DNA of 64,000 nucleotides from Membranipora membranacea (lineage: Eukaryota > Bryozoa > Gymnolaemata > Cheilostomatida > Membraniporidae), in contig OU612074.1 in the NCBI GenBank assembly GCA_914767715.1, forward strand, positions 23,794,062-23,858,061, given 5' to 3'. Made by a program: the position numbers and the translations under genes. Below are positions 1-64,000 of the stretch, one piece after another. Numbering within the stretch: the first letter of the stretch is position 1; each line of letters starts with the position of its first letter. The notes beneath the pieces are model-generated. The model did not search any database. It saw nothing but the letters and a program-made list of their open reading frames with translations, and was not told where the DNA came from.

Positions 1-2230
1 TATAATAACGTCAACTTGCAGTTCTTGAGACTGCAGCTATTATAAACATCTATGTGATCTCAAACTGAGTTAAGAGTTGGGTAAAATATGATTAGATCAT
101 AACTTTGCATTGTCATATACTTCGCATGGGCTATTCTTTCTTTGGGGAATCACAGAACCATTGTTCTGGCCAAAAAAACAAGAGTGATTTTTGGTGTTGA
201 TCAAAATTCAATCTACATAACATTTCTATCTCATTATATTAATGTCTAGTGACCTTGAGGTCAGGTTATATATGGTTTAGTGGTTGTCTGCTCTGCAACT
301 GTTATCAGGTCCATTCACAGCTGTATTGAGGATGACCCATAGGAAAAGAGCCAAGGTTTGGTGCTTTCTTATCCGCTTGATGACTCTATATCACCTATCA
401 TATTAAATTAATTAGATACTGTGTAACACCCGACTGAGGCTGTTATGGTTCAGGTCATGTGATACAGGAGGCAGCAGTGGAAAATTTTGAGAGTGAACAT
501 CTTGATACGACTATGAATCAGTTTAAACTTGATATTCAGCTCTGTAGTGAATGATATTCTGTTCCAAAGAGCTGATTTCCTTACTGGCTATTCATTTAAT
601 ATTTATAAATGGGTTGCCAGGGTTGTCTGCTACTTTAACAAGCACTATTTTATACCCGTCCTTTTAACAGAATAATAATAAAAAAAAAACTCAGCTAACA
701 TACCAGTAACCAATTCCATGTTGCCAATCCAACAAAAGAAATATTCTGTCGATCTACCACTCATGCATTTACCATCAGCCAAAAATCTTTATTTAGTAAC
801 TTCATTTATGCCAAACCAGTACAGTCTGTCCGCCCAGCTATTTTGAAAATTGGCACACCTCCGCGAGATAGCTTCAATCTATGTATGTATGTATGTATGT
901 ATATGATGCTCAGATAATGGTGTGGGAGAGAAGTTATTCATCAGTTGAAATGAAGGTAAAGAACTGACTTAGAACGCCAACCACCCTCTACCTTTTTTAA
1001 ATTAGCCCACAGGATGAACACTTTCCTGGATTTTAAATCCTGCCTATTCACCGAACTAAAACTTCCGAAAACTTACTTTCCTAATCAAATTACAAAGTGG
1101 TTGCAAAGTTTCCAATGTTAACATATATTAGGGTTTTCAAGAATAAATGATAGCTGATAATTTTGCTTGTTTTACTATTCTTGGCCCGGTCTCTAAATTT
1201 AAATCCTTGTACATTTTCAACCTGCAGGGTATTTTGGACATGGGTTTAGGTAGCCTGTCTTGACTATAGGTTTGTTGTGGCAGATGCTTGCCCCTTCCCA
1301 CTGCAAAGCTTGTCAAGACAGGCTCAGATATAGGGTGCGATATGCAAAATAATGAGTACTAGCAGCTGGACTTAAACGGCTCACTGTTGATTCTGTTTTA
1401 TACATTAGGATTCGCAGAAGGAGATAAAATGCTTTTCTGCCCTTAGAAGATTTTAATCAGACGGAAGTGTACTCTATCAAGCAACATGTTGTAGATTTAA
1501 GTCCCTGGCCAATTTACGAGATACAAAAATGATTTGCTTCCATAAACTTTACTTTTAGGTCTATTTTTGATACACAGCTTTCTAAGTATCCCTCGGAATA
1601 TCGTCTCGGAAAAGATTGTATACACAAAAGGAGCCTAAGTTTCTTCAAATTATTTTGGTTGATTGATTATAGCTTGTAATTATACAACAAAATTTACCAA
1701 AGGCCATGAGGATCATTACACATTGGTAAGCTTAATTTTGTAGAGTGATTTGTCAATAACCTTCAAATTGCATAGTGACAAGATCACTTGTGGAGAAATG
1801 TCTAGTCTCCACAATTTAGGTTCTGTCCATTGGTCTGTTATTTATTTGGTTATGCTATAAAATCCCACAGCGTTCATTGATCGGGACAGAAAACTACTGA
1901 TTTAAACTCGTGAGAAAGAGGCTAGAAAGATATGGAGATATCTAAAACTTGGGTGACAAATATTCTGAGTCTCTACACTATTTTAAGTCCACTGACCAAG
2001 TTAAGAATTAAAACTAAAGGCCTTCATTATTCCTGACTTCTCTTCAAACTTACCCTTACTCACTCTCCCCTATGTAACGAGGCAATTTTGTGTCAACAAA
2101 ATTCATTCCCATGAATTTTGATGGCGGCATATCATAAACATTGTCATTACTTTCTAATGAATCAAGATTTCCCTTTTTACATTTCAAGAATTTAACAGTA
2201 GGGTCTAATGATCTGAAAACTTGTTAAACG
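1..2230. repeat. Intron block A, gene D copy
   Basis: Starts TATAATAACGTCAACTTGCA and matches 32277-34530 and the other block A copies inside gene A. Includes a (TATG)n run at about 882 and the fold-back at 1251. No exon is seen. Confidence 0.85.
1251..1324. repeat. Short fold-back element TAGCCTGTCTTGAC
   Basis: TAGCCTGTCTTGAC...GTCAAGACAGGCT, 74 bp. Copies in each intron block A: about 33531-33604, 38547, 42390 and 47995. Related single ends at 7920, 17507, 17888, 22262 and 62472. Confidence 0.8.
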
Positions 2231-2286
2231 AAAACAAAAGATATAACATAACATAACATATTATAAGAAAACGCCTGTACAGTTAC

Positions 2287-5200
2287 CTCTCAGGTATCTC
2301 AGTAAAATCACAGTGACGTATATATAACTTATGTAGAGTTTTCATCTCCCCGATCCAGCTGGGTAAAGAACTGAGGCTGGGATTGAAGGATAAATCCAGC
2401 ACCTCTAGAGTATCCAGTGATCTGATGCTACAATGAGAGAAACAATGAACCAATAATAAGGCATGTTGATCAGTGATACATAATATAATAACATCTGTCT
2501 TATTTGACACATGGATTGAATCCATTGTAATACATAAATTAATACAGTAACATATTATTAGAAAACACCTGTACAGTTACCTCTCTGGTATCTCAGTGAG
2601 ATTACAGTTAATTACTATAAATTTACTAATACATTTAATACTATGTTCTACTTGTTGCATATGCCCATTGGTAATAATTGTGGAGATAAATTATATTCCT
2701 AATCAAAGAGGAGGAGACAGCTAATCATTTCTGGTCATTCAACATTCATCCTCTCTTTTATATTGGGAGCACAACTCGAGATTCTATGTATTTTATGACT
2801 CACATTGTGAAATAAGGCTCTGAACACATTATTATATTCAATCATAGCTTCCTATAGCTTGTCGCAAGTGAATTACAAATGCATTTCTTTCATAAAAAAT
2901 TTCCGTGTTTGACAAACAGAGATAAGCATAAATAACAAATAGCGATTTTGTTTCGTATTTTTCAAAAGAGCAAAACCCTGTTATTTGTTGACATGTACAG
3001 ACAAGTGTCAGCCCTGCTGCTAGAAAGGACAGAGTTTACTCACTTCTCTAACTGATCTACATCAGTAATCTCACTTATCTTCAGCTGTTCGAGATGAGGT
3101 GCTATCTGGTGTAGTGGTGGTATGTCACCCAAGATAGTCATATGTGTCACAGTGTGACCTTCTGTAGCTGATAATAACTCATTTACAGTAAGTGTGCTTA
3201 AGTCGTCCCGGACAGGTATATTATCTATATCAGGCTGACTATCATATCTGTACCATACTTGATACTCTGTAAGTGTAAATTATTACTAGAATTGATATAC
3301 CAGGACCCAACTCAAACAGTGTGCGGTGGAGGTAGGGATGGAAAAGTATGGGGAGATTCAGGGAAATTAAAAAAATCCAAAGAATCTTACTTTGAGAGGC
3401 ATGATTTCCATATGGTTTGTGGTTTTGTTTGTTTTACCGTTATCGGTGCCAAACCTGATCAGTGATTTGCTCAGATGTTGTTGAGGAATTAACATAATCA
3501 CTATGTCCATAGTAATCCATCTGCTTTGTTATAGAAAAGGGGATAATTTCTCATAAAGCGGTCGCTTCAGTTCCTGATGTGCATGGTGATTCAACAAGAC
3601 GAAGTCAACAAGATACTTTTAAACATCATCTGCTAGCTGTGAATTTTCAGAAAACCTAAACAAACAAATAAATCCTTTGTTCAAGATACTCAATCGCCTA
3701 TAAATATACCTATATATAACAAAGCCCTGTATGCTGTTGTTGGGGGAAACTGTCCCTCCCTAAATCATACAACAGCAACTTTGATCATAATTATACTTTG
3801 TTGTCACCCTTCTCACCAGGTTGTCTGCACAGCCTACCAAGCCTTGGCAGTTTGTCTCATACCCAATGTGTCTGCAGAGGTCACACACCCCAATGGGCTT
3901 TTATTCATAGCTACTGATCTAATAATCATCAAACATGTAGGGACTATACTGACATGGCCTGTTTCTCGTATTACTGGTTATAAACCCAGAGACACTTACT
4001 TTTTCTACTATCACTGCCTTCACTGTACTGTACTGAGAGAGTCCCATCTACATATAGAAAAGAGAAGGTTCAGTTGTTTTAGTCAGTTTTTGAGATACTA
4101 AAATTTAACTTGAAGTGTAGAGTTGATATATGTAAGAACTGTTTTAGAGCACAATGCATCAAATTTTTAAATAAAAAATTTTTCTGAGTATCATTTTATA
4201 ACGGTACAACACTGCAACATTTTTATATTATACAGTATTTTAATATTTTTATTATGAGCTCAACAGACGCTTTTATTTCTCAATCACTTGGCAGAGACAG
4301 AATAAATTATCCTATCCTATCCTATATCCTAACTGAATTGTGTTTTGTCCTCTCTGTGTGAGTCATGGTGAGACAGCAGGTAGAAGTTATCAGATAAACC
4401 AAGATCTGTATTATAGGTAAGCTGGAAAACACTTTATTCAGGTAATTATTTTAGTAAATCAAAATATTGATTCAATTTGAATAAAGATTGGATTTTTCAT
4501 ACTTTGGAGTTGCCCTTCCATATTTAAGAATAAAATGTACTACAATACTACTTCTGACTAAGCTCAAGCGCTTAAACTGTGTTGGGATAGCTGGTAGTAC
4601 ATTTCATTATCATGCTACTAACAGCTATCCTGACACAGTTTGAGCGCTAAAACTACTTCTGACTCAGAGTTATTATTCTGTATGATGAAAGTTTAGGATA
4701 AAGTCACAGTTCTGGTACATTGTGTTATATAAAGTAACCAGGCTTACCTGATGTTTGTGTCAGTGTGGTTGTATCAGCCAAAGGTTCCACAGATAGATCC
4801 AGAGGTTGGGATTGTTCCTGACTCATCACCTGCTCCTCCCCCTGCTCCTGTTGGTTTATCTGGTTGTTAGTACATCTGTACTGAGTATCACCCTGTGAAG
4901 GAGAAGTCTGATGAGAGATTGGTAGAGCTGCCTGAGAAGCGTAACCAGGGAGAAATCTTCTCTGGTTGTCTGAAAGTAGAATACTAGTACAATGTATTAT
5001 TAATGTGTTAGCACATCCAAACCAAGACAATGAATTCTCTTAAGGTTTCATTGACAAGGACTGTGTTCAGAGCATAATGGATGCCAGATTTTCATTACAG
5101 TCTAACAGTATCATACTCTAGAAGTTATTCAAAATAGTGTGCAAAAAGAATTTTGAGTTAGGTGGAGGTAACTCCAAAAATTTGATGACGTCAATAGAGT

Positions 5201-7060
5201 TCATTGATGATGTGTGATGATCATTATGTGAGCTATTTATAGTAGGTAAATTCGTGCCCTTGGTATCTATACTAAATAATCATTAATCATAATCATTTTC
5301 ATTGGGAAATCCAAGTGAATCCAACTTGAACTCAAGTTGTCTCCCTATTACCAATGATGAGATAATTCTAAGTTTCATTTCAATATCATTGAAAAACCGT
5401 ATACCTAATCATAAAATCTATTCAGTTCGATTTTCCCCAAGAAAATGATTATAATTAATGATTATTTAATATAGATACCTAGTAATTTCTGGAAACAGAT
5501 GCTTTTATAGCTTGCTGGAGACACTCCAAACATACTCTATATGAGCTCATGTAAGGGTTTAGAAGTTATAAGTCTAGATCAGGGGTGCTCAAACTTTTTT
5601 GCCAGTGGGTCACTTTTAAAAGTTAACATACTGAAGTGGACCAGGATCTTTTGCGCCAAGCAAGCAGGCTATCAGTCAGGGTATATTGAGTTTATTATTG
5701 AACAACAGATCTGCGCGAAGCGCGAAATTATCTGGCCCTCATGTTTCCTCATATGCATACTTAGCACTGTTGTCACCAAGACTTGGTGCGTGTTTTGGCC
5801 ATGAGTAAACATGCTGCCTAAAGAAACCAGTCGCAACAGGTAAGTTTTAATATGGGCAAGTGGGCCACCTAAAATTGGCAAGTGGGCCAAATTTGGCCAA
5901 CGGACCATAGTTTGAGCACCCCTGGTCTAGATCAAGACCTTGACTAGATACTAGAATACTAAAATACTTAAAGCTTTTCAACCCAATGTGTCATGTGACC
6001 TGAAGGGAACTCCCTCTATCTAGGTCACAGCTTAGGGGATATCCCCTAATGTTTTGTTTATACAACCATCAGATAGTGTTGCCTATTTCTCAACACTGGG
6101 TTGCAGAAGAGTGATAAGAAATTGGTGGGTATATGTAATGAAAAATGCAGATGTCTATGAATCTTTAAGCCAAGGTCATCTATTCTTGTTGAATGTAATA
6201 CATTTTACTATTGATTACAGACACTGTTGTGAGAAATTTCAATTTGCAGCGCTAACATTAACTGTCCTGGTCTACTCACTGGCTGCACTCAGGAGTGTTC
6301 ATCACTGTCTCAACTCAGGGGTGTACATCACTGTATCTACTCAGGGGTGTACATCACTGACTCCACTCAGGGGTGTCCATCACTGACTCCACTCAGGGGT
6401 GTACATCACTGTATCTACTCAGGGGTGTACGTTACTGACTCCACACAGGGGTGTACGTTACTGACTCCACACAGGGTTGCACATCGCTGTCATCACTCAG
6501 GGGTGTACATCACTGACTCCACTCAGGGGTGTACATCACTGACTCCACTCAGGGGTGAACATCACTGTCTCAACTCAGGGGTGTACATCACTGTCTCTAC
6601 TCAGGGGTGTACGTTACTGACTCCACACAGGGGTGTACATCACTGTCTCAACTCAGGGGTGTACATCACTGTCTCCACTCAGGGGTGTACATCACTGACT
6701 ACCCAGGGGTGTATATCACTGACTCCACTCAGGGGTGAACATCACTGACTCCACTAAGGGGTGTACATCACTGACTCCACTCAGGGGTGAACATCACTGT
6801 CTCAACTCAGGGGTGTACATCACTGACTACCCAGGGGTGTATATCACTGACTCCACACAGGGGTGTACATCACTGTCTCAACTCAGGGGTGATTATATTT
6901 GTATTTACTATCATATGTAATAATAATAAGGTCCTAACAAACAGTAATTTTTATTACAGTGCAACCTCCACTCACCACCAGCAGGGTGATCTGTCCCTGA
7001 AGCCTGACGGTCTTCATCCACCCCTTCTTTGTCTAGTTTTCTTCTCTTCGCTGGATCCAT
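2287..7060 (-). CDS. Gene D: N-terminal exons of another LRR-ROC-COR-caspase gene (runs off left edge)
   Basis: Exons: 6976-7060 (start MDPAKRRKLD), 4748-4969, 4000-4047, 3044-3266, 2581-2625 and 2287-2427. Lengths and phases equal those of gene A exons 1-6, except the sixth is one codon longer (141 nt). The encoded LRR start (YQVWYRYDSQPDIDNIP; LDTLEVLDLSFNPSLSSLP) matches gene A with scattered replacements. The sequence left of 2230 is the intron block that separates LRR exons in gene A, so further LRR exons and the ROC-COR-caspase part should lie beyond the window. Same orientation as A, B and C. Confidence 0.8.
4567..4648. repeat. Hairpin in gene D intron 2
   Basis: Arms AGCGCTTAAACTGTGTTGGG... 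and the imperfect inverse ending GACACAGTTTGAGCGCT. The gene A copy is at 54019-54102. Confidence 0.8.
5262..5479. mobile_element. MITE with about 39-bp terminal inverted repeats
   Basis: GGTATCTATACTAAATAATC at 5262 and its near-perfect inverse ending ATATAGATACC at 5479. The interior is short and noncoding. No target duplication is clear. Absent from gene A, where 5043-6165 is missing. Confidence 0.75.
5580..5924. mobile_element. Non-autonomous hAT element (MITE)
   Basis: Terminal inverted repeats CAGGGGTGCTCAAACT and AGTTTGAGCACCCCTG are bounded by a perfect 8-bp target duplication GTCTAGAT (5572-5579 and 5925-5932). At 345 bp it has no transposase. It lies in intron 1 of gene D. Confidence 0.95.
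6283..6892. repeat. 26-bp minisatellite in gene D intron 1
   Basis: About 23 copies of CTCAGGGGTGTACATCACTG plus a variable 6-bp tail (such as TCTCCA or ACTCCA). Since 26 is not a multiple of 3, it is open in several frames and gives spurious proteins (GVYIT/GCTSL/RGVHH). Confidence 0.95.
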
Positions 7061-8689
7061 GATCTTCTTACAGGACTAGATAGGCATTATGTGTATGAAT
7101 CCTCTGAGTCCCTCTGTGAACTAAAATATAACGTCAACACAAAGGCATTTAGAACATCATTATTTTCACCTGATTGTTAATGACTGTTAGATTTGGATTC
7201 AGTCTGATGTTTAACCATTATAACCCACTTACAGATATAACAATGGTTGTATGGCTGTATTAGGTGTAGTATCTCACAGTAATACAAGAGACACAAAACC
7301 ATAAAAGTGTAGGGATGCTTCATGAGGCCTGTCTTACAACACTAAGGGTCTACATGGCACCAGGGTATCCGCTGATGTAGGGCCTGCATGAGTCATTGAC
7401 AAAGTTCTGAAATGTACATAACTTTATAAGGTTGAGGGTGTATTGATGTCCAGCAAGCATTCATTTGGTTTTGTGAAATGAATCTGGGTCTAGGGATTGG
7501 GCCTTTAGACTACATACACAGACTTATGACTGTCTCACAACATCTCAAAACTGCCAACATCAAGTCCTAAGAGTCTTTAAGTACCCATTGTACTCGTGGG
7601 CATATCTCAAAACTGGTGTCCATCTTTCGCTCTGAAACCTGTAGTGTCTGTGTTGTGAGACCGCCTAGGTTGGTTTATGTCCATCCCATTGGATTGAGAA
7701 CCTTAACATATATTTGTAGGCACAATGGGCTGTACAAGCACAAACTTTCTATGTAGAATTTGGGTTGTGCCCATAAAATACTGGACTGTATTGCTCAATG
7801 GTTGGATGATAGGACCTGTGCTATTAGCTGACTTTGGTTACACATTAACGTACTAATAGATTGCCAGCCATCCTTTACTTTTGGTGCTTTAGTTACCAAA
7901 GTAAGCTACTTGTCCACTCCTAGCCTGTCTTAACAAGCTTTGTTCAGTGGGGAGGAGGGAAACTGAACACCGAACAAAGCTTGTCCCTCCATGCATAAAA
8001 AACTTAGTATTACTATCTAGTATTGTATGCTAGGCATGCATTGCTATATATTTGAGAAACAGACACAGAATGTCTACAACTAAGAATATCTCCACTCATG
8101 TTGGCTCTTTCTAGCCAACCCAAGACTATTTCCTACCTTAGAATGCATCACCTAGGTTAGCATACTTTCAGCTTGTTCTAGATCTTTCAGCAAACTTCCT
8201 GTTGTTGTGAGTTTAGATTGACAAGTGATGCAGTCTTTGAGTTTCATTTTGATGACTTTTTCCATTGGGATCCCCACTTCCCAAAGACTTGGAAAACCCC
8301 AACAGAAGTGGGTCAACATCTATAAGCCGCTTGATTGGACCTTCAATGCCTAGTTAGCCAATCACAATAGCTGTTTTAGTGACTCAACACTTCCCTTTCT
8401 ACAGGCAATGATATGTCCAGGAGGGCACAACTCACATATCTTGCTTGCCATTTAATAAAACTGAAAACAATATTACGTTTTTATTTGGATTAAGGTCAAG
8501 CTGTGAGCATTCTCCCTGATGTGAGCTCACAATAAAACATAAGAAGGAAGCAATGTATATATGTATATATAGAGCGGTTAACGGTAAAGAACATGCCAAT
8601 TACACAACAAACAGGGACAAGAAATATTGTTGGCATAGTCATAAAAAAACGCCTTCAAACAGTCATTTATATCAGGGCTAATCAAATAT
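7061..8689. other. Upstream region of gene D, no gene seen
   Basis: Matches 56224-57800. Contains an inverted repeat around 7930-7985 (ACAAGCTTTGTTC...GAACAAAGCTTGT; the right copy has a poly-G loop at about 57026). The 98-codon frame at 56638 is broken here, so it is not a gene. It probably holds the gene D promoter. Confidence 0.5.
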
Positions 8690-9170
8690 GGTAGAGACTG
8701 CTTTTGAAAACTTATTTAGTAATGAGGAAGGAACTGATTGAATTCATTTGCTTACAACACATTTTATTATCGCTATGGGCCCTTAAAATTTAGCACTTGT
8801 CCATGGTTATCGTACCAGTTTTTATGACAACATGTATTAGCATAGGGGCAGCACACACACTGATTGCAGATCGACTCTGTGATACGAGTCTCTCTGCACC
8901 GTAGTGACAATGCCGCATTTGGCCCAATTGACCTAATCACACTTTGCTTAGAAAAGCAAACTTTTATTCAGTTTGAGTGGGGTGACTTTACAGTTGGACA
9001 ACTCACGCACATTCGCATTAACTCAGTCGCTACAGTGCAAAGATGCCCAACCTTTATTGATTGGTACACATGCGCAAACTGGGCAGCACACAAAATAATT
9101 ACCGTATTTTCTATTCAATCTGCAAGACATGACAGTTTCCGGTCCCTGATCATCAAAAGGAAGTGATCAA
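8690..9170. repeat. Dispersed repeat of unknown class
   Basis: Shares ordered blocks (GGGC.CTTAAAA, TTAGCACT, AGTTTTTA..ACAAC, AATAATTACC, TTCTAT.CAATCTGCA) with 14430-14700, and by duplication with about 57800-58260 and 59665-59930. A 100-codon plus-strand frame here is not kept in the right copy. Confidence 0.55.
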
Positions 9171-9319
9171 TAAAATTTATCAAAACAGTAGAAGAAATTG
9201 CAAAGTAACGATAGAATTTAAAATTCAAGTTTTTAACAGATTTCATTTAATAATAATAAAACTGTATAATTTAGTGAGGTCTTACTGAGTACATGTTGAC
9301 ACCGCTGTTATTGTTTCTT

Positions 9320-9520
9320 ACTTGAGGGATGGATTTCTTCTGTGTTACGACTTACGCTGAAGGTTATTCTAATTATACCCTGAAGGCCATTTGGTAAATT
9401 TGTTAGAATATTTATACATGTTCCATGTGACATGCTCCAAACCTAAATCTCAATACTTACTTGAGGGATGGTTTTTTATCTGTGTTACGACTTACGCTGA
9501 AGGTTATTCTAATTATACTA
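9320..9520. repeat. Local tandem duplication of about 135 bp
   Basis: The segment beginning CTTGAGGGATGG and ending TTCTAATTATAC occurs at about 9321-9377 and again at 9461-9518. The Ty3 element is inserted at the end of the second copy. The right duplication (58437-58500) has a single copy. Confidence 0.75.
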
Positions 9521-9760
9521 TGATATTGTTGTTTGTTATGAATGTTGAATGAGGGCTGATGCAGTACGTGTTTGATTGTTATAGATAGAATTATCTTCAC
9601 TTGGGGTTGTAGCTTATAGTGAGAGGTTTAAATAAACGTGTTGACTTGTATAGGGTTAAACACTAACTGATTCATGTTCTATTGAATACTACATAGCATG
9701 CATATAAAGGATTAAAATGATTGTGGGGTCAGAGGTTAACAATTGTAAAAAAATGATTCA
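9521..9760 (-). repeat. LTR (3' LTR of the minus-strand element)
   Basis: Direct repeat partner of 13012-13250 with only a few differences. It is preceded by TACTA. Confidence 0.85.
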
Positions 9761-10319
9761 TACTATATTTGCCCCTTCTTTCTTGATCAAAATTAGTCTC
9801 TTAAAAGAAAACTCTAATAATAGCCAAAATAAAACTCGTTTTGCTTCCAACACACATGTGTGGTAAAACTGATTTACTAAAGATTAATTGGAATAAATAA
9901 AAATATTGCATGATAAAAAGATGCTGACTGCTATAAAAAAAAATAAGACACATCAAGTCACGCAAAAGGAATGCCGAATGTGCCACAGCCAGCAATGCAG
10001 CAGCACAGGAAGACAGACCACTACACAGTCCCCCGCCACTCCGGTGGAGCAAGGACACAGACATGAGAGAGACCCCGCAGCAACAGGAGTTCCCACACAA
10101 GTCACAAGGAACAGGCCCAGCATATATCGACAAAATGGGCGCGCAGTCCAAACGCCCAATCCACAATCCACAGGCAGGAGTACCAACACTAAGCATCCCC
10201 AGACACAGGCGCGCATCAACATGGCATCACAACTCCTAAATATGATTGGCTAAAGGTCACTTGACTAATGCTATTTATAAATTGTTGACTGCTATTATTA
10301 CTGGCTATTGTTAAGCCTG

Positions 10320-10750
10320 CTATTGATAAGTACCCTCCCGGTACAGGAAATGCTATGCCAAGCCTACATGGTTGGCTGTTGATAATCAAATTCTATTGAT
10401 AAGTACCCTCCCGGTACAGGAAATGCTATGCCAAGCCTACATGGTTGGCTGTTGATAATCAAATTCTATTGATAAGTACCCTCCCGGTACAGGAAATGCT
10501 ATGCCAAGCCTACATGGTTGGCTGTTGATAATCAAATTCTATTGATAAGTACCCTCCCGGTACAGGAAATGCTATGCCAAGCCTACATGGTTGGCTGTTG
10601 ATAATCAAATTCTATTGATAAGTACCCTCCCGGTACAGGAAATGCTATGCCAAGCCTACATGGTTGGCTGTTGATAATCAAATTCTATTGATAAGTACCC
10701 TCCCGGTACAGGAAATGCTATGCCAAGCCTACATGGTTGGCTGTTGATAT
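10320..10750. repeat. 73-bp tandem repeat, about 5.9 copies
   Basis: Copies start at 10320, 10393, 10466, 10539, 10612 and 10685 and look identical. Each contains the small palindrome GTACCCTCCCGGTAC. The array lies inside the retrotransposon, toward its 3' end. Confidence 0.95.
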
Positions 10751-13011
10751 CACTGATAAATTCCAATATCTATTTTGTTTATTTTTATTTAGTCGTATCC
10801 ACTAAATTCGTGTCCTCATGCCTCGCCTATTCAAATGGATGTTGGCCCTGTATTTACGCAAGACTGTATAAAGGTTTGCCTATCTAATCAAATCTAATCT
10901 AATAAAATGATGCCTAAAATGATACTTGTGATTATTATAATTACTAATTACTAGACTAATGGTTGAATAATAATGCTAGAACTAATAAGTGATTATGATG
11001 TAATGCATGTAAAAATGATCTCTTTTTTTTCAGAAATTCTAAGGTCACCACTGCATTACCAAACTCTTCCCTTCTCGCTAGACATTGCTTCAAACTAAAT
11101 TCACCTTTGATTTTATTTCGTTTTCTCTTTTTTTTTTCAGATTTTGGGGCTTTTCTTTCCCTTTCTGGCATAATTGGCCACATCCTGATACACAAGTGCC
11201 AAAATAAATTCGTTTTCTGTTATCTATTAATAGGTAATGTGTGTCCTCTGATATTGTAAAGTAACTGACGGAAAAGACAATATCATGCAATGTAGAAATA
11301 ACAAATCTTGCAGTACTTTATTGTAAGTTAAATATTCAAAGTTTGACATTAAAGCTGGATCATCCTTTTGATCCTTTGAAATGTCTATGAAATCAACAGC
11401 AACTGCTGTTATTGTATTAATGCCTTTGCACCCATACTCTATATCATATGTGTGTTTAGCAGACCCACTACTTTGTTTGTCGGCTTGTGATTCACATTTA
11501 ATGTCTGATTCACCCAAAATTGTGGTGAGCACAGGAAGGTTGTCAACAAGGTCAAGCGGTGTTTGTGGTTCTGTTTGCTCATAAGGCCTCCTGGAAAGGC
11601 AATCAGCATTGGTATTAGTTTTCCCACATTTGTGTTTGATGTCATAGTTGTACGGCTCAAGCAATAGTGACCAGCGACCTAGTCTGCCCTTAGTTTCCTT
11701 TATGCTTTTCAACCATTTGAGTCTAATGTGGTCAGTGAGCACCAAAAAGTGTTTATCTGCAAGGTAATGTTTGTATTTCTCTACTGCTGTAACCAGGGCT
11801 AGTCCCTCTTTGTGTGTTAAAGAATAATTTTGCTCAGCCCCTCTAAATACAGACTACACTTACTATTGTTATATTGTATACATCTATTATGTGATTCCAT
11901 AGAATCTAACCTGATACTATATCATATCTCATATCATATCTCATAAAATCAGCAACTTGAATTAATTGAGAACAGCTAACATACCTACGTCAAAATCTAG
12001 CTGTTTAATACCTAATGAGAATCTTAATATTCCCTACACTACTATTAGTGGAAGTGTTACATGTGATTAATAAAATTTTAGAGTTATTAGGAGTACTATT
12101 TTCTGATATTTTAGTTGTGATATATGATGATTGATCCCCTGTGTCTAGCAAAGCCTGTTTGGCCCATGCGCCAAAGGAAACCCGGACCCGACATTCAGAC
12201 AACAAACCCAAACAGTCGACACAGACAGGGCCCGCTGATTGCTACTGTGTAGAACCTTCCGCAACAGCGCCGGCTCCATCGCAAGCCCGAGGTCCAGCAC
12301 CACGAGAGAGACAGCAGGACCGATAGTGCCCAGTCTCCCACAGCCCCTACAAGTCCGACCATAAGCACAACAAGCACTACTCATATGTGACTTACCATAC
12401 CTGTCACAGTCTGTTACACATAATCCACTACTGCTACCACCACAGATATTGCTACCACATTCATATCCATTTTTCACCTTCTGACTTCCACTGTTACTGG
12501 TATAGTTCCTAGTTTGTCTCTGAGTTAGAAGATTATTATACAGCAGCAGCACAACCATTATTACGGACACAGCTAGTTGTGTTGTGGCGACATTCGCAGA
12601 TTTGGAGGCTTGAGTCGGCTTGAGTAGTTTGGGATACTTCATTATGATACCTCCAATGAATTTTGCTTCATAGATATGAGACAATTGTGATTGGTTGATA
12701 TTATCGATCTCATCCGTATGCTCTGATCTTTTGCTCCATAGATACGCGATAGTGATCGTCATTGACTGAAATTATGGATCGCCTCAGTTTACTCCCGATT
12801 TTTTTTTTGTTCCATAGATAGGCAATTGTCATTGATTTAAATTATCGATCTCCTCTGTATACTTCCCAAGCATTCCACTTTCAATCTGCCGCTTTCTTTG
12901 GTCTATTATACGAGCCACATCGACTTGGCAGCTTTCAGAGGCATATATTCGATAATCCGTTGTGCGTTCTTCCCTGATGTAGGATCTTTAAGAGAGCAGC
13001 TCCACCATATA

Positions 13012-13250
13012 TGATATTGTTGTTTGTTATGAATGTTGAATGAGGGCTGACGCAGTACGTGTTTGATTGTTATAGATAGAATTATCTTCACTTGGGGTTG
13101 TAGCTTATAGTGAGAGGTTTAAATAAACGTGTTGACTTGTATAGGGTTAAACACTAACTGATTCATGTTCTATTGAATACTACATAGCATGCATATGAAG
13201 GATTAAAATGATCGTGGGGTCAGAGGTTAACAATTGTAAAAAATGATTCA
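13012..13250 (-). repeat. LTR (5' LTR of the minus-strand element)
   Basis: Direct repeat partner of 9521-9760. Just inside it, on the minus strand, TGGTGGAGCTGC is a candidate primer-binding site starting with TGG. Confidence 0.85.
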
Positions 13251-13749
13251 TACTATAATACCCTGAAGGCCATTTGGTATATTTGTTAGAATATTTATAC
13301 ATGTTCCATGTGACATGCTCCAAACCTAAATCTCAGCATCATTTGATTTCCTTTTCATGGTACTGACACTGGCAGCGTTCATTGTGTTAAATTATATATA
13401 TAGTCATGAGATAGAATTCGAGTATTACATAGAAGAGTATGCTTGTCATAGAATACTCTGTGTGTATCATTGGTGAGAAATAAGGAAATTCATGGTTTCC
13501 CCAGCAAACTCCCATATACAAGCTGTTCATTTTACCCCCAATACTTCGGTATAATAAAAACATTAACTGTCACATGATTAGAGTTTGTATGGTTAACTGC
13601 ACACCGAGTATAACAATAATTTGAAGTTTTTTTTTAATTGGCACAAAGGATTATTGTTAGGGTTATGGGGGTTGTTTCTCTTGATGTTTCATGCTAGGCA
13701 GGTGCTCTATTATACAGAGTGATGTATGCTCATGTCATGTTAATGTCAG

Positions 13750-13815
13750 AATGATGCATTGTGGGAAATTTTGTGGGAATGTTCTGTTGTCGGTGCTCTG
13801 TGTGGGAATGTAGCA
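13750..13815. promoter_or_regulatory. Cluster of three TGTGGGAA (CSL/Su(H)-type) motifs
   Basis: TTGTGGGAAA, TTGTGGGAAT and TGTGTGGGAATG fall within about 60 bp upstream of the nucleoplasmin-like exons. They fit the YGTGGGAA site of the Notch effector CSL. The right copy (58985-59045) keeps two. Binding is unproven. Confidence 0.25.
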
Positions 13816-14239
13816 TTTCATAGATACAATATCTTATCTCTGTGGTCGACACCCCTTCTTACCACCCTCCCACATGTGATTCTATTGCAGAAGATGTTAG
13901 TAAACAAATGTGTCCCAAACAACATAGAAAAGTTTATTTTAATGCCAGAGTTATGTGCCCTTGATACAGGAGAGAACAACTATCTACTTAATCAATGAGT
14001 TAGTTCTCACAGTTATGTTATGTTACTGATCAGAACTCCGGAGAGCACATAAGATCATGTTCTCAGTATGGGAGATACGCAAGGTTGATCTTGCAAGGTA
14101 TACAATATTTGAATATCTGATACATTGATACATGCACAAAAGTAAAAATGTGTACTCGGTTCAAATGAGTTCTTACAGTTCTTAGATCGTTACACACTTA
14201 TTTAGATCTACCTACTAGTTACTCTGTGTTATATATCAG

Positions 14240-15369
14240 GTGTGTCTGGGTCGAGGAGCTAAACCAGGAGAGAGAAATATAATAGAGTTAGAAGCGAGAG
14301 CACCAGACGGAGAGTTAGTCACACATATTATAGCCAGTCTCACTGTGGGAGTGCAGGGACCGTCGCTAGCAATGTTCACTTAAATCTGTCGTCTGCAAAT
14401 AGTAATTTATATTAGATTAATCAATAACCATAGTGACTGCTATTGAAAAGTTAACCACTTAGAAGACCAGCATCTGATTCAATTCAGTCATTAGCAACAG
14501 ATTTTAATGACAACATGAGTGGGCTCTTAAAAGTTAGCACTAAAACCATAGTTATTTAATTAGTTTTTACTACAACTTGTCTTGCATTTGCATAGGCGCA
14601 GAACACTCAATAATTACCTATGTTTTCTATACAATCTGCATAACACTGTGCAGAAGACAATTCTACCAGTGAACGACTAGTTAGTGACTGCTCTAATTGA
14701 AACTGGTCCCAGGAGATGGTAAGTCTGCTGACTGTTATTATATTACTTAGAGATACATAGACAGGGAATAAGATGTGAGCGTAACGACTGTCAGATATGG
14801 AATTTCAACACCTCTTTACATATATCCACATTGGGCCCTGTGTACAAACCTTAAAACCTGACAGAGATAAAGAGGTTGCCAGGATTTGGTGAGTCACCTC
14901 GCTTTATCTGTGAGAGACAGACAGGAAGGATTTATTAGACCATATTTTACACAGATCGCACAAACTAAGCTCCCAATTTAAAGCTATGAGGAGAAACAGA
15001 ATAATATTATTTATACTATTAGAACATGTCCTCGACTTAATTATAGAATTATCTACTGTCTGTTTAATATCTCTATGACAGGGACAGCTACAGCTGGATT
15101 TTGAGGGCAGTGTACCGATTACTATGAGATTGGCGGAAGGGAATGGACCAGTCTGTATTAAAGGTTGGTATTGTATTGTATTTTATTATATTGTATTATA
15201 CTATTTTATATTTCGTTGATATATAAATATTGTAATTTAGAAGATTAAATGTCAGCTAGACTTTAGATTAGCTAATTTAATGTGGCTCAATGTTAGCTAG
15301 CACCAATTTTCACTAGCTAATTAAACAGAAGAAAGTGATGAATAGTGGGGGAAAGGCTGGAGGAAAAAG
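14240..15369 (+). pseudogene. Nucleoplasmin-like gene, left copy, C-terminal exon deleted
   Basis: Two plus-strand exons match the nucleoplasmin/nucleophosmin core. At 14240 (after TATCAG): VCLGRGAKPGERNIIELEAR, corresponding to the family's VCLGADAKDE..VVEVEA strand pair, and open through HIIASLTVGVQGPSLAM. At 15082-15163: GQLQLDFEGSVPITMRL then GPVCIK, corresponding to the PPVTFRLxxGxGPVHISG end of the core. Nucleoplasmins are pentameric histone chaperones. The C-terminal basic exon present in the right copy is deleted after 15369. The 5' exon with the FxGC motif was not found, and the 3' border of the first exon is unresolved because no good phase-0 donor is seen. Confidence 0.55.
14430..14700. 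repeat. Diverged member of the 8690-9170 repeat
   Basis: Same block order, shorter, lying between the two nucleoplasmin-like exons. Confidence 0.5.
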
Positions 15370-16344
15370 TTTTTATTTTTATAATTTGTATATTACAATG
15401 AATGACCAAATAAAACGTTGTTGGGTTTGATTATGAAACAAATCACAGGTGTTTCAGTATTATATGTGTAATTGTGTGCCTATTCAGTGACTGCAAACCT
15501 CAGTAATTATATTTGCAATTCCTGTTTTTAAACGAAGCCAAATTGTGATTTATTAGAAGTTCTCTGCCCCTTTTGTAGACTGTAGCTTTTGTTGCCGGCA
15601 AATACCCAAAACTTGGTAAACTATAATACCAGTACATGCTTCCCACCAGGTAAGGGACACATGAGCTTCGCTTGGAGGAACTACCGTCTTCTCGAATTCT
15701 TAGCGCAAACAAAGCTAGTCGAGGGTGAGTTGGAGTGTCCCTGATACCAGGGCGATGAATCCTCAGAATATCACTCGCTTCCTCACGCTGTTCGCTCATT
15801 TTTAAATATTAGTATAATGACTGAAGCATACTTTGTTGGGTCACTGTTACAGGTTTTGCTGCCATACCCCTTCCATCTCCCCAAGAGTTATTTTGCCACT
15901 TTCAGGACATGTATATTTGTGTCAGTTAACTGCCTTTGAGGTGCGCTGTGTAATTTACTATGAGAGAAGGTTTTGGCAATAACTCACATTATTTAGTCAT
16001 TCTTTGCTGATGAACAGACTTGATCACATGGGGCGATGTGCGGCTGTTATCTTCTAGTAACTAGAATATAGGGTTGGTGACGTGTAGGATCAAGTTTGCA
16101 TGTAAGTGACCTGGTAACATCAACTTCCTTCACTGAGAACAATTGAAATGTTTAGCGAAGGACTACAGAAAATCTTCCAAGTGTAACGATTCTTGTAACT
16201 GTCAGACTTGACTGGTGCTTAATTTATATACAACAGCAGCCATTCAGAGCAAGAGAAGGAGGTGAGTAACCGTATGGATTATGAGAGAATCGAGCTTATA
16301 GTGTATTTTGAAACAGATTGAATGTTCTATTCACAGTTCAGTTG

Positions 16345-16555
16345 TGCATTGTGGGAGTGTTGTCTTGTTTGAGTGGTGCATTGTGGGAGTGTTGCCTTGT
16401 TTGGGTGGTGCATTGTGGGAGTGTTGTCTTGTTTCAGTTGTGCATTGTCAGAGTTGGGCATTGTTGGACTGGTGCATTGTGGGAGTGCTACCTTGTTTGA
16501 GTGGTGTGCTTCTAAAGAGTTGCATTGTGGGAATGGTGTATTGTGGGAGTATTGG
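16345..16555. repeat. 32-bp minisatellite built on GCATTGTGGGAGTG
   Basis: Imperfect 32-bp units TGGTGCATTGTGGGAGTGTT... upstream of the small unrecognised exon. A shorter, rearranged copy lies at 61700-61885. Confidence 0.85.
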
Positions 16556-16600
16556 TTGCATGCCTTGTATTCTCATACCTCCTTAGTCTGAGCCCCCCAG

Positions 16601-16830
16601 ACTTTTGCCCCCGCCCGACGGCCCAGTGGCCCACTGGCGAGGAAAGTCTTGAACAATGCAGGATTTTGCTAAATTTGTCTGCTCCTGTAAAATACCAGTA
16701 CTTAAGAGATCTTCTAAAACTGCAATATCTTTTGAGTCTTAATCATTCCACCGACTATATTGCTCCAGGTATGAGAGATATCCAGTCAGACTCTGGGAAA
16801 AGTAGCCTCATGTTTGGACAATACCCATGA
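16601..16830 (+). CDS. Unrecognised small terminal exon, left copy
   Basis: After a CCCCCCAG acceptor the frame codes EESLEQCRILLNLS, VKYQYLRDLLKLQYLLSLNH and ends MRDIQSDSGKSSLMFGQYP with a stop at 16828-16830. It looks helical and Leu-rich. An upstream 25-nt candidate exon (about 16235-16259, donor GAG|GTGAGT) would join in phase. I do not recognise the family. Confidence 0.35.
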
Positions 16831-17056
16831 GCAGAGATATTCATTGCTAAGTAGTGAAGAAAAATCTCAGCCAGAATTCCTTTCATTTTGAATAAAGGGC
16901 GGGCATTCATGACATTGACAACAGGTCATACAATGTAATATTATTGGACCCTTAGGCGATATGAAATAATGAGGGGAAAATCCAAGCAAATCCTGCATAG
17001 TGCATACACTAATACCTCCTCAAATATTCTCACCCATTGTTTGTAGGAAAAGGATG

Positions 17057-17784
17057 CATACTTGCCAACCTGTACGCATAAAGCCTTTGTAAACGCTTAT
17101 TTGACACTAATTGAGTTTTAAACGCAAAACGCTAGTTGTACTCATTTATGGTTTTCCAAACGCCTGTTCATCTAATTAGGCGCATTTTTTCTTTAGTGTT
17201 TACTTGGTTGTCATGGTTAAATAATAGTCTAAAAATCTGGTATTGGCTGCAGAAAACCATGATGTTGATTTACGGTTGACTTTTTACCTGTCCAAGTTTT
17301 GCATGAGCCAAATTGCAACTTTTCTTCAATGAGACACAACATAACTAGTAATCCATTGTAGAATATGGTGGTTCTGCCAACTTCAACTTTTCTTTAATCA
17401 GAGTCACAAAGTTGTCTACCTCCTTGTTGGGGTGAGATAACTCAGATCTCCTGCCCCAGTGTTTCAAGGGCAAACCAGGGAGGATGGGCAAACAGGGTTT
17501 CAAATAGCCTGTCTTGTCCAGACAGGCTAGGTTACAAACAACTTCTCATTTATTATTAGCATATTGCACCTTACAATGCAAAGGGAAAAAGACAAATGTT
17601 GAGTGATCTGCACTCCTACGCTACTAAGGACTACTTACTGCGATAATAGAATTTTTTGCGCGTAGCGCGAAAAAATTTTTGGGGCGTTTTCTGGTCATTT
17701 GAGGCACCCTGGAGTTTTGTAAGCATTTTTAAGCATTTTGCAAATTTTTGTACTCATTTTGGAAAAATTAGGTTGGCAAGTCTG
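17057..17784. mobile_element. 728-bp DNA transposon copy with 6-bp target duplication
   Basis: Ends CATACTTGCCAACCT and AGGTTGGCAAGTCTG are inverted repeats with one mismatch, flanked by AGGATG (17051-17056, 17785-17790). The right duplication has the empty site at about 62374 (one AGGATG). Near the right end is the palindrome GCGCGTAGCGCG between poly-A/T runs. No transposase frame is seen. Confidence 0.9.
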
Positions 17785-17789
17785 AGGAT

Positions 17790-19048
17790 GATACATTGGT
17801 GCGGAAGCTCAGATTCTGAGGCAGACATTTAAGATGCTGCAGGAAACTATGTGATCATGTGGAGATAGCTTAGAACATAATCTACCCTAGCCTGTCTTAA
17901 CAAGCAAAGTATAACCTTAGAATATCATAAATGAGTGAAAATTACCCAAAACAGGGGAGATAACTACCGATTTGTTAGAAATGTTACTTTTTTCTATATT
18001 ATTATGGAAGCTTTCACAGATGCAACTTGTATTTTGGTTTCACTTGTTTGCACTCTCTCGATAGTAAAAAATTATGTCGGACTAGATATGGGAGACAACT
18101 CATAAGTATGCAACTTCATGTACGATTACTTCAGACCTTTTGACTTGCGGAGTGTATGGATTCTAACGCTAGCTGTTGGCGGTCAATCCTTTACAGTGAT
18201 AAAGTGGTGTGAGTTTAGTGAACTTTTCAGCAGGCAGGCTGTCTAATGAAAGCTCGATGTACTTGAGTAGGAATGAGATCATTGTTATTAAAACAGTTTA
18301 TAATTGAGTGATACATTGAGTTATTAGGATTTAGTGGGGATGGAGTTATTATCTCATATCATCTGTCCTGGTTCCATTAATACCAGCATGTTGTGTTATT
18401 TGATAAGATAGGTCATATTGTTATATTTCATTTGATATCTAAACCATGGTAGTATAATAATCACTCAGGTATAATATAATAGATGCAAGCAGAGCAGTTG
18501 TCTATTGTGGTGAAATAAAACACAAGTTATCTACTCCTGAATATAATCATCAGAAGAAAACGTTAGTTATATAATCAGTATATCATAATAATAATATATC
18601 TCACCAGGAGCTTGTCATCAAATATCTACCTGTAAGGTGATAACCTCTGGTAATGAAACTCCACAAATACATTTCCCAGTGTAAAAATGAAATGTGTCAG
18701 AGAAAAGTAAAGGTAATATAGACAGTTACTTCATTCACATACAGTAAGCGGTTAAAGTTAGGCGTTCATACTCAGGGGATATACAGCTTGTGTATAGTTT
18801 ATATAAATGTCAATTACAGTGGCTGAGAGGATATAATTGATGCGTGTATATCTTGTCTTATTTTCACTGATTGTAATATAGAAATGTAAAGATATCAGTG
18901 TTTCTTAGCAATGTGCTGGATTAACCTTTGCTCAGCATTCAGATCAGATCAGCATTTTTCTGATATGACACTTAAGGTTCAGTAGATAGTTTGGTGTTTA
19001 GTTGACCTCGAGCTCAGTATCTTATCCTGTATATAGTGGATGTACAGA
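17790..19048. other. Region 3' of gene B, no gene seen
   Basis: Matches 62380-63606. AT-rich, with no conserved frame. It would contain the 3' UTR of the minus-strand gene B. Confidence 0.5.
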
Positions 19049-22000
19049 TCACACATTTCTTCTTACTATCCATCTATGGTAAGTTTTAGGCTCTCCTACC
19101 TCGTGTCCATCACTGTCCTCAGTTCTCTGTACACAATCTAGAGATCAACAAGAAAAATCATAACTATGTTGATGTTGGTTGGCATTTACACTAATTAGAT
19201 TTGTCTTATTGTCAGTTATGAGGTAAAACCAATGCAAGGAGTCAATCTGTTACCATATATGGTCATACAACTGCATTCATTCCAAAACTCTATAAATACA
19301 ATGAGCTGCTTGGTAAACGCAACAATAACCAACAAACACTCTACCCCACAAACACTGTGCCACTCAAACACTCTGTCCCACTTAGAGTGGAGATGACTTT
19401 AAAGCTCCACTTACCACTATTATCTCATCACTGACACTGTAAATCCTTTTAGATAAGTACTATATTACCAGCATTGACTCTTTCACTCACATAAAAAAAT
19501 CGCAGCAGATACACATAATGCACCAAACAATAGAACAAACATAGATAGATAGTCTAGATTACTTACCAGGTTGTTGCTCGATCCTCGTTGTGGTCGGATC
19601 AGGTAACACAGGATATCTCAGACTATCATGATGGTCTTCTATCATCAAAGGCTCCAGATAGAACTTATACCCTAGAAATGTACATCTTGTCTGAGGCATG
19701 GAGGCTACATAATTATTTTCAGGATGCCGTCGGTCAGCTCTAGTTCTCAGCAGGTATTCTGTTCTCTGTACTCCAATCTTAGCCACCACCTGTCTGATCT
19801 ATAGATATAACATAATCAATCAAAACTTGATGGATTCAAGGTTCATATGATTTAGAAATATCCCGAGAGACATTTATAAGCAAATTTCCAAAAAAAGTTG
19901 CGTGGTCTACTTTAGAGTAGCCGCGTAGGAAACATGGACTGTTGTTAAAACTTACAGTCACTGCTAGTTCCTCCATATGATGTAGATGAGCATATTTGTA
20001 AAACACTGAGACCAGAGTTCGAATAAAACGTGAGCCCGTACTCTCTCTTCTCGGAGAGGAAAATGCTGAAAATAAGACAAATAAAACAATATGCATGAAT
20101 ATAGCAGAATCAATATAATAAATAGCATATGAGAGTAACCATACATCATTGTTATCATTCTTAACAAGCGATCAGGATTAGTTAAAGTGGCACTGATAGA
20201 AACAATCCCTGGAAGAAAGAATGAAAGTAGGCATACAGTTTCATAATCCTTATTGGCAAACTTTTAGGATAAGTTTAGGAGCGCCGACTGAGATTGAATT
20301 AATGACATGTGAAAAGATCCCTAGGTCATGGAGACCCATTACATGGACACTCGAAACAAAGCAGTTCTTCACCGTTTAGAGGGTATGACAAAAACCAAGA
20401 TTTTCCAAATTTCACTGCATTGTATACGATAGTTGGCTTAGTGACTTACACTCAAAACTTGACTGCATAATGAGAAAGTCAGAGGTAGAGATATCTTTAT
20501 CAGCTAGATCTACTACGTCATCATCGATAGGAGGCTGCTGCTGGTGACCTGCTCCAGGCTGATTCTGATTGGCCGGAGCCTGTGGAGGCGTGGCTGTTAG
20601 CAGCATTTCTCTTTTATCACTGCCTGCACAAGCTTGGATAATGACAATCTTTGGCTTCCCTCTCATAGCAGGGAAGTTCTTGGGAGAGAGTAGATCTATG
20701 ATCTCCATGATCTTAACTTGCTTCCCATCTGATCCACCTACAGATCCTTCATCTCCATGGGTCGTAATGACTAAGATAAACGATCTGAGATCTTTGTGTA
20801 CAGATTCTCCTGTCTGATTATCAACCAGCTGTGTCTCCTTATGGATCTCTGTAACCATGCGCTATATAAAGGACATAACAGAAATTGATCAAGAGTTGGC
20901 TAATTAAACTGAGCCAACTAAGAATGATTTATTTCAAAAATATTTTTGTGGTCATGGAAGGATCTTACTTGTGCAGAATAACTCCTGTGACCTCCTAGAG
21001 TGACATAGCCAAGCTTATCCAGCATCTTCTTCATATTTATATAATCACACTGTGAGCCTCGTCTGGTGTCGTTGTATGAGTTAGATATAATCAGGGCTCT
21101 TCCTCTTGTGAGAGAGATCGGTGATTCTCCCTGGAAAATGTTTACAATATATTATGGTCTTTGAATGTCTCTGCTACCCAATTACAATGTTTAGGGACGG
21201 TATGTTTAGTGTTCTGCATGTTGGGTTCAAACATGAGTACAAATACTGGGTAAATTTGATATGCTATGCTATGGTTAATATGATATGCCTTCACATCAAG
21301 ATGAATTGACCTGCCGTGTATATAGTAGCAGGATCCAAATAGAATGGCTCCAAGTTAATCAAAGCGTCATCAGAGGTCACTATACTGATAATCTCATCTA
21401 GTTCAGCTGGTTGTAAGGTGGCTGATGAAAGTGATTCTGCCGAGCCAGATGATACAGAGCCAGATCCTGGTTAACATAGTAGAACATAATACCGTGTATT
21501 ACTATCATTTTATTGATGCTTGTTGATGAGGTTTCGTTTCCTGTAACCTAATCAAGCACTGTGGTCTGTGCATGGGCTTTAAATTTTAAATGTCAACATC
21601 AAAAACATTCATTTGGTTTGCCTGAAAAATCTATGCAAAAAAGCTGATATAAGAAGTATGATACTTTATTGACTACCTTGAGAGTTGTTTTCTGGTACCA
21701 TATATCTGATGTACTTGTCCAAAACCTGAACTCCTTTCTCTGTGATGCTTCCACCTAGCAAAGTAATGCAGATCAGTGTAAAATATATGTTGAACATGAA
21801 CGAAGAGCACAACGACATTTTTAACAGATTTTCCGCTGATTGTTGAAAAGAAGACCTATCTCATCAATATCCTACAATTTTTAAAATTTAAAATTAAAAA
21901 CGATACCAAACCTACCCGATAAGACAATCAGATAAACTCACATGGGTATATCAGTGGATGTGGAACAGAAGGTCGACCTTTGACACGTTTATCTTGTTTA

Positions 22001-22242
22001 CATTCACGGACCTCCTCACCATCATACTCCATGTTAGATCCAGTCATCCATTTAGGGTTCACTTTAGTGACTGGTCTGTTCTGGTTGGTGAGCAGGCAGT
22101 GAGAGCAGTAGAATACTGTGTCATAGTGAGCCCCGGGCCTCACCTTATTCAATGCCACTTTCAGCTGCTGTGCAGTTTCCAACTGATCTTTCCAATACTT
22201 AGCGAGGTTCTTAGAGCTCGTCAATGCTAGAATGGTAAACAC
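19049..22242 (-). CDS. Gene B: caspase cassette lacking LRR and ROC
   Basis: Exons: 21942-22242, 21677-21754, 21311-21466, 20969-21126, 20450-20861, 19956-20065, 19567-19798, 19049-19137; total 1,536 nt (511 residues plus stop), all phases matching. The first exon codes only the COR tail with the CxxC motif (FYCSHCLLTNQNRP); the caspase is complete: GRALIISNSYNDTRRGSQCD, HGDEG, IIQACAG, SFSSPRRESTGSRFIR and SMPQTRCTFLGYKFYL. Catalytic His and Cys are present. Unlike gene A, the catalytic and linker exons are one 412-nt exon. Upstream no LRR, ROC or start ATG in frame is seen; an in-frame TGA lies just 5' of 22242, so the first exon must begin near there by splicing or the gene is 5'-truncated. 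The intact frame argues against an old pseudogene. It may be a truncated paralogue or a stand-alone caspase. Confidence 0.75.
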
Positions 22243-22562
22243 CTCTCAGGGTGGCTGTAGAACATGTCAAGACAGGCTACACTGACACTATCTATTATCT
22301 ATCTTTTATTTCTCCAACTCAAATTATTATTTTATTACTATTATTGGTTGCTCGATGAATCGAATCCCCTGAAAGATTAATCAGCATATCAATGTGTATC
22401 ATTGTTGATTTCATCGATGGTCAAAAATTTAGCAGCTTTGATCGACTTAAGTGGCTCTTGAAATGTCTCAAGTTTTAATCTCACATTTAACATGGGATTC
22501 GGATTTGGGTGATTTCAAGTTAGAAATTGAATACAAAAGCCGATAAATGATGTGATTTAGCA

Positions 22563-22671
22563 TTATACTCCAGATTATGCTGCAGGTTATGCTGCAGGTT
22601 ATGCTGCAGATTATGCTGCAGATTATGCTGCAGATTATACTCCAGATTATACTCCAGATTATACTCCAGAC
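22563..22671. repeat. 12-bp tandem repeat GATTATGCTGCA
   Basis: About nine units changing from GATTATACTCCA to GGTTATGCTGCA/GATTATGCTGCA and back to GATTATACTCCA. It lies between genes A and B, and no gene is seen through it. Confidence 0.9.
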
Positions 22672-22789
22672 AAAGTAAATAAATTGTTTGTTAGCTAGTT
22701 GATAAAGGAGGCGATCCTTTCAAAATTTTTAGACCCAAACAGTTATATCTGAATATTTGAAGACTTGCAGAGGGTATGAGCTGATAACA

Positions 22790-23433
22790 CAGAATTAAAT
22801 TCTTTTCTTAGAATGGAAATAGTATCATAACATCATGCAGTTAGAACACTTAACACAGGGGCTCATCTGAAATTGATCTGATTGGCTGTCCCTACTAGCA
22901 TGAATTATATAGCCTGGGAAATCAACTTCTTTACAAAACTGCAGACAGTAATAAAATGCCTTCAACGTCATTCTGCGCATGCTCAGCTCTGGGCATGAGC
23001 TGATCTCTGCAAAATTGAGCCTCGGAATTCCGAAGCCATCTGATTGGCTACCTGCTCTGGTGGGACACTCACAAATGTGTGCGGAATTGTTAGAAAGAGT
23101 TATCTTCTATTGTCACTATTAGCTAAAGTTGATTGGCAATTTATGCAGGGGGTGTCCTATCTTCCCAGACCAATTAGAACCCATACTAAACTCATTGTTC
23201 TTGCACATGCGCAAAGTCAAGTCACGCATGATACATACTTAGCCTTACGACATTCTCTTTGTGGTAATGATAGCCTAGTTTATCAGTGATCTACATGCCC
23301 AGTCAGATCACGAGAGTCAGTATGCTTCAACGTAGATGATTTGGGCTTTTCCAGAATGCTACTAGCCATTTTTGCAAGCCCATTGTTTGGCAAAAGAAAG
23401 CTAATGATGCTATTCCAGATATGAAATTCAATG
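22790..23433. mobile_element. Longer member of the MITE family of 54983-55270
   Basis: Its two ends match the 288-bp element (AGAATGGAAATAGTATCATA...; GCTAATGATGCTATTCCAGA), with about 350 bp of extra interior that holds only a short spurious frame. It lies between gene A and gene B. Confidence 0.7.
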
Positions 23434-23951
23434 GGTATAGTAAATTACACTGCATTTGTGGACCTAACCCCACTCAGGAGGTGAAAGGTCAATATATGCT
23501 GACTACAGGATCAGAACCAATCCCCAATCATTAAACTACAAGTTACAATAGAGTTTATTAGCAAGCAACTGTAATAGAAGTACTTCTAGCACTCAAACTA
23601 AAAAGGACTTGGAAAAATCAAATATTATTATGATAAAATGATTTGATCAGAGAATAATGAAAATACACGCTGTTTTTCACACAGCATAGTTTGTATTAAC
23701 AGACTGATATTTTACAGAGTATTATACTATGACACCAATTGCTTTGTTTGGTTCTCCAAAAATTCCAAAATTTCATATTAGCAACATAGCGTTCGGTGTC
23801 CTGATTGACCATCTAGTGAGAATGGTCGTTAGTCCTGCAAAATTCCCTCAGCATTTCAGGAGCCACTTTGTCTGGATATAAAGATCTTTGTTCTCTTTCC
23901 CTCAATAAGCTGTAGATGTTGGTACTTGAGGCTGACTAACCTTCATTGAGT

Positions 23952-24025
23952 TTATCTTACTAACCACTTGTAGATGGTGGCCTGTCTACGACTTTGTCCA
24001 TTACTCGTAACGGTCAGTATCTCAT
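23952..24025 (-). CDS. Gene A exon 20, terminal
   Basis: Acceptor TGCTAG, then DEILTVTSNGQSRRQATIYKW and a stop at 23952-23954. It is assigned by phase (1) and by resemblance to the gene B terminal exon (both with Y-x-x-W-L/I-V-R near the stop). No clear polyadenylation signal was identified. Confidence 0.6.
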
Positions 24026-26206
24026 CTAGCAACAAAACAGAATTATTGATGTTTTGATTAACATGATATGTGGCATTTTAAATTACTCAGAAACTTCTTG
24101 TTCCATTTTAAACGTCACTGATATGTCGGTAGTAGTCTGACTAAATATTCAAATTGCAATTTCTCTTAGATCGCATGTTTCTAACTTCAATAATCTTATT
24201 GTTTACAGGTACCCTGCAGATTGGTCATTAAATGCCAATTATTATCCCCTCCTTCCCCGCGTACACCTTTAAGCGAAACAACATACTCAATGTAGCACAG
24301 GGCTCTCAACCACTGAGATTTAGCCCGAGTTACTCAGGTTTCTGGGTTCAACTCAGGCAACTCAGGGGATTCTAGAATAATAGCTAAAAACTCTTATTTT
24401 GCCTCATATTTATTGAAGTTGAGGAATTCCTCTCGGTGTGGCCTAGATGTATGATTATAAAAAAACAGTTTAATGTTGTGATATATGAAATACATTTACC
24501 AGGATGAATTTACAGTGATTCTATACCAATTATCTACTAACAACTCTAAAAAACCAGTATCATTCATTGCAGAGGCCTAAATTGCTATCTAGGCTTTGGC
24601 GGCCAGACCCATTGAGGAGGCTAACAGAGCTCTAAAACTCTCAGCTGTTTTTGAGTGTTTCACGGCTTTGCAATGCCACCTGTAACACGGTACCAGCAAA
24701 ACTCAGGTTTTGGATCCTCCCAGGTTGAGAGCCCTGATGTTGCACCTTAAGTACTCACCATGCTGTTGTTCAATGTTAGTAGCTGTTGGATTTGGTAACA
24801 CAGGATATCTCAGTGAGTCTGGGTGGTTCTGTGTTCTCATATTTATTCCCGGCCATAGATAAAATTTCTCTGTGAGAAAGGTACATCTAGACTGTGGCAT
24901 AGAGGCAACATGGGCTCTTGCTGGATCTCTCTGGTATCTTGTTGTATTCAGTAGGTAGTCTGTTCTCTGTACCCCGTTCCTCGCCACAACCTGTCTGATC
25001 TGAAAAGATATGATACAAAAGGTTTCATCAATTCTAGATTCTGATTGTCATAATCAGATTATAAAAGGAGCTGGCTAGGTAATTAGCTGTCAATGAATGA
25101 GCTGAAATGAATTCTGTCTGATTGGCCGAGTCTGAAATGGTTTCCCCTAGACAATTCCCTTCTAAATCCATCTCATGAAGCGCAAAATATATTTACAAAA
25201 AAAAAACAACTGAATAAGATGCAAAGTGTATTTACAAAAATAGCAACTGAATATTATGAATATGTGACTGTACTTACACTTGCTGCCAGCTCCTCCATAT
25301 GAAGTCTGTGAGAGTATTTGTAGAACACAGTGACCAGAGCTCTTATAAATGGTGAGCCTACGCTGGCTCTCCTTGGTGAAGAAAATGCTACAAAGAAAAG
25401 AGAAAACTGCAGTAGTGTTCATAAAAGGGAGAGAGCCAGAGAGTACTCGCATAAAATGTGCAAATTTTGCCGAAGACATATCCTTTTTAATAGTGACTCC
25501 ATCAGTGGTATTTAAATAGTGCAGTCAGTATATTTACAAAAAAAACAAATTTTGGTGATTTTGTTTTGTGGAGTGATAATTTTGGTGGGATTCAAGCCTG
25601 CATAGATAATGCTCACTGGATTAAAAGAGGTGAACCGGTTACGACATAAAGTCTATCCCCAATTTAAACTTGACATATATTATTGGTCACATAGATAACG
25701 CATTGTTATGAGTATCTATCAGCTTACACTCAAAGCTTGACTGCATGATTATGAAGTCAGCAGTAGAGATATCCTCTGGGGTAGAGTCTTGTAAATCATC
25801 ACCAGAATCAGATACTGGAGGTCTCTGGATATGATCTACTCCAGCCTGATTCTGATTGGCTACAGCCTGAGGTGTGGCACCAAGCATCATTTCTCTCTTG
25901 GCTGGAACGATTAGATCAGTTAAAGGTTTTCATGCTCAATAAAAATCCGAGAGAATTCTCCGAATTTATTTATTCATTGAGGTTTTCTAAAAGCTTAAAA
26001 TTAAAGCAAATTAAGAATAACTTGTTGACCATACACACATTTACATAGATACAAAAAATGACTCGAATAAAAAGATATAATGAATGATGATTTGTGAAGA
26101 CTGGGAATCTTTCTCTGATGTTTGACTGGTATGATAATTGATAATTACATTAATTGGTCTGCTTGGGTCATACCCCATTAAGAATTATTCTCTAAAATAG
26201 ATTACC

Positions 26207-26246
<40 letters not shown>

Positions 26247-27131
26247 TATACTTACTACCAGCACATGCTTGGATTATCATAATCTTAGGTTTTCCTTTCA
26301 TGGAGGGGAAGTTCTTCGGAGACAGCAGGTCCATGATATCAGTGATCTTTATATGCTTCCTATCTGATCCACCTATAGATCCTTCATCACCATGACTTGT
26401 TAGAACTAAGACAAATGATCCGAGATGAGTGTGTACAGATTCTCCAGTATGAATGTCTACTAACTGTGTCTCTTTGTGGATCTCTGTGATTATATCCTAA
26501 ACAACAATTTTCATAAACCAATACATATCAACATTGGTGTAAAGAACAAACAATTATACCGGCTCATATATGCAGACAATGGTTCATGAGTTATAATATA
26601 ATACAGTAAAATATTATATTATCGCGCTATGTTTCTAAAAAATGGTCTTACATGTGATGTGTAACTCTTATGTTCTCCTACAGTGATATATCCGAGCCTG
26701 TCCCACAGTCTCTTCATATTAGTATAATCATGTTCTGATCCTGGTCTTGTATTATTGTATGAGTTAGATATGATGAGAGCTCTGCCTCGTGTCTCAGTCA
26801 CTGGATATATTGCCTACAAACACATAAACAGCTATATAAAGTGAGACAATAATATGCTGTGTCCCCAGTGGAGAATCGTCATTCATTGCTATGTTGCCTA
26901 TGAAATGTGTCCACTAGGGGTTGGCTATATCGAGTTATCTAAGGACATTTCATAATCCTAATTATGGAGAGGTAAAAGCTTTTAATATTTGTGAGTTACT
27001 ATGCTACAGACCATGTTCTCAGTGACCAGGGTATCAGGATTAGCTAGTACAGGATCTATCTCTATATCGGCTGTCTCAGAGTTCACTATTGATATAATAT
27101 CATCCAGCTGATCTGTGTGTAAGCCAGATGT

Positions 27132-27167
<36 letters not shown>

Positions 27168-30100
27168 TAACTCCGCAGATTCAGCAGCCCGTGCAGATAC
27201 ACCTTAAGAAATTAGAACAGTATTTACACTGCAATGCTGTGAAAATTCTTATCATTGTTTGATGCTGAATCATGTTCTTGATAAAATAGACCTTTTCTTT
27301 TTTTCAAATCAGAATCCAAAGTTTGATGTTGTACTCATGTGTACACACACTTCTGCTTGGCTTAATTAGATTTTGTCTACAAATAACAGTTATGAATGAA
27401 TACCGGATGTAAATCGTTACCTTCATGGAGCAGATGGTCATTGAACTGCAGTAAGTAGGTGTCCAAAGCTTGTACTCCACTTTCTGTGACTCTGCCACCT
27501 AGTATAGTATGAATAAGTTATAGAACCGAAATGCTTATGACACACAAACCTCAAGGCTTTTTTAGATTCTCTGCGATGAAATGAGGATGTGTGAATATCA
27601 GGGAACGCTGACTAGAATGGCTTTTTAGCGCAAACACATTCATTCAGCCACATATCTTTAGAGGGGGTTGGGGTGCCTGTAATACTGGCTAGGGTAATTG
27701 CTTGTTATGCGGCCTAAAAATAGTAAGAAATATGTGCACTCACTCCATAAAAACCTGTCAGAGCTAACCATTTACTCACAAGGGAAAAGGAGTGGATGTG
27801 GGACTGATGGTCGGCCTTTGGCACCTTCATCTCTGTTACATACTCCCATCTCATCACCAGTGTAGAGGACGTTTGATCCCTGGGTCCATGTTGGGTCCAC
27901 CTTCACGGTTGGTTTCTCTTGTTTGGTGAGCAGACAATGTGAGCAGTAAAACACTTTTTCAAAATGGGCTCCCTTCCACACGGATTGTAATTCTGCTTCC
28001 AAGAGCTGCACTGCAGTCAGCTGACCCTCCCAACACTCTGCGATGTGTTTTGGTTTTGCCAATGTTATAATCGACACAGTCCTCTGTTGTTGATCGTGGA
28101 TAAAATATTTGATAGCCCCGTTACTTTCTTTTACACAGGCGCCATTCATTAGAGCTTCAATATTGTTGAACTGAGTGATGTTAAGGTTGATAAATATTGC
28201 AGTGAGCAGATAGTACACATAGCTGGGCAATGGCAGCCCATTGAAGTGAATCTCGACTTTCAGCGGAATGAAATCCCCTGACTCCAGAACAGTGAGCCTT
28301 TTTTGACTGAAGTATGGGACAATGTAGTGTTCCTCACCAGATTCCTTGATTGGACCACACACCAGATGGAAGACTTTCAGAACTTCGACAGCAATGTCAG
28401 GGGTAATCTCAGACTCATTGGCTATCAGGTGCAAAAGTAGAACGGAGTCCATCATTCCAGTTTCCTCAAATCTTTCAACCATTTCCTTGTACTTCCTTTT
28501 GTTGATTCTCTTCCCGCTGCTGGATCGGAACGGCTCAAAACTTGAAAGCCGTATTTTCCATGCTTCATCGCTGGAGTGGTCGAAAATTAACTCAACAAGT
28601 TTCAGGAGCAAGTCAATACGATGAAACACTATCTCGGACAGTTTTTCCCTATCCTTGTACCACATAACTCTTGTTATCTCATGGAGATATTGTAGAATGT
28701 ACCGCTCTTCATCATCTGGAAACATCTCATCTAGCTCTTCCAGGGTCAGAAACGGCCGATCCGTTTTCCCTGCACATAGATCCATCAAGTTGTACCAGCT
28801 TTCTGGTATTTCTGAGAGCAATGGAATACCAATAGACCGGAGAACAGACTTCAAATTTGCGATGACTTCTGCTCCAGATTTCTCATAAATGAGAATGGGT
28901 TGATGGCTTGTGAGCAGAGGCTCTGATGTATCACAGAAACTTTTCATAGAGAAGAATCGACTGGCTTTTGGGGCCATTTCTCTTTCCTCATTTATTATTC
29001 TTTTCCTCAAGGTCTCAGTTGCCTCTATCACTTCTCCCTTCCTCTTGTCCAATATTTCTGGGTCCTTGATGAGATCACAATGAGTAAGAACTAGTAGAGG
29101 TCGGCCAGCTCCAGGACAGGCGAGGAACAAATGGGACAGCCATCCTAAGCAAAGCTTCTCACAGGCACCTTCAACTCCGACCTTAGGAACAAGTGAATCA
29201 AACTCAGCTATATCTATGATGAGAAGAGGTACAAACTGTGACCGGGTGGAGAGCTGATACGAGAACTGATAAATCATCTGACCACCGAAGTCATGAAATA
29301 CCAGCTTTGTTTGAGGGTCAGCAGCAGCCTCACAGACTTTAAATATTTTGGTAGCCTCATCTAGTTCGCTTACGGTCGATCGGCGTGTTAGATGTCGTTT
29401 CCCATCCTGTATTGATTTCACAAGGCTAGTCTTCCCAGCCATAGTCTCCCCAATCACTGTGACTGGAATGTACCTCACCCCAATTCTCTTTTCAAGATCA
29501 GTGAGAAACTTTTGTATTGCTCCCAGTCCTTGTTCATACACAGCAGGTGGCGGGAACAACAGAGATTTACAACCACTAAGCAGAAGAACTTTCAGATTTT
29601 TGAGTCTATGTAGGTGAGCTGGAAGCCTGATGATCTTCTTGTTGCCGCTGAGGTATAGTTCCTTTAAGCTCATTAACCTAGAAAAACTAAAGAGAAATTT
29701 ATGTTATATACATTTTTTTTTGTAAATATCATCATCCATTATGTGAGATAGGATCTGAACCAGCTTACTTCAGGAGAAGCCAGCAGGTTGAATGCAGCAG
29801 GACGGGGAGAAGCTCGGAGAATTCCAGATTTCACAGCTCACAGCCAGGTGATATCATGCATCATGAAGAGGGGGAAGATGATGATGAGATAATATGGACG
29901 CCTAACAGGAGGCGTCATGCACCCTACACATGCTCTTGATAGATCTTTATATTTAAATTTGATCTATGAAATTCTCGAACTATAAGCATTTGCTACAACT
30001 GTTATCTTATATTGTTGGTACAGCACTATTTGTCCTAACAGTCAATGGAATGAATTCTATAGCAATATGGGAAGATAACTCTTACAAACAAACCCTTGTT

Positions 30101-33100
30101 CGTCGCGAACACAATCTGTACTTTTACGTTTTCCAACCTTATCTTATCCTCTCTTTTAAATACTATTTTCCGACCCAAGACCTGCAAGACTCAAAACATG
30201 CCAAATCATTTTTTCCAACCTTAATGTCTTATTTTAACAACATACAACCTTAACCTTTCTTAGTCCATATATTAATTAATGAACGCATTCAATTTTATCA
30301 TTCTCACGATACCGAATGTACAAATAAACTGAAACTGAAACTGTAGTGTGAGGTACGTCACAACCGTCATACTTAATATGAGTTATTACACTAATAATCA
30401 CACAGGTCCGAATGCAATGAAATGCCTCTACCAGCATCTTTCACCGTTTGAGCACTTAAACTAGCGATTAGTGTGCAATGTAAGATCTTCTGATTTTTCT
30501 GATTTGATAAAGATTTTTTGTTCGAAATTGAATTTGCTATAAGGTCCTTTAGCCTGTCTACATTAGTTATTTTCACTTAGAACATTAGAACATTAGTAAA
30601 TTAGTTTCCCATAGTCTCATCATAGCTGCATTATTAGGTGATTGTAAATATCTGAGTCAGATGATATCTTTGATATTTTTTGCTAGTATAACATAAATTG
30701 CCACCATCATGATACCATACCAGCCAGTGGAAAATCGCTACTAGTAGAAATAGTATTATCAAATGGTTGAAATATTTTGTTCACTGATGAATGGGATACA
30801 TATTTGGAACTAAGCCTATTTTATTTTTGCAGGGAAGAACTTTAGTCACTGACTCATACACAGAGATAACACAACTCCATTCATTGGCCTGACGTCATAT
30901 AACCTGAATGTTTGTATTATATAGTTAACCTTCATATATCTGTATCGAGTGTCCAGAAAATTAAATCTCCTAAATCGTATTTCAAATTTCTAATGATGTT
31001 GGAAAACCAAGAGCTTTCAAAGCACAACCAAATTCACTCTCATCTGCCTTATGGCTGCCTTGGTGTCGATAAAAAGTCCTCGAGTTCTCCTTTTTAGGCA
31101 GTACCGGTGAAGATGATATTTGTTTTTTTGCTGGTTCTCGGAGGAGTAACTAGTAACCAGAATGAATAATACCAAAGGTTTCTTTTCCAAACCCTTAAAA
31201 TGGCTTGGACATAAATTTATCAACCATTTGTGGCAATAGTGATAGCCATAGCAATAGATTTATAATATCACTTATACACTACACAAAGACCATTCATTAC
31301 ATATTGTTGTTACAAATGATAAAGGAATTATGTAAGATTTGCATGTTGGTAAATTTCATTGCTCTACAGCACTTGCATTAGTGATGTTGGAACGAGTGCC
31401 ACCCATAAGGGAAGCTATCTCTCGATTTAATCAATTTTCACTTCTCAGGTATCCGTTTTAGCAGCATCCTGATTGAAACCAGTCCTAAACCATTTTGAGG
31501 CCTCTCACTTATTAACCAGATTAAATTTATAGTTAAAGGAACTTTCAGCTATACTCCCTTCCCTCACCCATTTATACACAAAAATTGATCCTAAAACATC
31601 ATATAGCTATTGAGTCCTCAGTAAAATTATATACACACTTAAACATCTACGCACATACGCCTATACACACATACACAGTGTTCATGTAAATCAACATGAA
31701 AAACTGAGGATTGATATCGATGAAATCTCAGGTGGTGGAGCAAAGATAATATATAATTTCCCTGAAGGACACTCTAACCACAAACAACATAAAATAATTT
31801 TATGACCTTATTATTACCAGGCAAACTACCTAATTAATCAATCGGATGGGGGGGGGGTGCTTATGACTACAATAAGGTAATAATTCAATTACGATAACAG
31901 TGTTTTGAAAACAACTATACTGTACTTACCTCTCAGGTATCTCCGTTAGGTCACAATAGCTAAGCGCTAGCTTTTTGAGACACTTCAGATCTCCTATCCG
32001 GCTGGGTAAGGTATGAAGGCTCTCATTTTCATATAAGCACAGCTCCTCTAGGGTGGTAAGTGATCCAATACTGTAATGAAAGTTATTAGATCTGTCAGTA
32101 TGTACCCAGTTTTAAAGGAGCTGCAAAGCAGAAGATAATACAACAATGCACCAATCTAATAGCAAAGTACATATGCAGGTACAGATCTTACTTTTGCAGG
32201 ATAGATGGTATTCAGTGACAATAAAACACATAATAAATAAATAAAGAAATAACACATATGATGGAAAAAAGCTAATGTATAATAACGTCAACTTGCAGTT
32301 CTTGAGACTGCAGCTAATATAAAGATCTATGTGATCTCAAACTGAGTTAAGAGTTGGGTAAAATATGATTAGATCATAACTTTGTATTGTTATATACTTC
32401 GCATGGGCTATTCTTTCTTTGGGGAATCACAGAACCATTGTCCTGGCCAAAAAAACAAGAGTGATTTTTGGTGTTGATCAAAATTCAATCTACGTAACAG
32501 TTCTATCTCATTTAAATTAATATCTAGTGACCTTGAGGTCAGGTTATATATGGTTTAGTGGTTGTCTGCTCTGCAACTGTTATCAGGTCCATTCACAGCT
32601 GTATTGAGGATGACCCATAGGAAAAGAGCCAAGGTTTGGTGCTTTCTTATCCGCTTGATGACTCTATATCACCTATCATATTAAATTAATTAGATACTGT
32701 GTAACACCCGACTGAGGCTGTTATGGTTCAGGTCATGTGATAGAGGAGGCAGCAGCGGAAAATTTTGAGAGTGAACATCTTGATACGACTATGAATCAGT
32801 TTAAACTTGATATTCAGCTCTGTAGTGAATGATATTCTGTTCCAAAGAGCTGATTTCCTTACTGGCTATTCATTTAACATTTATAAATGGGTTGCCAGGG
32901 TTGTCTGCTACTTTAACAAGCACTAATTTATACCCGTCCTTTTAACAGAATAATAATAAAAAAAAAACTCAGCTAACATACCAGTAACCAATTCCATGTT
33001 GCCAATCCAACAAAAGAAATTTTCTGTCGATCAATAACACTCATGCGTTTACCATCGGCCAAAAATCTTTATTTAGTAACTTCATTTATGCCAAACCAGT

Positions 33101-36100
33101 ACAGTCTGTCCGCCCAGCTATTTTGAAAATTGGCACACCTCCGCGAGATAGCTTCAATCTATGTATGTATGTATGTATATGATGCTCAAATAATAGTGTG
33201 GGAGAGAAGTTATTCATCAGTTAAAATGAAATGAGGGTAAAGAACTGACTTAGAACGCCAACCACCCTCTACCTTTTTTAAATTAGCCCACAGGATGAAC
33301 ACTTTCGATAATTTTAAATCCTGCCTATTTACCGAACTAAAACTTCCGAAAAATTACTTTCTTAATCAAATTACAAAGTGGTTGCAAAGTTTCCAATGTT
33401 AACATATATTAGGGTTTTCAAGAATATAAGATAGCTGATAATTTTGCTTGTTTTACTATTCTTGGCCCGGTCTCTAAATTTAAATCCTTGTACATTTTCA
33501 ACCTGCAGGGTATTTTGGACATGGGTTTAGGTAGCCTGTCTTGACTAGGTTTGTTGTGGCAGATGCTTGCCCCTTCCCACTGCAAAGCTTGTCAAGACAG
33601 GCTCAGATATAGGGTGCGATATGCAAAATAATGAGTACTAGCAGCTGGACTTAAATGGCTCTCTGTTGATTCTGTTTTATACATTAGGATTCGCTGAAGG
33701 AGATAAAATGCTTTTCTGACGTTAGAAGATTTTAATCAGACGGAAATGTACTCTATCAAGCAACATGTTGTAGATTTAAGTCCCTGGCCAATTTAAGAGA
33801 TACAAAAATGATTTGCTTCCATAGACTTTACTTTTAGGTCTATTTTTGATACACAGCTTTCTAAGTATCCCTCGGAATATCGTCTCGGAAAAGATTGATA
33901 CACAAAAGGAGCCTAAGTTTCTTTAAATTATTTTGGTTGATTGATTATAGCTTGTAATTATACAACAAAATTTACCAAAAGCCATGAGGATCATTACACA
34001 TTGGTAAGCTTAATTTTGTAGAGTGATTTGTCAAGAACCTTCAAATTGCGTAGTGACAAGATCACTTGTGAAGAAATGTCTAGTCTCCACAATTTAGGTT
34101 CTGTCCATTGGTCTGTTATATATTTGGTTATGCTATAAAATCCCACAGGGTTCATTGATCGGGATAGAAAACTACTGATTTAAACTCGTGAGAAAGAGGC
34201 TAGAAAGACATGGAGATATCTAAAACTTGGGTGACAAATATTCTGAGTCGCTACACTATTTTGAGTCCACTGACCAACATAAGAATTAAAACTAAAGGCC
34301 CTCATTATTCCTTACTTCTCTTCAAACTTACCCTTACTCACTCTCCCCTATGCAACGAGGCAATTTTGTGTCAACAAAATTCATTCCCATGAATTTTGAT
34401 GGCGGCATATTATAAACATTTCTGAATCTGAATTATTGTCATTACTTTCTAATGAATCAAGATTTCCCTTTTTACATTTCAAGAGTTTAACAGTAGGGTC
34501 TAATGATCCGAAAATTTGTTAAACGAAAACAAAGGATAGCCATTCAATTATATGCACCTAGAAGTTGCAAGGCAGTTATCTTTGGAGGAGCCATGCCCAA
34601 ATCCCTTATCTCTGCTCTAAAAAAAGCTGTGTACTTTGGATTTCTTATATCTGTATGATGTGATAATGCAGTTTAATAACAATTTTTGTTGCCAACCAGT
34701 AATTGAATCAAACACCTCACTTGATGCCCTCTATATTGATTGCAGATTGTTTGAGTTACCTGAGCTTACTAGTTTATAATGTTGATTTTGTGTGTTTGAT
34801 AAATGTGTAGATTTACATGTAGCAGACGTTATTATGTAATGATTTTGAATTAACCTAGATTGTGCAGGCACTTAGTGTGCCTTCTTTGATGAATTGAGAG
34901 CAGAGCAGTGTTCGACTTGAGAGAGAGTGGACCTGCACCAGCGTGAATAAAGATCTTTTATCCTTTAAGTACAAACTAGTGAATATGTAGACAGCAATAT
35001 AAAAATGTTTTTAAGACTTTCATCATGAACCTCCCTGCCTAAGACGGTTGAGGAACATTAAAAGAAACAACCTTTAGTCGTTACATCCCCATATCTATAA
35101 TGAAAGAGTGAAGACATCGGATCATATCACGTGTGATTATTATTATTATTTGGACGCCTAACTCTAAACTCTCATGTGTACACATGGCTGAGTATTTAAG
35201 AATTTGACATGAAAACCTGGAATTACGTATGCGATTAGTTAGTTTAAGTGCTCAAACGGTGCAAGATGCAGGTAGAGGCATTTCATTATCAACCACCAGT
35301 AGTTGATAATGAAATGCCTCTACCAGCATCTTGCACCGCTTGAGCACTTAAACTAGCGATTAGTGTGAAATTTAAGATCCTCTGATCAGATCAGAGCACA
35401 CCTGGGGGCCAACCAAATCCTACTGCAGTTGGCCTCCAGGCGTGCTCCGACCTGCCTGCAAACAGAGAGCAAACTGGCGGAGACATTGCGGCATTGCCAT
35501 TAAGGCAAAATAATTTTCGCCGCCCATGCTTCGGGATGTGGCGTGTGATATGACATCCGATTTTAATCAACCTTGAACCAGTTTTTTGTTGACATCGCCG
35601 GAACTTTGTCTGATATCAACCTCCAATCTGCTCTAACCGATCTACCATATGACAGTACACATTGGGCAAGTAAAACACCGGCTGCGTAATATAGACACAT
35701 CAAAGTCAACATGTGCATCAGACTTTCCCTCATAAGTCTCAAAGTTTTGTTGTGAGGATTGGTGCATACCAATGTGGGATCTAAATAAACAAATGGACAG
35801 AAATGGTAGATGAAAAGAACTGTCACGCTGATCCTACCGCTTTCCTAGACATGTCAAAGGCTTTTGACAGAATGGAAAAAAATAAAAGTAATAGAGAAGC
35901 ATGCATCAAGAAAAGATGACAAGAATCTAATCTCCATTGTGCATGCTTCTTGGATGGCAGAGAGCGAAAAGTAAGGTTAGGCAACTCCATCAGCCTAACC
36001 TTGAAAACGAAAAATGGAACACCTCAGGGCACTCTCCTAGGACCAATTTTCTGGTTACTGTATATCGACTCACGGTCAACCAAGCACGGGACCATTGACA

Positions 36101-39100
36101 AATATGGGGATGACCTCACCAAAACACCCAAGGTCAGCAGTGCTGCTAGGGACTATAGATGATATTACCAACTGGTCTGTTAACCACAATATGCCAGCCA
36201 TCGCGATCGCACATCATAGATCAGACTAAATTTCTGATCTGACGTAGAGAAAAGCGCCATACTGGTGGAATCTAGGGTGCCTGGTGACACAATGCCTATA
36301 CAAAGGATATAATTGAAAATAATTCCCAGTGGAAGTAGGCTTCAATGAAGATGCGGTAGATCAGCTATCAATTTCGAGACTTGCGTTTTCAGACAAAGAA
36401 CGCAAACAAGCAATAAAAAGAGTAGTACAAGTACTAAACTGAGAGGAGTAAGTGATCAGCTCCTTGGGTACTCAGGATATTAGGTTGAGTTGGGATTGTG
36501 GCTCCAATACCCGCAAAAAGATCACTCCAAAGGTGTCCTATAAAGATTTTCAGGCAAAAACAGAACGAAAATAGTAATTTTGCAGCCATTTGTTGATGGT
36601 CATAAGGGGACGTTGTAGCGAACTTTAGATAGAACAGTTAAAACATCATATCATTTAAACAAGGAATGGGACTTAAACTGCGTTTTTTAACAAAGTAGAT
36701 TTTGTTGTATGACAGGGAGGAATTTTGAGTGTTGATGTAAATCAACATGATAATCTGAGGGGGGGGGGAGGGGGTGGACTTTCTCGACTATCATTGAGAT
36801 ACCAATTGTGAAAAATAAACATTTTCACCTTAATACTACCCGATAAACAACTTAATTAATCAATCAGATGGGTGCAGTTCTTATGAGTAAAATAAAGGAT
36901 TATTTTAGTTACAATAACAGTGTTTTGAAAACAACTATACTGTACTTACCTCTCAGGTATCTCTGTTAGATCACAATAGCCCAGATCTAGCTTTTTGAGG
37001 CACTTCAGATCCCCTATCCGGCTGGGTAAGGTATGAAGGTTCTTATTTAAAGATAATCTCAGCTCCTCTAGGTTTGTAAGTGATCCAATACTGTAATGAA
37101 AGTTATTAGATCTGTCAGTATGTACCCAGTTTTAAAGGAGCAGCAAAGCAGAAGATAATACAACAGTGCACCAATCTAATAGCAAAGTACATATGCAGGT
37201 ACTGATCTTACTTTTGCAGGATAGGTGGTATTCAGTGACAATAAAACACATAATAAATAAATAAAGAAAAAACAAATATGATGGAAAAAAGCTAATGTAT
37301 AATAACGTCAACTTGCAGTTCTTGAGACTGCATCTATTATAAAGATCTATGTGATCTCAAACTGAGTTAAGAGTTGGGTAAAATATGATTAGATCATAAC
37401 TTTGCATTGTCATATACTTCGCATGGGCTATTCTTTCTTTGGGCAATCACAGAACCATTGTTCTGGCCAAAAAAACAAGAGGGATTTTTGGTGTTGATCG
37501 AAATTCAATCTACATAACATTTCTATCTCATTTAAATTAATAACTAGTGACCTTGAGGTCAGGTTATATATGGTTTAGTGGTTGTCTGCTCTGCATCTGT
37601 TATCAGGTCCAATCACAGCTGTATTGAGGATGACACATATGAAAAGGGCCAAGGTTTGGTGCTTTCTTATCCGCTTGATGACTCTATATCACCTATCATA
37701 TTAAATTAATTAGATACTGTGTAACACCCGACTGAGGCTGTTCTGGTTCAGGTCATGTGATACAGGAGGCAGCAGCGGAAAATTTTGAGAGTGAACATCT
37801 TGATACGACTATGAATCAGTTTAAACTTGATATTCAGCTCTGTAGTGAATGATATTCTGTTCCAAAGAGCTGATTTCCTTACTGGCTATTCATTTAACAT
37901 TTATAAATGGGTTGCCAGGGTTGTCTGCTACTTTAACAAGCACTATTTTATACCCGTCCTTTTAACAGAATAATAATTAAAAAAAACTCAGCTAACATAC
38001 CAGTAACCAATTCCATGTTGCCAATCCAACAAAAGAAATATTCTGTCGATCAATACCACTCATGCGTTTACCATCAGCCAAAAATCTTTATTTAGTAACT
38101 TCATTTATGCCAAACCAGTACAGTCTGTCCGCCCAGCTATTTTGAAAATTGGCACACCTCCGCGAGATAGCTTCAATCTATGTATGTATGTATGTATATG
38201 ATGCTCAAATAATGGTGTGGGAGAGAAGTTATCCATCAGTTGAAATGAAGGTAAAGAACTGACTTAGAACGCCAACCACCCTCTACCTTTTTTAAATTAG
38301 CCCACAGGATGAACACTTTCCTGGATTTTAAATCCTGCCTATTAATGGAACTAAAACTTCCGAAAAATCACTTTCCTAATCAAATTACAAAGTGGTTGCA
38401 AAGTTTCCTATGTTAACATATATTAGGGTTTTCAAGAATAAATGATAGCTGATAATTTTGCTTGTTTTACTATTCTTGGCCCGGTCTCTAAATTTAAATC
38501 CTTGTACATTTTCAACCTGCAGGGTATTTTGGACATGGGTTTAGGTAGCCTGTCTTGACTAGGTTTGTTGTGGCAGATGCTTGCCCCTTCCCACTGCAAA
38601 GCTTGTCAAGACAGGCTCAGATATAGGGTGCGATATGCGAAATAATGAGTACTAGCAGCTGGACTTAAATGGCTCTCTGTTGATTCTGTTTTACGATGCC
38701 CTGTATATTGATTGCAGATTGTTTGAGTTGCCAGAGCTTATTAGTTTATAATCTTTACTTTGTGTCTTAGATAATTGTGTGGATTTACATGTAGCAGACA
38801 TTATTATGTAGTGATTTTGAATTAACCTAGATTGTGCAGGCACTTAGTGTGCCTTCTTTGATGAATTGAGAGCAGAGCAGTGTTCGACTTGAGAGAGAGT
38901 GGACCTGCACCAGCGTGAATAAAGATCTTTTATCCTTTAAGTACGAGCTACTGAATATGTAGACAGCAATATATAAATGTTTTCAAGACTTTCACCATGA
39001 ACCTCCCTGCCTAAGACGGTGCGCCCCGCTCGACAGCACAGAGGTTGAGGAACATTAAAAGAAACAACTTTTAGTCGTTACATCCCCATATCTATAATGA

Positions 39101-42100
39101 AAGAGTGAAGACATCGGATCATATCACGTGTGATTATTATTATTATTTGGACGCCTAACTCTAAACTCTCATGTATATACATGCCTGAGTAGTTAAGAAT
39201 TTGACATGAAAACCTGGAATTACGTATGCGATTAGTTAGTTTAAGTGCTCAAACTGTGCAAGATGCAGGTAGAGGCATTTCATTATCAACCACCAGTAGT
39301 TGATAATGAAATGCCTCTACGAGCATCTTGCACCGCTTGAGCACTTAAACTAGCGATTAGTGTGAAATTTAAGATCCTCTGATTTTTTCTGATTTGATAA
39401 AGATTTTTTGTTCGAAATTGAATTTGCTATAAGGTCCTTTAGCCTGTCTACATTAGTTATTATCACTTAGAACATTAGAACATTAGTACATTAGTTTCCC
39501 ATCGTCTCATCATAGCTGCATTATTAGGTGATTGTAAATATCTGAGTCAGATGATATCTTTGATATTTTTTGCTAGTATAACATAAATTGCCACCATCAT
39601 GATACCATACCAGCCAGTGGAAAATCGCTACTAGTAGAAATAGTATTATCAAACAGTTGAAATATTTTGTTCACTGATGAATGGGATACATTTTTGGAAC
39701 TAAGCCTATTTTATTTTTGCAGGGAAGAACTTTGGTCACTGACTCATACACAGAGATAACATAACTCCCTTCATTGGCCTGACGTCATATAACCTGAATG
39801 TTTGTATTATATAGTTAACCTTCATATATCTGTATCGAGTGTCCAGAAAATTAAATCTCCTAAATGGTATTTCAAATTTCTAATGATGTTGGAAAACCCA
39901 GAGCTTTCAAAGCACAACCAAATTCACTCTCATCTGCCTTATGGCTGCCTTTGTGTCGATAAGAAGTACTCGAGTTTTCCTTTTTAGGCAGTACCGGTGA
40001 ACATGATATTTGTTTTTTTGCTGTTTCTTGGAGGAGTAACTAGTAACCAGAATGAATAATACCAAAGGTTTCTTTTCCAAACCTTTAAAATGGCTTGGAC
40101 ATAAATTTATCAACCATTTGTGGCAATAGTGATGATTTATAATATCACTTATACACTACACAAAGACCATTACATATTGTTGTTACAAATGATAAAGGAA
40201 TTATGTAAGATTTGCATGTTGGTAAATTTCATTGCTCTACAGCACTTGCATTAGTGATGTTGGAACGAGTGCCACCCATTAGGGAAGCTATCTCTCGATT
40301 TAATCAATTTTTACTTCTAGCAGCATCCTGATTGAAACCAGCCCTAAACCATTTTGAGGCCTCTCACTTATTAACCAGATTAAATTTATAGTAAAAGGAA
40401 CTTTCAGCTATACTCCCTTCCCTCACCCATTTATACACAAAAATTGATCCAAAACATCATATAGCTATTGACTCCTCAGTAAAATTATATACACACTTAA
40501 ACATCTACGCACATACACCTATACGCACATACACAGTGTTCATGTAAATCAACATGAAAAACTGAGGATTGAAATCGATGAAATCTCAGGTGGTGGAGCA
40601 AAGATAATATCTAATTTCCCTGAATGACACTCTAACCACAAACAACATAAAATAATGTTATGACCTTATTATTACCAGCCAAACTACCTAATTAATCAAT
40701 CAGATGGGGGGGGGGGGGTGCTTATGACTACAATAAGGTAATAATTCAATTGCAATAACTGTATTTTGAATAGAGCTATACTGTACTTACCTCTCAGGTA
40801 TCTCTGTTAGATCACAACTTCCTACATCTAGCTTTTTGAGACACTTCAGATCCCCTATCCGGCTTGGTAAGGTATGAAGGCTCTTATTTTCATATAAGCA
40901 CAGCTCCTCTAGGTTTGTAAGTGATCCAATACTGTAATGAAAGTTATTAGATCTGTCAGTATGTACCCAGTTTTAAAGGAGCAGCAAAGCAGAAGATAAT
41001 ACAACAGTGCACCAATCTAATAGCAAAGTACATATGCAGGTACTGATCTTACTTTTGCAGGATAGGTGGTATTCAGTGACAATAAAACACATAATAAATA
41101 AATAAAGAAATAACAAATATGATGGAAAAAAGCTAATGTATAATAACGTCAACTTGCAGTTCTTGAGACTGCAGCTATTATAAAGATCTATGTGATCTCA
41201 AACTGAGTTAAGAGTTGGGTAAAATATGATTAGATCATAACTTTGCATTGTCATATACTTCGCATGGGCTATTCTTTCTTTGGGGAAGCACAGAACCATT
41301 GTTCTGGCCAAAAAAACAAGAGTGATTTTTGGTGTTGATCAAAATTCAATCTACATAACATTTCTATCTCATTTAAAGTAATATCTAGTGACCTTGAGGT
41401 CAGGTTATATATGGTTTAGTGGTTGTCTGCTCTGCAACTGTTATCAGGTCCATTCACAGCTGTATTGAGGATGACCCATAGGAAAAGAGCCAAGGTTTGG
41501 TGCTTTCTTATCCGCTTGATGACTCTATATCACCTATCATATTAAATTAATTAGATACTGTGTAACACCCGACTGAGGCTGTTATGGTTCAGGTCATGTG
41601 ATACAGGAGACAGCAGCGGAAAATTCTGAGAGTGAACATCTTGATACGACTATGAATCAGTTTAAACTTGATATTCAGCTCTGTAGTGAATGATATTCTG
41701 TTCCAAAGAGCTGATTTCCTTACTGGCTATTCATTTAACATTTATAAATGGGTTGCCAGGGTTGTCTGCTACTTTAACAAGCACTATTTTATACCCGTCC
41801 TTTTAACAGAATAATAATAATAAAAAAAACTCAGCTAACATAACAGTAACCAATTCCATGTTGCCAATCCAACAAAAGAAATATTCTGTCGATCAATACC
41901 ACTCATGCGTTTACCATCAGCCAAAAATCTTTATTTAGTAACTTCATTTATGCCAAACCAGTACAGTCTGTCCGCCCAGCTATTTTGAAAATTGGCACAC
42001 CTCCGCGAGATAGCTTCAATCTATGTATGTATGTATGTATATGATGCTCAAATAATAGTGTGGGAGAGAAGTTATTCATCAGTTGAAATGAAAGTAAAGA

Positions 42101-45100
42101 ACTGACTTAGAACGCCAACCACCCTCTACCTTTTTTAAATTAGCCCACAGGATGAAAACTTTCCTGGATTTTAAATCCTGCCTATTCACCGAAGTAAAAC
42201 TTCCGAAAAATTACTTTCCTAATCAAATTACAAAGTGGTTGCAAAGTTTCCAATGTTAACATATTTTAGGGTTTTCAAGAATAAATGATGGCTGATAATT
42301 TTGCTTGTTTTACTATTCTTGGCCCGGTCTCTAAATTTAAATCCTTGTACATTTCCAACCTGCAGGGTATTTTGGACATGGGTTTAGGTAGCCTGTCTTG
42401 ACTAGGTTTGTTGTGGCAGATGCTTGCCCCTTCCCACTGCAAAGCTTGTCAAGACAGGCTCAGATATAGGGTGCGATATGCAAAATAATGAGTACTAGCA
42501 GCTGGACTTAAATGGCTCTCTGTTGATTCTGTTTTATACATTAGGATTCGCTGAAGGAGATAAAATGCTTTTCTGACGTTAGAAGATTTTAATCAGACGG
42601 AAATGTACTCTATCAAGCAACATGTTGTAGATTTAAGTCCCTGGCCAATTTAAGAGATACAAAAATGATTTGCTTCCATAGACTTTACTTTTAGGTCTAT
42701 TTTTGATACACAGCTTTCTAAGTATCCCTCGGAATATCGTCTCGGAAAAGATTGATACACAAAAGGAGCCTAAGTTTCTTTAAATTATTTTGGTTGATTG
42801 ATTATAGCTTGTAATTATACAACAAAATTTACCAAAAGCCATGAGGATCATTACACATTGGTAAGCTTAATTTTGTAGAGTGATTTGTCAAGAACCTTCA
42901 AATTGCGTAGTGACAAGATCACTTGTGGAGAAATGTCTAGTCTCCACAATTTAGGTTCTGTCCATTGGTCTGTTATATATTTGGTTATGCTATAAAATCC
43001 CACAGGGTTCATTGATCGGGATAGAAAACTACTGATTTAAACTCGTGAGAAAGAGGCTAGAAAGACATGGAGATATCTAAAACTTGGGTGACAAATATTC
43101 TGAGTCGCTACACTATTTTAAGTCCACTGACCAACTTAAGAATTAAAACTAAAGGCCTACATTATTCCTGACTTCTCTTCAAACTCACCCTTACTCACTC
43201 TCCCCTATGTAACGAGGAAATTTTGTGTCAACAAAATTCATTCCCATGAATTTTGATGGCGGCATATTATAAACATTTCTGAATCTGAATTATTGTCATT
43301 ACTTTCTAATGAATCAAGATTTCCCTTTTTACATTTCAAGAGTTTAACAGTAGGGTCTAATGATCCGAAAATTTGTTAAACGAAAACAAAGGATAGCCAT
43401 TCAATTATATGCACCTAGAAGTTGCAAGGCAGTTATCTTTGGAGGAGCCATGCCCAAATCCCTTATCTCTGCTCTAAAAAAAGCTGTGTACTTTGGATTT
43501 CTTATATCTGTATGAAGTGATGATGCAGTTTAATAACAATTTTTGTTGCCAACCAGTAATTGAATCAAACACCTCACTTGATGCCCTGTATATTGATTGC
43601 AGATTGTTTGAGTTACCTGAGCTTATTAGTTTATAATGTTGATTTTGTGTGTTTGATAAATGTGTAGATTTACATATAGCAGACGTTATTATGTAATGAT
43701 TTTGAATTAACCTAGATTGTGCAGGCACTTAGTGTGCCTTCTTTGATGAATTGAGAGCAGAGCAGTGTTCGACTTGAGAGAGAGTGGACCTGCACCAGCG
43801 TGAATAAAGATCTTTTATGCTTTAAGTACAAACTAGTGAATATGTATACAGCAATATAAAAATGTTTTTAAGACTTTCATCATGAACCTCCCTGCCTAAG
43901 ACGGTTGAGGAACATTAAAAGAAACAACCTTTAGTCGTTACATCCCCATATCTATAATGAAAGAGTGAAGACATCGGATCATATCAGGTGTGATTATTAT
44001 TATTATTTGGATGCCTAACTCTAAACTCTTATCTGAATTTATTTTTGACCTGAGCAAGAGACATTTTAATAAGATAGCGAGTGATCCAGAACATCCACTT
44101 TTTAGTAGAGTAATACGAAACAATAACAGAACATCCTCTTGCTTAAATACTACTTTCCGACCCAAGACCTGCAAGACTCAAAAACATGCCAAATCTTTTT
44201 CCCAACCTTAATGTCTTATTTTAACAACATACAACCTTAACCTTTCCTAGTCCATATATTAATTAATGCACACATTCAATTTTATTTTTCTCATGATACC
44301 GAATGTACAAATAAACTGAAACTGAAACGGTAGTGTGTGGTACGTCACAACTGTCATACTTAATATGAGGTATTACACTAATAATCTCACAGATAAGATG
44401 ATGATCAAAATTCAGCCCGAGATGGGTCTCAAACCCAGGTCCGAATGCAATGCAGGCAATGCCGCTAACGCTGAGCCTAGTGGTGCGATGGTAGCGTCGT
44501 TGCCAGCAGGTATGTGGACCCAGATTCGAGTCCCAGCCAGGTCTGAATTTTGATCATCATCATATCTGTGTGATTATTAGTGTAATAACTCATAAAAAGT
44601 ATGACAGTTGTGACGTACCACAGGGGAAACATCCGCTTATTCCCTATGCCGATTGAAGGTGATCACCCTGGAAGTTTGAGAGGCCGTAACTTCCTCAATA
44701 TCTGGATTCTTAAACTTGAATTCGCTCATATGATAGAATAAAATATGGAGAATAAGATGTGATACAAAATAGCAGCCTCAAACTAAGTCTTTAATGGCGA
44801 GGCTGCAATGTCTGCGCCAGTTTTGCTCTCTGTTTGCAGGCAGATCAGAGCACACCTGGGGGCCAACCAAATCCTACTGCAGTTGGCCTCCAGGCGTGCT
44901 CCGACCTGCCTGCAAACAGAGAGCAAACTGGCGGAGACATTGCGGCCTTGCCATTAAGGCAAAATAATTTTCGCCGCCCATGCTTCGGGATGTGGCGTGT
45001 GATATGACATCCGATTTTAATCAACCTTGAACCAGTTTTTTGTTGACATCGCCGGAACTTTGTCTGATATCAACCTCCAATCTGCTCTAACCGATCTACC

Positions 45101-48100
45101 ATATGACAGTTCACATTGGGCAAGTAAAACACTGGCTGCGTAATATAGACACATCAAAGTCAACATGTGCATCAGACTTTCCCTCATAAGTCTCAAAGTT
45201 TTGTTGTGAGGATTGGTGCATACCAATGTGGGATCTAAATAAACAAATGGACAGAAATGGTAGATGAAAAGAACTGTGACGCTGATCCTACCGCTTTCCT
45301 GGATATGTCAAAGGCTTTTGACAGAATGGAAAAAAATAAAAGTAATAGAGAAGCATGCATCAAGAAAAGTTGACAAGAATGTAATCTCCATTGTGCATGC
45401 TTCATGGATGGCAGAGAGCGAAAAGTAAGGTTAGGCAACTCCATCAGCCTAACCTTGAAAACGAAAAATGGAACACCTCAGGGCACTCTCCTAGGACCAA
45501 TTTTCTGGTTACTGTATATCGACTCACGGTCAACCAAGCACGGGACCATTGACAAATATGGGGATGACCTCACCAAAACACCCAAGGTCAGCAGTGCTGC
45601 TAGGGACTATAGATGATATTACCAACTGGTGTGTTAACCACAATATGCCAGCCATCGCGATCGCACATCATAGATCAGACTAAATTTCTGATCTGACGTA
45701 GAGAAAAGCGCCATACTGGTGGAATCTAGGGTGCCTGGTGACACAATGCCTATACAAAGGATATAATTGAAAATAATTCCCAGTGGAAGTAGGCTTCAAT
45801 GAAGATGCGGTAGATCAGCTATCAATTTCGAGACTTGCGTTTTCAGACAAAGAACGCAAACAAGCAATAAAACGAGTAGTACAAGCACTAAACTGAGAGG
45901 AGTAAGTGATCAGCTCCTTGGGTACTCAGGATATTGGGTTGAGTTGGGATTGTGGCTCCAATACCCGCAAAAAGATCACTCCAAAGGAGTCCTATAAAGA
46001 TTTTCAGGCAAAAACAGAACGAAAATAGTAATTTTGCAGCCATTTGTTGATGGTCATAAGGGGACGTTGTAGCGAACTTTAGATAGAACAGTTAAAACAT
46101 CATATCATTTAAACAAGGAATAGGACTTAAACTGCGTTTTTTAACAAAGTAGATTTTGTTGTATGACAGGGAGGAATTTTGAGTGTTGATGTAAATCAAC
46201 ATGATAATCTGAGGGGGGGGGGGGTGGACTTTCTCGACTATCATTGAGATACCAATTGTGAAAAATAAACATTTTCACCTTAATACTACCCGATAAACAA
46301 CTTAATTAATCAATCAGATGGGTGCAGTTCTTATGAGTAAAATAAAGGATTATTTTAGTTACAATAACAGTGTTTTGAAAACAACTATACTGTACTTACC
46401 TCTCAGGTATCTCTGTTAGATCACAATAGCCCAGATCTAGCTTTTTGAGGCACTTCAGATCCCCTATCCGGCTGGGTAAGGTATGAAGGTTCTTATTTAA
46501 AGATAATCTCAGCTCCTCTAGGTTTGTAAGTGATCGAATACTGTAATGAAGGTTATTAGATCTGTCAGTATGTACCCAGTTTTAAAGGAGCAGCAAAGCA
46601 GAAGATAATACAACAGTGCACCAATCTAATAGCAAAGTACATATGCAGGTACTGATCTTACTTTTGCAGGATAGGTGGTATTCAGTGACAATAAAACACA
46701 TAATAAATAAATAAAGAAAAACAAATATGATGGAAAAAAGCTAATGTATAATAACGTCAACTTGCAGTTCTTGAGACTGCAGCTATTATAAAGATCTATG
46801 TGATCTCAAACTGAGTTAAGAGTTGGGTAAAATATGATTAGATCATAACTTTGCATTGTCATATACTTCGCATGGGCTATTCTTTCTTTGGGCAATCACA
46901 GAACCATTGTTCTGGCCAAAAAAACAAGAGGGATTTTTGGTGTTGATCGAAATTCAATCTACATAACATTTCTATCTCATTTAAATTAATATCTAGTGAC
47001 CTTGAGGTCAGGTTATATATGGTTTAGTGGTTGTCTGCTCTGCATCTGTTATCAGGTCCAATCACAGCTGTATTGAGGATGACACATATGAAAAGGGCCA
47101 AGGTTTGGTGCTTTCTTATCCGCTTGATGACTCTATATCACCTATCATATTAAATTAATTAGATACTGTGTAACACCCGACTGAGGCTGTTCTGGTTCAG
47201 GTCATGTGATACAGGAGGCAGCAGCGGAAAATTTTGAGAGTGAACATCTTGATACGACTATGAATCAGTTTAAACTTGATATTCAGCTCTGTAGTGAATG
47301 ATATTCTGTTCCAAAGAGCTGATTTCCTTACTGGCTATTCATTTAACATTCATAAATGGGTTGCCAGGGTTGTCTGCTACTTTAACAAGCACTATTTTAT
47401 ACCCGTCCTTTTAACAGAATAATAATTAAAAAAAACTCAGCTAACATACCAGTAACCAATTCCATGTTGCCAATCCAACAAAAGAAATATTCTGTCGATC
47501 AATACCACTCATGCGTTTACCATCAGCCAAAAATCTTTATTTAGTAACTTCATTTATGCCAAACCAGTACAGTCTGTCCGCCCAGCTATTTTGAAAATTG
47601 GCACACCTCCGCGAGATAGCTTCAATCTATGTATGTATGTATGTATATGATGCTCAAATAATGGTGTGGGAGAGAAGTTATCCATCAGTTGAAATGAAGG
47701 TAAAGAACTGACTTAGAACGCCAACCACCCTCTACCTTTTTTAAATTAGCCCACAGGATGAACACTTTCCTGGATTTTAAATCCTGCCTATTAATGGAAC
47801 TAAAACTTCCGAAAAATCACTTTCCTAATCAAATTACAAAGTGGTTGCAAAGTTTCCTATGTTAACATATATTAGGGTTTTCAAGAATAAATGATAGCTG
47901 ATAATTTTGCTTGTTTTACTATTCTTGGCCCGGTCTCTAAATTTAAATCCTTGTACATTTTCAACCTGCAGGGTATTTTGGACATGGGTTTAGGTAGCCT
48001 GTCTTGACTAGGTTTGTTGTGGCAGATGCTTGCCCCTTCCCACTGCAAAGCTTGTCAAGACAGGCTCAGATATAGGGTGCGATATGCGAAATAATGAGTA

Positions 48101-51100
48101 CTAGCAGCTGGACTTAAATGGCTCTCTGTTGATTCTGTTTTACGATGCCCTGTATATTGATTGCAGATTGTTTGAGTTGCCAGAGCTTATTAGTTTATAA
48201 TCTTTACTTTGTGTCTTAGATAATTGTGTGGATTTACATGTAGCAGACATTATTATGTAGTGATTTTGAATTAACCTAGATTGTGCAGGCACTTAGTGTG
48301 CCTTCTTTGATGAATTGAGAGCAGAGCAGTGTTCGACTTGAGAGAGAGTGGACCTGCACCAGCGTGAATAAAGATCTTTTATCCTTTAAGTACGAGCTAC
48401 TGAATATGTAGACAGCAATATATAAATGTTTTCAAGACTTTCACCATGAACCTCCCTGCCTAAGACGGTGCGCCCTGCTCGACAGCACAGAGGTTGAGGA
48501 ACATTAAAAGAAACAACCTTTAGTCGTTACATCCCCATATCTATAATGAAAGAGTGAAGACATCGGATCATATCACGTGTGATTATTATTATTATTTGGA
48601 CGCCTAACTCTAAACTCTCATGTGTACACATGGCTGAGTATTTAAGAATTTGACATGAAAACCTGGAATTACGTATGCGATTAGTTAGTTTAAGTGCTCA
48701 AACGGTGCAAGATGCAGGTAGAGGCATTTCATTATCAACCACCAGTAGTTGATAATGAAATGCCTCTACCAGCATCTTGCACCGCTTGAGCACTTAAACT
48801 AGCGATTAGTGTGAAATTTAAGATCCTCTGATTTTTTCTGATTTGATAAAGATTTTTTGTTCGAAATTGAATTTGCTATAAGGTCCTTTAGCCTGTCTAC
48901 ATTAGTTATTATCACTTAGAACATTAGAACATTAGTACATTAGTTTCCCATCGTCTCATCATAGCTGCATTATTAGGTGATTGTAAATATCTGAGTCAGA
49001 TGATATCTTTGATATTTTTTGCTAGTATAACATAAATTGCCACCATCATGATACCATACCAGCCAGTGGAAAATCGCTACTAGTAGAAATAGTATTATCA
49101 AACAGTTGAAATATTTTGTTCACTGATGAATGGGATACATTTTTGGAACTAAGCCTATTTTATTTTTGCAGGGAAGGACTTTGGTCACTGACTCATACAC
49201 AGAGATAACATAACTCCCTTCATTGGCCTGACGTCATATAACCTGAATGTTTGTATTATATAGTTAACCTTCATATATCTGTATCGAGTGTCCAGAAAAT
49301 TAAATCTCCTAAATGGTATTTCAAATTTCTAATGATGTTGGAAAACCCAGAGCTTTCAAAGCACAACCAAATTCACTCTCATCTGCCTTATGGCTGCCTT
49401 TGTGTCGATAAGAAGTACTCGAGTTTTCCTTTTTAGGCAGTACCGGTGAACATGATACTTGTTTTTTTGCTGTTTCTTGGAGGAGTAACTAGTAACCAGA
49501 ATGAATAATACCAAAGGTTTCTTTTCCAAACCTTTAAAATGGCTTGGACATAAATTTATCAACCATTTGTGGCAATAGTGATGATTTATAATATCACTTA
49601 TACACTACACAAAGACCATTACATATTGTTGTTACAAATGATAAAGGAATTATGTAAGATTTGCATGTTGGTAAATTTCATTGCTCTACAGCACTTGCAT
49701 TAGTGATGTTGGAACGAGTGCCACCCATTAGGGAAGCTATCTCTCGATTTAATCAATTTTTACTTCTCAGGTATCCGTTCTAGCAGCATCCTGATTGAAA
49801 CCAGCCCTAAACCATTTTGAGGCCTCTCACTTATTAACCAGATTAAATTTATAGTAAAAGGAACTTTCAGCTATACTCCCTTCCCTCACCCATTTATACA
49901 CAAAAATTGATCCAAAACATCATATAGCTATTGAGTCCTCAGTAAAATTATATACACACTTAAACATCTACGCACATACACCTATACGCACATACACAGT
50001 GTTCATGTAAATCAACATGAAAAACTGAGGATTGAAATCGATGAAATCTCAGGTGGTGGAGCAAAGATAATATCTAATTTCCCTGAATGACACTCTAACC
50101 ACAAACAACATAAAATAATTTTATGACCTTAATATTACCAGGCAAGCTACCTAATTAATCAATTAGATGGGGGCGTGCTTATGACTGAAATAAGGTAATA
50201 ATTCAATTACAATAACAGTGTTTTGAAAACAACTATACTGTACTTACCTCTCAGGTATCTCTGTTAGATCACAACTTCCTACATCTAGCTTTTTAAGACA
50301 CTTCAGATCCCCTATCCGGCTTGGTAAGGTATGAAGGCTCTTATTTTCATATAAGCACAGCTCCTCTAGGTTTGTAAGTGATCCAATACTGTAATGAAAG
50401 TTATTAGATCTGTCAGTATGTACCCAGTTTTAAAGGAGCAGCAAAGCAGAAGATAATACAACAGTGCACCAATCTAATAGCAAAGTACATATGCAGGTAC
50501 TGATCTTACTTTTGCAGGATAGGTGGTATTCAGTGACAATAAAACACATAATAAATAAATAAAGAAATAACAAATATGATGGAAAAAAGCTAATGTATAA
50601 TAACGTCAACTTGCAGTTCTTGAGACTGCAGCTATTATAAAGATCTATGTGATCTCAAACTGAGTTAAGAGTTGGGTAAAATATGATTAGATCATAACTT
50701 TGCATTGTCATATACTTCGCATGGGCTATTCTTTCTTTGGGGAAGCACAGAACCATTGTTCTGGCCAAAAAAACAAGAGTGATTTTTGGTGTTGATCAAA
50801 ATTCAATCTACATAACATTTCTATCTCATTTAAAGTAATATCTAGTGACCTTGAGGTCAGGTTATATATGGTTTAGTGGTTGTTTGCTCTGCAACTGTTA
50901 TCAGGTCCAATCACAGCTGTATTGAGGATGACACATAGGAAAAGAGCCAAGGTTTGGTGCTTTCTTATCCGCTTGATGACTCTATATCACCTATCATATT
51001 AAATTAATTAGATACTGTGTAACACCCGGCTCAGGCTGTTATGGTTCAGGTCATGTGATACAGGAGGCAGCAGCGGAAAATTTTGAGAGTGAACATCTTG

Positions 51101-54100
51101 ATACGACTATGAATCAGTTTAAACTTGATATTCAGCTCTGTAGTGAATGATATTCTGTTCCAAAGAGCTGATTTCCTTACTGGCTATTCATTTAACATTT
51201 ATAAATGGGTTGCCAGGGTTGTCTGCTACTTTAACAAGCACTATTTTATACCCGTCCTTTTAACAGAATAATAATAATAAAAAAAACTCAGCTAACATAA
51301 CAGTAACCAATTCCATGTTGCCAATCCAACAAAAGAAATATTCTGTCGATCAATACCACTCATGCGTTTACCATCAGCCAAAAATCTTTATTTAGTAACT
51401 TCATTTATGCCAAACCAGTACAGTCTGTCCGCCCAGCTATTTTGAAAATTGGCACACCTCCGCGAGATAGCTTCAATCTATGTATGTATGTATGTATATG
51501 ATGCTCAAATAATAGTGTGGGAGAGAAGTTATTCATCAGTTGAAATGAAAGTAAAGAACTGACTTAGAACGCCAACCACGGCATATCATAAACATTGTCA
51601 TTACTTTCTAATGAATCAAGATTTCCCTTTTTACATTTCAAGAATTTAACAGTAGGGTCTAATGATCTGAAAACTTGTTAAACGAAAACAAAAGATATAA
51701 CATAACATAACATATTATAAGAAAACGCCCGTACAGTTACCTCTCAGGTATCTCAGTAAAATCACAGTGATGTATATATAACTTATGTAGAGTTTTCATC
51801 TCCCCGACCCAGCTGGGTAAAGAACTGAGGCTATTGTAGGATAAATCCAGCACCTCTAGAGTATCCAGTGATCTGATGCTAAAATGAGAGAAACAATGAA
51901 CCAATAATAAGGCATGTTGATCAGTGATACATAATATAATAACATCTGTCTTATTTGACACATGGATTGAATCCATTGTAATACATAAATTAATACAGTA
52001 ACATACTATCAGAAAACACCTGTACAGTTACCTCTCTGGTATCTCAGTGAGATTACAGTTAATTACTATAAATTTACTAATACATTTAATACTATATTCT
52101 ACTTGTTGCATATGCCCATTGGTAATAATTGTGGAGATAAATTATATTCCTAATCAAAGAGGAGGAGACAGCTAATCATTTCTGGTCATTCAACATTCAT
52201 CCTCTCTTTTATATTGGGAGCACAACTCGAGATTCTATGTATTTTATGACTCACATTGTGAAATAAGGCTCTGAACACATTATTATATTCAATCATAGCT
52301 TCCTATAGCTTGTCGCAAGTGAATTACAAATGCATTTCTTTCATAAAAAATTTCCGTGTTTGACAAACAGAGATAAGCATAAATAACAAATAGCGATTTT
52401 GTTTCGTATTTTTCAAAAGAGCAAAACCCTGTTATTTGTTGACATGTACAGACAAGTGTCAGCCCTGCTGCTAGAAAGGACAGAGTTTACTCACTTCTCT
52501 AACTGATCTACATCAGTAATCCCTTCTATCTCCAGCTGTTTGAGATGAGGTGCTATCTGGTGTAGTGGTGGTATGTCACGGAAGATAGTCATATGTGTCA
52601 CAGTGTGACCTTCTGTAGCTGATAATAACTCATTTACAGTAAGTGTGCTGAAGTCGTGCAGGACAGGTATATTATCTATATCAGGCTGACTATCATATCT
52701 GTACCATACTTGATACTCTGTAAGTGTAAATTATTACTAGAATTGATATACCAGGACCCAACTCAAACAGCGTGCGGTGGCGGTAGGGATGGAAAAGTAT
52801 GGGGAGATTCAGGGAAATTAAAAAAATCCAAAGAATCTTACTTTGAGAGGCATGATTTCCATATGGTTTGTGGTTTTGTTTGTTTTACCGTTATCGGTGC
52901 CAAACCTGATCAGTGATTTGCTCAGATGTTGTTGAGGAATTAACATAATCACTATGTCCATAGTAATCCATCTGCTTTGTTATAGAAAAGGGGATAATTT
53001 CTCATAAAGCGGTCGCTTCAGTTCCTGATGTGCATGGTGATTCAACAAGACGAAGTCAACAAGATACTTTTAAACATCATCTGCTAGCTGTGAATTTTCA
53101 GAAAACCGAAACAAACAAATAAATCCTTTATTCAAGATACTCAATCGCCTATAAATATACCTATATATAACAAAGCCCTGTATGCTGTTGTTGGGGGAAA
53201 CTGTCCCTCCCTAAATCATACGACAGCAACTTTGATCATAATCATACTTTGTTGTCACCCTTCTCACCAGGTTGTCTGCACAGCCTACCAAGCCTTGGCA
53301 GTTTGTCTCATACCCTATGTGTCTGCAGAGGTCACACACCCCAATGGGCTTTTATTCCTAGCTACTAATCTACTCATCAAACATGTACGGACTATACTGA
53401 CATGGCCTGTTTCTCTTATTACTGGTTATAAACCCAGAGACACTTACTTTTTCTACTACCACTGCCTTCACTGTACTGTACTGAGAGAGTCTCATCTACA
53501 TATAGAGAGGAGAAGGTTTAGTTGTTTTAGTCAGTTGTTGAGATACTACAATTTAACTTGAAGTGTAGAGTTGATAAATATGTAAGAACTGTGTTAGGGC
53601 ACATTGCATCACATTTTTAAATAAAAAAATTTTCTCTGAGTATCATTTTTGAAACGGTACAACACTGCAACATCTTTATATTATACAGTATTTTAATATT
53701 TTTATTATGAGCTCAACAGACGCTTTTATTTCTCAATCACTTGGCAGAGACAGAATAAATTATCCTATCCTATCCTATATCCTAACTGAATTGTGTTTTG
53801 TCCTCTCTGTGTGAGTCATGGTGAGGCAGCAGGTAGAAGTTATCAGATAAAACAAGATCTGTATTGTAGGTAAGCTATAAAACACTTTATCCAGGTAATT
53901 ATTTTAGGAAATCAAAATATTGATTCAATTTGAATAGAGATTGGTATTTTCCTACTTTGGAGTTGCCCTTCCATATTTAAGAATAAAATGTACTACAATA
54001 CTACTTCTGACTTAGCTCAAGCGCTTAAACTGTGTTGGGATAGCTGGTAGTACATTTCATTATCATGCTACTAACAGCTATCCTGACACAGTTTGAGCGC

Positions 54101-56223
54101 TAAAACTACTTCTGACTCAGAGTTATTATTCTGTATGATGAAAGTTTAGGATAAAGTCACAGTTCTGGTACATTGTGTTATATAAAGTAACCAGGCTCAC
54201 CTGATGTTTGTGTCAGTGCGGTTGCGTCAGCTAAAGGTTCCACATATACATCTAGTGGTTGGGATTGTTGATCACTCATCAGCTGCTCCTCTCCCTGATC
54301 CTGTTGGTTTATCTGATTGTTAGTACATCTGTACTGAGTATCACCCTGTGAAGGAGAAGTCTGATGAGAGATAGGTAGAGCTGCCTGAGAAGTGTAACCA
54401 GGAAGAAATCCTCTCTGGTTGTCTGAAAGTAGAAAACCAGTACAAAATATTATTAATATATTACCACAACCAAACCAAGACAATGAATTCTCTTAAGCCA
54501 AGGTCATATTCTTGTTGAATGTATTGTATTTCACAATTGATCACAGGCACTGTTGTGAGAAAGTTTAAATTGCGGAGCAAAAATGTACTGTCCTGGTCTC
54601 CATTCAGGGGTGTACATCACTGTATCCCTTAAGGGGTGTACATCACTGTATCCCTTAAGGGGTGTACATATCACAGTCATCACTCAGGGGTGTACATCAC
54701 TGTATCCCTTAAGGGGTGTACATATCACTGTCATCACTCAGGGGTGTACATCACTGTATCCCTTAAGGGGTGTACATATCACTGTCATCACTCAGGGGTG
54801 TACATCACTCTCTCAACTCAGGGGTGTACATCACTGTATCCCTTAAGGGGTGTACATATCACTGTCATCACTCAGGGGTGTACATCACTGACATGACTCA
54901 GGGGGGTACATCACTGTCTCTACTCAGAGTTGTACATCACTGTCTCCACTCAGGGGCGTACATCAATGACTTGACTAAGGAGCACTGAATTAGATTCTTC
55001 TCTTAGAATGGAAATAGTATCATAGCGTTATACAGTATAGGACACTAAACACAGGGACTCATCTGACTGTTATCTGATTGGCTGTCCCTAGTAGCATGAA
55101 TAATAAGCCTGAGAAATTGTCTTGTTTACAAAATTGCAAACAGTAATTATACCCCTACTGTGTCGATGATTAGGGCATTTCTAGATTGCTACTAGGGACT
55201 GGCTATTTTTGCAAGCCCTTTGTTTTGCAAAAGAAAGCTAATGATGCTATTCCAGATATGGAATTCAATGCTAAGGAGTGTACATCACCGGCTCCACTAA
55301 GGGGTGTACATCACTGTCTCCACTCAGGGGTGTACATCACCGACTTCACTCAGGGGTGTACATCACTGTCTCCGCTCAGGGGTGTACATCACTGTCTCCA
55401 CTCAGGGGTGTACATCACTCTCTCCGCTCAGGGGTGTACATCACTGTCTCCACTCAGGGGTGTACATCACTCTCTCCACTCAGGGGTGTACATCACCGAC
55501 TTCACTCAGGGGTGTACATCACTGTCTCCGCTCAGGGGTGTACATCACTGTCTCCACTCAGGGGTGTACATCACTCTCTCCGCTCAGGGGTGTACATCAC
55601 TGTCTCCACTCAGGGGTGTACATCACTCTCTCCACTCAGGGGTGTACATCACTGACTCTACTCAGGGGTGTACATCACTGACTTCACTCAGGGGTGTACA
55701 TCAATGACTTGACTAAGGAGTGTACATCACCGGCGCCACTAAGGGGTGTACATCACTGTCTCCACTCAGGGGTGTACATCACTCTCTCCACTCAGGGGTG
55801 TACATCACTGACTCCACTCAGGGGTGTACATCACTGGCTCCACTCAGGGGTGTACATCACTGTCTCCACTAATGGGTGTACATCACAGTGTCACTCAGGG
55901 GTGTATATCACTGCCTCTTCTCAGGGGTGTACATCACTGCCTCTACTCAGGGTCGTATATCAGTTGTATATCACTTTCAGCTAGTCAGTGGATATTATGA
56001 CTGTACCCAGTCAGAGCTGCTGATGACCGGTTCCATTCTGAGTGTGAGTCACTTATTATATTTGTATTTACTATCATACGTAATAATAATAAGGTCCTAA
56101 CAAACAGTAATTTTTATTACAGTGCAAACTCCACTCACCACCAGCAGGGCGATCTGTCCCTGAAGCCTGACGGTCTTCATCCACCCCTTCTTGGTCTAGT
56201 TTTCTTCTCTTCGCTGGATCCAT
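23952..56223 (-). CDS. Gene A: LRR-ROC-COR-caspase fusion, complete, 20 coding exons
   Basis: Coding exons in transcript order: 56139-56223, 54201-54422, 53448-53495, 52495-52717, 52032-52076, 51741-51878, 50248-50388, 46400-46540, 40791-40931, 36950-37090, 31930-32070, 27780-29677, 27421-27498, 27012-27202, 26652-26813, 26256-26496, 25728-25901, 25278-25387, 24759-24999, 23952-24025. All have GT-AG borders and matching phases; they total 4,635 nt, a 1,544-residue protein. Order: basic N-terminus (1-28), linker (29-118), LRRs (about 120-540), ROC GTPase (about 560-740), COR (about 770-1020), a CxxC region (about 1080), caspase p20 (about 1212-1345) and p10 (about 1404-1520). ROC-COR proteins are GTP-regulated and usually carry kinase or death domains; caspases are cysteine proteases of cell death and immunity. 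Coupling LRR sensing to protease activation is inference. Splicing is predicted without transcripts; the 26652-27012 junction uses a weak donor (GTCTGT). Confidence 0.85.
24298..24736. mobile_element. hAT-like MITE in last intron of gene A
   Basis: Terminal repeats CAGGGCTCTCAACC and GGTTGAGAGCCCTG with 8-bp flanks ATGTAGCA (24290-24297) and ATGTTGCA (24737-24744), one mismatch. It is 439 bp, noncoding, and ends 22 bp from the exon 19 donor. Confidence 0.85.
24759..24999 (-). CDS. Gene A exon 19, caspase p10 C-terminal part
   Basis: Codes for IRQVVARNGVQRTDYL and then SMPQSRCTFLTEKFYLWPG, equivalent to the caspase MPQ...TLRKxLYFxPG end. A roughly 60-residue extension follows (SLRYPVLPNPTATNIEQQH). 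A hAT-like element ends 22 bp beyond the donor. Confidence 0.85.
25278..25387 (-). CDS. Gene A exon 18, caspase p10
   Basis: A 110-nt exon coding SFSSPRRASVGSPFIRALV and YKYSHRLHMEELAAS. This matches the caspase S-x-R...GSxFIxxL block that forms the S1-S3 pocket and the following helix. Gene B has the same-length exon at 19956-20065. Confidence 0.85.
25728..25901 (-). CDS. Gene A exon 17, interdomain linker and start of p10
   Basis: Codes for KREMMLGATPQAVANQ, an acidic Asp-rich stretch (SDSGDDLQDSTPEDIS) and DFIIMQSSFE, the first p10 strand. The Asp-rich stretch is where a caspase would be cleaved between large and small subunits. In gene B this is fused without intron to the preceding exon. 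Confidence 0.85.
26214..26247. repeat. (TA)n microsatellite
   Basis: TA dinucleotides with a central ATATACATATAT, just inside the intron next to the caspase catalytic exon donor. Confidence 0.9.
26256..26496 (-). CDS. Gene A exon 16, caspase p20 catalytic part
   Basis: Contains the catalytic His in TSHGDEG (residue about 1300) and the catalytic Cys in IIQACAG (about 1343). The family consensus is QACRG; Ala replaces Arg here and in gene B. KGKPKIMIIQACAG is otherwise textbook caspase. The donor GTAAGT at 26250-26255 lies beside a (TA)n tract in the following intron. Confidence 0.9.
26652..26813 (-). CDS. Gene A exon 15, caspase p20 N-terminal part
   Basis: Codes for 54 residues with the first caspase strand and substrate-pocket region: GRALIISNSYNNTRPGSEHD then MKRLWDRLGY. 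The Arg-x-Gly of TRPGSEHD corresponds to the S1-pocket Arg segment of caspases (RRGTD type). Gene B has the same with TRRGSQCD. Confidence 0.85.
27012..27202 (-). CDS. Gene A exon 14, poly-Ala linker
   Basis: A 191-nt exon with 12 consecutive GCT Ala codons, an unstable trinucleotide tract, then LDDIISIVNSETADIEIDP. The gene B equivalent (21311-21466) has a Ser/Gly-rich stretch instead of poly-Ala but keeps LDEIISIVTSDD. This is probably the caspase prodomain junction. Confidence 0.7.
27421..27498 (-). CDS. Gene A exon 13, short linker
   Basis: A 78-nt phase 1-1 exon encoding GRVTESGVQALDTYLLQF plus a few residues. Gene B has an exon of the same length and pattern (21677-21754, GSITEKGVQVLDKYI). 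It is too short for a CARD or DED; a predicted helix joining COR to the caspase is the simplest reading. Confidence 0.7.
27780..29677 (-). CDS. Gene A exon 12: last LRRs, ROC GTPase and COR domain
   Basis: A 1,898-nt uninterrupted exon. It opens with two LRRs (LKELYLSGNKKIIRLP...LKVLLLSGC), then a Ras-like ROC domain: P-loop GETMAGKTS, switch-II HDFGGQ and a G4-like LTHCDL. The COR domain follows, with the typical IPESWYNL and ILQYLHEITRVMWY segments. Near the end is a CxxC-containing stretch (FYCSHCLL) that recurs in gene B. ROC-COR modules bind and hydrolyse GTP and dimerise through COR; they are known from LRRK, MFHAS1 and DAPK-type proteins. Here no kinase follows; the donor GTGAGT at 27779 leads to caspase exons. 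No frameshift or stop is seen. Confidence 0.9.
29678..31929. other. Intron between last LRR exon and ROC-COR exon
   Basis: Contains the LINE tail 29990-30343, a fold-back SINE remnant, one hairpin arm, and block B (30480-31925), which also occurs at 39372-40785 and 48822-50243. No exon is recognised. Confidence 0.6.
29990..30343 (+). mobile_element. LINE 3' tail, diverged copy
   Basis: Matches 44110-44331 (CGACCCAAGACCTGCAAGAC..., ending AAATAAACTGAAACTGAAAC) in the intron between the ROC-COR exon and the first LRR module. Confidence 0.65.
31930..32070 (-). CDS. Gene A exon 11, two LRRs (diverged type 1)
   Basis: A 141-nt symmetric exon with LEELCLYENESLHTLP and KKLALSYCDLTEIPE. It differs from the other type 1 exons mainly at exposed positions of the LxxLxLxxN strands. 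It splices to the ROC-COR exon, completing an Arg codon (AG|G). Confidence 0.8.
35231..35363. repeat. Long hairpin in intron (module 1)
   Basis: Arms of about 62 bp (GCGATTAGTTAGTTTAAGTG... and its inverse) around an 8-bp loop CACCAGTA. Copies at 39228-39360 and 48677-48808; a single arm remains at about 30405-30470. Confidence 0.9.
35830..36162 (+). mobile_element. LINE reverse-transcriptase fragment (module 1)
   Basis: Plus-strand remnants of a non-LTR RT: FLDMSKAFDRM (about 35843), then an open frame from 35950 with GTPQGTLLGPIFWLLYI and KYGDDLT, the YxDD box. Stops and frame changes separate the pieces, so it is dead. It is carried as part of the LRR exon module. Confidence 0.85.
36950..37090 (-). 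CDS. Gene A exon 10, two LRRs (type 2)
   Basis: A 141-nt symmetric exon, type 2 (LEELRLSLNKNLHTLP). It lies beside the LINE reverse-transcriptase block of the first module, as 46400-46540 does in the second. Confidence 0.8.
39228..39360. repeat. Long hairpin in intron (module 1/2 border)
   Basis: Same element as 35231-35363 with a few mismatches between the arms. Confidence 0.9.
40791..40931 (-). CDS. Gene A exon 9, two LRRs (type 1)
   Basis: A 141-nt symmetric phase 2-2 exon identical in protein to 50248-50388. It sits at the equivalent place in the second 9-kb module and is preceded by the same intron block. Confidence 0.8.
43990..44331 (+). mobile_element. LINE 3' end (CR1/L2-like) with TGAAAC tail
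   Basis: An open frame to 44211 with HFNKIASDPEHPLFSR and TFRPKTCKTQKHAKSF resembles the C-terminus of CR1/L2-type ORF2. A 3' UTR ending AAATAAACTGAAACTGAAAC follows. Inserted only in module 2. Confidence 0.65.
44335..44622. repeat. Fold-back pair of tRNA-derived SINEs
   Basis: The ends are about 85-bp inverted repeats starting TGTGGTACGTCACAACTGTC. Inside each arm is a tRNA-like T-arm: GATTCGAGTCC (plus, about 44523) and GGTTTGAGACC (minus, about 44424). The plus one is preceded by an A-box-like TGGTGCGATGG. This reads as two tRNA-SINEs joined head to head. A collapsed remnant is at about 30340-30412. Confidence 0.7.
44793..44955. repeat. Inverted repeat with about 74-bp arms
   Basis: Left arm from AATGGCGAGGCTGCAATGTC, right arm ending GCGGCCTTGCCATT, loop of about 14 bp. 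The module 1 copy (from about 35385) keeps only the right arm and part of the left. Confidence 0.85.
45284..45616 (+). mobile_element. LINE reverse-transcriptase fragment (module 2)
   Basis: Near-identical copy of 35830-36162, 9,454 bp away, duplicated with the module and not by transposition. Confidence 0.85.
46400..46540 (-). CDS. Gene A exon 8, two LRRs (type 2)
   Basis: A 141-nt symmetric exon with LEELRLSLNKNLHTLP and KKLDLGYCDLTEIPE. It is the module partner of type 1 exons and nearly identical to 36950-37090; one Gly-to-Arg change (SIRSL for SIGSL) distinguishes them. Confidence 0.8.
48677..48808. repeat. Long hairpin in intron (module 2/3 border)
   Basis: Same element as 35231-35363, almost identical in both arms. 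Confidence 0.9.
50248..50388 (-). CDS. Gene A exon 7, two LRRs (type 1)
   Basis: A 141-nt symmetric exon, 47 residues, with LEELCLYENKSLHTLP and KKLDVGSCDLTEIPE. Its protein is identical to the exon at 40791-40931, showing a very recent duplication. Acceptor is TTACAG|T, donor AGAG|GTAAGT. Confidence 0.8.
51741..51878 (-). CDS. Gene A exon 6, two LRRs
   Basis: A 138-nt symmetric phase 2-2 exon coding 46 residues, from SIRSLDTLEVLDLS to CDFTEIPE. It is one codon shorter than its gene D equivalent (2287-2427). The spacing of L-L-L-L and the LP/IP motifs is that of plant-like/ROCO-type 23-24-residue LRRs. Confidence 0.8.
52032..52076 (-). CDS. Gene A exon 5, half-LRR micro-exon
   Basis: A 45-nt symmetric phase 2-2 exon encoding KFIVINCNLTEIPE, the C-terminal half of the same repeat type that ends every LRR exon (C-D/N-L/F-TEIPE). 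Borders are ATTAG and AGAG|GTAAC. The gene D equivalent is 2581-2625. Confidence 0.65.
52495..52717 (-). CDS. Gene A exon 4, start of the LRR region
   Basis: Codes for about 74 residues beginning YQVWYRYDSQPDIDNIP and ending in degenerate LRR-like segments (HLKQLEIEGITDVDQLE). It ends in phase 2, the phase shared by all downstream LRR exons. It differs from gene D exon 4 at nine codons, all amino-acid changing. Confidence 0.75.
53448..53495 (-). CDS. Gene A exon 3, 16-codon micro-exon
   Basis: A 48-nt symmetric exon (phase 1-1) bordered by ATGTAG and GTAAGT, encoding DETLSVQYSEGSGSRK. It keeps the frame between exons 2 and 4 and has an equivalent at 4000-4047 in gene D. Being symmetric, it could be skipped without a frameshift. 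Confidence 0.6.
54019..54102. repeat. Hairpin in gene A intron 2
   Basis: Duplicate of 4567-4648. Its arms share the sequence type GAGCGCTTAAA with the longer hairpins at 35231. Confidence 0.8.
54201..54422 (-). CDS. Gene A exon 2, Gln/Ser-rich linker
   Basis: Codes for about 74 polar residues rich in Gln, Ser, Thr and Asn, likely disordered. Borders are TTTCAG|AC and TCAG|GTGAGC, phase 1 at both ends. No known domain is recognised. Compared with gene D (4748-4969) it has roughly ten amino-acid changes, more than the surrounding intron would predict. Confidence 0.75.
54600..54975. repeat. 26-bp minisatellite in gene A intron 1, first part
   Basis: Same repeat as 6283-6892, with variants carrying CCCTTAAGG and a higher-order pair of about 54 bp. 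Interrupted on its right by the MITE 54983-55270. Confidence 0.95.
54983..55270. mobile_element. hAT-like MITE inserted in the minisatellite of gene A intron 1
   Basis: A 288-bp insert (CACTGAATTAGATTC...GAATTCAATG) splitting the 26-bp repeat array, with perfect 8-bp target duplication CTAAGGAG (54975-54982, 55271-55278). A longer relative is at about 22790-23433. Confidence 0.85.
55271..55955. repeat. 26-bp minisatellite in gene A intron 1, second part
   Basis: About 26 copies with a higher-order duplication (blocks around 55330-55490 and 55490-55620 repeat almost identically). Longer than the gene D array, so it expanded after duplication. Confidence 0.95.
56139..56223 (-). CDS. Gene A exon 1, start codon and basic N-terminus
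   Basis: Codes for 28 residues starting MDPAKRRKLD, with a KRRK basic cluster that could be a nuclear localisation signal. An in-frame TAG lies six codons upstream of the ATG, and the exon ends in G|GTGAGT (phase 1). The matching exon of gene D (6976-7060) differs by only two residues (Gln/Lys and Arg/His), supporting this as the true start. No promoter element is obvious. Confidence 0.8.
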
Positions 56224-59200
56224 GATCTTCTTACAGGACTAGATAGGCATTATGTGTATGAATCCTCTGAGTCCCTCTGTGAACTAAAATATAACGTCAA
56301 CACAAAGGCATTTAGGACATCATTATTTTCACCTGATTGTTAATGACTGTTAGATTTGGATTCAGTCTGACGTTTAACCATTATAACCCACTTACAGATA
56401 TAACAATGGTTGTGTGGCTGTATTAGGTGTAGTATCTCACAGTACTACAAGAGACACAAAACCATAAAAGTGTAGGGATGCTTCATGAGGCCTGTCTTAC
56501 AACACTAAGGGTCTACAGGGCACCAGGGTATCCGCTGATGTAGGGCCTGCATGAGTCATTACAGAGTTCTGAAAAGTACATACATATAAGGTTGAGGGTG
56601 TATTGATGTCCACCAAGCCTTCATTTGGTTTTGTGAAATGAATCTGGGTCTACGGATTGGGCCTTTAGACTGCATACACAGACTTATGACTGTCTCACAA
56701 CATCTCAAAACTGAAACCTGTAGTGTCTGTGTTGTGAGACCGCCTAGGTTGGTTTATGTCCATCCCATTGGATTGAGAACCTTAACAATATTGGTAGGCA
56801 CAATGGGCTGTACCAGCACAAACTTTCAATGTAGAATTTGGGTTGTGCCCTTAAAATACTGGACCGTATTGCTCAATGGTTGGATGATAGGACTTGTGCT
56901 ATTAGCTGACTTTGGTTACACATTAACGTACTAATAGATTGCCAGCCATCCTTTACTTTTGGTGCTTTAGTTACCAAAGTAAGCTACTTGTCCACTCCTA
57001 GCCTGTCTTAACAAGCTTTGTTCAGTGGGGGGGGGGGGGGGGGAGGGAAACTGAACACCGAACAAAGCTTGTCCCTCCATGCATAAAAAAACTTAGTATT
57101 ACTATCTAGTATTGTATGCTAGGCATGCATTGAATCTGCATTGCTATATATTTGAGAAACAGACACAGAATGTCTACAACTAAGAATATCTCCACTCATG
57201 TTGGCTCTTTCTAGCCAACCCAAGACTATTTCCTACCTTAGCATGCATCACCTAGGCTAGCATACTTTCAGCTTGTTCTAGATCTTTCAGCAAACTTCCT
57301 GTTGTTGTGAGTTTAGATTGACAAGTGATGCAGTCTTTGAGTTTCATTTTGATGACTTTTTCCATTGGGATCCCCACTTCCCAAAGACTTGGAAAACCCC
57401 AACAGAAGTGGGTCAACATCTATAAGCCGCTTGATTGGACCTTCATTGCCTAGTTAGCCAATCACAATAGCTGTTTTAATGACTCAACCCTTCCCTTTCT
57501 ACAGGCAATGATATGTCCAGGAGGGCACAACTCACATATCTTGCCTGTCATTTAATAAAACTGAAAATAATATTACGTTTTTATTTGGATTAAGGTCAAG
57601 CTGTGAGCATTCTCCCTGATGTGAGCTCACAATAAAACATAAGAAGGAAGCAATGTATATATATATATATATATATAGAGCGGTTAACGGTTAAGAACCG
57701 TTATTAAACATGCCAATTAAACAACAAACAATGACAAGAAATAATGTTGGCATAGTCATAAAAAAACGCCTTCAAACAGTCATTTATATCAGGGCTAATC
57801 AAATATGGTAGAGACTGCTTTTGAAAACTTGTTTAGTAATGAGGAAGGAACTGATTGAATTCATTAGCTTACAACACATTTTATTATCGCTATGGGCCCT
57901 TAAATTTAGCACTTGGCTATGGTTATTGTACCAGTTTTTATGACAACATGTATTTGCATAGGGGCAGCACACACACTGATTGCAGATCGACTCTGTGATA
58001 TGAGTCTCTCTGCACCGTAGTGACAATGCCGCATGAGGCCCAATTGACCTAATTAGACTTTTTTTAGAAAAGCTAACTTTTATCCAGTTTGTGTGGGGTG
58101 ACTTTACAGTTGGACAACTCACGCACGTTCGCATTAATTCAGTTGCTACTGTGCAAAGATGCCCAACCTTTTTTGATTGGTGCACATGAGCAAACTGGGC
58201 AGCACACAAATAATTACCTTATTTTCTATTCAATCTGCATGACATGACAGTTTCCGGTCCCTGATCATCAAAAGGAAGTGATCAATAAAATTCATCAAGA
58301 CAGTAGGAGAAATTGCAAAGTAACAATAGAATTAAAAATTCAAGTGTTTAACAGATTTCATTTAATAAAAATAAAACTGTATAATTTAGTGAGGTCTCAC
58401 TGAGTACATATTGACACCGCTGTTATTGTTTCTTACTTGAGGGATGGATTTCTTCTGTGTTACGACTTACGCTGAAGGTTATTCTATTTATACCCTGAAG
58501 ACCATTTGGTAAATTTGTTAGAATATTTATACATGTTCCATGTGACATGCTCCAAACCTAAATCTCAGCATCATTTGATTTCCTTTTTATGGTACTGACA
58601 CTGGCAGCGTTCATTGTGTCAAATTATATATATAGTCATGAGATAGAATTCGAGTTTTACATAGAAGAGTATGCTTGTCATAGAATACTCTGTGTGTATC
58701 ATTGGTGAGAAATAAGGAAATTCATGGTTTCCCCAGCAAACTCCCATATATAAACTGTTCATTTTACCCCCAATACATTGGTATAATAAAAACATTAACT
58801 GTCACATGATTAGAGTTTGTGCGGTTAACTGCACACCGAGTATAACAATAATTTGAAGTTTTTTGTTAATTGGCACAAAGATTTATTGTTAGGGTTATGG
58901 GGGTTGTTTCTCTTGATGTTTCATGCTAGGCAGGTGCTCTATTATACAGAATGCTGTATGCTCATGTCATGTTAATGTCAGAATGATGCATTGTGGGAAA
59001 TTTTGAGGGAATGTTCTGTTTTCGGTGCTCTGTGTGGGAATGTAGCATTTCATAGATACAATATCTTAACCCTGTGATCGACACCCCTTCTTACCACCCT
59101 CCCACATGTGATTCTATTGAAGAAGATGTTAGTAAACAAATGTGGCCCAAACAACAAATATAAGTTTATTTTAATGCCAGAGTTATGTGCCCTTGATACA

Positions 59201-59469
59201 GGTGAGAACAACTATCTACTTAATCGATGAGTTAGTTCTCACAGTAATGTTACGTTACGTTATGTCTCCGGAGAGCACATAAGATCATGTTCTCAGTATG
59301 GGAGATACGCAAGGTTGATCTTGCAAAGTATACAATATTTGAATATCTGATACATTGATACATGTATAAAAGTAAAAATGTGTACTCGGTTCAAATGAGT
59401 TCTTACAGTTCTTAGATCGTTACACACTTATGTACATATACCTACTAGTTACTCTGTGTTATATATCAG

Positions 59470-60677
59470 GTGTGTCTGGGTCGAGGAGCTAAACCAGGAG
59501 AGAGAAATATAATAGAGTTAGAAGCGAGAGCACCAGACGGAGAGTAAGTCACACATATTATAGCCAGTCTCACTGTGGGAGTGCAGGGACCGTCGCTAGC
59601 AATGTTCACTTAAATCTGTCGTCTGCAAATAGTAATTTATATTAGATTAATCAATAACCATAGTGACTGCTATTGAAAAGTTACCCACTTAGAAGACCAG
59701 CATCTGATTCAATTCAGTCATTAGCAACAGATTTTAATGACCAACATGAGTGTGGGCTCTTAAAAGTTAGCACTAAAACCATGGTTATTTAATTAGTTTT
59801 TACTACAACTTGTCTTGCATTTGCATAGGCACAGCACACCCAATAATTACCTATGTTTTCTATACAATCTGCATAACACTGTGCAGAAGACAATTCTACG
59901 AGTGAACGACTAGTTAGTGATTGCTCTAATTGAAGCTGGTCCCAGGAGTTGGTAAGTCTGCTGAATGTTCTTGTATTACTTAGAGATACATAGACAGGGA
60001 ATAAGCTGTGAGCTTAACGACTGTCAGATATGGAATTTCAACACCTCTTTACATATATCCACATTGGGCCCTGTGTACAAACCTTAAAACCTGACAGAGA
60101 TAAAGAGGTTGCCAGGATTTGGTGAGTCACCTCGCTTTATCTCTGAGAGACAGAGAGGAAGGATTTATTAGACCATATTTTACACAGATCGCACAAACTA
60201 AGGTCCCAATTTAGAGCTACGAGGAGAAGCAGAATAATATTTATACTATTAGAACATGTCCTCGACTTAATTATAGAATTATCTACTGTCTGTTTAATAT
60301 CTCTATGACAGGGACAGTTACAGCTGGATTTTGAGGGCAGTGTACCGATTACTATGAGACTGGTGGAGGGGACTGGTCCAGTCTGTATTAAAGGTTGGTA
60401 TTTTATTGTATTTTATTATATTGTATTATACTATTTTATATTTCGTTGATATATATAAAAATTATAATTTAGAAGATTAAATGTCAGCTAGAGTTTAGAT
60501 TAGCTAATTTAATGTGGCTCAATGTTAGCTAGCACCAATATTCACTAGCTAATTAAACAGAAGAAAGTGATGAATGGTGGTGGAAACGCTGGAGGAAAAA
60601 GCCCTAAAGATCTGATGAAAGCAAAGATGAAGACCAAAAAACAGATGGTTAAAAAATCCAAAAAGTTATCTTCATAA
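59470..60677 (+). CDS. Nucleoplasmin-like gene, right copy (partial model)
   Basis: Exons 59470-about 59543, 60312-60393 and 60568-60677. The first codes VCLGRGAKPGERNIIELEAR; the second GQLQLDFEGSVPITMRL and GPVCIK; the last GGNAGGKSPKDLMKAKMKTK, a Lys-rich tail and a TAA at 60675-60677. Second-to-last exon phases match (phase 1). At 59545 a T-to-A difference from the left copy makes GAG TAA GTC. This is either a nonsense codon or, read as GA|GTAAGT, a strong splice donor. No acidic tract or N-terminal exon could be placed. The family call rests on motif order, not a search. Confidence 0.55.
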
Positions 60678-61699
60678 TCTTTGTAGCCTTGGATTTTTAC
60701 AAGACGCTTTTTTTATTTTTATAATTTGAATATTACGGTGAATGACCAAATAAAACCTTGTTGGGTTTGAGTATAAAACAAATCACAGGTGTTTCAGTAT
60801 TATATGTGTAATTGTGTGCCTCTTCAGTGACTGCAAACCTCAGTAATTATATTTGCAATTCCTGTTTTTAAACGAAGCCAAATTGTGATTTATTAGAAGT
60901 TCTTTGCCCCTTTTGTAGACTGTAGCTTTTGTTGCCGGCAAATACCCAAAACTTGGTAAATTATAATACCAGTACATGCTTCTCACCAGGTAAGGGACAC
61001 ATGAGCTTCGCTTGGTGTTTGGAGGAACTACTGTCTTCTCGAATTCTTAGCCCAAACAAAGCTAGTTGAGGGTGAGTTGTAGTGTCCCTGATACCAGGGC
61101 GATGAATCCTCAGAATATAACTAGCTTCCTCACGCTGTTCGCTCATTTTGAAATATTAGTATAATGACTGAAGCATACTTTGTTGGGTAATTGTTACAGG
61201 TTTTGCTGTCATACCCCTTCCATCTCCCCAAGAGTTATTTTGCCACTTTCAGGACATGTATATTTGTGTCAGTTAACTGCCTTTGAGGTGCGCTGTGTAA
61301 TTTACTATGAGAGAAGGTTTTGACAATAACTCACATTATTTAGTCATTCTTTGCTGATGAACAGACTTGATCACATGGGGCGATGTGCGGCTGTTATCTT
61401 CTAATAACTAGAATATAGGGTTGGTGATGGGTAGGATCTTGTTTGCATGTAAGTGACCTGGTAACACCAACTTCCTTCACTTAGAACAATTGAAATGTTT
61501 AGCGAAGGCCTACAGAAAATCTTCCAAGTGTAACGATTCTTGTAACTGTCTGACTTGACTGGTGCTTAATTTATCATTATACAACAGCAGCCATTCAGAG
61601 CAAGAGAAGGAGGTGAGTAACCGTATGGATTATGAGAAAATCGAGCTTATAGTGTATTTTGAAACAGATTGAATGTTCTAGTTTACAGTTCAGTTGTAC

Positions 61700-61885
61700 A
61701 TTGAGCATTGTGGGAGCGTTGTCTTGTTTGAGTGGTGCATTGTGGGAGTGTTGTCTTGCTTGAGTGGTGCATTGTCATAGTGGTGCGTTGTTGGACTGGT
61801 GCATTGTGGGAGTGCTACCTTGTTTGAGTGGTGTGCTTTTAGAGAGTTGCATTGTGGGAATGGTGCATTGTGGGATTATTGGTTG
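61700..61885. repeat. 32-bp minisatellite, right copy
   Basis: Same GCATTGTGGGAGTG units as 16345-16555, with fewer copies. Confidence 0.8.
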
Positions 61886-61964
61886 CATGCACTGTATCTC
61901 ATACCTCCTTCGTCTGAGCCCCCAGAATTTTGCCCCCGCCCGACGGCCCACTGGTGAGGAAAGT

Positions 61965-62147
61965 CTTAAACAATGCAGGATGTTGCTAAATTTGTCGGCT
62001 TCTGTAAAATACCAGTACTTAAGAGATCTTCTAAAACTGCAACATCTTTTGAGTCTTAATCATTCCACCGACTTTATTGCTCCAGGTATGAGAGATATCC
62101 AGTCAGACTCTGGTAAAAGTAGCCTCATGTTTGGGCAATACCCATGA
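61965..62147 (+). CDS. Unrecognised small terminal exon, right copy
   Basis: This is the copy of 16640-16830: EESLKQCRMLLNLSASVKYQ to SSLMFGQYP and stop. Five to six residues differ and the frame is kept, but upstream of it an 8-bp difference (GACGGCCCACTGG versus GACGGCCCAGTGGCCCACTGG) shifts the frame. The exon start is therefore uncertain. Confidence 0.35.
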   Translation, partial: LKQCRMLLNLSASVKYQYLRDLLKLQHLLSLNHSTDFIAPGMRDIQSDSGKSSLMFGQYP

Positions 62148-63606
62148 GCAGAGATATTCATTGCTAAGTAGTGAAAAAAAATCTCAGCCAGAATGCCTTT
62201 CATTTTGAATAAAGGGCGGTCATTCATGACATTGACAACAGGTCATACAATGTAATATTATTGGACCCTTAGGCGATATGAAATAATGAGGGGAAAAATC
62301 CAAGCAAATCTTGCATAGTGCATAGACTAATACCTCCTCAAATATTCTCACCCATTGTTTGTAGGAAAAGGATGATACATTGGTGCGGAAGCTCAGATTC
62401 TGAGGCAGACATTTAAGATGCTGCAGGAAACTATGTGATCATGTGGAGATAGCTTAGAACTTAATCCACCCTAGCCTGTCTTAACAAGCAAAGTATAACC
62501 TTAGAATATCATAAATTAGCCAAAACAGGGGAGATAACTACTGATTTGTTAGAAATGTTAGTTTTTTCTATATATTATTAGGGAAGCTTTCACAGATTGT
62601 ATTTTAGTTTCACTTGTTCAAACTTTCTCGATATTACAAAATTATGTCGGACTAGATATGGGAGGCAACTCATAAGTATGCAACTTCATGTACGATTACT
62701 TCAGACCTTTTGACTTGCGGAGTGTATGGATTTTAATGTTAGCAGTTGGCGGTCAATCCATTACAGTGATAAAGTGGTGTGAGTTTAGCGAACTTTTCAG
62801 CAGGCAGGCTGTCTAATGAAAGCTCGATGTACTTGAGTAGGAATGAGATCATTGTTATTAAAACAGTTTATAATTGAGTGATACATTGAGTTATTAGGAT
62901 TTAGTGGGGATGGAGTTATTATCTCATATCATCTGTCATGGTTCCATTAATACCAGCATGTTGTGTTATTTGATAAGATAGGTCATATTGTTATATTTCA
63001 TTTGATATCTAAACCATAGTAGTATAATATTCACTCCTGTATAATATAATAGATGCAGGCAGAGCAGTTGTCTATTGTGGTGAAATAAAACACAAGTTAT
63101 CTGCTCCTGAATATAATCATCAGAAGAAAACGTTAGTTATATAATCAGTACATAATAATAATACAATATCTCACCAGGAGCTTGTTATCGAATATCTACC
63201 TGTGAGGTGATGACCTCTGGTAATCAAACTCCACAAATACATTTCCCAGTGTAAAAATGAAATTTATGAGAGAAAAGTAAAGGTAATATAGACAGTTACT
63301 TCATTCATATACAGTAAGCGTTCATACTTGGAGGATATACAGCTTGTGTATAGTTTATATATGTCAATTACAGTGGCTGAGAGGATATAATTGATGCGTG
63401 TATATCTTGTCTTATTTTCTCTGATATTAATATAGAAATGTAAAGATATCAGTGTTTCTTAGCAATGTGTTTGAGTGAGCAACCTTTGCTCAGCATTCAC
63501 ATCAGATCAGCGTTTAGCTGATATGAAATTTATGGTTCAGTAGATAGTTTGGTGTTTAGTTGACCGCGAGCTCAGTATCTTATCCTGTATATAGTGGTTG
63601 TACAGA

Positions 63607-63695
63607 TCACACATTACTTCTTACTATCCATCTATGGTAAGTTTTAGGCTCTCCTACCTCGTGTCCATCACTGTCCTCAGTTCTCTGTACACAAT
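63607..63695 (-). CDS. Gene C: terminal caspase-gene exon (rest beyond right edge)
   Basis: An 89-nt copy of the gene B terminal exon: acceptor TCTCTAG, DCVQRTEDSDGHEVGEPK...WIVR, stop at 63607-63609. It differs from gene B by one residue (Arg to Ser). The flanking sequence to 64000 matches 19137-19449, the intron leading to gene B's p10 exon, so a caspase gene is expected just outside the window. Confidence 0.6.
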
Positions 63696-64000
63696 CTAGA
63701 GATCAACAAGAAAAATAATGTTGATGTCGGTTGGCATTTACACTAATTAGATTTGTCTTATTGTCAGTTATGAGGTAAAACCAATGCAAGGAGTCAATCT
63801 GTTACCATATATGGTCATACAACTGCATTCATTCCAAAACTCTATAAATACTATGAGCTGCTTGGTAAACGCAACAATAACCAACAAACACTCTACCCCA
63901 CAAACACTGTGCCACTCAAACACTCTGTCCCACTTAGAGTGGAGATGACTTTAAAGCTCCACTTACCACTATTATCTCATCACTGACACTGTAAATCCTT

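Follow-up and report, generated by a model that had tools for sequence, protein, structure and literature searches.

Gene A of the bryozoan Membranipora membranacea is best read as encoding one chain that carries LRRs, a ROC GTPase, a COR domain and a caspase. A single protein of this layout had been proposed in a preliminary description of the locus, and it is supported by in-phase exons, a caspase exon downstream at 67 of 67 scored loci, a splice donor at the end of COR, a partial second copy (copy B), and co-variation between the two halves. Judged from its genomic sequence, gene A is a member of a large family and not a single oddity. The parts, their order and frame, the catalytic residues and the recurrence at 67 scored loci can be read directly from the DNA; from these we infer that the product would function as a sensor, switch and protease.

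Gene structure and neighbouring copies

We modelled gene A on the minus strand of a 64-kb window (the whole stretch of DNA that was analysed), where it spans positions 56223-23952 and has two neighbours, gene C and copy B. Our own model has 19 exons, 4,590 nt and 1,529 aa with a single terminal stop, and all introns have a GT donor and an AG acceptor, with consistent phases and an unbroken reading frame. When a 45-nt mini-exon (52076-52032) was put into this model we obtained 20 exons and exactly 1,544 aa, reproducing the phase-consistent 20-exon model of 1,544 residues described previously. The mini-exon encodes half an LRR, is phase-neutral with GT-AG borders, is identical in gene C (2625-2581), and is best regarded as optional from its sequence context. 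Bacterial contamination was rejected as a source of the gene: gene A has many introns, and the window is part of a 24.4-Mb contig in an assembly of 339 Mb.

The first exon (56139-56223) contains the start codon (MDPAKRRKLDQ...) and ends in a gtgagt donor, with 26 of 28 residues the same in gene C (7060-6977). A 26-bp minisatellite occupies intron 1 (54598-56011) and also occurs in gene C (6269-6891). Exon 2 (54201-54422, the N-terminal region), exon 3 (53448-53495) and exon 4 (52495-52717, the region preceding the LRRs) follow, and exons 1-4 have no Pfam match. The next six exons are 138-141 nt long and encode two LRRs apiece: LRR exon 1 (51741-51878; matched by Pfam LRR families), followed by LRR exons 2 (50248-50388), 3 (46400-46540), 4 (40791-40931), 5 (36950-37090) and 6 (31930-32070), each of 141 nt with phase 2-2. 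LRR exons 2 and 4 encode the same protein.

The last LRRs, the Roc GTPase and COR share a single exon of 1,898 nt (27780-29677), which is followed by two linker exons and then six caspase exons. Linker exon L1 (27421-27498) is conserved in copy B and was detected at several paralogous loci, while linker exon L2 (27012-27202) comprises an Ala tract and, on comparison with copy B, a conserved helix-like motif, with a second in-phase donor 12 nt further on. The caspase is divided among exons C1 (26652-26813; start of p20, with a pocket Arg), C2 (26256-26496; the catalytic SHG and QAC), C3 (25728-25901; an Asp-rich intersubunit linker), C4 (25278-25387; p10, with a pocket Arg), C5 (24759-24999; end of p10) and C6 (23952-24025; the last exon, with the stop), the C-termini of the relatives P0017 and P0018 matching this last exon.

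Both neighbours are also on the minus strand. Copy B (19050-22226) consists of the last ~100 COR residues, the linker exons and a complete caspase; a profile search in all frames of the window found no ROC relic upstream of it. Gene C (2286-7060) is the 5' end of the next tandem gene, with exons 1-4, the mini-exon and LRR exon 1, and runs off the window. Gene A and copy B are the only two places in the window with a caspase. A long tandem duplication relates window positions 1-19448 and 41-64 kb, its larger blocks being 93-97% identical, and a further ROC-COR exon (L008) lies ~2.7 kb beyond the window end.

Domains and catalytic residues

The domains named in the preliminary description, i.e. 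LRRs, a ROC with P-loop, a COR and a caspase with His and Cys, are all present on the minus strand between 23952 and 56223. Pfam recognises them unequally. In the 1,529-aa model the LRRs (LRR_14, 7.7e-55) and the caspase (Peptidase_C14, 2.5e-31, 109.6 bits against a cut-off of 21.4, profile positions 1-233 of 233) are clear, while Roc lies around its cut-off of 27, with 25.8 bits (1.3e-5) in the full model, just below, and 27.3 bits on the exon alone. COR-A, at 13.2-15.0 bits, is below its cut-off of 35.3 and is seen in all 17 members when E up to 0.1 is allowed, so the COR assignment is based on an AlphaFold model. This model of the ROC-COR exon was built with 16 relatives and has a mean pLDDT of 81.7. 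Foldseek placed the LRR-Roc-COR structure of CtRoco as its best PDB match (E 1.6e-17); LRRK1 and LRRK2 rank soon after it, and the COR-only entry 3dpt has E 3.8e-8. These matches settle the predicted ROC-COR fold. Gene A thus has the features of a ROCO protein, a Roc GTPase domain with P-loop and switch motifs and a COR directly after it.

The characteristic motifs are found at residues 550 (GETMAGKTS), 603 (DFGGQ), 672 (THCD), 1283 (TSHGDEG) and 1326 (QACAG). Alignment to CED-3 and caspase-1 shows that SHG, QAC and both P1-Asp pocket arginines are kept, where the TRPG and SPRR segments of gene A align with TRNG and SWRN of CED-3 and their arginines are presumably the residues that form the P1-Asp pocket. 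With a p20/p10 fold, the catalytic His and Cys and the pocket arginines, the domain is therefore an animal-type (C14A) caspase and not a metacaspase. Gene A, copy B and P0017 each have Asp-rich stretches ahead of p20 and in the p20-p10 interval; the AlphaFold caspase model built from P0017 has a mean pLDDT of 48.5. Neither a NACHT nor an NB-ARC ATPase, the switch expected of an NLR, has a Pfam match up to E 1 in the gene A model, and no CARD or adaptor domain was found there by Pfam.

A family of ROC-COR-caspase loci

We searched the genome from which the window comes (339 Mb in 18 contigs) with gene A as the query. From 307 candidate ROC-COR loci the best 67 were scored, so the family numbers at least 67, a lower bound that favours close relatives: gene A served as query, scoring was confined to the best candidates, and less similar ROC-COR genes that lack a caspase would have escaped it. 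A caspase exon lies downstream on the same strand at all 67 scored ROC-COR exons (tblastn, E up to 1e-6), within 1.5-3.3 kb of downstream DNA examined per exon; at one locus (L007, then L072) a longer stretch was needed. No scored locus (0/67) has an opposite-strand caspase exon downstream of ROC-COR, and no caspase occurs in the 1.5 kb 5' of 30 of the scored ROC-COR exons. The order of ROC-COR followed by caspase thus recurs at 67/67 scored loci, more often than chance would give. A scan of genome contigs for relatives returned four bacterial loci, all weak (24-35% identity), and the viral contigs scanned had none.

By best match, 42 of the downstream caspases are of the gene A type and 25 of a second, diverged type; two examples of the latter, joined by eye, reach 51.0 and 54.5 bits with Pfam Peptidase_C14. 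At two loci (L035 and L036) the LRRs and ROC-COR lie within one long open exon, of 978 and 1,633 aa in the stretches examined, and a type-2 caspase follows each; their LRRs are very regular, in contrast to the exon-split LRRs of gene A. At type-2 loci, for example L055, a conserved KYPLD..DI.LLCD.SDQYIIPY precedes the caspase and may be a small extra domain. One further locus (L007/L072, G000:C10:22185998-22191150) has a ROC-COR exon, a type-2 caspase and, further on, a type-1 caspase exon, and its exon order would fit a double-effector or effector-swap locus.

Turnover of the LRR array

Five of the six LRR exons lie within near-identical tandem DNA repeats spaced 3.8-5.6 kb apart, whose units are 97-100% identical over parts, and the LRR exon count is only as reliable as the assembly there. 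Two unit types alternate along the array. Short ORFs on the plus strand inside the repeats (35920-36162 and 45374-45616) have a reverse-transcriptase look; on testing, the first had no Pfam match and this reading of it was rejected.

Compared with LRR exons 2 and 4, LRR exon 6 has differences at 16/141 and 15/141 positions, against 43/1771 and 39/1757 in the chosen flank bins, a divergence about four times that of the surrounding introns. When the flanks are widened to take in the 200 bases that follow the exon and, in the case of exon 4, a far upstream bin as well, they differ at 53/1965 and 65/2448 positions (p 6e-6 and 2e-5); the far upstream bin of LRR exon 2, which does not align (149/459 differences), was left out. 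Synonymous differences are also raised, at 8.0/33.8 and 7.0/33.8, which suggests that exon cassettes have been exchanged.

Genes A and C show a similar excess, their exons differing at 35/631 positions (5.5%) and their introns at 51/2283 (2.2%; p 5e-5), with an overall dN/dS of 0.98. In exon 4, which was singled out afterwards, the nonsynonymous differences are 10.8/169.8 and the synonymous 0.2/49.2. Together with the divergence of LRR exon 6, this indicates that the recognition part changes quickly, and positive selection on it is no more than suggested.

The join between COR and caspase

A phase-1 splice donor lies inside the last COR codon (Cys) at 66 of the 67 loci by pattern, and at the remaining locus, where the stretch started too late for the pattern, it was seen by eye. 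The two halves also vary together: across 29 loci the pairwise distances computed from ROC-COR track those from caspase exon C1 (Mantel r 0.769, reached in 0 of 5000 permutations). Copy B follows the order of gene A, with the end of COR, then L1 and L2, then the caspase. Over the 96, 76 and 327 codons compared in these three parts, dS between gene A and copy B is 1.06, 1.13 and 1.09, and dN/dS is 0.34, 0.59 and 0.21, respectively. As dS is equal and dN/dS below 1, the COR end, linker and caspase were duplicated together and have been under constraint since.

Proposed mechanism

Roco proteins dimerise through COR, and pairing is what activates initiator caspases, so a sensor, switch and protease on one chain is the simplest reading of gene A. 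Our overall explanation, which we consider likely, is that gene A belongs to a large animal family in which one LRR-ROC-COR-linker-caspase chain works in the manner of an inflammasome or apoptosome. The LRRs would sense a foreign or danger ligand, and the nucleotide cycle of ROC-COR would alter the pairing of chains, bringing two caspase domains into an active arrangement. The paired caspases would then cut at the Asp-rich linkers, and once cleaved could trigger cell death or inflammation; the position of Asp-rich stretches on either side of p20 is fitting for such self-cleavage. As CtRoco is a dimer without nucleotide or with GDP and a monomer with GTP (PMC5714945), activation may come with the hydrolysis of GTP and not with its binding; alternatively, larger assemblies may form.

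Alternative explanations

Relatives from protein searches bear on whether the full chain is the only product. Sixteen ROC-COR relatives came from metagenomes, of which 14 keep the PC end and none extends to a caspase; likewise, none of four caspase relatives extends to COR. A search for the COR-L1/L2 junction, in which the best 7,994 candidates by shared words were scored, returned P0017 and P0019 only, neither reaching COR, and these searches thus gave no transcript that runs from COR into the caspase. Spliced relatives are contiguous across the caspase introns. P0017, almost the L012 gene itself, has L2 and C1 spliced together, and its 5' end falls inside the intron preceding L2; this may reflect either retention of the intron or an independent start of the caspase. 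In P0019 and P0020 the initial Met stands at the caspase, and a caspase-only product is therefore possible.

Both forms may accordingly be made, a full-length fusion and, from promoters within the gene or through alternative splicing, shorter caspase-only products; copy B would then be a caspase partner of the fusion. We take this seriously without favouring it. The start of P0017 fits, as does a relative with both A-like (P0018) and B-like (P0017) C-termini, and copy B is intact from the COR end to the stop, with a dN/dS of 0.28 over 499 codons and without a ROC; yet copy B may be a duplicated tail with no expression of its own.

The caspase might also be no trigger of cell death, but a non-apoptotic protease under the control of the GTPase, or one that only cuts and frees its own chain. 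Caspases do have non-apoptotic roles, and the Asp-rich linkers flanking p20 on both sides would suit such release. Against this, large, tandem and fast-changing LRR families usually recognise non-self, as may be inferred from NLRs and from brown-algal ROCO genes (PMC11378527), and we find the non-apoptotic reading rather doubtful.

It is unlikely that two neighbouring genes, one for LRR-ROC-COR and one for the caspase, always travel together. The intronic 5' end of P0017, the Met starts of P0019 and P0020, an ATG at the end of exon L2 in gene A and the lack of ROC in copy B would all agree with two genes. However, at all 30 loci with a complete ROC-COR exon COR closes with an in-frame donor and not a stop, gene A and copy B have linker exons L1 and L2 in common, frame and phase continue through gene A, and order and strand are kept at all scored loci; the colinear loci and the conserved donor in particular leave the two-gene reading weakened. 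Misassembly of the tandem LRR repeats or of the LRR-to-ROC exon join is very improbable, since, for all the near-identity of the repeat units, the ROC-COR to caspase join lies outside them and recurs across the scored loci, and L035 and L036 hold LRRs and ROC-COR in one open exon.

Relation to known systems

Bacterial LRR-AP-GTPase-COR proteins carry at least 24 domains at the C-terminal position, caspase included (Kaur et al. 2021, PMC8195603). Like gene A, these conflict proteins have N-terminal LRRs, ROC, COR and a C-terminal effector, with several copies per genome (PMC8195603). They differ in being prokaryotic, with uninterrupted genes, whereas gene A is an animal gene with a true p20/p10 caspase on six exons and a P1-Asp pocket. 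A Bacteroidia contig in our scan (L003) encodes LRR-Roc-COR-CHAT, where CHAT is a caspase relative and not an animal caspase. The gene A family shares the bacterial architecture and not the prokaryotic origin, and we count it as an analogue of the AP-GTPase systems, not a member.

In animals, LRRK1/LRRK2 and MFHAS1 have the same LRR-ROC-COR core. A review describes animal ROCOs as LRR only, with a kinase, or DAPK1; the LRRKs end in a kinase and WD40 and MFHAS1 ends after COR, whereas gene A ends in a caspase (PMC6337361). Aplysia ROCO proteins likewise link animal ROC-COR to innate immunity, but through TIR and MyD88-like/death-like partners and not a caspase (PMC9334734). A sponge NLR paper names CASc and COR in a figure legend, with the proteins that carry them left unspecified there (PMC12909245). 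Brown-algal ROCO genes resemble gene A in having LRRs on repeated phase-2 exons with recent duplication, but those exons are 72 nt with one LRR, compared with 138-141 nt and two LRRs; the text of the algal paper does not contain the word 'caspase', and its group 3 has another C-terminal peptidase, IPR009003 (PMC11378527).

We found no description of an animal LRR-ROC-COR-caspase protein in the literature searched, via listings and passages. The earlier statement that no described LRR-ROCO with a caspase effector was known therefore fails for bacteria (PMC8195603) and, within the literature searched, holds for animals; with the bacterial version in print, novelty within that literature is limited to an animal protein with a true caspase.

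The logic of gene A, namely an LRR or other repeat sensor, a nucleotide switch and a caspase, is that of NLR inflammasomes and of Apaf-1 with caspase-1 or caspase-9. The switch here is a GTPase and not a STAND ATPase, and the caspase would be on the same chain as the sensor and the switch.

Implications

Animal caspase activation, as taught, involves several proteins, i.e. a sensor, an adaptor and a caspase. In the gene A family, with its dozens of copies, a single chain would hold the sensor, a GTPase switch and the protease. For LRRK2 it is an open question how an effector is driven by dimerisation of ROC-COR, and the family would allow a direct test of it with an easily measured protease read-out. 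It would also connect cell death in animals with conflict proteins of bacteria that share this layout.

The loci, at least 67 in number, look like a large repertoire of one-piece danger sensors. We lean towards regarding them as one-chain, inflammasome-like animal receptors in which a ROC GTPase, and not a STAND ATPase, controls the attached caspase, with renewed LRR cassettes and two caspase types. In the LRR part, phase-2 exon cassettes would be duplicated in tandem and exchanged, while the effector part would come in two caspase types, both in one locus at L072. If true, this one-chain receptor repertoire would give animals a counterpart to the LRR-ROC-COR-effector systems of bacteria.
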